From Bacteroidales bacterium (lineage in GTDB: Bacteria > Bacteroidota > Bacteroidia > Bacteroidales > P3), in the NCBI GenBank assembly GCA_017530105.1, contig JAFXMW010000078.1:1-44148 (forward strand): a stretch of 44,148 bases of DNA. Direction: 5' to 3'. Below, piece after piece: positions 1-44,148 of the stretch (its first letter is position 1; every line of letters begins with the position of its first letter). The position numbers were made by a program, and so were the translations under genes. The notes beneath the pieces were generated by a model, which did not search any database, had not been told where the DNA came from, and worked only from the letters and a program-made list of their open reading frames with translations.

Positions 1-2
1 CC

Positions 3-878
3 ACCAACGCCACCATCGACAACCTGCGCTTACGCCACGCCTATATTACGTTGCGGTGGAGACGCTGGGTGGTCGACGACCTGTACCGCACTCCTCACAT
101 GCTGATAATGGGACAGTATTGGTACCCCATGGTCATCCACGAAATCATGCCTATGACCAACCCCCTCAACATGGGAGCTCCTTTCCATTGCTACGCCCGC
201 CAGCCACAGGTGCGCTATTCCTATAACGTTGGTCGGTGGGAGGCTGTTGCCGTGGCTTGCTGGCAGTTGGACAACATGAGCCAAGGATTGCTCAGCGGCA
301 ACCCTCAAAGCAGCACCCTCTTTGCCCGACATAGTCTTCTACCCGAACTCAACGCACAGCTCCGCTACCAGACCAAGCATCTCTTTCTTGGTGCTGCCGC
401 CAACCTCAAGAGCATCCAGCCCGTGGTGCCAGACCCCAAAGGAACGCTCCACTCCTCCCTGTCGTGGAGCCTCTTCGGCAAGGCTGCGCTGGGACCTGTC
501 ACCATCAAGGCACAGACCCTGCTCAACAACAGCCTTTACGAAGGCTGTTCGCTGGGTGGCTACCTGATGCTGGCAGATGGTTCCTTCCGCGACTGGCACT
601 TCAACACCGCTTGGCTCGACATCGAGGGCAACCAAGGCCATTGGCGTCCCGGCCTCTTCATGGGCTACGCCCAGAACCTTGACTTCGGCAACACCGACTA
701 CACCCATTGCTTCGGCCGCGGCCACGACCTCGCCTACCTATGGCGCGTCCAGCCCCGCCTCACCTACACCACACTGAAAGGCCTCTCCCTCGTGGGCGAA
801 GCCGAATACACCTATGCCGGATACAATCAGCCTGTAGGCAACCTCCGACTCTCATTAAGTGCTGTCTATGCGTTCTAA
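3..878 (+). CDS. Outer-membrane beta-barrel porin-like protein, 5'-truncated by window edge
   Basis: The reading frame is open from base 3 and ends at TAA 876-878, so only the C-terminal part (about 291 residues) is present. The first in-frame start-like codon, TTG at 51, lies inside conserved-looking sequence (LRLRHAYITLRW before it), so the true start is upstream of the window. The protein alternates short aromatic and hydrophobic strands with polar turns and ends in Tyr-Ala-Phe, the C-terminal aromatic typical of outer-membrane barrels. The segments LRLRHAY and LIMGQYWYPM resemble DcaP-like porins of Gram-negative bacteria. Inference: it forms a barrel in the outer membrane for solute passage; the substrate cannot be told. 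Its stop overlaps the start of the next gene by 11 bases, so the two may be co-transcribed. The barrel call is firm; the DcaP assignment is tentative. Confidence 0.65.
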   Translation, partial: TNATIDNLRLRHAYITLRWRRWVVDDLYRTPHMLIMGQYWYPMVIHEIMPMTNPLNMGAPFHCYARQPQVRYSYNVGRWEAVAVACWQLDNMSQGLLSGNPQSSTLFARHSLLPELNAQLRYQTKHLFLGAAANLKSIQPVVPDPKGTLHSSLSWSLFGKAALGPVTIKAQTLLNNSLYEGCSLGGYLMLADGSFRDWHFNTAWLDIEGNQGHWRPGLFMGYAQNLDFGNTDYTHCFGRGHDLAYLWRVQPRLTYTTLKGLSLVGEAEYTYAGYNQPVGNLRLSLSAVYAF

Positions 879-1722
879 CTACCACACCCATTCCCGCTAT
901 TGCGACGGCAAAGGCGAGCCTCGTGAATACGTCGAGTTCGCCCTCGCCAACGGGTTCACCGCCCTCGGCTTCTCCGGCCATGCACCGTTGCCGTTCAGCA
1001 ACACCTTCTCCATTCACAACGAAGACTACCTCGCCTACTGCAACGAAGTGCGGGCGCTCAAAGAGGAATATCGCGAACGCATCGACATCCGTTTAGGCTT
1101 GGAGATAGACTATGTGCCTGGGGTGAACGACGATTTTCAACCCCTCATCCAGCAGGGAGGGCTCGACTACTTCATAGGCGGAGTGCATCTGGTCACTGAC
1201 CCCGATGACACCGAATGGCTGCGCAGCCACCGCAGCGAAGCGGCACAGCGCATCTGGTTTATCGACGGCCCACGGCAGGAGACCTACGACGAAGGCCTTC
1301 AACGGGTCTTCCACGGCGATATACGCCGCGGCGTCACCTCCTTCTTCCATCAGACCAACGCCATGATCGAGAGCCAGCGTCCCACCATCGTCGCCCACTT
1401 CAACAAGATAGTGATGCACAACCGCGACCGCTACTTCTTGGAACACGACAAATGGTATCTCGACTTAGTGTACGAGACCATCGAACTCATCCGCGAAACG
1501 GGGTGCATAGCCGAAGTCAACACCCGCGGCATCTACAAAAAACGCCACGACGACTACTACCCCTCGCGCGAGCTGCTATGCCGCATGAACGAGAAACACA
1601 TCCCCGTCATCGTCAGCACCGACGCCCACTGTCCCGAAGATCTCCTCCGCACCGAAGGGGCCTACGAATACCTACGCCAAATCAACTACCGAAATATCAT
1701 AGTTGAACTCGTTAATGTGTGA
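868..1722 (+). CDS. PHP-domain histidinol-phosphatase (HisJ/HisK type)
   Basis: The protein is 284 residues if it starts at ATG 868. A GTG three codons upstream (859) is possible, but the ATG directly precedes the conserved first motif. PHP metallophosphatase motifs are visible in order: HTH at residues 6-8 with the following YCDGKG, GFSGHAPLP, a metal-site Glu at about 79 in LGLEIDY, His 107 in GGVHLV, a central His-rich AHFNKIVMHN, EVNTRGIYK, and STDAH near the C-terminus. This matches the family that removes phosphate from L-histidinol phosphate in histidine synthesis (EC 3.1.3.15), a cytoplasmic trinuclear-metal enzyme. No other his genes are in view, so the physiological substrate rests on family resemblance. 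The start overlaps the end of the porin gene by 11 bases. Confidence 0.85.
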   Translation: MRSNYHTHSRYCDGKGEPREYVEFALANGFTALGFSGHAPLPFSNTFSIHNEDYLAYCNEVRALKEEYRERIDIRLGLEIDYVPGVNDDFQPLIQQGGLDYFIGGVHLVTDPDDTEWLRSHRSEAAQRIWFIDGPRQETYDEGLQRVFHGDIRRGVTSFFHQTNAMIESQRPTIVAHFNKIVMHNRDRYFLEHDKWYLDLVYETIELIRETGCIAEVNTRGIYKKRHDDYYPSRELLCRMNEKHIPVIVSTDAHCPEDLLRTEGAYEYLRQINYRNIIVELVNV

Positions 1723-1730
1723 ATGCGTTA

Positions 1731-1771
1731 ATCGATTAACACATTAACAAATTAACACATTAACACATTCA
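1731..1771. repeat. Short AT-rich intergenic repeat (ATTAACAC units)
   Basis: Between the PHP gene and the DUF2147 gene, copies and near-copies of ATTAACACATTAACA run in tandem. A small palindrome, TTAATCGATTAA, sits at the left end. It is non-coding. Low-complexity mini-repeats of this kind are common between genes in Bacteroidales (general knowledge); no function is evident. Confidence 0.6.
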
Positions 1772-1799
1772 ATACATATCAACACTAAAGACAACAACA

Positions 1800-2255
1800 A
1801 TGAAAAAAATCCTCCTCATCACCCTTGCCATGCTCACCCTTGGCCTCGGCAACGCCCAGAATGTACTGAACAACGCCGCCGACAACATCGTCGGCACCTA
1901 CTCCGGCACACAGGACGGCGATCAGTTCCGTGCAAAAATCACCAAACTGTCCAACGGCACCTATCAAGGGCAAATCATCTGGATGGCCAACGACAAGGAC
2001 GAGAACGGCAACAAACGTCTCGACACCAAGAACCCCGACAAAAAGCTGCGTAGCACCCCCTGCGACCGCATTGTCATCTTCAGCGGCTTGGAGTATAACG
2101 CCGACAAGAAATGCTGGGACGGAACCAAAATCTACGATCCCCAACGCGGGATAAAAGCACGGCTTACCATCAACTTCGAGAAAGACGGACGGCTCCGCCT
2201 CAAAGGTTCTGTCCTTGCTTTCAGCGAAAGCGTCTATTGGACGAGAGTTGAATAG
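1800..2255 (+). CDS. Secreted DUF2147 domain protein
   Basis: The protein has 151 residues. A clear signal peptide spans residues 1-19 (Lys-Lys, a Leu-rich core, then GNAQ at the likely cleavage site). The rest matches the DUF2147 pattern: an initial IVGTYSG strand, KITKLSNGTYQGQI, a Lys/Asp-rich turn, NPDKKLRSTP, WDGTKIYDPQRG, then alternating strands ending in Tyr-Trp. The family is a small periplasmic or exported lipocalin-like beta protein of unknown role. The gene stands alone, downstream of an AT-rich repeat and convergent with the efflux operon. No catalytic residues are recognisable. Confidence 0.85.
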   Translation: MKKILLITLAMLTLGLGNAQNVLNNAADNIVGTYSGTQDGDQFRAKITKLSNGTYQGQIIWMANDKDENGNKRLDTKNPDKKLRSTPCDRIVIFSGLEYNADKKCWDGTKIYDPQRGIKARLTINFEKDGRLRLKGSVLAFSESVYWTRVE

Positions 2256-2260
2256 CCAAC

Positions 2261-2289
2261 ACTACATGGCGTAGTAAACATCTTTTTTA
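2261..2289 (+). terminator. Weak possible terminator after the DUF2147 gene
   Basis: A 5-base-pair stem (ACTAC 2261-2265 and GTAGT 2271-2275) is followed a few bases later by a run of six T at 2283-2288. It lies between convergent genes. The stem is short, so this is only suggestive. Confidence 0.25.
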
Positions 2290-3639
2290 TCGCTGGCTTC
2301 TCAAGTCGGACAGACGGCGACGGGCAACCAAATACGAAACCCGTCTGTCGGTGATAGCATTTTCTGCCTGCAAGAGAAGGGTATGAGCCTGAAGAACCTC
2401 CGAAATGGTCACATTCCCTGCAGCATAGTTGATGTTGGCCAGACGGTAATTTTCACGGGCAATGCCGAGGGCAGCAGAGTCGCTCTTGATGAGCATCCAC
2501 GCATCAAGCATGTCACTGTAGGCTTTTTCCTCTTCAAGCGACATCTTTTCGCCATAGTTCTTCTGCATTGCACGTGCCTGTTCAATACGGATATCGTGTT
2601 CCCTTATCTTGTGGGAGGTTTCCCACCAGTCGGTAAGCGGAATGGAAAGGGAGAATCCCACAACAGCATTGGCTGTGGCATAGTTGCGCACCGCATTGCC
2701 ATAATAGCCTATGCCAAGTATGGCAAGCTGGGGCAACGTTTCCCCTATGGTCATTTTCTTGAACAGTTCTTGCGACTCTATGTTAATCTGCAAAAGCCGT
2801 TTTTCGGGACGGATATAATCTCCTGTTTCTGTATTGGAGAAAACAGGTAACGGAGATGTGACAGACTCGACTTGAACGAAGTTGAGATTGTCGGAATACT
2901 CTATCCCTATTTGGTTGCACAGCAGTCGCCGCGACAGCCGGATGCCGCTTTTGAGTTGTTGACGCATGGCATTAATCTCGTTGCGTTTCAGCTCAATTTG
3001 GAGTGCATCGGAACGTGTCACCAAGCCATTGGCCAAAGCAGAAGAGACAACCTTGTCCAAAGAGTCGATCAAACTCAAAGCGACATTCACTGTTGCCTCC
3101 TTCTCTTGCAAGCCCACAACAAGGTAAAAAGTCGATTCAACATTCTCCAACACATCGCGCATTGCCACTTGTGCCTTCAGTTCAGCAGCCGTCTCGCCCA
3201 ACGAAGCCAGCCGATTGCCATTCACTATCCGTCCACCCGCAAAGACGGGCTGCGTCGCAACAACGGAGGCGCTATAACCTTTTTTCATCAATTCGAGGCG
3301 GTCGGTCACATCGGTCTCTTTCGAGAAGACTTCATAAATCGCCGTGAGCAAATCCCGCATATCGTTCGACTGGACATCCTCCAGTCCGAAACTAATCATG
3401 GGTCTGGCGGCCACATAGCCCAAGGCTCCCAATTTAATTTTGGGGAAAAAATTGGTAAGCGCTTGGTTCTTCACTGCCTGCGCCTTCTCAACGTCCAATC
3501 GGGAGATAAGAATATCGGCATTGTTTCTTTGCGCCAACACCAAACAACTGTCGAGGGTCAGCGTTTGGGCTTGAAGGGAATTGAAGATTAATAATTGATA
3601 ATTGAAAATCAAAAAAGCTGCTATGACTATCTTTTTCAT
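2287..3639 (-). CDS. TolC-family outer-membrane efflux channel
   Basis: The protein has 450 residues with an N-terminal signal peptide (residues 1 to about 25, ending LQAQ). The mature part is typical of outer-membrane efflux proteins: LTLDSCLVLAQRNNADIL at the start, long amphipathic coiled-coil helices, two internal repeats each with a membrane-strand pair (KIKLGALGYVAARP and QLAILGIGYYGNA), and a C-terminal NYAAGNVTISEVLQAH helix. It forms the trimeric outer-membrane duct of a tripartite pump. It is the last gene of the operon, 3 bases after the RND permease. The middle of its signal peptide is encoded by an AT-rich mini-repeat (see findings). The substrate is not deducible. Confidence 0.93.
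   Translation of the reverse strand: MKKIVIAAFLIFNYQLLIFNSLQAQTLTLDSCLVLAQRNNADILISRLDVEKAQAVKNQALTNFFPKIKLGALGYVAARPMISFGLEDVQSNDMRDLLTAIYEVFSKETDVTDRLELMKKGYSASVVATQPVFAGGRIVNGNRLASLGETAAELKAQVAMRDVLENVESTFYLVVGLQEKEATVNVALSLIDSLDKVVSSALANGLVTRSDALQIELKRNEINAMRQQLKSGIRLSRRLLCNQIGIEYSDNLNFVQVESVTSPLPVFSNTETGDYIRPEKRLLQINIESQELFKKMTIGETLPQLAILGIGYYGNAVRNYATANAVVGFSLSIPLTDWWETSHKIREHDIRIEQARAMQKNYGEKMSLEEEKAYSDMLDAWMLIKSDSAALGIARENYRLANINYAAGNVTISEVLQAHTLLLQAENAITDRRVSYLVARRRLSDLRSQR
3578..3613 (-). repeat. AATTGATAATTGAAAATT mini-repeat inside the TolC signal peptide
   Basis: On the + strand this reads as near-repeats of AATTGAAGATTAAT, AATTGATAATTGAAAAT. On the coding strand it specifies the residues FLIFNYQLLIFNS of the signal peptide. 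The same word family recurs at 6799-6833 at the other end of the operon. The position is visible directly; the idea that it inserted into the gene is inference. Confidence 0.6.
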
Positions 3640-3642
3640 GGG

Positions 3643-6600
3643 TTAACGGATTTTTATGGGACGGTAGTTGACCCGTTTTTTGTTTTCAAATGCAACACAG
3701 TAGGCTACTGGGAGAATGGTAACCACCAACGGAAGGGTGAAGAGGGTGCCGAAGCAGACCACCACGCCCATGGGCGCCCACAATAGGGTGCCGGCAGTGA
3801 TCATGGGTATGACACCGAGAGCCGTGGTGGCCGATGTGAGGAAGATGGGCCTCATGCGACGCAGGCCGGCATGGTAGGCAGCATCGCGGACACTCATCTG
3901 CTCTTTGCTGCGCAACTCAGCCACATAATCATACATGATGATGGCATTGCGCACAATAATACCCACAAGAGAAATCAGACCCAGGGTGGCGGTGATGGAG
4001 AAATCGAGATGGAACAGCCACAGCCCGAAGGTGGAGCCGAATAGGCAGAGTGCAGCCATGACTATCGACAACAGGGAGATGCCAATCTTGCCATAGTGTA
4101 TGATGAGCACGAGGAACATAATAACCACAGCCGCAAGAACAGCCAGTATCAAATTGGGCAGCAAGTCGTCGGTATAAGCCTTTGTACCGCCATACTCCCA
4201 ACTGACGCCTTCGGGAAGATCCATCTTCTCCAATTGCTTCCCTATTGCGGTGATTTCTTTCAACTGCCCTGCTCCCGGCATTGCATCGGCCGAAACGGTG
4301 ATACAACGCAGCCCGTTGCGATGAGGCATATTGTTGTGGTGGAAACGGGGATGGATGTCGGCCACCTGCCGCAAAGGCACCCACATGCCCGGTGTGGCAC
4401 ACGGCACAAGCAAATCGCCTATAGAGCTATAGTCTAAGTTCTGCGCTCCATCGCTATACACCGTAATGGGGATATTGTAGTCGCCCGCCCACATCGAGGA
4501 GAGGTGCGTCCCCGACAGGGCTCCGCTGATGTATACCGACAATGTCGACTGGGTAATCCCCAACATATTGGCCACATCGCTCTTCAGTACCACATCCACT
4601 ATCTCCTCCGTCTCGTCATAGTCGGAATGGACATAAAAGAGGTTGGGGTTTGCCCTCATGATGCGTAGCAACGAGTCGCGCACAACCGAGAGTTTGTCAT
4701 AGTCATCACCCTTGATATAAAACTCTATGGGCGAAAGAGCCATCTGGTAGTCCAACTGTTTGAAACGCATCTGGGCGTTGGGGAAGATATTTTCGTAACG
4801 CTGGGCATATTCCTCAATCACGGCCTTGGTGGCATCGTCATCCACAGTCTTCACAATAAGCTGGGCATAATTGTCCGACGGCAGCTGCGGAGCGTAAGTG
4901 ATATGGAACCGTGGCGACGACATGCCCACAAACGAGGTTACGCTCGTGATTCGCGGGTCGGCCATCAGCACCTTCCTCAACGAATCGGCCGCGGCACTCG
5001 TCTCCTTGAGCGAGGCCGATGCATCGAGGCGCATCTCAACGGCAAAACTGTCGCGTTCCGCCTTGGGGAGTATCTGAATATTGATCAAAGTGAATAGAAA
5101 AACACCGGCCACCACCGACAAGGCACCCACGGCAAGAGTAATCTTTTTGTGACGGAAACACCTGTCCAGCAACCATTGGTAGCCCCGCTGCAGGGAGGTG
5201 AAAAAGCGTTCTTGCAACCGTTCCACCCAGGTACGTTTGTTCGACGAGGTTTGACGGATAAGCCGTGCCGAAAGGAACGGTATGACCAGAATGGCATAGA
5301 GGTAGCTACAGGCCAACGAAATGAGTACCATCCAAGGGAACAGCCTGATGAAGTCCCCCAGCATATTCCCCTTGAAGATGGCCAGGGCGGGGAAGAACAT
5401 CATGGCTATCGACGCTGTGGCGAAGAGCATCGAGTTGGCAAGTTTCGTCGTCGACACCGCAGCGGCATACCATCGTGAATGTCCCATCCTGAGCATGTCG
5501 GTATAGCCGTCAATCACCACCACCGAGTCGTCCACTATCATGCCCAGCACCGCAATCAACGCCGCCAGCGTGACAGTGTTCAACTCAAAGCCGAGAAAAT
5601 ACATAATGCCCAGCGTGGCGGCAATACAGACGGGCACCGACGTGGAGCTCACCAATGCCGTGCGCAGCGGGAAAAGCAGCAGCATCACGACAATCACCAC
5701 AAGGATGGCCTCAACCAGGTCGCGCAGGAACGACCGAACCGAACTGTCCACCACTTGCGGCTGGTCGGTGATGCGATGGATATGGACATCGGGGGTTACC
5801 GTCTGCTCAAACTCTGCTATCACCTTCTCCACCTTCTTGCCAAACTCAACCACATTGTTGCCGCTGCGCATCTCAAGCGAGAGCATGACACAGCGTGTAT
5901 TGTCCGTCGCCGAATCGCAATACACAATATGCGGCACCTTCTCCGGATAGTGGGGCTCCAGCCGTGCCACGTCGCGCAGGCGCAACACCTGACCCGTGGC
6001 AGGGTCGGAAAAAACCACCAACTCGCTGAGGTTATACATATCGCCATAGGGGATGGACACATGCACATGGGCGTGGCCCTCGTCGTTCTCCACCTTGTCC
6101 GAAATGGTGCGGAATCCCTGCGCCGCCAACTCTGCCGACACTACCGAGGGCGAGATGGCATATTGCGTTAGCTTCACAGGGTCCATGTGGACGGCAATCT
6201 CCTCCCTTTGGTTACCCACTATGTTGATTCTTCCCAACTCGGGAATATGCCGCAGACGTGCCGACAGTTTCTTCGACATCTCTTCAAGCTCGCGCGGCGA
6301 CCGTTCACCGCTCTCTATAGCCAACAGCAGCGACGAGGAGTTGCCGAAGTCATCCACCACTGCAGTGGCCGCCACACCTTGAGGCAAATCCGTCAGCCGG
6401 AACAGCGCGAGCCCCTCCCTCATCCTCGACCACGTCACCTTGGTGTCATCGTCGCCATGAACCATCGTGACAAAAACATACAGCACCCCGTCCTTACTAT
6501 ACGAGTACGTTTTGTTCTTGTCCACCTCATTAAATGTAAAGATATAATCCTCCACCTTGCTTGTCACCTGTTCCTCCACCTCTTCTGCCGTGGCACCGGG

Positions 6601-6765
6601 ATAAATCACCGCCACAATCCCCTGGCGTATCGTGACATTGGGGAATTCATTCTTGTTAAGGTGAGGCAAAGCAAAGATTCCAAGTGCCACCACCGCTATT
6701 ATGGAGAGTGCCAGAATAGGGAAACTGCGCATTGCCCCCTCTATCATATTAGTCCTTCTTGCCAT
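3643..6765 (-). CDS. RND efflux pump inner-membrane permease (AcrB/CusA superfamily)
   Basis: The protein has 1040 residues, the usual length for RND pumps. Visible layout: TM1 at about 15-32, a large periplasmic loop, a TM cluster at about 340-495, TM7 near 550, a second periplasmic loop, and a final TM cluster at about 870-1030. The proton-relay aspartates are present as Asp412-Asp413 in GMIVDDSVVVID on TM4. Other family motifs are YPGATAEEVEEQVTSKVE near residue 55 and VGIIVRNAIIMYDY in the C-terminal half. It couples proton flow to export through the adaptor and TolC-type partners encoded on either side. Sequence style fits the drug/hydrophobic branch better than the metal branch because no Met-rich export path is obvious, but the substrate is unknown. 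ATG 6765 is used; Met7 or Met12 are possible. Confidence 0.95.
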   Translation of the reverse strand: MARRTNMIEGAMRSFPILALSIIAVVALGIFALPHLNKNEFPNVTIRQGIVAVIYPGATAEEVEEQVTSKVEDYIFTFNEVDKNKTYSYSKDGVLYVFVTMVHGDDDTKVTWSRMREGLALFRLTDLPQGVAATAVVDDFGNSSSLLLAIESGERSPRELEEMSKKLSARLRHIPELGRINIVGNQREEIAVHMDPVKLTQYAISPSVVSAELAAQGFRTISDKVENDEGHAHVHVSIPYGDMYNLSELVVFSDPATGQVLRLRDVARLEPHYPEKVPHIVYCDSATDNTRCVMLSLEMRSGNNVVEFGKKVEKVIAEFEQTVTPDVHIHRITDQPQVVDSSVRSFLRDLVEAILVVIVVMLLLFPLRTALVSSTSVPVCIAATLGIMYFLGFELNTVTLAALIAVLGMIVDDSVVVIDGYTDMLRMGHSRWYAAAVSTTKLANSMLFATASIAMMFFPALAIFKGNMLGDFIRLFPWMVLISLACSYLYAILVIPFLSARLIRQTSSNKRTWVERLQERFFTSLQRGYQWLLDRCFRHKKITLAVGALSVVAGVFLFTLINIQILPKAERDSFAVEMRLDASASLKETSAAADSLRKVLMADPRITSVTSFVGMSSPRFHITYAPQLPSDNYAQLIVKTVDDDATKAVIEEYAQRYENIFPNAQMRFKQLDYQMALSPIEFYIKGDDYDKLSVVRDSLLRIMRANPNLFYVHSDYDETEEIVDVVLKSDVANMLGITQSTLSVYISGALSGTHLSSMWAGDYNIPITVYSDGAQNLDYSSIGDLLVPCATPGMWVPLRQVADIHPRFHHNNMPHRNGLRCITVSADAMPGAGQLKEITAIGKQLEKMDLPEGVSWEYGGTKAYTDDLLPNLILAVLAAVVIMFLVLIIHYGKIGISLLSIVMAALCLFGSTFGLWLFHLDFSITATLGLISLVGIIVRNAIIMYDYVAELRSKEQMSVRDAAYHAGLRRMRPIFLTSATTALGVIPMITAGTLLWAPMGVVVCFGTLFTLPLVVTILPVAYCVAFENKKRVNYRPIKIR

Positions 6766-6798
6766 ATTTCAACCAATTTTGACCATTTAAACCAATTT

Positions 6799-6833
6799 CA
6801 ATTCTCAATTCTCAATTCTCAATTTTCAATTTT
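6799..6833. repeat. Five tandem 7-bp units that supply the adaptor gene's stop codon
   Basis: CAATTCT occurs three times (6799-6805, 6806-6812, 6813-6819), then CAATTTT twice (6820-6826, 6827-6833). Read on the minus strand, the first units encode the last residues (KIEN) and the TGA stop of the adaptor protein. The rest fills most of the 53-base gap before the permease. Confidence 0.75.
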
Positions 6834-7844
6834 CACTTTGGCGCCTGTATACAACTTCTGTTGTCCCAGAACAATCACCGTGTCGCCGGCCTTCAGGCCC
6901 TCCTCCACCATTACACCGTTGCGGATAAAGTCGCTCACCGCAATCGTGCGATGGTACGCCTTGCCGCCTTCCACAACCCACACTATCGTGCCTTCGGGCA
7001 TCACCTGCACACACTCGGCCGGAACCACGATGCCCGCCCTCGAATCAATGTCCACCTTCACCTTTGCCACCATGTCGGGCAGCAACCCCGCAACATCGCC
7101 CCCCACCACGGTGCCGTAGACCCTGTATGTATGGCCCGGCGGGTTAGCCAAAAGGCTCTTGTCCGTAATGCGGATGGCCAGTTCCCTGTCGTCCAACGCA
7201 GGGATTACAGCCCTTGCCGTGGTTCCCACTGGCAGAAGCCCCACCTCATGCTCCGGGACAGAGAAGCCGACTCTCAACCGCCGCAAGTCTATCACGCGGG
7301 CAAACGGCTCCACCGGCTTCAGTTCCTCCCCCACATGGTGCAACGGGCACGACACCACGCCGTCGAACGGAGCGCGCAGCACACAATCCTCCACCCTCTT
7401 GCGGGCGGCAATCTCCGACTGGCGTGCCTTCTCCAGGTCTGTCTCCATCTGCACCCAGCGCACCTCGCTTATGCCTCCCTCCTCATGCACATTCTTCATC
7501 CGGTTGTAAGCATCCTCGGCCTGCCGCAGCGATGCCAGGGCGGCATTGTGGAGACTCCTTGCCGTGGTGGCGTCCACCTCGGCCGGAATCCGGCCCTTCT
7601 TCACCCTCTGTCCGTTGTGGACAGCAACTTTTGTCAACCTGCCGCCGAGGGTAAAGTTCATGTCCGCCTCGCCCTCCGACCCGATGGCACCCACATACAC
7701 TCGCTGGCTGGCATTCTCACCCTCGGCCACAACGAGAGACCTGACAGCAATGGTGTCGCTCCATCCAGCGTTTTTGTTTTTTCCTCCATTGCAACAACAC
7801 AACAAAGGGATACTGCATAGTAAAAGAATAATAGTATGTTTCAT
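6819..7844 (-). CDS. RND efflux periplasmic adaptor (membrane fusion) lipoprotein
   Basis: The protein has 341 residues and is the first gene of the efflux operon. The N-terminus is a lipoprotein signal: Lys, a Leu/Ile-rich core, then a Cys cluster in LLCCCNGG around residues 14-20. It is therefore probably anchored by lipid in the inner membrane facing the periplasm. Domains in order: barrel-sandwich (lipoyl-like) start with FTLGGRLTKVAVHNGQRVKKG at about 65-85, a helical hairpin, closure of the barrel-sandwich with CVLRAPFDGVVS at about 150-165, a beta-barrel, and a membrane-proximal domain. This is the HlyD/AcrA-like family that bridges pump and TolC. It is slightly short for the family, and the C-terminus falls in an AT-rich repeat. 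A TAnnTTTG promoter lies 42 bases upstream. Confidence 0.92.
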   Translation of the reverse strand: MKHTIILLLCSIPLLCCCNGGKNKNAGWSDTIAVRSLVVAEGENASQRVYVGAIGSEGEADMNFTLGGRLTKVAVHNGQRVKKGRIPAEVDATTARSLHNAALASLRQAEDAYNRMKNVHEEGGISEVRWVQMETDLEKARQSEIAARKRVEDCVLRAPFDGVVSCPLHHVGEELKPVEPFARVIDLRRLRVGFSVPEHEVGLLPVGTTARAVIPALDDRELAIRITDKSLLANPPGHTYRVYGTVVGGDVAGLLPDMVAKVKVDIDSRAGIVVPAECVQVMPEGTIVWVVEGGKAYHRTIAVSDFIRNGVMVEEGLKAGDTVIVLGQQKLYTGAKVKIEN

Positions 7845-7885
7845 GTTCCTAAAGATATAAAATAATAAACCCTGACAACAAAATG

Positions 7886-7893
7886 CAAAAATA
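7886..7893 (-). promoter_or_regulatory. Bacteroidota -7 promoter element for the efflux operon
   Basis: On the minus strand this reads TATTTTTG, a perfect TAnnTTTG match, followed by C as is usual. It lies 42 bases before the adaptor start codon, in an AT-rich leader. No convincing -33 element was found. Confidence 0.6.
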
Positions 7894-8466
7894 CACTTTT
7901 TTTAATTTTAACGTGTTTTCACAACAAAAAGCCTCCCCAGAGGCCAACCCCACAAAAATCAACCCACCGAGAAGAGAGAACAATGGAACCGCTGCAGCAT
8001 CTCATCCGGGATGAAGAAAGTCCAGTGAACTTTTGATAGCGAAGCGGAGAACAAAGCAGGGGTGGGATGTGGGGACTTCTGGATTATATAGACTTTTTCT
8101 CAAATCGGTCATTGGATTGTACCCATTCGACCCCTGCTGGGTAGCAAATACTCCGAAATAGTTTTCATCTTCATGACAATCGTTTTGGGTTTAACCCTGA
8201 CACTAACCAAAATAACCGATTAAGGTTGGTGATAAGGTCGCTTATGGGGCATCGTTTCTTCATCTGTTGTCTTGCATTTCTCTATCTATTGGATATAGAA
8301 GTAATATATATGTGATATATATGTGACGAAAGAACTAATGACCGATTTGGGATAAACAGATATGAAAAGGAGGAGCGAGGGGTCTGGCAACAGTCGCCGG
8401 GGGTGCAACAGACTACTGATGGGTTACAATGAATTCGTCATTTCCTTTCTAATTAAAAAAAATTCG
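7894..8466. other. Non-coding intergenic region with short inverted and tandem repeats
   Basis: No credible gene lies in these roughly 570 bases. Visible structure: a 13-base perfect inverted repeat, CAAATCGGTCATT at 8101-8113 and AATGACCGATTTG at 8337-8349. Inside it is a direct tandem repeat of ATATATATGTG at 8304-8314 and 8315-8325. A segment at 8038-8055 (GATAGCGAAGCGGAGAA) closely resembles one after the giant gene. An in-frame upstream extension of the giant ORF from 8362 crosses this stretch but is not part of the real gene. Confidence 0.6.
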
Positions 8467-8474
8467 TATATTTG
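8467..8474 (+). promoter_or_regulatory. Bacteroidota -7 promoter element for the giant gene
   Basis: TATATTTG, a perfect TAnnTTTG match followed by C, lies 22 bases before ATG 8497. Transcription would start about 8478-8482 and give a very short leader. Because the element lies inside the longer open frame that begins at 8362, it argues that translation starts at 8497. Confidence 0.7.
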
Positions 8475-8496
8475 CAAGAAAAATTTATCTAAATAT

Positions 8497-11400
8497 ATGA
8501 GGACACCATTACACAAACTTCTCGCAGTCATACTATTACAACTAATCATCCCTGCGAGTTATGCACAATACTCTGTTAATTTAGCCAACAACGACACTGT
8601 CTGGATAGACGGTTGCCAGCACCCCGACGGGACAATTTACGACAACGGGGGCCCCGACGGTAATTACTCCAACGGTTTCAACGGCTATGCCGTCATCAGT
8701 GTGCCCGCAGGGGTCTCCATCTCTCTTTGGGGGTCCTTTCACACCGAAAGTGGCTACGACTGGTTCTCGGTCTACAACAGCGTCGGCACCGGAGGCTCCC
8801 CGCTCGCCGACCATAAAACAGGGGAGGGAACGCTGACCCCCACCGTCGTCTCCACCTCAGGCTATATGACCATTTATTTCCACACCGACGGCTCCGTCCC
8901 TTACCCCGGCCTCGTCCTCAACTATTCATGTAGGGGCGTGGGGGAGGATTGCACCAACGGTCCCGAATCGGTAACAGTGACCAATATCACCACTTCATCC
9001 GCCCAGATAAACTGGAACGCCACAAACCCCTCCGGTCCATTCCTGGTCGACGTGAACGGAACCCTGCACACTCTCAATACCAACAGTCTGAGCCTTACCG
9101 GGCTGAACGCCAACACCCACTACGACTTCGCCATCAGCAGCGTGGCCGACGACTGGGCTCCCTGCTGCACCGCCCGCGAGAGTTTCCGCACAGCCTGCGG
9201 CACCATGGACCCTCCCATGCAAGAGAGTTTCGACGACTACGGAACAGGCTATAACATCCTGCCTACCTGCTGGACCAAACTGCTCAACTACGACGACACC
9301 CTCAACGAACCCCAGATTGTGGGCAACCCCTACAGCAGCTCGCCGGGAGCCCTGCGCATGTACTGCGGCAGCAACAACGACGGCAACCACTATTCTATGG
9401 CTATCGGACCGCGGATGAATGTGGCGGACATCGCCACCATGTCGGTACGATTCAGTCTCCGCGCAGCATACAGCGGCACCTACATCATTGTGGGCGTATG
9501 CGACAGCACCCTGCGCAGCAACAACAACTTCACACCCGTCGACACCGTCACCATCGACAACATCAATCTATGGGAGGAAAAAGTCGTCAGCCTTGCCCCC
9601 TACACGGGTACAGGCAAATACATCGCCTTCCGTATGCAGCGCAGCCTGCAGACGGGCGACGGACGTTTCCTTTTCATCGACGATGTGGCCCTCATCCCCT
9701 GCGGCACCTGGAACGAACGCCTATACAACCGTACATACAACAGCATGTGGCTCAGCTTCGACACCATCGGGTCGCCCACGGTGAATGTCGAATACGGTGT
9801 TGCCGGATTCACTCCCGGCACAGGTACAACTCTGACAGGGGTCTCCTCTCCCCTCCGCCTCACCGGACTCACCCCCTCCACACTATACGACGTGCGCATC
9901 CAGCCCCACTGCTCTGGTGTTCAGTCGGAAGAACGCCCCCTGCAATGGTCCACCCTTGAACCTCCCGACAACAACCTGAACTTCTGCACTACCTTCGACG
10001 ACTCCCCCGACCTGCCGCCGCTCTGGCGGGGTACCGACTACTACGACGGCACGCCCTGCACCTCCACCAACCGCTTCAGGAATGGCAACCGCGCCCTGCG
10101 TATGCGCCCATACTACACCAGCACCATGCCCATCGCCGTCCTCCCTCTTACCGACACAGTATCGTTGCGGCACCTCAGCGTAGCCTTCTATCTCTATTCC
10201 GACGGCTACACCTCCGGACGCATCGAGGTGGGTGTGATGGACTACCCCGAAAACGCCTCCAGCTTCACCCCCGTCGACACTGTGTTTTGCACCGCCAGCA
10301 ACAGATGGCTATACAAACAGGTGTCGCTAAACCGCTACACAGGCGTCGGGCAATATATCGCCCTGCGAGCCTCCGACCCCAACACAGCCTACAATTCAAT
10401 GTATATCGACGACCTGCAGCTTGCCTCATGCCTCGTCGACGGCGTCCACCTCACCAACATCGGCTCCCATTCCATCGAAATACGGTGGGACACTGTCGAC
10501 ACCCGTTTCCATGGCGACAGCATCGTGGTGGAATATGGTGGCATCGGATTCACCGAAGGCTCCGGCACACGGCTTGTCATACCCGTGCGAGGCAACACCG
10601 TGCAAACTGCAGGCAGATGGCAGAAAACAGTCATCAGCGGTCTGATGGCAGACTCCACCTATCAGTTTATCGTCTACGGGCTATGCGACACAATGGTACA
10701 GCACTGCGACGCCGTCCGACCGTCCGCGCACACCCTCCCTCAGGACATCCTCCTGCCCTACTGCATGAACCTCGAAGGCATGGCCGACGGCTCCTACCCC
10801 TCGGGATGGCACCGCCCCTCAATGTACGACAACACCCCCCGCATCATCACGGGCGGCACCCCCCGCCACACCGGCACCAGTGCTCTCTACCTCCTCTCCT
10901 ACCACGACCTCGAAAACCACTCCACCATAGTGCTGCCCCTGTTCGAAACCGACAGCATCAACGGACTTGTGGTGAGCTTCTACACCTGGAGCGAAGCAAG
11001 CAACGGACAAACGCTCGAAATCGGAGTGATGGACAACCCCGACGACGAAAACACCTTCACCACTGTTGTCTCCACACCCGTAGCCTACAACTACTGGGAA
11101 AGCCATGTACACACACTCAACGGCTACACCGGCACAGGACGCTACATCGCCATACGCACACGCAACAGCAACTACTGGACCTACGGCGGAGTATGGATTG
11201 ACGACCTCATCGTCAGCGATGCAGCAGCGCGCAACCGCACCGTAAGCAGCATCACATCGCATGGCGCCACCTTCACCTGGCAGCCCTGCGGACGTGCCTA
11301 CAACGGAGCCATCGTCGAGTGGGGTCCCTCAGGCTTCGCCCGCGGCACAGGCACCAGTGTCACCGTCGACGCCAACACCTTCAGCCTCACCGTCGACACG

Positions 11401-14400
11401 CTGCAGCCCAACACCACCTACGACTGCTACATCACCGCCATCAGCAACACCACAGAAACCACATGCAACTTTGGCTGCAACACCTTCACCACCCTCGAAT
11501 ACCCCACCGCCGCTTCATACTGCTATGGATTCGAAGATGTCCCAACCTACGGATTCCCCAACGGCTGGAGCCGCCCCGTCACCTTCGACAGCCGCCCACG
11601 TGTCGAGGACATAGCCCGAACAGGCAACCGCTCACTCTTCCTCAGGTCATACAACTGCGGTGAAAACAGCAACTACAGCAGCATGGCCGTCATGCCCTAT
11701 TTGGAAGAGACCGACCTCACCGGACTCACCCTCACCTTCTACACCCGAGGCTACAACTACTACTCCCGCAACCGGCTCTACGTAGGGATGCTCACCAACC
11801 CTGTCGACCCCGCCACCTTCGACACCATAGCCGAAATCGACTACAACTGGTCCGACAATTGGCAGCGTCACACCATAGACCTTTCAACCTACGCCGGCAC
11901 CGGACGCCACATAGCCTTTTGTTGCTCCACCCTTTACTCCTGCAACGACGGCTACCTCTACATCGACGACATCACAATCAGCAGCTGCGACCTCACCGAC
12001 ATCCACCTCTACAGTGTCACCTCCCACGATGCCTGGCTCACCTGGTCCACCACCGGGGACGTCGACAGTGTAGAAGTCGAATACATCAACACCACCTCCG
12101 CTACCCCCGTCGTCATCACCAACGCCACACCGCCCCTGCACCTCGCGGGCCTCGACAGCGATGCCACCTACACCTGCCAACTACGGCCCCACTGCACCGG
12201 AAGCGCCAACAGCTGCAGCAACAACATCTACACCTTCACCACCCGCACCGACAGCATCGTCCCCGGCCATTGCGAAAACTTCAACTGGATGAACTACAAC
12301 CAAACACCACAATACTGGACAACCCTGAAAAACCACGACAGCCGCCCATGGATAATAGACAACCCCAGCACCGACTACTGCACCTCCCCGTCACGCTCCA
12401 TCGAATTCTACACCTGTTCCGGCAACGGAAACGGCAACTTCCTCGTCATGCCCGCTACCGAAAATCCCGTGGCCGGAGGCGTAATATCATTCTCACTCCG
12501 CTGCACCAACAGCGATGTCCGCAACCGCGCCCGGCTCACCGTAGGCGTCATCACCCTGCCCTACGACAGCACCACCTTCGTCCCAATCCGCACCCTATAC
12601 CCCACATACCAATGGAAACGCTACAACATCGACCTCTCCTCCTACACCGGCACAGCCCGCCACATAGCCTTCCGCTACACCAGCCTCGACGGCTGCCACT
12701 ACACCTACCTCGACGACCTCGGCTACAGCCTCTGCCGCCCCGGCGACCTACGCGCCACCAACATCACCGACCAGAGCGTCCGCCTCACATGGCGCCACTA
12801 CGGCACCCACACAGCCGCCACCACCTACACCGTCGAATACGGCCCCGCAGGCTACACCCCCGGCTCCGGCACCCTCCTCCGAACCACCGACACCTCCGTC
12901 ACCATCTCAGGACTCACCAACAGCACCAGCTACCGCTTCTCCGTCTGGTCCTCGTGCCAGGACAGCAACGAGTGCCAGCAAGAGCACGTCACCATCCACA
13001 CCCTCGACGAACCGCTCCTCACCCCCTTCTGCAACAACTTCGACAGCGAAACCCCCGACCAAATGCCTGCCGACTGGACCCGCACCTACGGCGACCAATA
13101 CCCCCGCATCTCCACCCAACGGTATAAAACCTCCAACCAATCCCTGCAATTCTACTCCTACTGCTGCAACAACTGGTCCGACCAAACCTCCATGTGTGCC
13201 ATGCCCGTCGTCAGCACCGTGGGCACCCAACTCTACATCGACTTCTACTACTACAACGAAAATCCCAACGCCACGCTCCAGATAGGTCTCATGACCAATC
13301 CCCACGACACCAACACCTTCACCCTCCTCCACACCATCCGCGGCGGCAGCAGCTGGAACCGCGTCAAACGCAACCTCTCCCCCTATACCGGCAACGCCCC
13401 CTACATCGCCTTCCGCTACCGTGCAGCCTACTGCTCCAGCGGATACGCCTACATCGACGACATCACCCTCCGCACCTGCGCCATCACCTCATGCAACCTC
13501 AGCGGATTGGGGCAAGACGGTGTCGATGTCGTATGGCACACATCCCCCGGCTGCCCCGGCGTCTGGATGACCTACGGCCTCAGCGGCAGCAGCCAAAGCC
13601 CCCCCACCTACCACACCTCCAGCCCCATCCACATCTCCGGACTCACCGAAGCCACCCAATTCACCGTCCACCTCTGGCCCCAATGCGACAGCACCCCCGA
13701 CAACTGCAACTACGAAACCCTGCGCGAAGAAACCCTCCACACATGGGTCAACATACCCTACTGCACCAATTTCGACGGCATCGCCTCCAACAGCTTCCCC
13801 AACAACTGGCGTAGGCTCTCCACCGTGGGCAGCGACTACCCCCGCACCTCTTCCAGCGTGCGACACAGCGAGAACAACTCCATGCAATTCTACGCCACCG
13901 ACAGCCTCTTCAGTCTCGCCGCCATGCCCACCATCAACCCCACCTCCAGCTGCATGGCCGTGAGCGGTCTCTATGCCAACTTCTGGACACGCTTCAACGG
14001 CTACACCTCCTCTGCCCGACTCGTGATAGGTGTGATGACCGACATCCTCGACACCAACAGTTTCATAGGTGTCGACACCCTTATCGGAAACAACGCAGAG
14101 TGGGAACATCACACCCTCTCGCTCTCCGCCTACACCGGCAACGGCCACATCATCGCCTTCAAACTCCTCTCCTCCGACGGCAGCTGGTGCGAATGTTACC
14201 TCGACGACCTCTGTATCGAGAAATGTGTCGCCTCCGACCTCACCATCACCGACATCACCCAGAACTCCATCACCGTCAACTGGACTTCCCAAGGCTCCCG
14301 GGGGCTCATCGTTGAATACGGCCCCCGTGGCTTCGCCCACGGCCACGGCACCTTCGACACCCTCCTCAACAGCCCCGCAACCATCGAAGGGTTGTCGGAG

Positions 14401-17400
14401 TTGACCGAATATGAATTCAATTTCAAGTCGCTCTGCGATTGCGAAATCATCGGCGCTACCTATCTTCCTGGAGGCGGCAGCCCCGGCACCACCTCCGGCG
14501 GCAGCTGGGGTGGCGGTGGCGGCACCGGAGGCGGTGGCGGAGGCGCCGGCGGCGGATGGGGCGGCGGCACAGGCGTCGTCATCACCACCCAAGCCCACTA
14601 CCTCGAAATTCCCTACTGCGAATCCTACGAGACCTACGACACCCTCCCATTCCCCACAGGCTACCGTCGCATCGTCGGCTCCTCTAACCTCTATCCCGCT
14701 CTCACCACCACCAACCACCACAGCGGCGAATCCTGCATCGCCCTCTACACCACCACCGACACCGCCTGCTACATGTCGCTCCCGCCCCTCGAGGAAAACA
14801 CCACCAACGAAATGGTATTGACCTTCTACGCCTACGCCACCAATGGCTACGCAACAACAACCGACGTGCTGCATATTGGCATCATGACCAACCCTGACGA
14901 CCCAACCACCTACACCGAAATCAACGCATACCGGCTCGCCAGCACCGCCCGCTGGCAGCAGTTCAGTGTCGACCTCGCCCCCTACGCAGGCTCAGGGCAA
15001 TACATCACCTTCCGCTACAAACCCCTTTATGCCAGTTACATCTATTACATCGACGACATCTACGTCGGTCGATGCGGCATCTCAGATGTCCATTTCACCA
15101 CTTCGCCCACCACGGTACAGGTTGCCTGGACCTCCCTGTACAACCCCTCCGCCGTCAACATCGAGTATGGCCGCCAAGGGTACGACCGCGACGACAGCAC
15201 CTACTCCCCCACAGTCATCACCGCCCATTACAGCCCCTACACAATCGTCGGCATCGACCCCGACAGCAACTACGATTTCTACATCATGGCGCAGTGCAAC
15301 GACACCGACATGGCCCTCTGCTCTCCCGTGGCCTACACCCTCAACCCCATGCTCTACCCTCCCTACTGTCAGGATTTCGAGGACCTGCCCTCCGGCGTGC
15401 TCCCCGACCACTGGAAAGTGGTACGCGGCCGCGATCAATATCCCTTAACCGAAACCCAATACGACCAGCAGGTTGTAGCCTTCTCGCCCTGTTCCGGCCA
15501 CGACAACACCGTCCTGCTGCGTCCCCTGCCCTCCGGCGACTCGCTGGGCGGCAAATGGGTCTACGCCTATTTCTCCACCTCCAACAACAACTACATCTAC
15601 CTCGACTTCGGCACCCTCACCGACACCTCCGATGCCAACACCTTTGTGCAGATGGCCTCTATCAACAACCAACAAACCAACACCCTGCAAGAATTCAACA
15701 TACAGCTCAGCGGCGGCAACCCCGCCTACAACCGTTTTGCCATCCGCGCCCGCAGCACCTCGGGATGCCGTTGGATCAGGCTCTCCAAACTTGCCCTCTC
15801 CAACTATCCCTACCCCACTGCTCTCAGCAGCTCCGTCTACGGCTCCTCCAGCCGCCGGATTACATGGAGTGGACAATACAACAACCCTTACTACACCATC
15901 CTCTACGGCTACGGCGACAACTGGCGCACCCTCGCCAGCGACAGTTGCCAGGCCCTGCTCAACAACCTCGAACCCTCGCAGACCTACCAGGTCTTTTTCA
16001 TCAGCCCTGCGGGCGAACGCCTCTGTCTGCCCTACACCTTCACCACCCCCGATGCCGTATCTCTGCCCTATTGCGAAAACTTCGACACCTACGACAACCT
16101 TGTCGTACCCCCCGGATGGTACAGCCATAGCGCCTACGGCGACAACTACCCCCGCACTTACAACTACTCCTACAACAGCTGCTGCCGCACCCTCGACTTC
16201 TACACCGACTACAGCCACCTGCAATACACCGCCCTCCCCGATTTCAATATCGACAGTGTACGTCATCTCGACCTCCAGTTCTCGCTGCGTATCGACTACA
16301 TCAGCCGTACACGCCTTGTTGTCGGTGTGATGGACGACCGCGCCGACTTCAACACCTTCACCCCTGTCGACACACTCACCTGCCCCACCGGCAGCGTATA
16401 CTACCCCCAGCATGTCTCTCTGGCTCGTTATAACGGCACAGGACGTTTCGTCACCTTCCTCATCTCCACCACAGGCGGACGTGAGCCTCTCTATCTCGAC
16501 GACCTGCAGGTCTCCGCCTGTTCCCTGCCCGACATCACTGTGGCGGGTTCCAGACAGATGAAAGCCTCCCTCCCCGACAGCAGCACCACAGCCGACTACT
16601 GGATAGAATACGGTCCCCAAGGATGCTCGCAAGGCGACAGCACCAACACCCTGCTACACGTCACCCAAAACCCCTATTACATCACCGAACTCGAGCCCAA
16701 CACCCAATACAGTTTCTTTACCCGCTGTTTCGAAGAATACCCCACCTGCGCCCCCCCCGTCATCCTCACCACCACAGACGAACTGCACATCCCCTTCTGC
16801 GAAAACTTCGACACCTGCCCCAACTACCAGATGCCAAACGGATGGACCCGGCACAATAGTTACAACAGCAACTACCCCCGCAAGAACAGCGACGGCATCA
16901 TCCAGTTTTACAACAACTGCAATAACAACAGCCGAAGCTACGCCGTTATGCCCGATGTGGCCATCGATTCACTCAACCGTCTCGACCTCTACTTCGACCT
17001 CTACAATGAACGTGCCCAGTTCCTCATGATTGTCGGCGTAATGTCCGACAAAGACGACCCCGAAACCTTCATCCCCGTCGACACTGTGCAAAACATCCCC
17101 ACCAACTCATGGCAGCCCGTTCACGCCTCGCTGCACAACTACCACGGAGCTGGCCGGTTCATAACCTTCTGCATGGTCAACACCACAGGCAATTGCAATT
17201 CCATGTACATCGACAACCTGCGCATCAACGACCATCCCACCCCCTCATACGCTCTCACCGGTGCCACCACCGTCACCGTCACCTCCAACGACACCCTCTC
17301 GCCCGACTACTGGATAGAATATGGTCCCGAAGGCTGCAACCCCGGCGACACCACCAACACATGGCTGCACATCACCTCCCCCACCTACTCCATAACCGGC

Positions 17401-20400
17401 CTCGACACCATGACAACCTACCACTTCTACCACCATTCCGACAGCGGCGACGTCACCTGCTTCCCCCCGCAGTCCGTCACCACCTCAGTCGAAGTAGCCT
17501 TGCCCTATTGCGAAAATTTTGAAAGCTACGCCTATGATATCCTTTCAGGAGGTTGGATGGCCTACCCCGACTGCAACTATTATAGCACTCTCACCCATAT
17601 TTGGTATGTCTCCTACGGATGGACACAAAGTGTCAATCTCGAATTTACAGGCTACTGCAACCAATGGGTATTGATGCCCTCCATTGCCCTGAATGGCAAC
17701 ACTGACATTCAGTTTTCATGCCGCTTGGGCGTAAATGGATATTGCCAATCCCAATTCGTCCAGGTGGGCATTTTGACCGACCGTCAGAATATGGACTCCT
17801 TCATCCCTGTCGAAACCTTGCAATGCTCGGCGAACTCGGTTTCCCAGCCGAAGGTTGTCAACTTCCACGGCCTCGACGGTGTGTCGGCCAATATTGCATT
17901 CCGCTACATCAACAATGTCGGAGGCTATTCAATGTATATGGACAACATTTCTGTGTCGGCAATCCCGATGCCGGATATTAACATCGTTGCCTACAATGCC
18001 ATTGAGATTGTATCCGACACTTCGTTCCCCTTCCACCCCTACTGGATACGCCTCGGTGCCGACGGTGTCGACAGCATGATTCTTGTCGACTCGACGCCTT
18101 TCCCTATCCACGGGCTGACCCCATCGACCTCTTATTGCGTCACCCTCTACGAGGACAGCATCACCCCCTCGTGCCACGAAGCCGTCTGCTTCACCACTTC
18201 GCATCTGCAATCCCTCCCCTACTGCGAGGAGTTCGCCGACTACGGCACAGGCTCCGGGGCTTTCCCCACAGGCTGGCAACGTCTCATAGGCGACAACAAC
18301 AGCAACAGGCTATACATCCAACACGACTACGATGCACCCGACTACCGCGACCTGCGTTTCGAGACCTACAACGGGATGTACCTCTACGCCGTGTTGCCCG
18401 AAATGGATGTCGACAGCCTCCGCAACCTCTCGCTCCGCGCCACGATGTGGAGTTCATCCGACCCTGCCACCCTGTTCCTCGAGGTGGGCGTGATGACGGA
18501 CATGAGCGACACGGGCTCTTTCACAGTGGTGGACACCCTGCGGGGCACCCAGTCCCAATGTTGGGAGCCCGTGTCGGCACGTCTGGAGCGGTACAGCGGT
18601 GCAGGCCGCTTTGTTGCCCTCCGCATGAGGGAGACCACCGGCAACTCGCGCGCCATCTGGATTGACCGTCTCGAGGTGCTTCCCTGCGACATCCCCGCAG
18701 GGGTTCGCGCCAGCCTGTCGCGACACAACGAGGTGCGCATCGACTCGAGGGAGCCTTCCCGGACAGGCTTCTGGCTGGAGTATGGCACTACGGGGTTCCA
18801 GCAGGGCACGGGACATTTTGTCCGTGTCGACAGCCTCCCCCTCTTTCTCACACTGCAGAACCGCACTTCTTACGACTTCTACTTCCGGTGCGACAGCCTC
18901 TCTCCCACCTGTACACCTCCCCACACCGTCACCACTCAGGACGGCCCGTTGCCGTTGCCCCTGTGCATCAATTTCGACACCTGCCAGAACAACCGTATGC
19001 CCTACGGTTGGCACAACCTAAGGGTGCCGCAGGAGAGTGGCAACGACTGCTATGTCTATAGCGACCAAAGCCACACCCCTGTCAGGTCGCTGCGCTTCTA
19101 CTCCAATTCCACCGAACGCAAACCATACGCGGTGCTGCCGGATTTGCAGGTGGAAAGCCTGTCGCAACTGGCTGTGTCGTTCTGGATGCGGTGCAACAAC
19201 TACGGCACTTTTATCCTCGAACTCGGTGTGATGAGCGACCCATACGACGCCAGCTCTTTCATCTCTATTAAACGTTTCACCAATACGCAGAGTAACACTT
19301 GGCAGCGGATGCAGGCGGTACTGTCCAGTGCTCCAGCCGATGCCCGTTTTGTGGCTTTCCGCCTGACAAAGACTTCGGGCAGCTACGACTGGCTGTATCT
19401 GGACGATTTGTATATCGATACCTGCGGAGCTTCGGATTTACAGGTGAGCGGGCTCACCTCCGACCACCTTACGCTGGACTGGCGTCAGACGGGGCAACCT
19501 ACGGTGACGCTGGAATACGGACCCATAGGCTTTGCCGCGGGCAGTGGCACTACAATCCATCCCGCCAGTCCACCACTGACAGTGACGGGTCTTGACAATC
19601 TGATGAATTATGAATTCCGTTTCTCTGCCTCGTGCGGCGGCAGCATGCTGTGGGATTTCTGCAACACGTTTTATTGCGACACGGTGACCCTCTTCACCCC
19701 GGCAGGAGGTACGGGATGTATCGACCCGACAAACCTGACTGCAGACTACACGACGTGTACATACGGCTCGTACAGCAACCCCCGCAGCCATATGGGAATA
19801 GTGGACTTGGGCAACCAGAGTGCTTTGAGCCGTCACACGGTGCATTACGACACGACGGAACGCGACCCGCGCACAGGTGGCTTGCTACGGACAGTTCCTG
19901 AAGGTGCGGAGGCCTCGGTGCGTCTGGGCAACTGGACTTCGAACAATTCCGACCCCGAGGCAGAGTCGGTGACGTATAGCCTTTTTGTCGACCCGTCGTC
20001 GTTCGACTTGTTGATTCTGAAATATGCAGCTGTGTTGCAGGACCCTGAGCACAGCGCAATACAACAACCCAGGTTCAGCATCGAGATTCTCGATGAGTAC
20101 AACGGGCTGATTGACTCGCGCTGCGGGGCGGCGGACTTCATTGCCAACGCCAATCTGGGATGGAACGAGGCCGCCAACGATGTGCTGTGGAAGGACTGGA
20201 CTACGGTGGGTCTGGACATGAGCGCCTACGCCAACCAGACCATCCGCATCCGTCTGACTACCTACGACTGCGGCGAGGGCAGCCACTATGGCTATGCCTA
20301 TTTCACTCTCGACTGCCTGCTGAAGAATATCCGCGCGGAGTACTGCGGCGAGGTGGAGTCGAATGTCTTCACCATGCCCGACGGTTTCAACTACAACTGG

Positions 20401-23400
20401 TATACCGACACGGTGAACAAGACTTCGCTCTTCACAACCCAGTCCATCACTATCCCCACTTCGAACACGACTTATTTCTGCGATGTGTCGTTCGTCGACA
20501 AGGCAGATTGCTTTTTCACCATGTCGGCCTACGCGGGCACCCGCTACCCGCTGGCTTTGTTCGACTCGGTGGTGTCGCTGACGGGCTGCCGGTTCTATGT
20601 GCAGTTCAACAATCTCAGCACCGTCTCCACCGACGGGGTGACCCCCATCGGCACGGGCGAGGGCTGCGAGTCGGCCTACTGGGATTTCGGCAACGGCATG
20701 ACCTCTACCGACTATAACGGCAGCACGGTCTACACGTCGCCGGGGTCGTACGATGTGATGCTGGTTTCATACCTGGGCGGCGGCAGTTGCGCCGACACCA
20801 TTGTCAAAACGCTCGTCCTCGAATATCCGTCGGCCACTCCCGCCATCTATGGCCGCACAGACCGCTGCATGGGCGACCCCGCCGACACCATTATTGTTCA
20901 AAACGGAGTCAGCTACCAGTGGGTCGGCGGCGACTCGGCTTCGGCGGGCGACTCGGTGTTGGTGCTTGCTCCTGCAACCGACACGGTTGTCCGGTGTGTG
21001 GTGACCAGCGCGGCGGGCTGCACCGACACCCTCGCGCTCAGCATTGCCGTGCATCCCGTTTTCGACATTCACGACTCGCTGGCTTTGTGTTCCTCGGCTT
21101 TGCCTTACCTGTGGGGCGACACTACTTTGCAGGCCGGCACCGCGAGCGGCTCTTACGCCATACACCGCACGACGATGGCGGGGTGCGACAGTTCGCGGGC
21201 GATGGATTTGACCGTATGGGAAGTGTCGACGGGCGACACGACGGCAGTGGTTTGCGACAGTCTGGTGTGGTACGACTCGGTTTTCCGCCTCACGCCTGCC
21301 ACGCCTCCCACCCACACACTGACGAGTCGCCACGGTTGCGACTCGACGGTGTCGCTGCATCTGTCTGTCCTCCATTCTTCGGGCAGCAGGCTCTTCGACA
21401 CGGTTGCGGCCAACAGTCTGCCTTACCTTTACCACGGCCACGAGCTGACAGGCGACACGGTGGCAGAGGTGACTATCGCCAACGCTTCGGGTTGCGACAG
21501 CATTGTCGTCCTCCACTTGACAGTAATCTGGAACACATATAGCACCCTTTACGACACGGTATGCGACAGCGAGCTACCCTATACGTGGAACCACCGCACG
21601 TTCACCGAGGCGGGTACGCAGTACGACACGCTGGTGAACAGCCTCGGCTCGGACAGCCTGGTGACGATGATGTTGCATGTGCTTCCCACATGGCACTTCG
21701 ATTTCCACGACACGATTTGCAGCAACCAGTCGGTCACCTTCGGCGACAGCTCCTATAGCACGGCTGGCGACTACAGCCAAGCCTTGCTCACCACCGCAGG
21801 ATGCGACAGCATCCGCACCCTGCACCTCATGGTGTACAATACATCGCATACCGACACCTTGGTCACAGCCTGCGACAGCTACACATGGCATGATACCACA
21901 TTGACGCAATCCTTGTCTTTGACCGACACGCTGACCAATGTTTTCGGCTGCGACAGCACGGTGACGCTGCATCTCACCGTCAACCACTCCGATACTTCCC
22001 ACCTTTCATTCTCAGTCTGCGATAGTTTGATATGGCACGATGTATCCTACTCTGAAAGCGGTGATTTCCTCATCAACGAGGGTTTCAATACCACAGGATG
22101 TGACAGCATTACAGAATTGCACCTCGTCATTATTCATTCTGCTTCACCCAGACACCCTGCCAACCAAGCCATAATGCCAGGCGATACGGTTCGATTGATA
22201 TCAGGGGGTGCCAACTATATTTACTGGTCCGATGCCGATGGCAACACTATTGCGACAGGCGACACATTAATTGTTGCTCCCGCATCCACCACCACCTACT
22301 ACATCCATTCTTTCGACGACGGCCTTGATATTATTTCCAATGGAGGTTTTGAATCGGGAAACACTGGATTTACCTCAGACTACCAATACAGCACCAACCT
22401 TGTGCCAGAAGGGCGATATGCCATAGGATCCAACCCACGCAATTTCCACCCCGACTTTGCCATTGCTTCCGACCACACAACGGGCAGCGGCAATATGATG
22501 GTGGTTAATGGTTCGGGGAATGCAGGGACAGTTGTTTGGTCAACAAACATCCCCGTGACGCCCCATACCTATTATGCATTTGAAGCATGGTTATCCTCTG
22601 TGTCACTCGGCAACTATGCATTGATGCAATTCAGCATAAACAACTCTCAACTCGGTTCACCATTCCAAGCTCCCACATCAACCAACCAGTGGGAACGTTT
22701 CTACGAAATATGGAACAGCGGTGACGACACCACAGCCACTATCACCATTCTGAACCAGAACACAACTCTCGGAGGCAACGACTTTGCCCTCGACGACATC
22801 TCCTTCACCGACCTCTCTTTCTGCCCAACCGTCCGCAGTGTCACCGTATCAGTAGGTTCTACTCTTGATACGACCATCTGCGACAACATGCTTCCCTTTA
22901 ATTGGGGCAACACCCTGTTCACATCAGCCGGCATACAAACTGACACCGTCTTGACTTATGACGGACGAGACAGCATTGTAAATAAAGTGTTGCACGTATT
23001 ACCCACTTACAATCTCGAATACTACGACACGATTTGCAGCAACCAAAGCTACGCCTTCGAGGACTCCATCTACACCCTTACCGGCACATATACCCACCTG
23101 CTGCACACTGCCACTTCACCGCAGTGCGACAGCATCCGCACCCTGCACCTCATGGTGAACAATACATCGCATACCGACACCTTGGTCACAGCCTGCGACA
23201 GCTACACATGGCATGATACCACATTGACACAATCCTCGTCTTTGACCGACACGCTGACCAATGCATTCGGCTGCGACAGCACGGTGACGCTGCATCTCAG
23301 CATTCAGCACAGCATCACCGATACTATCAATGCAGTGATACTCGACTGGAATCTCCCATTTATCTTTGCAGGCGACACCTTTTTCACACCCATTATAGGG

Positions 23401-26400
23401 ATGCAGTATCACTTTACTAGTTCAGCAGGCTGCGACAGCCTGGTTATCCTCAACTTGAGCATTATCAACACCCTCTTGCCCGACAACGTGGATAGCGCGG
23501 ACTGCATCATGTCACCCGAAAGGTCTGAATGGGGTATACAAGTAGGGTGGTCATCCGCCCCGATTGTTGCCAACCGGAACATTCCTTTGGTTGGAGACCT
23601 AGACGGAGACAGCATTCCTGAGATTGTCTGTTTTGCTCAGAATGGAGAATCTTATTATTTCGGTCCTATTTCAAGATACAATACGCTACTGGTATTCGAC
23701 GGTTCAACCAAGGTTCTTAAGGAAACCATCACATTGCCATCGCCTGTCTCGGGCTATGAGGCTGCCGCATACGGCTTAGTGAAGACTGCAGCAGGAGTGG
23801 GGTTGATTATCGTGGCTTCGTACGACTTCAAGCTGAGGGCATATGACATTACGTCAAGTAATCCAAGCTTGCCATATTGGATTTCCGATGTTGACTATGG
23901 CTCGAACACTGGCGACTGGTCGGTGAATCTCGGATTCGCAGATTTCAATCAGGACGGCCACCCGGAGCTCTATGTCCGAAACAAGATTTATAATGCCGAA
24001 ACGGGCACCCTGCTCGCATCTGTTGCAGGCAGCACCAACACGGGTTCATCCTATTCGCATTGGACACATATCACACATTGGAAGCTCTCGTCTCCCTTTG
24101 CCGCGGATGTATGTGGAGACGCTAAGCCAGAATTGATATTGGGCAACGAGATTTACAATGTGAGTATCACCAATACGAGCGGATCAAGCGGCAACACCAT
24201 ATCGCTTGCCAGACAGGTCACCCCTCCTAGTAATGTACCCGCCGACGGTCATCCACAGGTGGCCGACTTCAATCTTGACGGCTATCCTGACATCCTAATC
24301 TCTATACGCTCTACCGACAATCAAAACGGCACGGTATACGGATATGTGTGGGACGTACACAACAACAGCACAAGCTCTCCGTTCTCGATTAACACATCAT
24401 GGTCTGGAAAGAGTGTCCCGATGATTGCCGACATTGACAACGATGGTAATCTTGAGGTACTTATTCAGTGTGGAGTGGCGAACAGTGACAACAAATTCCG
24501 TGCATACAAATACATAGACAGCCTACAGTCCTTCACTCTGATGTGGGATCTGTCCACCGATGAGGACTCTTATTCGAACAGCATCACAAGTTTTGACTTC
24601 AACCAGGATGGTCTGCTGGAATTAATCATTTGCGATCAGTCAAGGGTCAGAATTGTGAATGGAAGCGGAAAAAGCCATTTGACATACAACGATACAGTCC
24701 CGGTATATGTAATGAATGTGTTTCCGTTCACCGAGGTCACCATTATGCAATACCCACTGATTGCGGATGTGGATTGCGACGGCAATGCGGAAATTGTCTC
24801 TGTGGGCAACCACCAGCTCAATATCTTTGAATCAACAGGATTTCCTTGGGCTCCAGCCCGTAAGGTGTGGAACCAGTATTTGTACAACGTCACATGCGTA
24901 AACGAAGATTTGACTATCCCGCAGTACTTGTTCAATAACGCAACCGTCTTTATCGACCCTGACAATGTAGCAAGACGACCGTATAACAATTTCCTACAGC
25001 AGGCCACCACTATCAACCAATACGGACAGCCGTTTAATGCCGTACCTGACGCTGAGAGTGTGTCTGCAACGGCTTCCCGTAACGACGATACGCTTACCCT
25101 CACTGTCTCTTACTGCAACCGAGGGGATGACCGTCTGATAGCTCCTTACGGCATTACTGTGTATTTGAACGAGTATCTTGGCACCTTACTGTGGACAGAT
25201 ACCGTGACGACAAGCCTCGATATTGACAGTTGCACAGCGTACTCGATCCTTATCCCCATCAATGCACTATGCGGTTTGCAGAGTAGCGACTCTCTGCTCA
25301 TTGCCTTGAACGACTTTGGCGACGGCATTGCACAACATGGAGCCTCTCAACTCGAATGCGATACTGCGAATAACACCATATCAATCGGTACCACTATTTA
25401 TCGTAGCAATAGCGATACAAGTGCCGTCTCTTGCGACAGTCTGATTTGGCATGGTTTAGAATTAACCGCTTCCTGCGATACCACACACGTTCTTTCAAAC
25501 ATCTATGGATGCGATAGTGTGGTGACAATGCACCTTACTGTTTACCACAGTACTGCTGACGACACGTCGGCCTCAGCCTGCGACCAGTTCACCTGGCACG
25601 ACTCGGTCTACACCGCCACAGCCACCGCTTCATTCTTCACTACGGGCGCTCAGGGCTGCGACAGCGTGACAACGCTGCATCTTACCGTCAACCACTCCTC
25701 CTCCTCGGTCTATTACGACACCTGCACGGAGAATCAACTGCCTCGCGTTTTCCACGGCCTCACGGCTTTCGGCGACACGGCCAACGCTTCCGTCACGATT
25801 ACCAATGCGGCAGGTTGCGACAGCGTGATTTCGTACCATCTCCATGTCCTTTGGAATAACCGCACCACGCTCTACGATACTATATGCGACAGCCAGCTGC
25901 CTTACGTGTGGAACCACCGCACGTTCACCACAGCGGGTACGCAGTATGACACGCTAATGAACAGCCTCGGCACGGACAGCCTCGTGACGATGGTGCTGCA
26001 TGTGCTGCCCACGTACCATATTGACCTCTTCGACACCATCTGCAGCAACCAGAGCCTCGCCTTCGAGGATTCCACCTATTCGCTCCCCGGCACGTACACC
26101 CGTGGGCTGCTCACCGCTACCCTGCCACAGTGCGACAGCGTCCGCATGTTGCATCTCACGGTGCTCAACACCTCGTCGGGCGACACCTCCGTGACTGTCT
26201 GCGACAGCTTCACCTGGCACGACTCCACTTACCTCTCCTCCACCACTCTCTTTTCCACCTCGACCAACGCCCAGGGCTGCGACAGCGTGACAACGCTGCA
26301 TCTTACCGTCAACCACTCCGACCATCTGACAGTTTGGGACACCATCTGCACGAACCAGCTTGTGGGCGGGTACCCGCTCCTCGACACGCTCTTCTACCCG

Positions 26401-28050
26401 GGTACCTCATCGGGCCTGTACGCCCTGCAGCGCACCAACAGCATGGGCTGCGACAGCACGGTGACCCTTGCCCTTGTGGTGCACGACAACTCGTTCAGCA
26501 CGGTCTACGACACTATTGTTGAGAACCAGGCTTCGTCGTGGATGTATAACGGCGTGGCTATGGCGCACGATACCGCCAACTGCATCTTTGTCCTCGCCAA
26601 CCACTGGGGTTGCGACAGCACCATTAACTACAACCTCCACATTTGGCGCAACAGCCTGACGACTGTCGACAGCACCATCTGCGACAATCAGTACAGCTCT
26701 TTCGTTTGGTATGGGCAGGCGGCGGCCGACACCCTTCGCACCACCCTCGCGGGCAGCCACGGCACGGACAGCACCGTGGTGTTGGCGCTGCATGTCAACC
26801 CGACGTACCACTTCCACCGCTACGACACGATTTGCGACAACCGCTCCGCCACGCTCGGCGACACGGCCTACAGCCTGTCGGGCGACTATAGCCTCAGCCT
26901 CGTTTCCTCGCTGGGGTGCGACAGCACCGTCACCTTGCACCTCACCGTCTACCCGACTTACCACACGCACCTCTTCGACACCATCTTCCCCGGCGACACC
27001 GTTTTCTTTGAGGGCGACGCCTTCACCCAGACGGGCGATTACAACGCAAGCTACTCCTCCGCGCTGGGTTGCGACTCGGTCATCACGCTCCATCTGTATC
27101 GAATCCAGTTGATGGAAAGTGTCCGTTTCGACACCATTTGCGAGGGCGACACCTTCTATTTCTACGACCGCCCACTCACCCTCGCAGGCACCTACCGCGA
27201 CACGATTGCGTCGGCAAGCCATCTGTTTGGCGATACCATCGTCGTTGAGAACCTGTCGGTGCTGCCCTATCCGACCATCCTGTTCGATACCACCCACCAA
27301 TGTAAACCCGAACCTTACTACACCCTCACCGCTCACACCGATGCTCCTTATCTCCGCTGGTCGTCACGACCCTCCGACAATAACTTATCCAATTACGCGG
27401 GCGACAGCATCCTGCTGCTGAACCCGTCGCAGACCACCACCTACAGGCTCACCGCCGACTACAGCCCCCGCGCCCTGTGCCCCACCGACGACAGCATCAC
27501 GCTCATCCCCATCCATCCTGTGGAGGCTCGCATTGCCTACGCGCCCGATTTCCTTTCGGACGACAACCGGAGACTTGAAGCTTACAACAACGGACACGGT
27601 CCTGTCAACCACCGCAGATGGGAGGTGTGGTACAACGATATGCCTGCGCTTACGGACACCTCCGGCACACTGAGGCTTGATGTCCCCATGCAGGTGGACA
27701 GTCTGGTGCTGTTCCTTACGGTGACCAACCTCACCTGCGCCGACACCGACACGGCGTCGGTCCCCATTCTCAAACAGAGCATCTACTTCCCCAATGTCTT
27801 CACCCCAGGCGAGAGCACCAACAACACTTTCTTCGGCTTCGGCACGGGTATCCTGCAATTCGAAATCTGGATATATGACCGGCGCGGGGACCTTGTGTTC
27901 CACAGCACCGATTTCAACGAGAAGTGGAACGGTACCCACAACGGGGTTACATGCCACCAGGGAACCTACGTGTATCGCTGCCGCTATACAACCCAGTTGG
28001 TGCCTAACGGCTGGCAGTCTGTCACAGGTACCGTCACCCTATTGCGTTAA
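8497..28050 (+). CDS. Giant multidomain T9SS-secreted surface protein (type B sorting domain)
   Basis: The gene encodes 6517 residues (about 0.7 MDa). ATG 8497 is chosen over 8362 because it follows a promoter and opens a clean signal peptide (residues 1-23, ending SYA before Gln). Domains: CUB-like, about 25-150; a fibronectin-III-like domain, about 152-236; 14 modules of about 240-260 residues (about 237-3735), each a jelly-roll (MAM-like) domain bracketed by Cys (start like PYCENFD, end like YIDDI plus Cys) followed by an FN3-like domain with VEYG-type strands; a linker with PKD-like and Ig-like domains to about 4185; short Cys units in three blocks; a galactose-binding-like NGGFESGN domain; an FG-GAP/VCBS-like propeller with a CARDB-like domain; and a CHU_C type B sorting domain at 6429-6517. 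Inferred role: surface adhesin or matrix protein exported by T9SS and fixed to the cell surface. No enzymatic motif is seen. It appears monocistronic. Confidence 0.93.
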   Translation: MRTPLHKLLAVILLQLIIPASYAQYSVNLANNDTVWIDGCQHPDGTIYDNGGPDGNYSNGFNGYAVISVPAGVSISLWGSFHTESGYDWFSVYNSVGTGGSPLADHKTGEGTLTPTVVSTSGYMTIYFHTDGSVPYPGLVLNYSCRGVGEDCTNGPESVTVTNITTSSAQINWNATNPSGPFLVDVNGTLHTLNTNSLSLTGLNANTHYDFAISSVADDWAPCCTARESFRTACGTMDPPMQESFDDYGTGYNILPTCWTKLLNYDDTLNEPQIVGNPYSSSPGALRMYCGSNNDGNHYSMAIGPRMNVADIATMSVRFSLRAAYSGTYIIVGVCDSTLRSNNNFTPVDTVTIDNINLWEEKVVSLAPYTGTGKYIAFRMQRSLQTGDGRFLFIDDVALIPCGTWNERLYNRTYNSMWLSFDTIGSPTVNVEYGVAGFTPGTGTTLTGVSSPLRLTGLTPSTLYDVRIQPHCSGVQSEERPLQWSTLEPPDNNLNFCTTFDDSPDLPPLWRGTDYYDGTPCTSTNRFRNGNRALRMRPYYTSTMPIAVLPLTDTVSLRHLSVAFYLYSDGYTSGRIEVGVMDYPENASSFTPVDTVFCTASNRWLYKQVSLNRYTGVGQYIALRASDPNTAYNSMYIDDLQLASCLVDGVHLTNIGSHSIEIRWDTVDTRFHGDSIVVEYGGIGFTEGSGTRLVIPVRGNTVQTAGRWQKTVISGLMADSTYQFIVYGLCDTMVQHCDAVRPSAHTLPQDILLPYCMNLEGMADGSYPSGWHRPSMYDNTPRIITGGTPRHTGTSALYLLSYHDLENHSTIVLPLFETDSINGLVVSFYTWSEASNGQTLEIGVMDNPDDENTFTTVVSTPVAYNYWESHVHTLNGYTGTGRYIAIRTRNSNYWTYGGVWIDDLIVSDAAARNRTVSSITSHGATFTWQPCGRAYNGAIVEWGPSGFARGTGTSVTVDANTFSLTVDTLQPNTTYDCYITAISNTTETTCNFGCNTFTTLEYPTAASYCYGFEDVPTYGFPNGWSRPVTFDSRPRVEDIARTGNRSLFLRSYNCGENSNYSSMAVMPYLEETDLTGLTLTFYTRGYNYYSRNRLYVGMLTNPVDPATFDTIAEIDYNWSDNWQRHTIDLSTYAGTGRHIAFCCSTLYSCNDGYLYIDDITISSCDLTDIHLYSVTSHDAWLTWSTTGDVDSVEVEYINTTSATPVVITNATPPLHLAGLDSDATYTCQLRPHCTGSANSCSNNIYTFTTRTDSIVPGHCENFNWMNYNQTPQYWTTLKNHDSRPWIIDNPSTDYCTSPSRSIEFYTCSGNGNGNFLVMPATENPVAGGVISFSLRCTNSDVRNRARLTVGVITLPYDSTTFVPIRTLYPTYQWKRYNIDLSSYTGTARHIAFRYTSLDGCHYTYLDDLGYSLCRPGDLRATNITDQSVRLTWRHYGTHTAATTYTVEYGPAGYTPGSGTLLRTTDTSVTISGLTNSTSYRFSVWSSCQDSNECQQEHVTIHTLDEPLLTPFCNNFDSETPDQMPADWTRTYGDQYPRISTQRYKTSNQSLQFYSYCCNNWSDQTSMCAMPVVSTVGTQLYIDFYYYNENPNATLQIGLMTNPHDTNTFTLLHTIRGGSSWNRVKRNLSPYTGNAPYIAFRYRAAYCSSGYAYIDDITLRTCAITSCNLSGLGQDGVDVVWHTSPGCPGVWMTYGLSGSSQSPPTYHTSSPIHISGLTEATQFTVHLWPQCDSTPDNCNYETLREETLHTWVNIPYCTNFDGIASNSFPNNWRRLSTVGSDYPRTSSSVRHSENNSMQFYATDSLFSLAAMPTINPTSSCMAVSGLYANFWTRFNGYTSSARLVIGVMTDILDTNSFIGVDTLIGNNAEWEHHTLSLSAYTGNGHIIAFKLLSSDGSWCECYLDDLCIEKCVASDLTITDITQNSITVNWTSQGSRGLIVEYGPRGFAHGHGTFDTLLNSPATIEGLSELTEYEFNFKSLCDCEIIGATYLPGGGSPGTTSGGSWGGGGGTGGGGGGAGGGWGGGTGVVITTQAHYLEIPYCESYETYDTLPFPTGYRRIVGSSNLYPALTTTNHHSGESCIALYTTTDTACYMSLPPLEENTTNEMVLTFYAYATNGYATTTDVLHIGIMTNPDDPTTYTEINAYRLASTARWQQFSVDLAPYAGSGQYITFRYKPLYASYIYYIDDIYVGRCGISDVHFTTSPTTVQVAWTSLYNPSAVNIEYGRQGYDRDDSTYSPTVITAHYSPYTIVGIDPDSNYDFYIMAQCNDTDMALCSPVAYTLNPMLYPPYCQDFEDLPSGVLPDHWKVVRGRDQYPLTETQYDQQVVAFSPCSGHDNTVLLRPLPSGDSLGGKWVYAYFSTSNNNYIYLDFGTLTDTSDANTFVQMASINNQQTNTLQEFNIQLSGGNPAYNRFAIRARSTSGCRWIRLSKLALSNYPYPTALSSSVYGSSSRRITWSGQYNNPYYTILYGYGDNWRTLASDSCQALLNNLEPSQTYQVFFISPAGERLCLPYTFTTPDAVSLPYCENFDTYDNLVVPPGWYSHSAYGDNYPRTYNYSYNSCCRTLDFYTDYSHLQYTALPDFNIDSVRHLDLQFSLRIDYISRTRLVVGVMDDRADFNTFTPVDTLTCPTGSVYYPQHVSLARYNGTGRFVTFLISTTGGREPLYLDDLQVSACSLPDITVAGSRQMKASLPDSSTTADYWIEYGPQGCSQGDSTNTLLHVTQNPYYITELEPNTQYSFFTRCFEEYPTCAPPVILTTTDELHIPFCENFDTCPNYQMPNGWTRHNSYNSNYPRKNSDGIIQFYNNCNNNSRSYAVMPDVAIDSLNRLDLYFDLYNERAQFLMIVGVMSDKDDPETFIPVDTVQNIPTNSWQPVHASLHNYHGAGRFITFCMVNTTGNCNSMYIDNLRINDHPTPSYALTGATTVTVTSNDTLSPDYWIEYGPEGCNPGDTTNTWLHITSPTYSITGLDTMTTYHFYHHSDSGDVTCFPPQSVTTSVEVALPYCENFESYAYDILSGGWMAYPDCNYYSTLTHIWYVSYGWTQSVNLEFTGYCNQWVLMPSIALNGNTDIQFSCRLGVNGYCQSQFVQVGILTDRQNMDSFIPVETLQCSANSVSQPKVVNFHGLDGVSANIAFRYINNVGGYSMYMDNISVSAIPMPDINIVAYNAIEIVSDTSFPFHPYWIRLGADGVDSMILVDSTPFPIHGLTPSTSYCVTLYEDSITPSCHEAVCFTTSHLQSLPYCEEFADYGTGSGAFPTGWQRLIGDNNSNRLYIQHDYDAPDYRDLRFETYNGMYLYAVLPEMDVDSLRNLSLRATMWSSSDPATLFLEVGVMTDMSDTGSFTVVDTLRGTQSQCWEPVSARLERYSGAGRFVALRMRETTGNSRAIWIDRLEVLPCDIPAGVRASLSRHNEVRIDSREPSRTGFWLEYGTTGFQQGTGHFVRVDSLPLFLTLQNRTSYDFYFRCDSLSPTCTPPHTVTTQDGPLPLPLCINFDTCQNNRMPYGWHNLRVPQESGNDCYVYSDQSHTPVRSLRFYSNSTERKPYAVLPDLQVESLSQLAVSFWMRCNNYGTFILELGVMSDPYDASSFISIKRFTNTQSNTWQRMQAVLSSAPADARFVAFRLTKTSGSYDWLYLDDLYIDTCGASDLQVSGLTSDHLTLDWRQTGQPTVTLEYGPIGFAAGSGTTIHPASPPLTVTGLDNLMNYEFRFSASCGGSMLWDFCNTFYCDTVTLFTPAGGTGCIDPTNLTADYTTCTYGSYSNPRSHMGIVDLGNQSALSRHTVHYDTTERDPRTGGLLRTVPEGAEASVRLGNWTSNNSDPEAESVTYSLFVDPSSFDLLILKYAAVLQDPEHSAIQQPRFSIEILDEYNGLIDSRCGAADFIANANLGWNEAANDVLWKDWTTVGLDMSAYANQTIRIRLTTYDCGEGSHYGYAYFTLDCLLKNIRAEYCGEVESNVFTMPDGFNYNWYTDTVNKTSLFTTQSITIPTSNTTYFCDVSFVDKADCFFTMSAYAGTRYPLALFDSVVSLTGCRFYVQFNNLSTVSTDGVTPIGTGEGCESAYWDFGNGMTSTDYNGSTVYTSPGSYDVMLVSYLGGGSCADTIVKTLVLEYPSATPAIYGRTDRCMGDPADTIIVQNGVSYQWVGGDSASAGDSVLVLAPATDTVVRCVVTSAAGCTDTLALSIAVHPVFDIHDSLALCSSALPYLWGDTTLQAGTASGSYAIHRTTMAGCDSSRAMDLTVWEVSTGDTTAVVCDSLVWYDSVFRLTPATPPTHTLTSRHGCDSTVSLHLSVLHSSGSRLFDTVAANSLPYLYHGHELTGDTVAEVTIANASGCDSIVVLHLTVIWNTYSTLYDTVCDSELPYTWNHRTFTEAGTQYDTLVNSLGSDSLVTMMLHVLPTWHFDFHDTICSNQSVTFGDSSYSTAGDYSQALLTTAGCDSIRTLHLMVYNTSHTDTLVTACDSYTWHDTTLTQSLSLTDTLTNVFGCDSTVTLHLTVNHSDTSHLSFSVCDSLIWHDVSYSESGDFLINEGFNTTGCDSITELHLVIIHSASPRHPANQAIMPGDTVRLISGGANYIYWSDADGNTIATGDTLIVAPASTTTYYIHSFDDGLDIISNGGFESGNTGFTSDYQYSTNLVPEGRYAIGSNPRNFHPDFAIASDHTTGSGNMMVVNGSGNAGTVVWSTNIPVTPHTYYAFEAWLSSVSLGNYALMQFSINNSQLGSPFQAPTSTNQWERFYEIWNSGDDTTATITILNQNTTLGGNDFALDDISFTDLSFCPTVRSVTVSVGSTLDTTICDNMLPFNWGNTLFTSAGIQTDTVLTYDGRDSIVNKVLHVLPTYNLEYYDTICSNQSYAFEDSIYTLTGTYTHLLHTATSPQCDSIRTLHLMVNNTSHTDTLVTACDSYTWHDTTLTQSSSLTDTLTNAFGCDSTVTLHLSIQHSITDTINAVILDWNLPFIFAGDTFFTPIIGMQYHFTSSAGCDSLVILNLSIINTLLPDNVDSADCIMSPERSEWGIQVGWSSAPIVANRNIPLVGDLDGDSIPEIVCFAQNGESYYFGPISRYNTLLVFDGSTKVLKETITLPSPVSGYEAAAYGLVKTAAGVGLIIVASYDFKLRAYDITSSNPSLPYWISDVDYGSNTGDWSVNLGFADFNQDGHPELYVRNKIYNAETGTLLASVAGSTNTGSSYSHWTHITHWKLSSPFAADVCGDAKPELILGNEIYNVSITNTSGSSGNTISLARQVTPPSNVPADGHPQVADFNLDGYPDILISIRSTDNQNGTVYGYVWDVHNNSTSSPFSINTSWSGKSVPMIADIDNDGNLEVLIQCGVANSDNKFRAYKYIDSLQSFTLMWDLSTDEDSYSNSITSFDFNQDGLLELIICDQSRVRIVNGSGKSHLTYNDTVPVYVMNVFPFTEVTIMQYPLIADVDCDGNAEIVSVGNHQLNIFESTGFPWAPARKVWNQYLYNVTCVNEDLTIPQYLFNNATVFIDPDNVARRPYNNFLQQATTINQYGQPFNAVPDAESVSATASRNDDTLTLTVSYCNRGDDRLIAPYGITVYLNEYLGTLLWTDTVTTSLDIDSCTAYSILIPINALCGLQSSDSLLIALNDFGDGIAQHGASQLECDTANNTISIGTTIYRSNSDTSAVSCDSLIWHGLELTASCDTTHVLSNIYGCDSVVTMHLTVYHSTADDTSASACDQFTWHDSVYTATATASFFTTGAQGCDSVTTLHLTVNHSSSSVYYDTCTENQLPRVFHGLTAFGDTANASVTITNAAGCDSVISYHLHVLWNNRTTLYDTICDSQLPYVWNHRTFTTAGTQYDTLMNSLGTDSLVTMVLHVLPTYHIDLFDTICSNQSLAFEDSTYSLPGTYTRGLLTATLPQCDSVRMLHLTVLNTSSGDTSVTVCDSFTWHDSTYLSSTTLFSTSTNAQGCDSVTTLHLTVNHSDHLTVWDTICTNQLVGGYPLLDTLFYPGTSSGLYALQRTNSMGCDSTVTLALVVHDNSFSTVYDTIVENQASSWMYNGVAMAHDTANCIFVLANHWGCDSTINYNLHIWRNSLTTVDSTICDNQYSSFVWYGQAAADTLRTTLAGSHGTDSTVVLALHVNPTYHFHRYDTICDNRSATLGDTAYSLSGDYSLSLVSSLGCDSTVTLHLTVYPTYHTHLFDTIFPGDTVFFEGDAFTQTGDYNASYSSALGCDSVITLHLYRIQLMESVRFDTICEGDTFYFYDRPLTLAGTYRDTIASASHLFGDTIVVENLSVLPYPTILFDTTHQCKPEPYYTLTAHTDAPYLRWSSRPSDNNLSNYAGDSILLLNPSQTTTYRLTADYSPRALCPTDDSITLIPIHPVEARIAYAPDFLSDDNRRLEAYNNGHGPVNHRRWEVWYNDMPALTDTSGTLRLDVPMQVDSLVLFLTVTNLTCADTDTASVPILKQSIYFPNVFTPGESTNNTFFGFGTGILQFEIWIYDRRGDLVFHSTDFNEKWNGTHNGVTCHQGTYVYRCRYTTQLVPNGWQSVTGTVTLLR
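9205..19704 (+). repeat. Array of 14 jelly-roll plus FN3-like modules
   Basis: Modules begin near 9205, 9970, 10748, 11513, 12265, 13018, 13750, 14605, 15352, 16060, 16783, 17497, 18210 and 18952. The period is about 710-780 bases, except one of 855 bases that carries a Gly-rich insert. Each module starts with a Cys-Asn/Glu-Phe-type motif, has P.GW in the first 30 residues, an LxxGVMxDxxDxxTF strand in the middle, YTGxGRYIAFR, then YIDDL and a closing Cys. A shorter FN3-like domain follows. Modules are alignable in protein but divergent in DNA. Confidence 0.85.
14466..14577 (+). repeat. Gly-rich low-complexity insert in the giant protein
   Basis: About 37 codons rich in GGC/GGA/GGT specify a Gly-dominated stretch (for example GGGGGTGGGGGGAGGGWGGG) between the FN3 part of module 7 and the jelly-roll of module 8. 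None of the other 13 junctions has it. It probably acts as a flexible linker. Confidence 0.8.
21061..22140 (+). repeat. Short Cys repeat block 1 (7 units)
   Basis: Seven units of about 42-48 residues. A typical unit begins with (V/I/A)CDS followed by YTW or LPY and ends GCDSxxTLHLTV. The unit type is widespread in T9SS-secreted Bacteroidota proteins. Paired Cys residues could form disulfides after export (inference). Confidence 0.8.
21802..21976 (+). repeat. 175-bp near-identical internal duplication, copy 1
   Basis: Matches 23125-23299 over the same length with five mismatches by eye (about 97% identity). It covers the end of one short Cys unit and the whole of the next. Confidence 0.85.
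22141..22860 (+). other. Domain insertion between Cys-repeat blocks 1 and 2 (galactose-binding-like)
   Basis: The repeat array is interrupted by about 240 residues: a short Ig-like strand set (GGANYIYWSDADGNTIA), then a module opening with ISNGGFESGNTGF and containing DHTTGSGNMMVVNGSG and a closing FALDDISF strand. That pattern is typical of galactose-binding-like, carbohydrate-binding jelly-roll domains. Codon use here is richer in A and T than in the 14-module array. Confidence 0.6.
22861..23475 (+). repeat. Short Cys repeat block 2 (4 units)
   Basis: Four units of the same type as block 1. Their order (ICDN-LPF, ICSNQS, ACDSYTW) repeats the order of units 4-6 of block 1. Confidence 0.75.
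23125..23299 (+). repeat. 175-bp near-identical internal duplication, copy 2
   Basis: Partner of 21802-21976 at an offset of 1323 bases. The reading frame is kept. Confidence 0.85.
23476..25398 (+). other. FG-GAP/VCBS-like propeller plus CARDB-like domain within the giant protein
   Basis: About 640 residues without the Cys-repeat pattern. Six acidic, calcium-loop-like motifs are visible: DLDGDSIPEI, DFNQDGHPEL, DFNLDGYPDI, DIDNDGNLEV, DFNQDGLLEL and DVDCDGNAEI, spaced as in integrin-alpha-type beta-propellers. A CARDB-like beta-sandwich follows (SYCNRGDDRLIAPYGITVYL to CDTANNTI). The acidic loops probably bind calcium. Confidence 0.75.
25399..27270 (+). repeat. Short Cys repeat block 3 (12 units)
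   Basis: Twelve further units of about 42-48 residues. Units 2-6 of this block follow the same order of subtypes as units 2-6 of block 1. A 48-base perfect repeat (starting CAGGGCTGCGACAGCGTGAC) occurs at 25651 and 26272. Confidence 0.8.
27781..28047 (+). other. Type B T9SS C-terminal sorting domain (CHU_C)
   Basis: The last 89 residues begin IYFPNVFTPGESTNN and contain FEIWIYDRRGDLVF, KWNGTHNG and GTYVYRCRY, the hallmarks of the gliding-motility-type CHU_C domain. It directs export through the T9SS and retention at the cell surface or in the medium. Confidence 0.93.
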
Positions 28051-28059
28051 TCCAACCCT

Positions 28060-28101
28060 CCCCTTGTCTCTGCCTTTGCAAAAAAAAAGAGAGACAAGGG
28101 G
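28060..28101 (+). terminator. Strong hairpin after the giant gene
   Basis: CCCCTTGTCTCT (28060-28071) and AGAGACAAGGGG (28090-28101) form a perfect 12-base-pair stem around an 18-base loop, starting 9 bases after the stop codon. There is no T-run after it, so termination may be Rho-assisted, or the hairpin may protect the 3' end. A second small hairpin, GTGCC-TGT-GGCAC, follows at 28107-28119. Confidence 0.6.
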
Positions 28102-28178
28102 AAGAAGTGCCTGTGGCACTCAGATAGCGTCAGCGGAGAATTCATTTCATTATCGATGGAAAATAAAAACAATCCTTT

Positions 28179-29372
28179 ATGAATATCAAGAAATTCGGCA
28201 TTTTGCCCAAGATTCTCATCGCCATTGCCCTTGGCATTGTCTTTTCCCTTTTCATGCCCGGATGGGCTGTGCGGGTGTTCCTCACGTTCAATTCCATCTT
28301 CGGGAATTTCCTCGGGATGTTCATCCCCCTGCTTATCATCGGGCTGGTGGCTCCCGGCATAGCAGACCTCGGCAAGGGTGCCGGCCGTCTGCTGCTCATC
28401 ACCGTGGCGCTGGCCTACGGCTCCACCATCCTGTCGGGGGCGTTCTCCTATTTCTCATGCTCGCTGGCCTATCCCCACATCCTAGGCAACGGCCTCACCG
28501 CCCTGGGCAACATGGACATGGCCAACGCGCTCACGCCCTACTTCACCATTGAGATGCCAGCCTTCATCTCCGTCACCACGGCTCTTGTACTGGCTTTCCT
28601 GCTGGGGCTGACAGCCTCCAATATCAATGGCACGACGATGAAGAACTTCCTCGTCGACTTCCGCGACATCATCACCAAGGTCATCACCTCGGTCATCATC
28701 CCTTGTCTGCCCCTTTACATCTTCGGCATCTTCCTGCAGATGGGAGCCGAAGGACACGTGGGTGCTGTGCTGGGGGCTTTCCTTAAAATTGTCGGTTTCA
28801 TCTTCCTGCTGCATATCACCGAACTGGTATTCCTCTTCCTTGTGGCAGGGGGTGTCACCCGCAAAAACCCCTTCAAGGCTCTTGTCACCATGCTGCCCGC
28901 CTATGTCACAGCCTTAGGCACAGCCTCCTCGGCAGCCACCATCCCAGTCACGCTGCAGCAAGCCATCAAGAACGGTGTACGCCCCGAAACAGCCGGCTTC
29001 ACCGTGCCCCTCTGCGCCACCATCCACATGCCTTGCAGCATACTGAAGATTACCGCCGTGGCCTACGCCATCTCGCTCAGCATGGGGCTTCCGTGCGACT
29101 TTGGCACCTATTTCGGTTTCATCATGATGCTCGGCATCACCATGGTGGCCGCCCCCGGAGTCCCCGGTGGAGCCATCATGGCTGCCCTTGGCCTGCTGGC
29201 CAGTATGCTCGGTTTCGACTCCAACATGCAGGGGCTTATGATAGCCATCTACATAGCCATGGATAGCTTCGGCACCGCAGGCAACGTCACCGGCGACGGG
29301 GCCATAGCCCTAATCGTCGACCACATCCGCGGGGCGGGCGACTCATCACAAACTGTCGCAACACAACAATAG
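28179..29372 (+). CDS. Dicarboxylate/amino acid:cation symporter (DAACS family)
   Basis: The protein has 397 residues with about eight hydrophobic helices and two re-entrant regions. Family marks: the N-terminal LPKILIAIALGIVFSLF helix, NFLGMFIPLLIIGLVAPGIADLG, the Ser-rich re-entrant loop TALGTASSAATIPVTLQ around residues 245-262, TVPLCATIHMPC near 275, and GVPGGAIMAALGLL near 330 followed by a substrate-site Asp in the last helices. The family imports glutamate, serine/threonine or C4-dicarboxylates with sodium or protons across the inner membrane. The substrate here is undecided. A hairpin overlaps its stop codon. Confidence 0.92.
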   Translation: MNIKKFGILPKILIAIALGIVFSLFMPGWAVRVFLTFNSIFGNFLGMFIPLLIIGLVAPGIADLGKGAGRLLLITVALAYGSTILSGAFSYFSCSLAYPHILGNGLTALGNMDMANALTPYFTIEMPAFISVTTALVLAFLLGLTASNINGTTMKNFLVDFRDIITKVITSVIIPCLPLYIFGIFLQMGAEGHVGAVLGAFLKIVGFIFLLHITELVFLFLVAGGVTRKNPFKALVTMLPAYVTALGTASSAATIPVTLQQAIKNGVRPETAGFTVPLCATIHMPCSILKITAVAYAISLSMGLPCDFGTYFGFIMMLGITMVAAPGVPGGAIMAALGLLASMLGFDSNMQGLMIAIYIAMDSFGTAGNVTGDGAIALIVDHIRGAGDSSQTVATQQ

Positions 29373-29399
29373 GCAGAGAGGCCTCGCCTCCCTGCCTAT
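29369..29399. terminator. Hairpin between convergent genes
   Basis: ATAGGCAG (29369-29376) pairs with CTGCCTAT (29392-29399). An inner GAGGC/GCCTC stem and a CTC loop complete it, with one mismatch. It contains the symporter stop codon and sits between two convergent genes, so it could serve both strands. There is no T-run. A 12-base palindrome, AACCGCGCGGTT, follows at 29413-29424. Confidence 0.5.
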
Positions 29400-29433
29400 C
29401 GGTCACACGGATAACCGCGCGGTTGGACTACAA

Positions 29434-29841
29434 TCAATATTCAACCTTGGGTTCCATCTCTTTGGCCTGGGCCACCATCTTTTCAATCTCTTTGACCGAG
29501 GGGATGCGGTTGCAGAGGTTCTTCTCAGCGTTCACCTCCTCCATCTTGGCATAGAGATTGGCGGGCACACGGTGGCGGAACTCCTTGATAGTGTCCACCC
29601 CGGCGGCCTCGAGCAGCTCGGCAAACTGACCCGCCACACCCTTGATGCGGAACAGGTCGGCATGGTTGGTCCACTTCAAAATCAGTTTCTCGCTGATACC
29701 GGTCTCCTCGGCCACTTTGCGACGGCCGGAACGGGTGGCGCATTTCTCCAGCAGGTCGTCGGTGGTTTTCACGGCGGCCTCGTTCAATTTGGCGGCATAA
29801 ACATCGCCAATACCTTCAATGTCAATAATTTTGTAAGCCAT
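29434..29841 (-). CDS. DUF4332 helix-hairpin-helix protein
   Basis: The protein has 135 residues from ATG 29841. A longer frame to 29877 uses a non-ATG start and adds 12 residues unlike the family, so it is rejected. Two helix-hairpin-helix-like motifs are visible: IEGIGDVYAAKLNEAAVKTT at the N-terminus and IKGVAGQFAELLEAAGVDTI in the middle. Each is followed by a helical segment (residues about 5-60 and 68-125). This is the DUF4332 arrangement, related to the DNA-binding tandem HhH of topoisomerase and ligase tails. A nucleic-acid-binding role is inferred; no enzymatic residues are present. It is convergent with the symporter, and a long palindrome lies upstream. Confidence 0.88.
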   Translation of the reverse strand: MAYKIIDIEGIGDVYAAKLNEAAVKTTDDLLEKCATRSGRRKVAEETGISEKLILKWTNHADLFRIKGVAGQFAELLEAAGVDTIKEFRHRVPANLYAKMEEVNAEKNLCNRIPSVKEIEKMVAQAKEMEPKVEY

Positions 29842-29932
29842 AGTATTTTGTTTTAAGATTTTCGATGTAACGCACAATTGCCGCTTTTATTGTGTCGGAA
29901 CCAACATTTTTCGCTGCTGTTTCACCTCCGTA

Positions 29933-30041
29933 CCTTCGCTCCTTATCCGATTCTTATACCTCAGTTCTCCCATATTTCTCCCATCCTGCATGGGAGAAAT
30001 ATGGGAGAAATATGGGAGAACTAACGAATAACGAGCGAAGG
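29933..30041. repeat. 109-bp imperfect palindrome with nested 11-bp tandem repeats
   Basis: Outer arms CCTTCGCTCCTTATCCG (29933-29949) and CGAATAACGAGCGAAGG (30025-30041) match with two mismatches. Inner arm 29963-29984 is a perfect reverse complement of 30001-30022 over 22 bases. The right side carries three tandem copies of ATGGGAGAAAT (29990-30000, 30001-30011, 30012-30022, the last ending CT); the left carries two reverse copies. It lies between the EamA gene and the DUF4332 gene. It could be a terminator, a REP-like element or a small non-autonomous mobile element. Confidence 0.8.
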
Positions 30042-30055
30042 TGCTGCGCGAGCAA

Positions 30056-31051
30056 TCAGAGGAAAAAGAGGCTGACCCCCGCAACGCTGATGACGGCGCC
30101 GAGGATTTCGCGCGGGGTGACACGCTGGTGGAAGAGGATTGCGGCAGGGGCAATGATAAGAATGGGGGTGAGCGCGAAGAGGGTCTGGGCTATGCCGGTG
30201 GAGGTGTACATGGTGGCGAGGAGCGACATGCTGACACCCACGAAGGGACCGAAGACGGTGGCGCCGAAGACACACCACATAGCTTTGCGGTCGCGGACGG
30301 CATGGCGCAGTTTGTCGACAGCATCTTTGTTGAAAAGGAACAGCAGCAGGGTGAAGCCCACCAAGCCCATGGCGGCACGGATCATGGTGGCGGCAAAGGG
30401 AATGCTGATGTAGAGCGGCATGGGGATGAGGGCATCGGGCAAAGCGGAGTGGTTGTCGAGACCTGCGGCGGCGAGGGCGGCATCGTAGTGTTCGAGCCCT
30501 GTTTTGCTCAGCACCAACCCAAAGCCCTGGCAGATGCCGGCCATAGCGGCATAGAAGATACCCCGTCGGGGGAGTTTGAGTTTGAATTGGGGAGCATGAG
30601 GCGACGAGGGGTCGGGAGTTTGCCGTTTGGAGAGGATGGACATGCCTATGCCCGTGAGGGTTATACACATTCCCACAATGGCCATCGGACGCATTTGCTC
30701 GCCGATAAGCAGCCGCCCCATGATGGCAGCGGTGGGAGCGGAAAGGGTCATGAAGAGCTGGCCGAAACGGGAGCCGATGTAGATGTAGCCCTGCATGAGG
30801 CAGTAGTCGCCTATGACATAGCCCACCACGCCCGAAAGGAGGAGCCACAGCCACGTGGAGCCGTCGGCAAAGCGTGGCCAAGGCTGCCCCATGACAAGCC
30901 AGAGGGTGACGGCGAGGAGAGAGAGGGACATGACCATGCGCACCACATTGAGCGGCAGGGAACCCATGCGCTTGGAGGCCACCTCGGCAAAGAGGGCAGT
31001 GACCGTCCACGAAAGGGCCACGAATAGGGATATTGTTTCACCAATGAACAT
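30056..31051 (-). CDS. EamA-family (DMT superfamily) transporter
   Basis: The protein has 331 residues from ATG 31051. The open frame continues to 31129, but the extra 26 residues are charged and lack family character, while Met at 31051 directly opens the first helix (FIGETISLFVALSWTVTALF). Ten hydrophobic helices fall into two EamA halves (about 1-145 and 160-331). The first half has RMVMSLSLLAVTLWL; the second ends with a GVSLFFL helix after ILGAVISVAGV. DMT permeases export metabolites or amino acids across the inner membrane; the substrate is unknown. It is divergent from the DUF5686 gene, with about 110 bases between. Confidence 0.9.
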   Translation of the reverse strand: MFIGETISLFVALSWTVTALFAEVASKRMGSLPLNVVRMVMSLSLLAVTLWLVMGQPWPRFADGSTWLWLLLSGVVGYVIGDYCLMQGYIYIGSRFGQLFMTLSAPTAAIMGRLLIGEQMRPMAIVGMCITLTGIGMSILSKRQTPDPSSPHAPQFKLKLPRRGIFYAAMAGICQGFGLVLSKTGLEHYDAALAAAGLDNHSALPDALIPMPLYISIPFAATMIRAAMGLVGFTLLLFLFNKDAVDKLRHAVRDRKAMWCVFGATVFGPFVGVSMSLLATMYTSTGIAQTLFALTPILIIAPAAILFHQRVTPREILGAVISVAGVSLFFL

Positions 31052-31157
31052 GGGGGGATAACGGAAAGGACATCTTTTTATTGCACAAGCCCCGAAATAC
31101 CTTTTCACTCCAATCGTTTTTTCCAACAACTACACTATTCATATCCTGTTTTTTTTG

Positions 31158-31165
31158 TATTTTTG
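31158..31165 (+). promoter_or_regulatory. Bacteroidota -7 promoter element before the DUF5686 gene
   Basis: TATTTTTG, a perfect TAnnTTTG match followed by C. It overlaps the nominal TTG start at 31163, which therefore could not lie on the transcript made from this promoter. Confidence 0.6.
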
Positions 31166-33799
31166 CAATGGAATCGGTATTTAAACATAAAACATATATC
31201 AATTATTTTCAAAACATTACATAGAGTCGCGCCACACTTCCTGACGGTTTTTTGCCGTGGAGTCGCTTTTGTGTTGCTTGTATTGACAATGGGTTCGGAG
31301 TGCTGGGGACAGATGAAGTCGCCCATTTCCGGCACGGTGACAGACCAGAGCACCGGCGAGCCGCTGGCCTTTGTTCAGATAGCCATCCCCGGCACCAAAT
31401 ACGGGACGGTGTCGGACATCAATGGCCGGTTTGACCTCAGTGTCACAGCAATGGACACGGTGCTGAATTTCCGAATGGTGGGTTATCGCCCTAAAACAGT
31501 GGTGCTGAAGGGCAACTCCTCGCGCCGACTGAAGGTGAAAATGGAACCTGCCGTCACCACCCTGCAGACGGTGAACGTCACCGCGAAGAAGGGCAAAGGC
31601 GACCGCTATAGCCGACGGAACAACCCCGCCGTGGAGTTGGTGAAAAAAGTCATCGCCCGGAAGGAAGAGAACCACGTGATGGCGAATGAACTTTTCAGCC
31701 GCAAGGTGTTCGAGAAGTTGAACATGTGTCTCGACCAGTTCCATCCCGACTTCGAGAATCATTCGTTCTGGAAGCATTTCAAGTTTGTGGAGAAATATAT
31801 CGACCACGCCGCGTTCGACAACGCCGAGATTCTCCATTTCTCAATCCACGAACGTATGCAGACACAAAATTATTATCACGGAGGCCTGCGTACCTTGACC
31901 ACAGCCAACCGTGCCGACGGCGTGGATGCCAACTTGACACAGGAGGGGTTCGACGACGACCTGGACGCACTCTTCCCCACCATCGACATTTTCTCGAACG
32001 AGATAGCACTGATGTCGGTGCGCTTTGTCAGCCCCCTCTCTTCTGTCCTCGCCAATACCTTTTACCATTTTTACATCACCGACACGGTTGAAATTGACAA
32101 CCAACGGTGTATCGAGCTCACTTTTGTGCCGTCGAACAAGGGGAACTTTGGCTTTGTAGGGTCGATGTATATTGTTGCCGACAGCAGCTATGCAATAAAA
32201 CGCTTTTCGTTGAGGGTGCCCGAGGCTGTGGATTTGAACTATGTGCGCGACTTGAATGTGATGCAGACGTTTGAGCGCGACAGTCTGGGGCGCTACATGC
32301 CCATACGCACCGACACCTATGGCCGTTTCTATGTCGGGAAGCGCTTGCGCCAAGTCTATGCACATAAAATGCAACTCTATTACGACTATTCTTTCGACAC
32401 TCTTATCCCACAGCCCGACAGCCTGTTCACTCCCTTGGCTTCGTATGCCGTACTGCCCAATGCCCACAGGGTGATGCGCAAGGAGTGGAATGCCCGACGC
32501 CCTGTGGAGTTGACCCTGGCCGAGACCTTCCTCGACAGTATGCGGTACGAACTGGCACGCATCCCTTCAATCCGTTTCACCATCAAGACTGTCGAGGCGT
32601 TGTTTTCGGGCTATATCCCTACCCACTCCACCCGCGACTCCAGCCGATTTGATTTTGGTCCGATATACAATTTCGTCAGCCACAACGGCACCGAAGGACT
32701 TAGGCTGAGAGTGGGCGGCATGACACGGGCACGCCTTAACCGGCGAAACTTCTTCGATGGCTACGTGGCCTATGGCTTCAGGGACAAACAGGTCAAATTC
32801 AACCTCAACCTTATCCATACCTTTGCCGAAAAGAGGCGTTTCCCGAGGGAGAACCCGCTGGGATACATCTGCCTTCATGCCGGCTACGACATCGAGTCGC
32901 CCGGCCTGTCGTTCGACCGCTACGACCGTGACAACATCCTGCAATGGACCGACAAAGAGACTCCGGCACAATATGTGGCCGATGTCCAGCTGAGAGTGTG
33001 CAAACAATGGCCCAATTTTATGGACATCGACACTTGGGTGGGAGCCCAGCACATCCGACCCACCGGTCTGCTTAGTTATTACAGGATTACCCCTGACGGC
33101 ACAGAGCGCGTGGACGACATCGTCTTCGCCCAATGGGCCACAAGTTTGAGCTTCTCACCCAATTCGTTGGTGCGAAGTGGACGCTCGGGCAAGAGTTCGT
33201 TGCTAAACCTTTCCAGCAACGCCACATCCATCACTATGAGCCACGAAATGGGACTGCTTGACGGATTCTATTACAACAGGTCCACGTTCAGTTTGTTCAA
33301 CCGACTTTGGTTTGCCGCCCTTGGTTATATTGACCTGCGGATGCATGGAGGCATAGTGTGGAGCCCGGTGCCCATGCCTAAATTGTTCGTACCCAACGGA
33401 AATATCAGTCTGTTGATGTCGGAGAACGCTTTCAATACTATGCGCCCCATGGAGTTTATGATGGACCGGTATGTGTCGCTCTTTGCCACCTACCACATGA
33501 AAGGCCTCATCCTCAACCACATCCCCCTCATCAACCGCCTGAAGCTGCGCGAGGTGGTGGGGTTCAACCTGCTCTATGGCGGGATGTCGGACATGAACAA
33601 TCCCGCCAACGGCCACACCGGCCTATACATGCTGCCCGCAAATACCGAATTCCTCACCGACACACCCTATATGGAGTACAGCATCGGTATTGAAAACATA
33701 CTGAAGCTGATACGAATAGACTACGTGCGACGTCTATCCTACCTCAAAGACGGCCTCTCCCCCTGGGCCATCAAGATCTGCCTGCAATTCACCATGTAA
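31163..33799 (+). CDS. DUF5686 outer-membrane protein with carboxypeptidase-regulatory-like domain
   Basis: The frame gives up to 878 residues. A hydrophobic signal-like segment (VAFVLLVLTMGSECWGQ, about 34-50) is followed by a CarboxypepD_reg-like beta-sandwich at about 53-130 (ISGTVTDQSTGEPLAFVQIAIPG, NGRFDLSV). A basic linker comes next, then the long DUF5686 region, rich in barrel-like strands, to the end (LQFTM). Such proteins sit in the outer membrane of Bacteroidota; their role is unknown. The start is uncertain. TTG 31163 falls inside the promoter element, and the first downstream in-frame ATG (Met43) would remove the signal peptide. The only nearby ATG (31168) is in another frame and stops after 18 codons. 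A rare start codon or an assembly frameshift is possible. Confidence 0.85.
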   Translation: MQWNRYLNIKHISIIFKTLHRVAPHFLTVFCRGVAFVLLVLTMGSECWGQMKSPISGTVTDQSTGEPLAFVQIAIPGTKYGTVSDINGRFDLSVTAMDTVLNFRMVGYRPKTVVLKGNSSRRLKVKMEPAVTTLQTVNVTAKKGKGDRYSRRNNPAVELVKKVIARKEENHVMANELFSRKVFEKLNMCLDQFHPDFENHSFWKHFKFVEKYIDHAAFDNAEILHFSIHERMQTQNYYHGGLRTLTTANRADGVDANLTQEGFDDDLDALFPTIDIFSNEIALMSVRFVSPLSSVLANTFYHFYITDTVEIDNQRCIELTFVPSNKGNFGFVGSMYIVADSSYAIKRFSLRVPEAVDLNYVRDLNVMQTFERDSLGRYMPIRTDTYGRFYVGKRLRQVYAHKMQLYYDYSFDTLIPQPDSLFTPLASYAVLPNAHRVMRKEWNARRPVELTLAETFLDSMRYELARIPSIRFTIKTVEALFSGYIPTHSTRDSSRFDFGPIYNFVSHNGTEGLRLRVGGMTRARLNRRNFFDGYVAYGFRDKQVKFNLNLIHTFAEKRRFPRENPLGYICLHAGYDIESPGLSFDRYDRDNILQWTDKETPAQYVADVQLRVCKQWPNFMDIDTWVGAQHIRPTGLLSYYRITPDGTERVDDIVFAQWATSLSFSPNSLVRSGRSGKSSLLNLSSNATSITMSHEMGLLDGFYYNRSTFSLFNRLWFAALGYIDLRMHGGIVWSPVPMPKLFVPNGNISLLMSENAFNTMRPMEFMMDRYVSLFATYHMKGLILNHIPLINRLKLREVVGFNLLYGGMSDMNNPANGHTGLYMLPANTEFLTDTPYMEYSIGIENILKLIRIDYVRRLSYLKDGLSPWAIKICLQFTM

Positions 33800-34048
33800 C
33801 CCTCCCTCACCGTCAAATTGACAAGCCAATCAGTTTAACTCGAAAATCTGTCAACCATTTTCAGGGAAAGTCAGTCGAGTTATGAGTTCAACACATGCAC
33901 TTTCTTCATCGTAATTGCCTATGGTTGCCCAACAATAAAGTGCTTATAATGCATGAGGTATGGCTTGTGGAAAACTATTCGACTCAGGCATAAACGCAGC
34001 CATTAAAACAAAATCCTCTTCTGTCTGTGCGCAGGATGCAATATTGCT
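33800..34048. other. AT-rich intergenic stretch
   Basis: No gene and no convincing regulatory structure is seen between the convergent DUF5686 gene and the small membrane-protein gene. A 7-base inverted repeat (AACTCGA and TCGAGTT, about 33837-33880) is too weak to call. Confidence 0.5.
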
Positions 34049-34303
34049 TCATTCAAAATTCGCAAACGCCTTCCTTTGGGTTTCAATTTGATTATTATTT
34101 CTTTCTGCTTGTTCGTCTAATCTATCATCTATCCGTTGTTTCAAACCATCAAAATCATCATGCATGTCAATCATTCTTCTATCTAAGTCACTGCGTATTT
34201 CCCTATTTCTCCCATTTACATTGATTGCAGACCAAACATTATAACCAATTAATAATGTCACCAATACTGATAAGGCGCAAACTAAAAATTCAGCAGTACA
34301 CAT
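34049..34303 (-). CDS. Small membrane protein with coiled-coil tail
   Basis: The protein has 84 residues. One N-terminal transmembrane helix (about 5-24: AEFLVCALSVLVTLLIGYNV) is followed by a highly charged helical tail (RNREIRSDLDRRMIDMHDD and on to ERNNNQIETQRKAF) with heptad-like spacing, suggesting a coiled coil. I do not recognise the family. It begins 1 base after the stop of the upstream HTH gene, so the two are surely co-transcribed. The pair is AT-rich and lies between tRNA-Ser and a housekeeping-type gene, as small acquired modules often do. A membrane-tethered partner of the regulator, or a phage or defence remnant, would fit; neither can be shown. Confidence 0.7.
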   Translation of the reverse strand: MCTAEFLVCALSVLVTLLIGYNVWSAINVNGRNREIRSDLDRRMIDMHDDFDGLKQRIDDRLDEQAERNNNQIETQRKAFANFE

Positions 34304-34304
34304 T

Positions 34305-34706
34305 TTATTTTCTTTCTGCTATTATCTCTGTCATTCGTTTAATTGTTTCTTGTTGGCTGGTGAGCAGGTTGAGTAGTTCCGCAGGGACATTGATTGCCAT
34401 ACCTCCATTGCTGATAGTGGTTTTTTGTGAATCATGCACCGATACATTCTTATCGCTCCTGTCAATCGTCATATTCCCCTTACCTCTCAAAAGCCAATTC
34501 GCATCTATTTCTGGCAGATTATCAAGAATTTTCTGCACTATTTCTAATCCTGCATTACGTTTGTTTAAGCAAATTTGGCTCATTGTTTGCTCATTTTTCC
34601 CTATAGCGGATGCAAATTTGCGGTTGTTATCATCGAATAATGAAGAGCGAATCTGATTAATGCGATTATTTAGTCCCGTTTTATTTGATATTTTTTCCAT
34701 GTCCAT
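34305..34706 (-). CDS. HTH (XRE/Cro-like) transcriptional regulator
   Basis: The protein has 133 residues from ATG 34706 (Met3 at 34700 is an alternative). The N-terminal half looks like the lambda-repressor-like HTH of Bacteroidota phage-type regulators: RINQIRSSLFDDNNRKFASAIG, then NEQTMSQICLNKRNAGLEIV as the turn and recognition region, then the family tail LPEIDANWLLRGKGNM (about 66-82). The C-terminal half (AINVPAELLNLLTSQQETIKRMTEII) is a predicted coiled coil for oligomer formation. It probably binds operators near its own promoter: TTTGGTATTA is repeated at 34732-34741 and 34766-34775, 26-60 bases upstream. It is the first gene of a two-gene unit with the small membrane protein. Confidence 0.8.
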   Translation of the reverse strand: MDMEKISNKTGLNNRINQIRSSLFDDNNRKFASAIGKNEQTMSQICLNKRNAGLEIVQKILDNLPEIDANWLLRGKGNMTIDRSDKNVSVHDSQKTTISNGGMAINVPAELLNLLTSQQETIKRMTEIIAERK

Positions 34707-34730
34707 AATATATCATCATATCTATTCGGA

Positions 34731-34777
34731 TTTTGGTATTACAAATCGAAGTGCCTCAGTATTACTTTGGTATTAAA
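34731..34777 (-). promoter_or_regulatory. Possible operator: direct repeats upstream of the HTH gene
   Basis: TTTGGTATTA occurs at 34732-34741 and 34766-34775 in direct orientation, with a third partial copy (AGTATTACTT) between. The spacing of 34 bases is close to three helical turns. Binding by the adjacent regulator is inference. Confidence 0.35.
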
Positions 34778-34936
34778 TAGTGCCATTGTATGCCATCTTA
34801 AATGTTTCTATTTATTGCTGTTCTCCGACCATATTCTTTTTTTCAAAACCCATAACTCACTGAAACAGAGCACCACTATAATATTCATTTTACTATAAAA
34901 GGAGAACATGCAAGCACATTCTCCTTAACCATCCAG

Positions 34937-35021
34937 CGGAAAGAGAGGGATTCGAACCCCCGGACCCTCGCAGGTCAACGGTTTTCAAGACCGCCGCATT
35001 CGACCGCTCTGCCATCTTTCC
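34937..35021 (-). tRNA. tRNA-Ser (anticodon TGA)
   Basis: The minus strand begins GGAAAGATGGCAGAGCGGTC and ends TTCGAATCCCTCTCTTTCC plus G. The acceptor arms GGAAAGA and TCTTTCC pair perfectly. The anticodon loop reads CTTGAAA, giving TGA for serine. A long variable arm (about 13-15 bases), typical of serine tRNA, is present. The 85-base length is without CCA, which is not encoded. A TAnnTTTG element lies about 50 bases upstream. Confidence 0.95.
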
Positions 35022-35071
35022 CTATAATTATCAATAAGTTGCAGACACACCTGCGTTCTTCAATGATTTTG

Positions 35072-35079
35072 CAAATATA
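35072..35079 (-). promoter_or_regulatory. Bacteroidota -7 promoter element for tRNA-Ser
   Basis: The minus strand reads TATATTTG followed by C, 50 bases before the tRNA 5' end. Confidence 0.55.
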
Positions 35080-35161
35080 CGAATAAAATCTGATATAGGA
35101 AAAAAAGTTTGTCAATTGTTAAAAAAAAGGGGGAATATAATAACAATTTGTTTTTTTTTTG

Positions 35162-35169
35162 TATATTTG
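35162..35169 (+). promoter_or_regulatory. Bacteroidota -7 promoter element for the acyltransferase gene
   Basis: TATATTTG followed by C, directly after a run of T, 54 bases before ATG 35224. Together with the tRNA promoter it makes a divergent pair. Confidence 0.6.
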
Positions 35170-35223
35170 CACGATAAAAAGTAACAAACACTTTTGACGA
35201 GATTATAATATAAGGACATAGTA

Positions 35224-35793
35224 ATGAGAAAGATTTGGGTATCGCTGGTTAAGATGTGCGGGTGGCACTTTGTGATTCCCGACCTAAAAGAGCGTCCAGA
35301 ATTGCGTCATTGTGTGGTGGCAGTGGCACCGCACACGGCTATGGCGGACTATTTTGTTGGGTCGGCCGTGTTGTTTGCCGCCGGAGTGAAACCGAGGATT
35401 TTGGTGAAGCGCGAGTTTTTCAATTTCTTCACCCGTCCCCTGCTGCTGAAGCTGGGGCTTGTACCTGTGGACCGCGGCAACCGCCACAACGGACTAGTGA
35501 CAAAAGCTGTGGAGACCCTGAAAAAAAGCGACGACGTGTGTATCGTGATTACTCCCGAGGCAACACGCAAACCTGTGAAGAGGTTTAAGAGGGGTTTCTA
35601 TGAGATAGCCTGCCAGGCCGGAGTTCCAATAGTGCTTGGATTTATGGACTTCAAGACCAAAACGGCCGGATATGGACCAACGATAATACCTTCGGGCGAC
35701 TACGAGGCGGACGTGGAGAAGATGCTGGAGTTTTTCCGTCCCGTACATGCCAAACACCCAGAGGGATGGTATTTTGGAAAAAATAAGAACTAA
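35224..35793 (+). CDS. PlsC-like 1-acylglycerol-3-phosphate acyltransferase family protein
   Basis: The protein has 189 residues, short for the family but complete. The H(x4)D catalytic motif appears as VAPHTAMADYF at about residues 38-48. A phosphate-binding block follows as LGLVPVDRGNRHNG (about 78-91), then the third motif as TPEATRKPVKRFKRGFYEIA (about 117-137) and VPIVLGFMDF. Glu-Ala-Thr-Arg replaces the usual Glu-Gly-Thr-Arg. Known role of the family: transfer of an acyl chain from acyl-ACP or acyl-CoA to lysophosphatidate or a related acceptor at the inner membrane. No clear membrane helix is seen. The exact acceptor is uncertain. The gene stands alone between tRNA-Ser and purL. Confidence 0.85.
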   Translation: MRKIWVSLVKMCGWHFVIPDLKERPELRHCVVAVAPHTAMADYFVGSAVLFAAGVKPRILVKREFFNFFTRPLLLKLGLVPVDRGNRHNGLVTKAVETLKKSDDVCIVITPEATRKPVKRFKRGFYEIACQAGVPIVLGFMDFKTKTAGYGPTIIPSGDYEADVEKMLEFFRPVHAKHPEGWYFGKNKN

Positions 35794-35920
35794 CAGGTGG
35801 AGGTAAAAAACAGATATTTAAAAAGAACCGACTGATACGTAACCATCGCACAAGTTAGGAACTTTGCAACAACAAATTCTGTTTTTACCTTTTACCCTTT
35901 ACTAAATAAAAAAACAATCT

Positions 35921-38900
35921 ATGATTAGAAGAGTTTTTGTTGAAAAGAAGAGAGACTTTGCCATTATGGCAAAGGAGTTGAAGGAAGAGATGGAGAAATA
36001 CCTGGGTATTGAGCCGGGTGACGTGCGCGCATTAGTGCGTTATGATATTGAGAATTTGTCGGACGAGACATACGAGAAGGCTCGTGGCACGGTGTTTTCC
36101 GAGCCCCCCGTGGACGTATTGTATGAGGAATCGTTCCCTCATGAGGAGAGTGATTTTGTCTTTACCGTGGAGTACCTGCCGGGACAGTTTGACCAACGCG
36201 CGGACAGCGCCATGCAGTGCGTGAGGTTGCTGAACCCTTCGGAGCAGCCTATTATCCGGTCGGCAACAACCTATGTGATAAGTGGAGATTTAACGGAAGA
36301 TCAGCGGAAGGCCGTGGTGAAGCATTGCGTAAACCCCGTTGACAGCCGTGTGACCGATGCCCCAAAGCCTGAAACGCTTGAAGAGCATTACGACGAGCCA
36401 GAAGATGTGAAAATATTCGATGGCTTTGCCGACATGGGCGAGGATGAGTTAAAGGGACTTTATTCTTCGCTGGGTCTCGCGATGACTTTTGCCGACTTCC
36501 TGCACATACAACGTTATTTCCACGACGAGGAGAAGCGCGACCCCAGCATGACAGAAATACGTGTGCTGGACACCTATTGGAGCGACCACTGCCGCCACAC
36601 CACTTTTGCCACGGAGCTGACCGACGTGCACTTTGACGAAGGAAAGTATCGTCCCTTGATTGAAGACGCTTTTCAGCAATATCTGGCTGACCACAAAGAA
36701 CAGTACGAAGGGCGGACAGACAAGTTTGTTTGTCTGATGGATTTGGGAACACTGGCAGCCAAAAGACTGCGTAAAGCAGGCTTATTGAACGACCAAGAGG
36801 TGAGTGACGAAATCAATGCCTGCAGCATTGTGGTGCCCGTGAAAATGGACGGCAAGACAGAAGAGTGGTTGGTGAATTTCAAGAACGAGACCCATAACCA
36901 CCCGACAGAAATTGAACCTTTCGGTGGTGCGGCAACCTGTCTTGGCGGATGTATCCGCGACCCGCTGAGCGGCCGAACCTACGTCTACCAGGCTATGCGG
37001 GTGACAGGGGCTGCTGACCCGACACGACCGATGTCGGAGACACTGCCTGGCAAACTTCCTCAGCGCAAAATAGTAACCACTGCAGCACATGGCTACAGCA
37101 GTTACGGCAACCAGATTGGCCTGGCCACGGGACTGGTGAATGAGATTTACCACCCCAATTACGTAGCCAAACGTATGGAGATAGGCGCCGTGATAGCCGC
37201 TGCGCCACGCCGACAGGTCAAGCGGTTGACAAGCGACCCCGGTGATGTGGTGATTCTGTTGGGCGGTCGCACCGGCCGCGACGGTTGTGGCGGCGCTACA
37301 GGTGCATCAAAAGCACACAACACATCTTCGCTGACCACCTGCGGAGCCGAGGTACAGAAAGGTAACGCCCCTACTGAAAGAAAAATCCAAAGACTTTTCC
37401 GTCGCGAGGAAGTGTCGGGTCTGATAAAGAAATGTAACGACTTTGGTGCCGGAGGAGTAAGTGTTGCCATAGGCGAGTTGGCCGATGGCCTGCAGATAAA
37501 TCTGGACAAGGTACCCAAGAAATATGCCGGCCTGGACGGCACGGAACTTGCCATCAGCGAGAGCCAGGAACGTATGGCCGTAGTGGTCGCACCCAGTGAT
37601 GCGGAGCAGATGCTGCGCTATGCCGACGAGGAGAACCTTGAAGCCGTGGTAGTGGCCACTGTAACTGAGGAGCCTCGTATGGTAATCAGCTGGCGTGGAA
37701 AGGAGATTGTGAACCTCAGCCGTCGCTTTATCGACACCAACGGTGCACATCAGGAGACCGAGGTGAAAGTGGCAATGCCCACCGAAAAAGGGGATGCCGC
37801 AACAGGTGCCACAAAGGAGCAGGAAAGTGTAAAAGAACGCTGGCTTGAGAATCTATCGAACCTGAACGTATGCTCTCAAAAGGGTTTGGTGGAGATGTTC
37901 GACAGCACGGTGGGTGCAGGAAGTGTGGTAATGCCCTACGGAGGAGAAACACAGATGACTCCGACCCAGTGCATGATAGGTATGCTTCCCACCCTGACCG
38001 CCCAATGCGACACGGTGACGATGATGAGCTATGGCTATGACCCATATTTGAGCAGTTGGAGTCCTTTCCACGGAGCTGCCTATGCAGTGGTGGACTCTGT
38101 GGCTAAAATTGCGGCAGCAGGCGGAAATGTGAAACGGGTGAGTCTGACCTTCCAGGAGTATTTCAAGAAACTGGGACAAGACCCCTATCGTTGGGGTGAG
38201 CCGTTTGCGGCCTTGCTGGGTGCATACAATGCCCAAATGGGACTAAGCCTGCCTGCCATAGGAGGCAAGGATTCAATGAGCGGAACATTCAACGACATCG
38301 ATGTGCCGCCGACATTGTGCAGCTTTGCCGTAGGCATCAGCAACATGAAACATGTGGTGACCCCCGAATTGAAACAGGCTGGTAATTACCTGTACCTGTT
38401 GGAGGTGAAGCCCGACAAGATGGACATGCCCAATTACAAAATGCTGCTCTCCATGTACAACGCCCTGCACCAAGCTGTGGGGAAAGGTTCCATCCGGTCA
38501 GCCTATGCTGTGGGATTTGGCGGAATAGCCGAGGCTGTGAGCAAAATGGCTTTCGGCAACCGCTTAGGCGTGACCTTTGACGGGAATTTCAGCGTTGAGG
38601 AGCTTTTCGAAAAGAAATACGGTGCCATCGTTGTAGAGGTGCTGAATTGTGGCTCGCTGCCCGCTGTGGCTCGTAAAATAGGCCGGGTGACCGAAGGCGG
38701 CGACTTCGTGATTGGCGGTGAAACCATCGCTATGGACGAGATGATGAAAGCCTGGACTGGCACTCTGGAGGGGATTTTCCCCACGGTAAGCGGACAGAAC
38801 ACTGACACGGAAATACCGCAAAGCCCGCTATACAAAGCCAAAAATGTATACGTGTGCAAGCACAAAGTGGCCAAGCCCAAGGTGTTCATCCCAGCCTTCC

Positions 38901-39673
38901 CCGGGACAAATTGCGAATATGATTCGGCACGAGCATTCCTGCGTGCGGGAGCCGATGCCGAAATATTGGTGTTCAGAAACCTTTGTGCCAGCCAGATTGA
39001 AGAGAGCGTAAAAGCCTTCGCACAAGCCATCGACAACAGCCAGATAGTGATGATTCCCGGTGGTTTCTCGGCAGGTGACGAGCCAGACGGAAGCGCCAAG
39101 TTCATCACCAGTGTGTTCCGCAACCCGATGATCAGCGATGCCGTAATGAAATTGCTGAAAGAGCGCGACGGACTGATGCTGGGCATCTGCAACGGATTCC
39201 AAGCTTTGGTGAAACTGGGTCTCGTACCCTACGGCGAAATACGTCCGCAAAGCGAGGATGCCCCCACCCTCACGTTCAATACCATCGGACGCCACTTAAG
39301 CATGATAGCCCACACCAAAGTGGTGAGCAATCTCTCACCGTGGATGCAGCAGGCAGAACTGGGCAAGAGTTATGTTGTCCCCATCTCGCATGGAGAAGGG
39401 CGTTTTGTGGCACCGCAACAATGGATAGACCAGTTGTTTGCCAACGGACAGGTGGCGACACAGTACGTAGACCTGAATGGCAATGCCACCATGAAAGAAC
39501 CGGCCAATATGAACGGCTCGTACATGTCTATTGAAGGCATCACCAGCCCCGACGGCCGAGTGCTGGGCAAGATGGCCCATAGTGAGCGCTGGCGTCCCGG
39601 AACCTACCGCAACATTATCGGAGATCAAGACCAACGGATTTTCGAAAGTGGTGTGGCTTATTTCAAAGATTGA
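35921..39673 (+). CDS. purL: Phosphoribosylformylglycinamidine synthase, single-chain large form
   Basis: The protein has 1250 residues, typical for the fused long PurL. It converts FGAR plus glutamine and ATP to FGAM, the fourth step of purine synthesis, in the cytoplasm. Order: PurS-like N-terminal domain (about 1-150); linker; first AIRS-type half with DTYWSDHCRHTTF near 218, ETHNHPTEIEPFGG near 323 and GAGGVSVAIGELADG near 508; second AIRS-like half with GGKDSMSGTF near 782; and a C-terminal class I glutaminase from about 985 (FPGTNCEYDSARAF). The glutaminase catalytic Cys is 1090 in GICNGFQ; the catalytic His1157 and Glu1159 sit in SHGEGR. All expected catalytic residues are present. ATG 35921 follows an AT-rich leader. 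The purE gene lies 4 kb downstream on the same strand. Confidence 0.97.
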   Translation: MIRRVFVEKKRDFAIMAKELKEEMEKYLGIEPGDVRALVRYDIENLSDETYEKARGTVFSEPPVDVLYEESFPHEESDFVFTVEYLPGQFDQRADSAMQCVRLLNPSEQPIIRSATTYVISGDLTEDQRKAVVKHCVNPVDSRVTDAPKPETLEEHYDEPEDVKIFDGFADMGEDELKGLYSSLGLAMTFADFLHIQRYFHDEEKRDPSMTEIRVLDTYWSDHCRHTTFATELTDVHFDEGKYRPLIEDAFQQYLADHKEQYEGRTDKFVCLMDLGTLAAKRLRKAGLLNDQEVSDEINACSIVVPVKMDGKTEEWLVNFKNETHNHPTEIEPFGGAATCLGGCIRDPLSGRTYVYQAMRVTGAADPTRPMSETLPGKLPQRKIVTTAAHGYSSYGNQIGLATGLVNEIYHPNYVAKRMEIGAVIAAAPRRQVKRLTSDPGDVVILLGGRTGRDGCGGATGASKAHNTSSLTTCGAEVQKGNAPTERKIQRLFRREEVSGLIKKCNDFGAGGVSVAIGELADGLQINLDKVPKKYAGLDGTELAISESQERMAVVVAPSDAEQMLRYADEENLEAVVVATVTEEPRMVISWRGKEIVNLSRRFIDTNGAHQETEVKVAMPTEKGDAATGATKEQESVKERWLENLSNLNVCSQKGLVEMFDSTVGAGSVVMPYGGETQMTPTQCMIGMLPTLTAQCDTVTMMSYGYDPYLSSWSPFHGAAYAVVDSVAKIAAAGGNVKRVSLTFQEYFKKLGQDPYRWGEPFAALLGAYNAQMGLSLPAIGGKDSMSGTFNDIDVPPTLCSFAVGISNMKHVVTPELKQAGNYLYLLEVKPDKMDMPNYKMLLSMYNALHQAVGKGSIRSAYAVGFGGIAEAVSKMAFGNRLGVTFDGNFSVEELFEKKYGAIVVEVLNCGSLPAVARKIGRVTEGGDFVIGGETIAMDEMMKAWTGTLEGIFPTVSGQNTDTEIPQSPLYKAKNVYVCKHKVAKPKVFIPAFPGTNCEYDSARAFLRAGADAEILVFRNLCASQIEESVKAFAQAIDNSQIVMIPGGFSAGDEPDGSAKFITSVFRNPMISDAVMKLLKERDGLMLGICNGFQALVKLGLVPYGEIRPQSEDAPTLTFNTIGRHLSMIAHTKVVSNLSPWMQQAELGKSYVVPISHGEGRFVAPQQWIDQLFANGQVATQYVDLNGNATMKEPANMNGSYMSIEGITSPDGRVLGKMAHSERWRPGTYRNIIGDQDQRIFESGVAYFKD

Positions 39674-39706
39674 TAATAATTTTAGTATACCGAATATTTT
39701 TTAGTC

Positions 39707-41251
39707 ATGAATAGGATTGTTTTCTCCTTGGCAGCTGTCTTGCTTGTCGCCACAGCAACAGCAGGACCGGTGGACTCTGTCCGAGCCCGTTCGGCTGCGC
39801 AGAGTGCCGTAAGGGTTCTTGTTTTAGAGACCCACCCCGATACATACGACACACCGTTGTCGTTGACAGACATTACCGCTACGATGGGCATTGAAAATAT
39901 CTATGCCTTTAATTACAGTGCTCCAGCCACTATGGAAGGAGAAGGTACATCAGGTTTTGTTATCCTGAGCGGTGACGACATTGCCGCCCCTGTGCTGGCA
40001 TTCTCCGACGAAGGGCCTCTGTGCAGTGAAGACCTCAACCCCGCTGTGCGTTTCCAACTTGAAACCTACAGCCGCCAGATAGCCTCCGCCCGTGCCAAGC
40101 ACATCAAAGCCACTCCGGAAGTGGAGCGCAAATGGGTTTCCCTTCTTAGTGGAGAGGCCGTGAAGAACGCATATATGGCTTATGAGGGAAAGGGAGACTT
40201 TTACAACGACCTTATTCCGAAACTACTCGGAAACATGAAATGGGGTCAAAGCCGCCCATACAACAATAAATGCCCCCGCAAAGCCATCACAGGCTGTGTA
40301 GCCACCGCCTTTGGAATGATAATGAATTATTGGGACTACCCCGAACATGGCTTTGGACAAAACTCCTACGACGGAAATGACAACCCTGCTGCATACCCCA
40401 ACTGGAAATACGGCAGGCTGACTGTTGATTTCGAGAGCACCTATTATGACTGGCAAAACATGACGGATATTATTGACGAAGTGTACAGTAGCACCAGCGA
40501 GAAGGAAGCTGTCGGAACCCTGCTTTACCACATTGGTGTGTCGCTCAACATGCGATATGGAGAGGATGGCAGTGGATGCTGGTCGCTACCCGAATACGCC
40601 ACTTTCGACACCAGTCTGCATCTCAGCCCACTAATCAGTGCCCCATACCGTATCCGTAAACATTTCGGTTATAAATATTCATACGCCGGTATGCGCGACT
40701 CAATCGGTGATGACATCCTCTGGATGCAAATGCTTTACAACAGCCTTGCCGAAGGAAAACCCATCTATTATGCCGGCTGGGCAGCCGACAGCAGCGAAGC
40801 CGGTCACAGTGCCACCTCGGGTCACGGATACCTGATTGACGGTTATTTCTCCGACCAGGTAGACTCCAACCTATTCCATATAAATTGGGGCTGGAACGGT
40901 AATGCCGACGGCTATTTCAAACTGGATGCCATGACCCCTCAGAACTATGACTTTACACAATGGCACGGAGCTGTCATTGGCCTTGAACCCGACACATCTT
41001 ACCATGGCTATAACCCGGCAGCCATTCCCGCCACCCCGAACACCACAGCCAAGGTCTATGCCCGCAACGGCAGCATTGTTGCCGAGAATGCAGGTGACCA
41101 AGCCGTTGTAGTCTTTGACCTCGTGGGACACCTTGTGGCCACCATGCCGTCTCACATGGGCGAACACCGCAGCATCTCCGTTAGACCCGGCTTCTACATG
41201 GTGAGAGTGGGCATGTCACCTTGCCAAAAAGTCATCGTAAATAATTTTTAA
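39707..41251 (+). CDS. C10-family (streptopain-like) cysteine peptidase with T9SS sorting tail
   Basis: The protein has 514 residues. A signal peptide (about 1-19, ending ATAG) precedes a propeptide of about 165 residues with a Spi-like fold pattern (GFVILSGDDIAAPVLAFSDEG). The peptidase domain follows: catalytic Cys197 in ITGCVATAFGMIMNYWDYP and His373 in SGHGYLIDGYFSD, then FHINWGWNGNADGYF, the signature of C10 enzymes such as streptopain and periodontain. The last about 70 residues (VVFDLVGHLVATMP to GFYMVRVGMSPCQKVIV) resemble the type A T9SS C-terminal domain, so it is probably exported and anchored or released. Likely made as an inactive zymogen. It lies 33 bases after purL, possibly read through from it. 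Confidence 0.9.
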   Translation: MNRIVFSLAAVLLVATATAGPVDSVRARSAAQSAVRVLVLETHPDTYDTPLSLTDITATMGIENIYAFNYSAPATMEGEGTSGFVILSGDDIAAPVLAFSDEGPLCSEDLNPAVRFQLETYSRQIASARAKHIKATPEVERKWVSLLSGEAVKNAYMAYEGKGDFYNDLIPKLLGNMKWGQSRPYNNKCPRKAITGCVATAFGMIMNYWDYPEHGFGQNSYDGNDNPAAYPNWKYGRLTVDFESTYYDWQNMTDIIDEVYSSTSEKEAVGTLLYHIGVSLNMRYGEDGSGCWSLPEYATFDTSLHLSPLISAPYRIRKHFGYKYSYAGMRDSIGDDILWMQMLYNSLAEGKPIYYAGWAADSSEAGHSATSGHGYLIDGYFSDQVDSNLFHINWGWNGNADGYFKLDAMTPQNYDFTQWHGAVIGLEPDTSYHGYNPAAIPATPNTTAKVYARNGSIVAENAGDQAVVVFDLVGHLVATMPSHMGEHRSISVRPGFYMVRVGMSPCQKVIVNNF

Positions 41252-41302
41252 TCATAAGTATAACCTTATTCCCGCCGGCGGAATATGCCGGACACAAAAA
41301 AT

Positions 41303-42757
41303 ATGAGCAACGCACTTAACAACCTCCAACCTGCTGCAGTATGGCAATACTTCGGCGAACTGATGAATATACCCCGGCCCTCCAAACACGAAGAGAAAGT
41401 CTCGGCATACCTGCAAGAGTTCGGTCACAAACTGGGTCTTGAAACCCTCGCCGACGAGGTGGGCAACGTACTGATTCGCAAACCCGCTTCTCCCGGCTAC
41501 GAAAACGCCCCCGGCGTATGCCTCCAGGCCCACATGGACATGGTGTGTGAGAAAAACGGTGACAAGGATTTCGACTTCCTCACCCAACCCATCCAATCCT
41601 ACATTGAGAATGGCTGGTTGATAGGCGACGGCACCACACTTGGTGCCGATGACGGAATCGGCGTGGCGGCTGCCATGGCCATTCTGGCCGACAACCGTAT
41701 CCAACACGGTCCCCTCGAATGTCTCTTTACCGTTGATGAGGAAACAGGCCTCACCGGTGCCGCCAACCTCCGTACCGACTGGCTACAGAGCTCAATACTC
41801 CTCAACTTCGACGACGAGGACGAAGGCGAATACTGCATCGGCTGCGCTGGCGGAATCGACACCACTGTGGCTATCAATTACACCACACGTCCGGTCCCGG
41901 CAGGTGAAAGTTCCTACCGGGTATCTGTCTCCGGCCTTACAGGTGGACACAGCGGAGATGACATTAACCGTGGCCGTGGCTGCGCCATCAAGATACTCAA
42001 CCGCATCCTCTGGAACGCCACTGAACACTGCAAGATAGGCCTTGCCCGCATCGATGGCGGCAACCTCCGCAATGCCATTGCACGCGAAGCTTGGGCAGAC
42101 ATTGTGGTGGCACACGACCTCGAGGATGATTTCAAAAAGATGGTCAACGACTTTGCTGAACACATCAAATTTGAATTCCGAAGCACCGAACCCAACCTGC
42201 AGATAGAACTCCTCCCCATCAGCGAGCCACCATGCCTCATCGACAGACCCACCCAATACAATCTCCTCAACGCCCTCTTTGCCTGTGCCCACGGTGTGCT
42301 GGCCATGAGCCGCGAAATAGAGAACTTTGTGGAAACTTCCACCAACCTCGCCTCCGTTAAGATGGACGACCGCCAAATCCACATCGCCACCAGCCAACGC
42401 AGCTCTGTCGAGAGTGCCAAACACGCCGCTGCACAGAAAATAGAAGCCACCTTCCGCATGATTGGAGCCCATGTCACCCATAGCGACGGCTACCCTGGCT
42501 GGACTCCCAACCCCGAAAGCAAAGTACTTAAAGTGGGCGTAGAGACCTACAAACGCATGTTCGGCCACGACCCCATTGTTCGTGCCATCCATGCCGGACT
42601 TGAATGTGGACTTATCGGTGAAAAATACCCACACATGGACATGATAAGCTATGGCCCCACCCTGCGCGGTGTCCATGCCCCTGGCGAGAAAATCGAGATT
42701 AAGACAGTAGAAATGTTCTGGAATCTCACATGTGAAATCTTACGCAATCTAAAATGA
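41303..42757 (+). CDS. pepD: Aminoacyl-histidine dipeptidase (M20 family, PepD)
   Basis: The protein has 484 residues from ATG 41303. ATG 41285 (6 residues longer) is possible, but that codon lies inside a GC-rich hairpin, and the family begins at about SNALNNLQPAAVWQYF. Metal-site motifs of the M20C group are visible: LQAHMDMVCEKN, TTLGADDGIGVA with the bridging Asp, VDEETGLTGA with the catalytic Glu pair, FDDEDEGEYCIGCAGG, and near the end PHMDMISYGPTLRGVHAPGE. A lid domain carries GLTGGHSGDDINRGRGCA. It cleaves Xaa-His and other dipeptides in the cytoplasm with zinc. It could use products of the neighbouring peptidase. The stop overlaps the start of gpsA by 4 bases. Confidence 0.94.
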   Translation: MSNALNNLQPAAVWQYFGELMNIPRPSKHEEKVSAYLQEFGHKLGLETLADEVGNVLIRKPASPGYENAPGVCLQAHMDMVCEKNGDKDFDFLTQPIQSYIENGWLIGDGTTLGADDGIGVAAAMAILADNRIQHGPLECLFTVDEETGLTGAANLRTDWLQSSILLNFDDEDEGEYCIGCAGGIDTTVAINYTTRPVPAGESSYRVSVSGLTGGHSGDDINRGRGCAIKILNRILWNATEHCKIGLARIDGGNLRNAIAREAWADIVVAHDLEDDFKKMVNDFAEHIKFEFRSTEPNLQIELLPISEPPCLIDRPTQYNLLNALFACAHGVLAMSREIENFVETSTNLASVKMDDRQIHIATSQRSSVESAKHAAAQKIEATFRMIGAHVTHSDGYPGWTPNPESKVLKVGVETYKRMFGHDPIVRAIHAGLECGLIGEKYPHMDMISYGPTLRGVHAPGEKIEIKTVEMFWNLTCEILRNLK

Positions 42758-43764
42758 TTGGAGTACTTGGAAGCGGTTCCTGGGCCACCGCAATAGTCAA
42801 AATATTATTAGAGCAACCCTCTGCCAAGGTTTGCTGGTATGTCCGTGAACCCGAGATACGCAAAAGCCTTGCCCAGCACGGCCGCAACAACCAATACCTC
42901 GGAGAAGTATCCATCAACACTTCACGCATCCTGATATGCAGCCACCCTCAAGAGGTAATTGACCAATGCGAAATAGTCTACCTCGTCATCCCCACGGTAT
43001 TCCTTCACAACACCCTTCAACAAGTCGACCCCCTCACCCTCAAACAGCGGCAGTTAGTATCTGCCATTAAAGGTTTTGTACCCGAGGCCGACATGATTGT
43101 CACCGACTACCTGCAGCACTATTACCAAGTACCCCAAAGGCAACTGGCCATCATCAGTGGTCCCACACATGCCGAAGAAGTGGCTCGCGAACGGCTCACC
43201 TTTATCACCGTCGCATCGCCCAACAACCAACTGGCCGACTGCGTCATGCAGCATCTCCGTTGCCGCTACATCAACATCAACTCGTCCACCGACATGCGCG
43301 GCATACAATACGCCACGGCACTCAAAAACATCTACGCCGTGGCAGCTGGCATGTGTAAAGGCATGGGCAGCGGCGACAACCTCATGGCCGTCCTCGTCAG
43401 CTATGCCATTGCCGAGATGCGCAACTTCCTCCTCGTCATGCAACCGGACACCAATGTCATCATCTCTCCCGAAAACATGCCTCCCTATGTCGGCGACCTC
43501 CTCGTCACCTGCTACTCCCAGCTCAGCCGCAACCGCACTTTCGGCACCATGATAGGCCGTGGCTATACCGTCAAGAGTGCGCAGCTCGAGATGCACATGA
43601 TTGCTGAAGGCTACTATGCCGCCAAAAGCCTCGAAAAAGTGCGGCACGAACATCATATCGACATGCCCATAGCACAAGCCGTCTATATGGTACTATACGA
43701 AAACGCACGTCCCGATGTCATCCTCCGTGCATGGCAAATGCGCAGAACCAACACCACCAATTAA
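42754..43764 (+). CDS. gpsA: NAD(P)-dependent glycerol-3-phosphate dehydrogenase
   Basis: The protein has 336 residues. It reduces dihydroxyacetone phosphate to sn-glycerol-3-phosphate, the backbone of membrane phospholipids, in the cytoplasm. The N-terminal Rossmann motif [12 protein letters not shown] is at residues 3-14. [10 protein letters not shown] near 132-141 matches the family SGPxxAxEV motif. The catalytic Lys lies in [24 protein letters not shown] near 192, and [12 protein letters not shown] near 255 binds substrate phosphate. Length and motifs are normal. ATG overlaps the pepD stop as ATGA (4 bases), so translation is coupled. purE follows after 11 bases, so pepD, gpsA and purE probably form one operon. 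Its product feeds acyltransferases such as the PlsC-like enzyme 7 kb upstream. Confidence 0.96.
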
Positions 43765-43775
43765 TACCCATTACT

Positions 43776-44148
43776 ATGACACCACAAGTTAGCATCATCA
43801 TGGGCAGCACCTCCGACCTCCCCGTCATGGAGAAAGCCTGCCAATTCCTCGAAGAGATGGAAATCCCATTCGAAGTCAACGCCCTCTCGGCACACCGTAC
43901 TCCCGCCGAAGTCTCCGACTTTGCCCGCAACGCTCACCTGCGCGGCATACAGGTCATCATAGCCGGTGCCGGCATGGCCGCTGCACTCCCCGGAGTCATT
44001 GCTGCCGAAACGCCCCTGCCCGTCATCGGCGTACCCATCAAAGGCAGCACCCTCGAAGGTCTCGACGCCACCCTCGCCATCCTCCAGATGCCTCCGGGAA
44101 TCCCCGTGGCCACCGTAGCCATCAACGGCGCTCAAAACGCCGCCGTCC
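43776..44148 (+). CDS. purE: N5-carboxyaminoimidazole ribonucleotide mutase, 3'-truncated by window edge
   Basis: The frame opens at ATG 43776, 11 bases after gpsA, and runs off the window without a stop, giving the first 124 residues of about 160-170. Motifs of PurE are clear: [10 protein letters not shown] at 9-18 for nucleotide phosphate, LSAHRTP near 42 with the catalytic His, and [25 protein letters not shown] at about 68-92. The enzyme shifts the carboxyl group of N5-CAIR to CAIR in purine synthesis and acts as a cytoplasmic octamer. With purL upstream it marks a purine-synthesis neighbourhood. The absence of a stop is due to the window end. Confidence 0.95.

Follow-up and report, generated by a model that had tools for sequence, protein, structure and literature searches.

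The window analysed here is a 44,148-nucleotide contig (JAFXMW010000078.1) of an uncultured Bacteroidales bacterium whose genome assembly consists of 146 contigs and is 83% complete. A very long open reading frame in this window raises the question of whether it is one real gene, how the protein that it encodes was put together and what such a protein might do at the cell surface. The frame runs from an ATG at 8362 to a stop at 28050 (6562 codons, no internal stops). An ATG at 8497 gives a protein of 6517 residues (720 kDa, pI 4.6) and is preferred as the start because the translation then opens with a signal-peptide-like stretch, because a similar leader lies within the frames of all four orthologues and because a promoter-like box, TATATTTG, is located at 8467, inside the N-terminal extension that a start at 8362 would add. 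The box has the pattern TAnnTTTG, the Bacteroidota -7 consensus. A promoter and terminator scan 3' of the gene end gave nothing telling. A preliminary description had presented the locus as one giant gene built from 14 jelly-roll modules and 23 short Cys units; the uninterrupted frame (8497-28050, + strand, 6517 residues) bears this out, and profile searches agree with its coordinates, domain order and both counts. The features are as follows.

8467..8474, + strand: promoter-like box (TAnnTTTG) just 5' of the chosen start
8497..28050, + strand: whole gene, 6517 aa plus stop; start chosen from the leader and the orthologues
8497..8565, + strand: signal peptide MRTPLHKLLAVILLQLIIPASYA, a signal-peptide-like stretch judged by eye in the translation
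8566..8964, + strand: CUB-like domain, under the cut-off here and over it in the G027 orthologue
8965..9201, + strand: FN3 domain ahead of the first J module (profile built from the protein itself)
9205..19707, + strand: 14 x (choice-of-anchor-J jelly roll + FN3), from own profiles, Pfam, NCBIfam and module orthology
9205, 9964, 10750, 11503, 12256, 13015 and 13747, + strand: approximate starts of J1-J7
14611, 15352, 16057, 16783, 17494, 18208 and 18949, + strand: approximate starts of J8-J14
14467..14574, + strand: 36-residue glycine-rich stretch within the FN3 domain that follows J7
19708..20421, + strand: domain X and the start of an Ig_7-like domain; most conserved segment (83-96% amino acid identity to four orthologues)
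20422..21063, + strand: PKD-like and Ig-like domains (Ig_7 over cut-off; PKD_4 and PKD under)
21064..22131, + strand: Cys-unit block A, 7 units
22132..22845, + strand: carbohydrate-binding-like domain (by eye), probably inserted block, GC3 0.55
22846..23463, + strand: Cys-unit block B, 4 units, GC3 0.64
23464..24948, + strand: FG-GAP/VCBS beta-propeller, probably inserted block, GC3 0.56
24949..25392, + strand: CARDB-like domain (label by eye) after the propeller, GC3 0.53; no family match over cut-off
25393..27264, + strand: Cys-unit block C, 12 units
27265..27786, + strand: domain preceding the sorting signal, itself unmatched by any family
27787..28047, + strand: T9SS type B sorting domain (CHU_C / TIGR04131)

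By profile matching, the domains are mostly of known kinds, and two parts, the Cys unit and domain X, have no Pfam or NCBIfam match over cut-off. The giant frame is real, its head is under selection and it belongs to a family spread through the genus. The preliminary description of "three repeat systems" hides a history in which an old fixed head, an elastic Cys-unit stalk and a probably inserted block can be told apart.

The gene is flanked by RND efflux genes upstream (on the other strand) and by an SDF-family symporter gene downstream. RND efflux genes likewise lie upstream of the orthologue in G020, about 8.7 kb off; none was found in the G027 and G140 stretches examined, save a 22% identical RND pump in G140. 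Elsewhere in the window, a gene between those for FGAM synthase and an M20 peptidase encodes a Peptidase C10 protein (39707-41251) that includes a Spi-type inhibitor domain and ends in a weak match to DUF6383. Short tandem repeats of 8, 7 and 11 bp are found at 1735-1769, 6793-6835 and 29990-30020, respectively, the second of them at the gap between two efflux genes.

The conserved head

Profiles made from the protein itself recognise 14 J and 15 FN3 domains, one FN3 preceding J1. The two domain types are recognised independently by NCBIfam choice_anch_J (NF038128; 227.6 and 38.6 bits on the two protein halves, cut-off: 30, in 10 + 2 stretches) and Pfam fn3 (146.2 bits, cut-off: 25, in 6 stretches). 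The J domains of the window share 21-45% identity with one another; J14 contains a weak match to NCBIfam NTTRR-F1. The CUB-like start scores 19.0 bits in the window, below the cut-off of 21.4, and 27.8 bits in the G027 orthologue. A PDB profile search with domain X returned nothing useful. The glycine-rich stretch after J7 is alike in G020 and G026 and shorter in G027; the same pattern did not find it in G140.

The same 14-module head is present in four other genomes of the genus, the metagenome-assembled genomes G020, G026, G027 and G140 (loci L052, L053, L054 and L061, respectively). A profile of domain X and the PKD start matches 113 of 120 genus genomes, five of which, including that of the window, carry a near-identical X (E-value: 1e-225 or lower; next best: 1.9e-159). 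All five of these members have the head order CUB-FN3-(J-FN3)x14-X-PKD-Ig. Each J domain of the window pairs best with the J domain of the same number in nearly all cases (14/14 in G027, 13/14 in G020, 13/14 in G026 and 12/14 in G140), the exceptions being J12 and, in G140, J11 as well. The J12 of G020 resembles a copy of J11 (69% identity to J11 of the window). Module 12 (17494-18207) shows 27-29% identity to its counterparts in G020, G026 and G140 versus 48% in G027, and its unlike forms among the five orthologues look as if the module had been swapped as a whole unit. A few FN3 identities, among them a value of 100% off the diagonal, result from short overlaps and are artefactual.

Purifying selection acts on the head. 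Of 36 segment comparisons, 34 give a dN/dS of 0.05-0.46 and two are uncomputable, with dS often near saturation; domain X has the lowest values (0.05-0.06 in three of four comparisons). In a wider search, the profile of X and the PKD start matches 20 loci in named genomes, seven of which have a ruminant host in their titles, nine RUG or RUI names (presumably rumen genomes), three no habitat and one the name of an uncultured Kordia. This Kordia is far outside the genus, and its match to X is weak (34% identity over about 100 residues; L071 10001-10327). In more distant relatives, X is preceded by anything from no J domain to about 15 of them and followed by 0 to 21 Cys units; contig or locus ends truncate several of these relatives.

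The preliminary description had considered the combination of domains at this size unfamiliar. In kind, however, neither size nor combination stands alone: the whole head recurs in four other genomes, none of which has a propeller match, frames of 7194 and 8794 residues exist in the same genus, and SprB of Flavobacterium johnsoniae is 6497 residues long (PMC9870892). It had also suggested a disulfide between the Cys residues at the two ends of a J module. Of 132 distinct J domains, 92 are aligned at both ends; 60 of these have both Cys, 21 the first only, 10 the last only and one neither. The two do not correlate (Fisher p 0.29), and this bond is not supported. In the same set of loci, Cys residues at inner columns 52 and 145 tend to occur together across distinct J domains (18 both, 65 neither, 18 one only; odds ratio 16), a possible second disulfide.

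The Cys-unit stalk

A self-built profile finds the 23 Cys units, each about 51 residues long, in three blocks (7 + 4 + 12), in agreement with the preliminary description, each with an i-Evalue below 1e-16 that follows partly by construction from the use of those units to build the profile. A PDB profile search with the unit gave nothing useful. The predicted structure of four units (C3-C6, 20 rows) has five strands per unit, with a mean pLDDT of 88.9 and a pTM of 0.53. The unit occurs in 45 of 61 genomes of a first sample of relatives (37/37 of the genus and 8/24 others) and, at E-values up to 1e-6, in 15 of 395 genomes of a phylum sample, that of the window counted. Three long frames of the genus contain it in large numbers: 124 units in 7194 residues (L035-L036, G003:C2), 89 in 4580 residues (L046, G026:C26) and 110 in 8794 residues (L032-L034, G011:C65). 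The first two consist mostly of Cys units, and the third also has a choice_anch_J match.

Members of the family differ in the length of this stalk. There are 6 units in G140, 28 in G027 and 23 in the window, and at least 5 and at least 4 in G020 and G026, which are cut by contig ends. G027 contains four 627-nt copies of a four-unit segment with 99-100% identity (two identical to the first, one at 99%), a copy number that could be wrong if the assembly is from short reads. Units A4-A6 and C2-C6 of the window match G027 units at period four, and we infer that the stalk changes its length by tandem duplication.

Losses of the two Cys residues are paired across unit borders. The units of 66 frames give 648 distinct neighbouring pairs; identical pairs count once, although some loci overlap. 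Cys 1 is missing from the first unit in 51 pairs, in 44 of which the second unit has no Cys 2. Likewise, 44 of the 52 second units that lack Cys 2 follow a unit without Cys 1. The seven exceptions among the Cys-1-lacking units are matches that start past the Cys 1 position. In a strict set of 571 pairs with both positions aligned, every Cys-1-lacking unit precedes a Cys-2-lacking one (41/41), and 41 of 48 Cys-2-lacking units follow a Cys-1-lacking one; in the remaining seven, the Cys of the first unit sits one residue earlier (DTC for DTxC). In the reverse order (a unit without Cys 2, then one without Cys 1), the association is weak (11/57 versus 51/638, odds ratio 2.8, p 0.012). The 51 Cys-1-lacking units form one cluster at 35-40% identity and nine at 50%, and the pattern may have arisen once and then been inherited. 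Because these units may be a single inherited lineage, the Fisher p-values of the di-unit pattern are inflated.

This pattern suggests that, in the paired-loss units, a disulfide crosses the unit border and joins Cys 2 of the first unit to Cys 1 of the next. In regular units, a first count showed no association of Cys 1 with Cys 2 within one unit (385 both, 57 one only, 0 neither; p 0.40). A link from Cys 2 to the Cys 1 of the following regular unit was also considered and showed no association in the first count (p 1.0). Within-unit bonding of regular units is preferred here by argument and not by count. The earlier proposal of a disulfide-stiffened rod is not supported for the J modules (p 0.29), whereas the Cys units, with their paired losses, make a better case. 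A bolder reading, somewhat less likely than not, is that the Cys unit represents an undescribed family of all-beta fibre repeats from which adjustable stalks are made in Bacteroidota. Regular units would be self-bonded; conserved di-units, each composed of a first unit without Cys 1 and a next one without Cys 2, would be stapled across their border; arrays would grow by four-unit duplication and would also serve as landing sites for the insertion of whole domains into surface proteins that already exist.

Predicted export and proposed function

The type B T9SS signal that had been read at the C-terminus is upheld by two families. CHU_C scores 42.4 bits (cut-off: 27), and TIGR04131 scores 38.3 and 35.8 bits (cut-off: 35), or 31.6 bits if scanned within the longer protein half. 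The same genome encodes SprA (2346 bits over nearly the whole model) and three PorP/SprF-like proteins, all on other contigs, and contains 92 matches to type A sorting domains (90 over cut-off) and 17 to type B (13 over). For type B substrates, an adjacent porP/sprF-like gene is usual, not obligatory. None lies directly downstream of this gene, where the next gene is that of the SDF symporter. For substrates of type B, an association with PorP-like proteins (PMC9143113) and a dependence on cognate PorP/SprF shuttles (PMC12618676) have been described in Porphyromonas gingivalis and F. johnsoniae; three of the 12 F. johnsoniae type B genes are orphans too (PMC12618676).

The model that we propose is as follows. 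A single polypeptide of about 720 kDa would be made with a Sec signal peptide, exit through the T9SS translocon SprA and stay anchored to the outer membrane through its type B C-terminal domain, with one of the three PorP/SprF-like proteins as the probable partner. The C-terminus would lie at the cell and the N-terminal head outermost. The head (CUB, FN3, 14 J-FN3 modules and X) would be the old functional part, and it is likely to present several different binding surfaces because its modules are kept as individuals (compare the gingipain adhesin domains). The Cys-unit array would be a disulfide-braced stalk with a length set by tandem duplication, and the propeller block, discussed below, would add another domain that may bind something. 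The protein is thus probably a T9SS-exported, surface-tethered adhesive fibre of the size class of SprB, composed of other modules. Its adhesive function is likely. Among the points that weigh against this reading, J domains are common (54 of 61 genomes) and sit in proteins of widely differing length, so that adhesion is argued by analogy; no PorP/SprF gene adjoins the locus, unlike the SprB-SprF pair; and the profile link of J to gingipain K2 is weak.

The fibre could instead be a gliding adhesin like SprB, which the T9SS/gliding motor moves along the surface so that the cell is pulled forward. SprB is such a protein (PMC9870892), and the type B signal, the length of about 6500 residues and the SprA and PorP/SprF genes would all suit this function. 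It is nevertheless unlikely, as neither protein half has a Pfam match to the SprB repeat at E-values up to 1 and there is no adjacent SprF. A type B protein, PG1035, exists in P. gingivalis too (PMC9143113). This species is not known as a classical glider.

A mainly structural role, in which the protein is a scaffold or coat that acts as a spacer, a cell cover or a carrier of enzymes instead of binding a surface, is rather improbable. The frames made largely of Cys units in the genus (89 in 4580 residues, 124 in 7194) speak for this alternative, in that length itself may be the function, but each head module is conserved in its own right, at low dN/dS, a constraint for which a pure spacer would have no use, and there is no Pfam match to dockerin or cohesin at E-values up to 1.

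The adhesive fibre remains our preferred reading, and it bears on how giant surface proteins are assembled in uncultured Bacteroidales with ruminant-gut relatives. The build plan appears to join a head of many fixed modules to an elastic stalk, inside which further domains can be inserted. Since many genomes of the genus have the Cys unit and domain X, naming both would aid the annotation of many unknown proteins, and the paired Cys losses offer a directly testable disulfide map. Giant proteins of this kind would be candidates for the means by which such bacteria hold to fibre, host or neighbours.

The propeller block and known systems

The calcium-loop propeller of the preliminary description is well supported by FG-GAP_3 (86.5 bits, cut-off: 26.9, seven stretches). 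Seven calcium-type loops were counted by eye; a pattern scan that was too narrow gave two. The carbohydrate-binding-like domain, on the other hand, finds no backing in the libraries; nothing in Pfam or NCBIfam scores over cut-off on it, and its only NCBIfam match is NTTRR-F1 (E-value: 0.22).

Three lines of evidence make insertion of the propeller block into the stalk of an older, existing protein the simplest history, and probably the true one. First, GC3 breaks at this point: it is 0.73-0.84 in the head, blocks A and C and the tail, and 0.55 in the carbohydrate-binding-like domain, 0.64 in block B, 0.56 in the propeller and 0.53 in the following domain. Second, the block is absent from the stalks of both complete orthologues (G027 and G140), and no propeller match was found in the genomes of the four orthologues. 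Third, the tail of the window protein is nearer to those of the two complete orthologues (52-53% identity) than to those of seven propeller proteins (35-41%). Base composition indicates no donor, because GC3 varies widely (0.47-0.80) among other propellers.

In the genus, 18 of 120 genomes contain relatives of the propeller (E-value up to 1e-20), and an order sample has them in 11 of its 393 genomes; both counts include the genome of the window. Genomes with a close head and genomes with a propeller match overlap in the window's genome alone, and among the 17 other genus genomes, none of the 11 examined has this head in a propeller-bearing frame. Judged from these genomes, the propeller block on this head is the sole feature that is unique so far.

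It is very improbable that the propeller block or the array is a metagenome chimera, with two genes joined through similar Cys units: the 146 contigs and 83% completeness of the genome, a 186-nt repeat of 95% identity that links blocks A and B, the GC3 break and the absence of the block from two complete orthologues would all fit such a join. Against it, the frame is intact throughout, and exact direct repeats inside the gene reach 60-79 bp at most. When 21064-25600 was searched at the DNA level against the genome, no long near-identical stretch turned up on any other contig. The order c7-CBM-c2-propeller-CARDB-c3-tail also exists within one frame of G013. Finally, the orthologues that best match the head are also those that best match the tail, so that only the insert could be foreign. 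Insertion thus remains the preferred history of the block.

A literature search of titles and abstract starts returned none that concerns this protein, which is no proof of its absence from print. SprB of F. johnsoniae, described in PMC9870892 as a filament of 6497 aa, is alike in size, in its type B signal and in forming a long surface fibre, which is predicted for the protein described here. SprB differs in having the SprB repeat, for which Pfam gave no match here, and an adjacent sprF, which this locus lacks.

The gingipain adhesin domains and HagA of P. gingivalis are also T9SS cargo with repeated jelly-roll modules, which are distantly like J. Gingipains and HagA carry a type A signal, whereas the window protein has FN3 domains between its modules, a type B signal and no protease domain. 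In a search of the PDB, the J profile matches 3km5 (gingipain K2) best (E-value: 0.062). Cleaved_Adhesin (PF07675) matches three of the 14 J domains at E-values up to 0.1 (best: 0.00099, or 19.5 bits, below the cut-off of 21.4), and MAM matches five of 14. These profiles suggest that J is related to the gingipain adhesins only distantly.

The choice-of-anchor J proteins of Bacteroidales (NF038128) have the J domain itself in common with the window protein, over cut-off. Among the strongest matches listed, their frames are of about 0.2-2.5 thousand residues, with one of 8794, compared to 6517 here. The orthologues in metagenome-assembled genomes lack the propeller, and the two complete stalks among them consist of 28 units (G027) and 6 units (G140). 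Their head architecture, with its 14 modules, is identical to that of the window protein.
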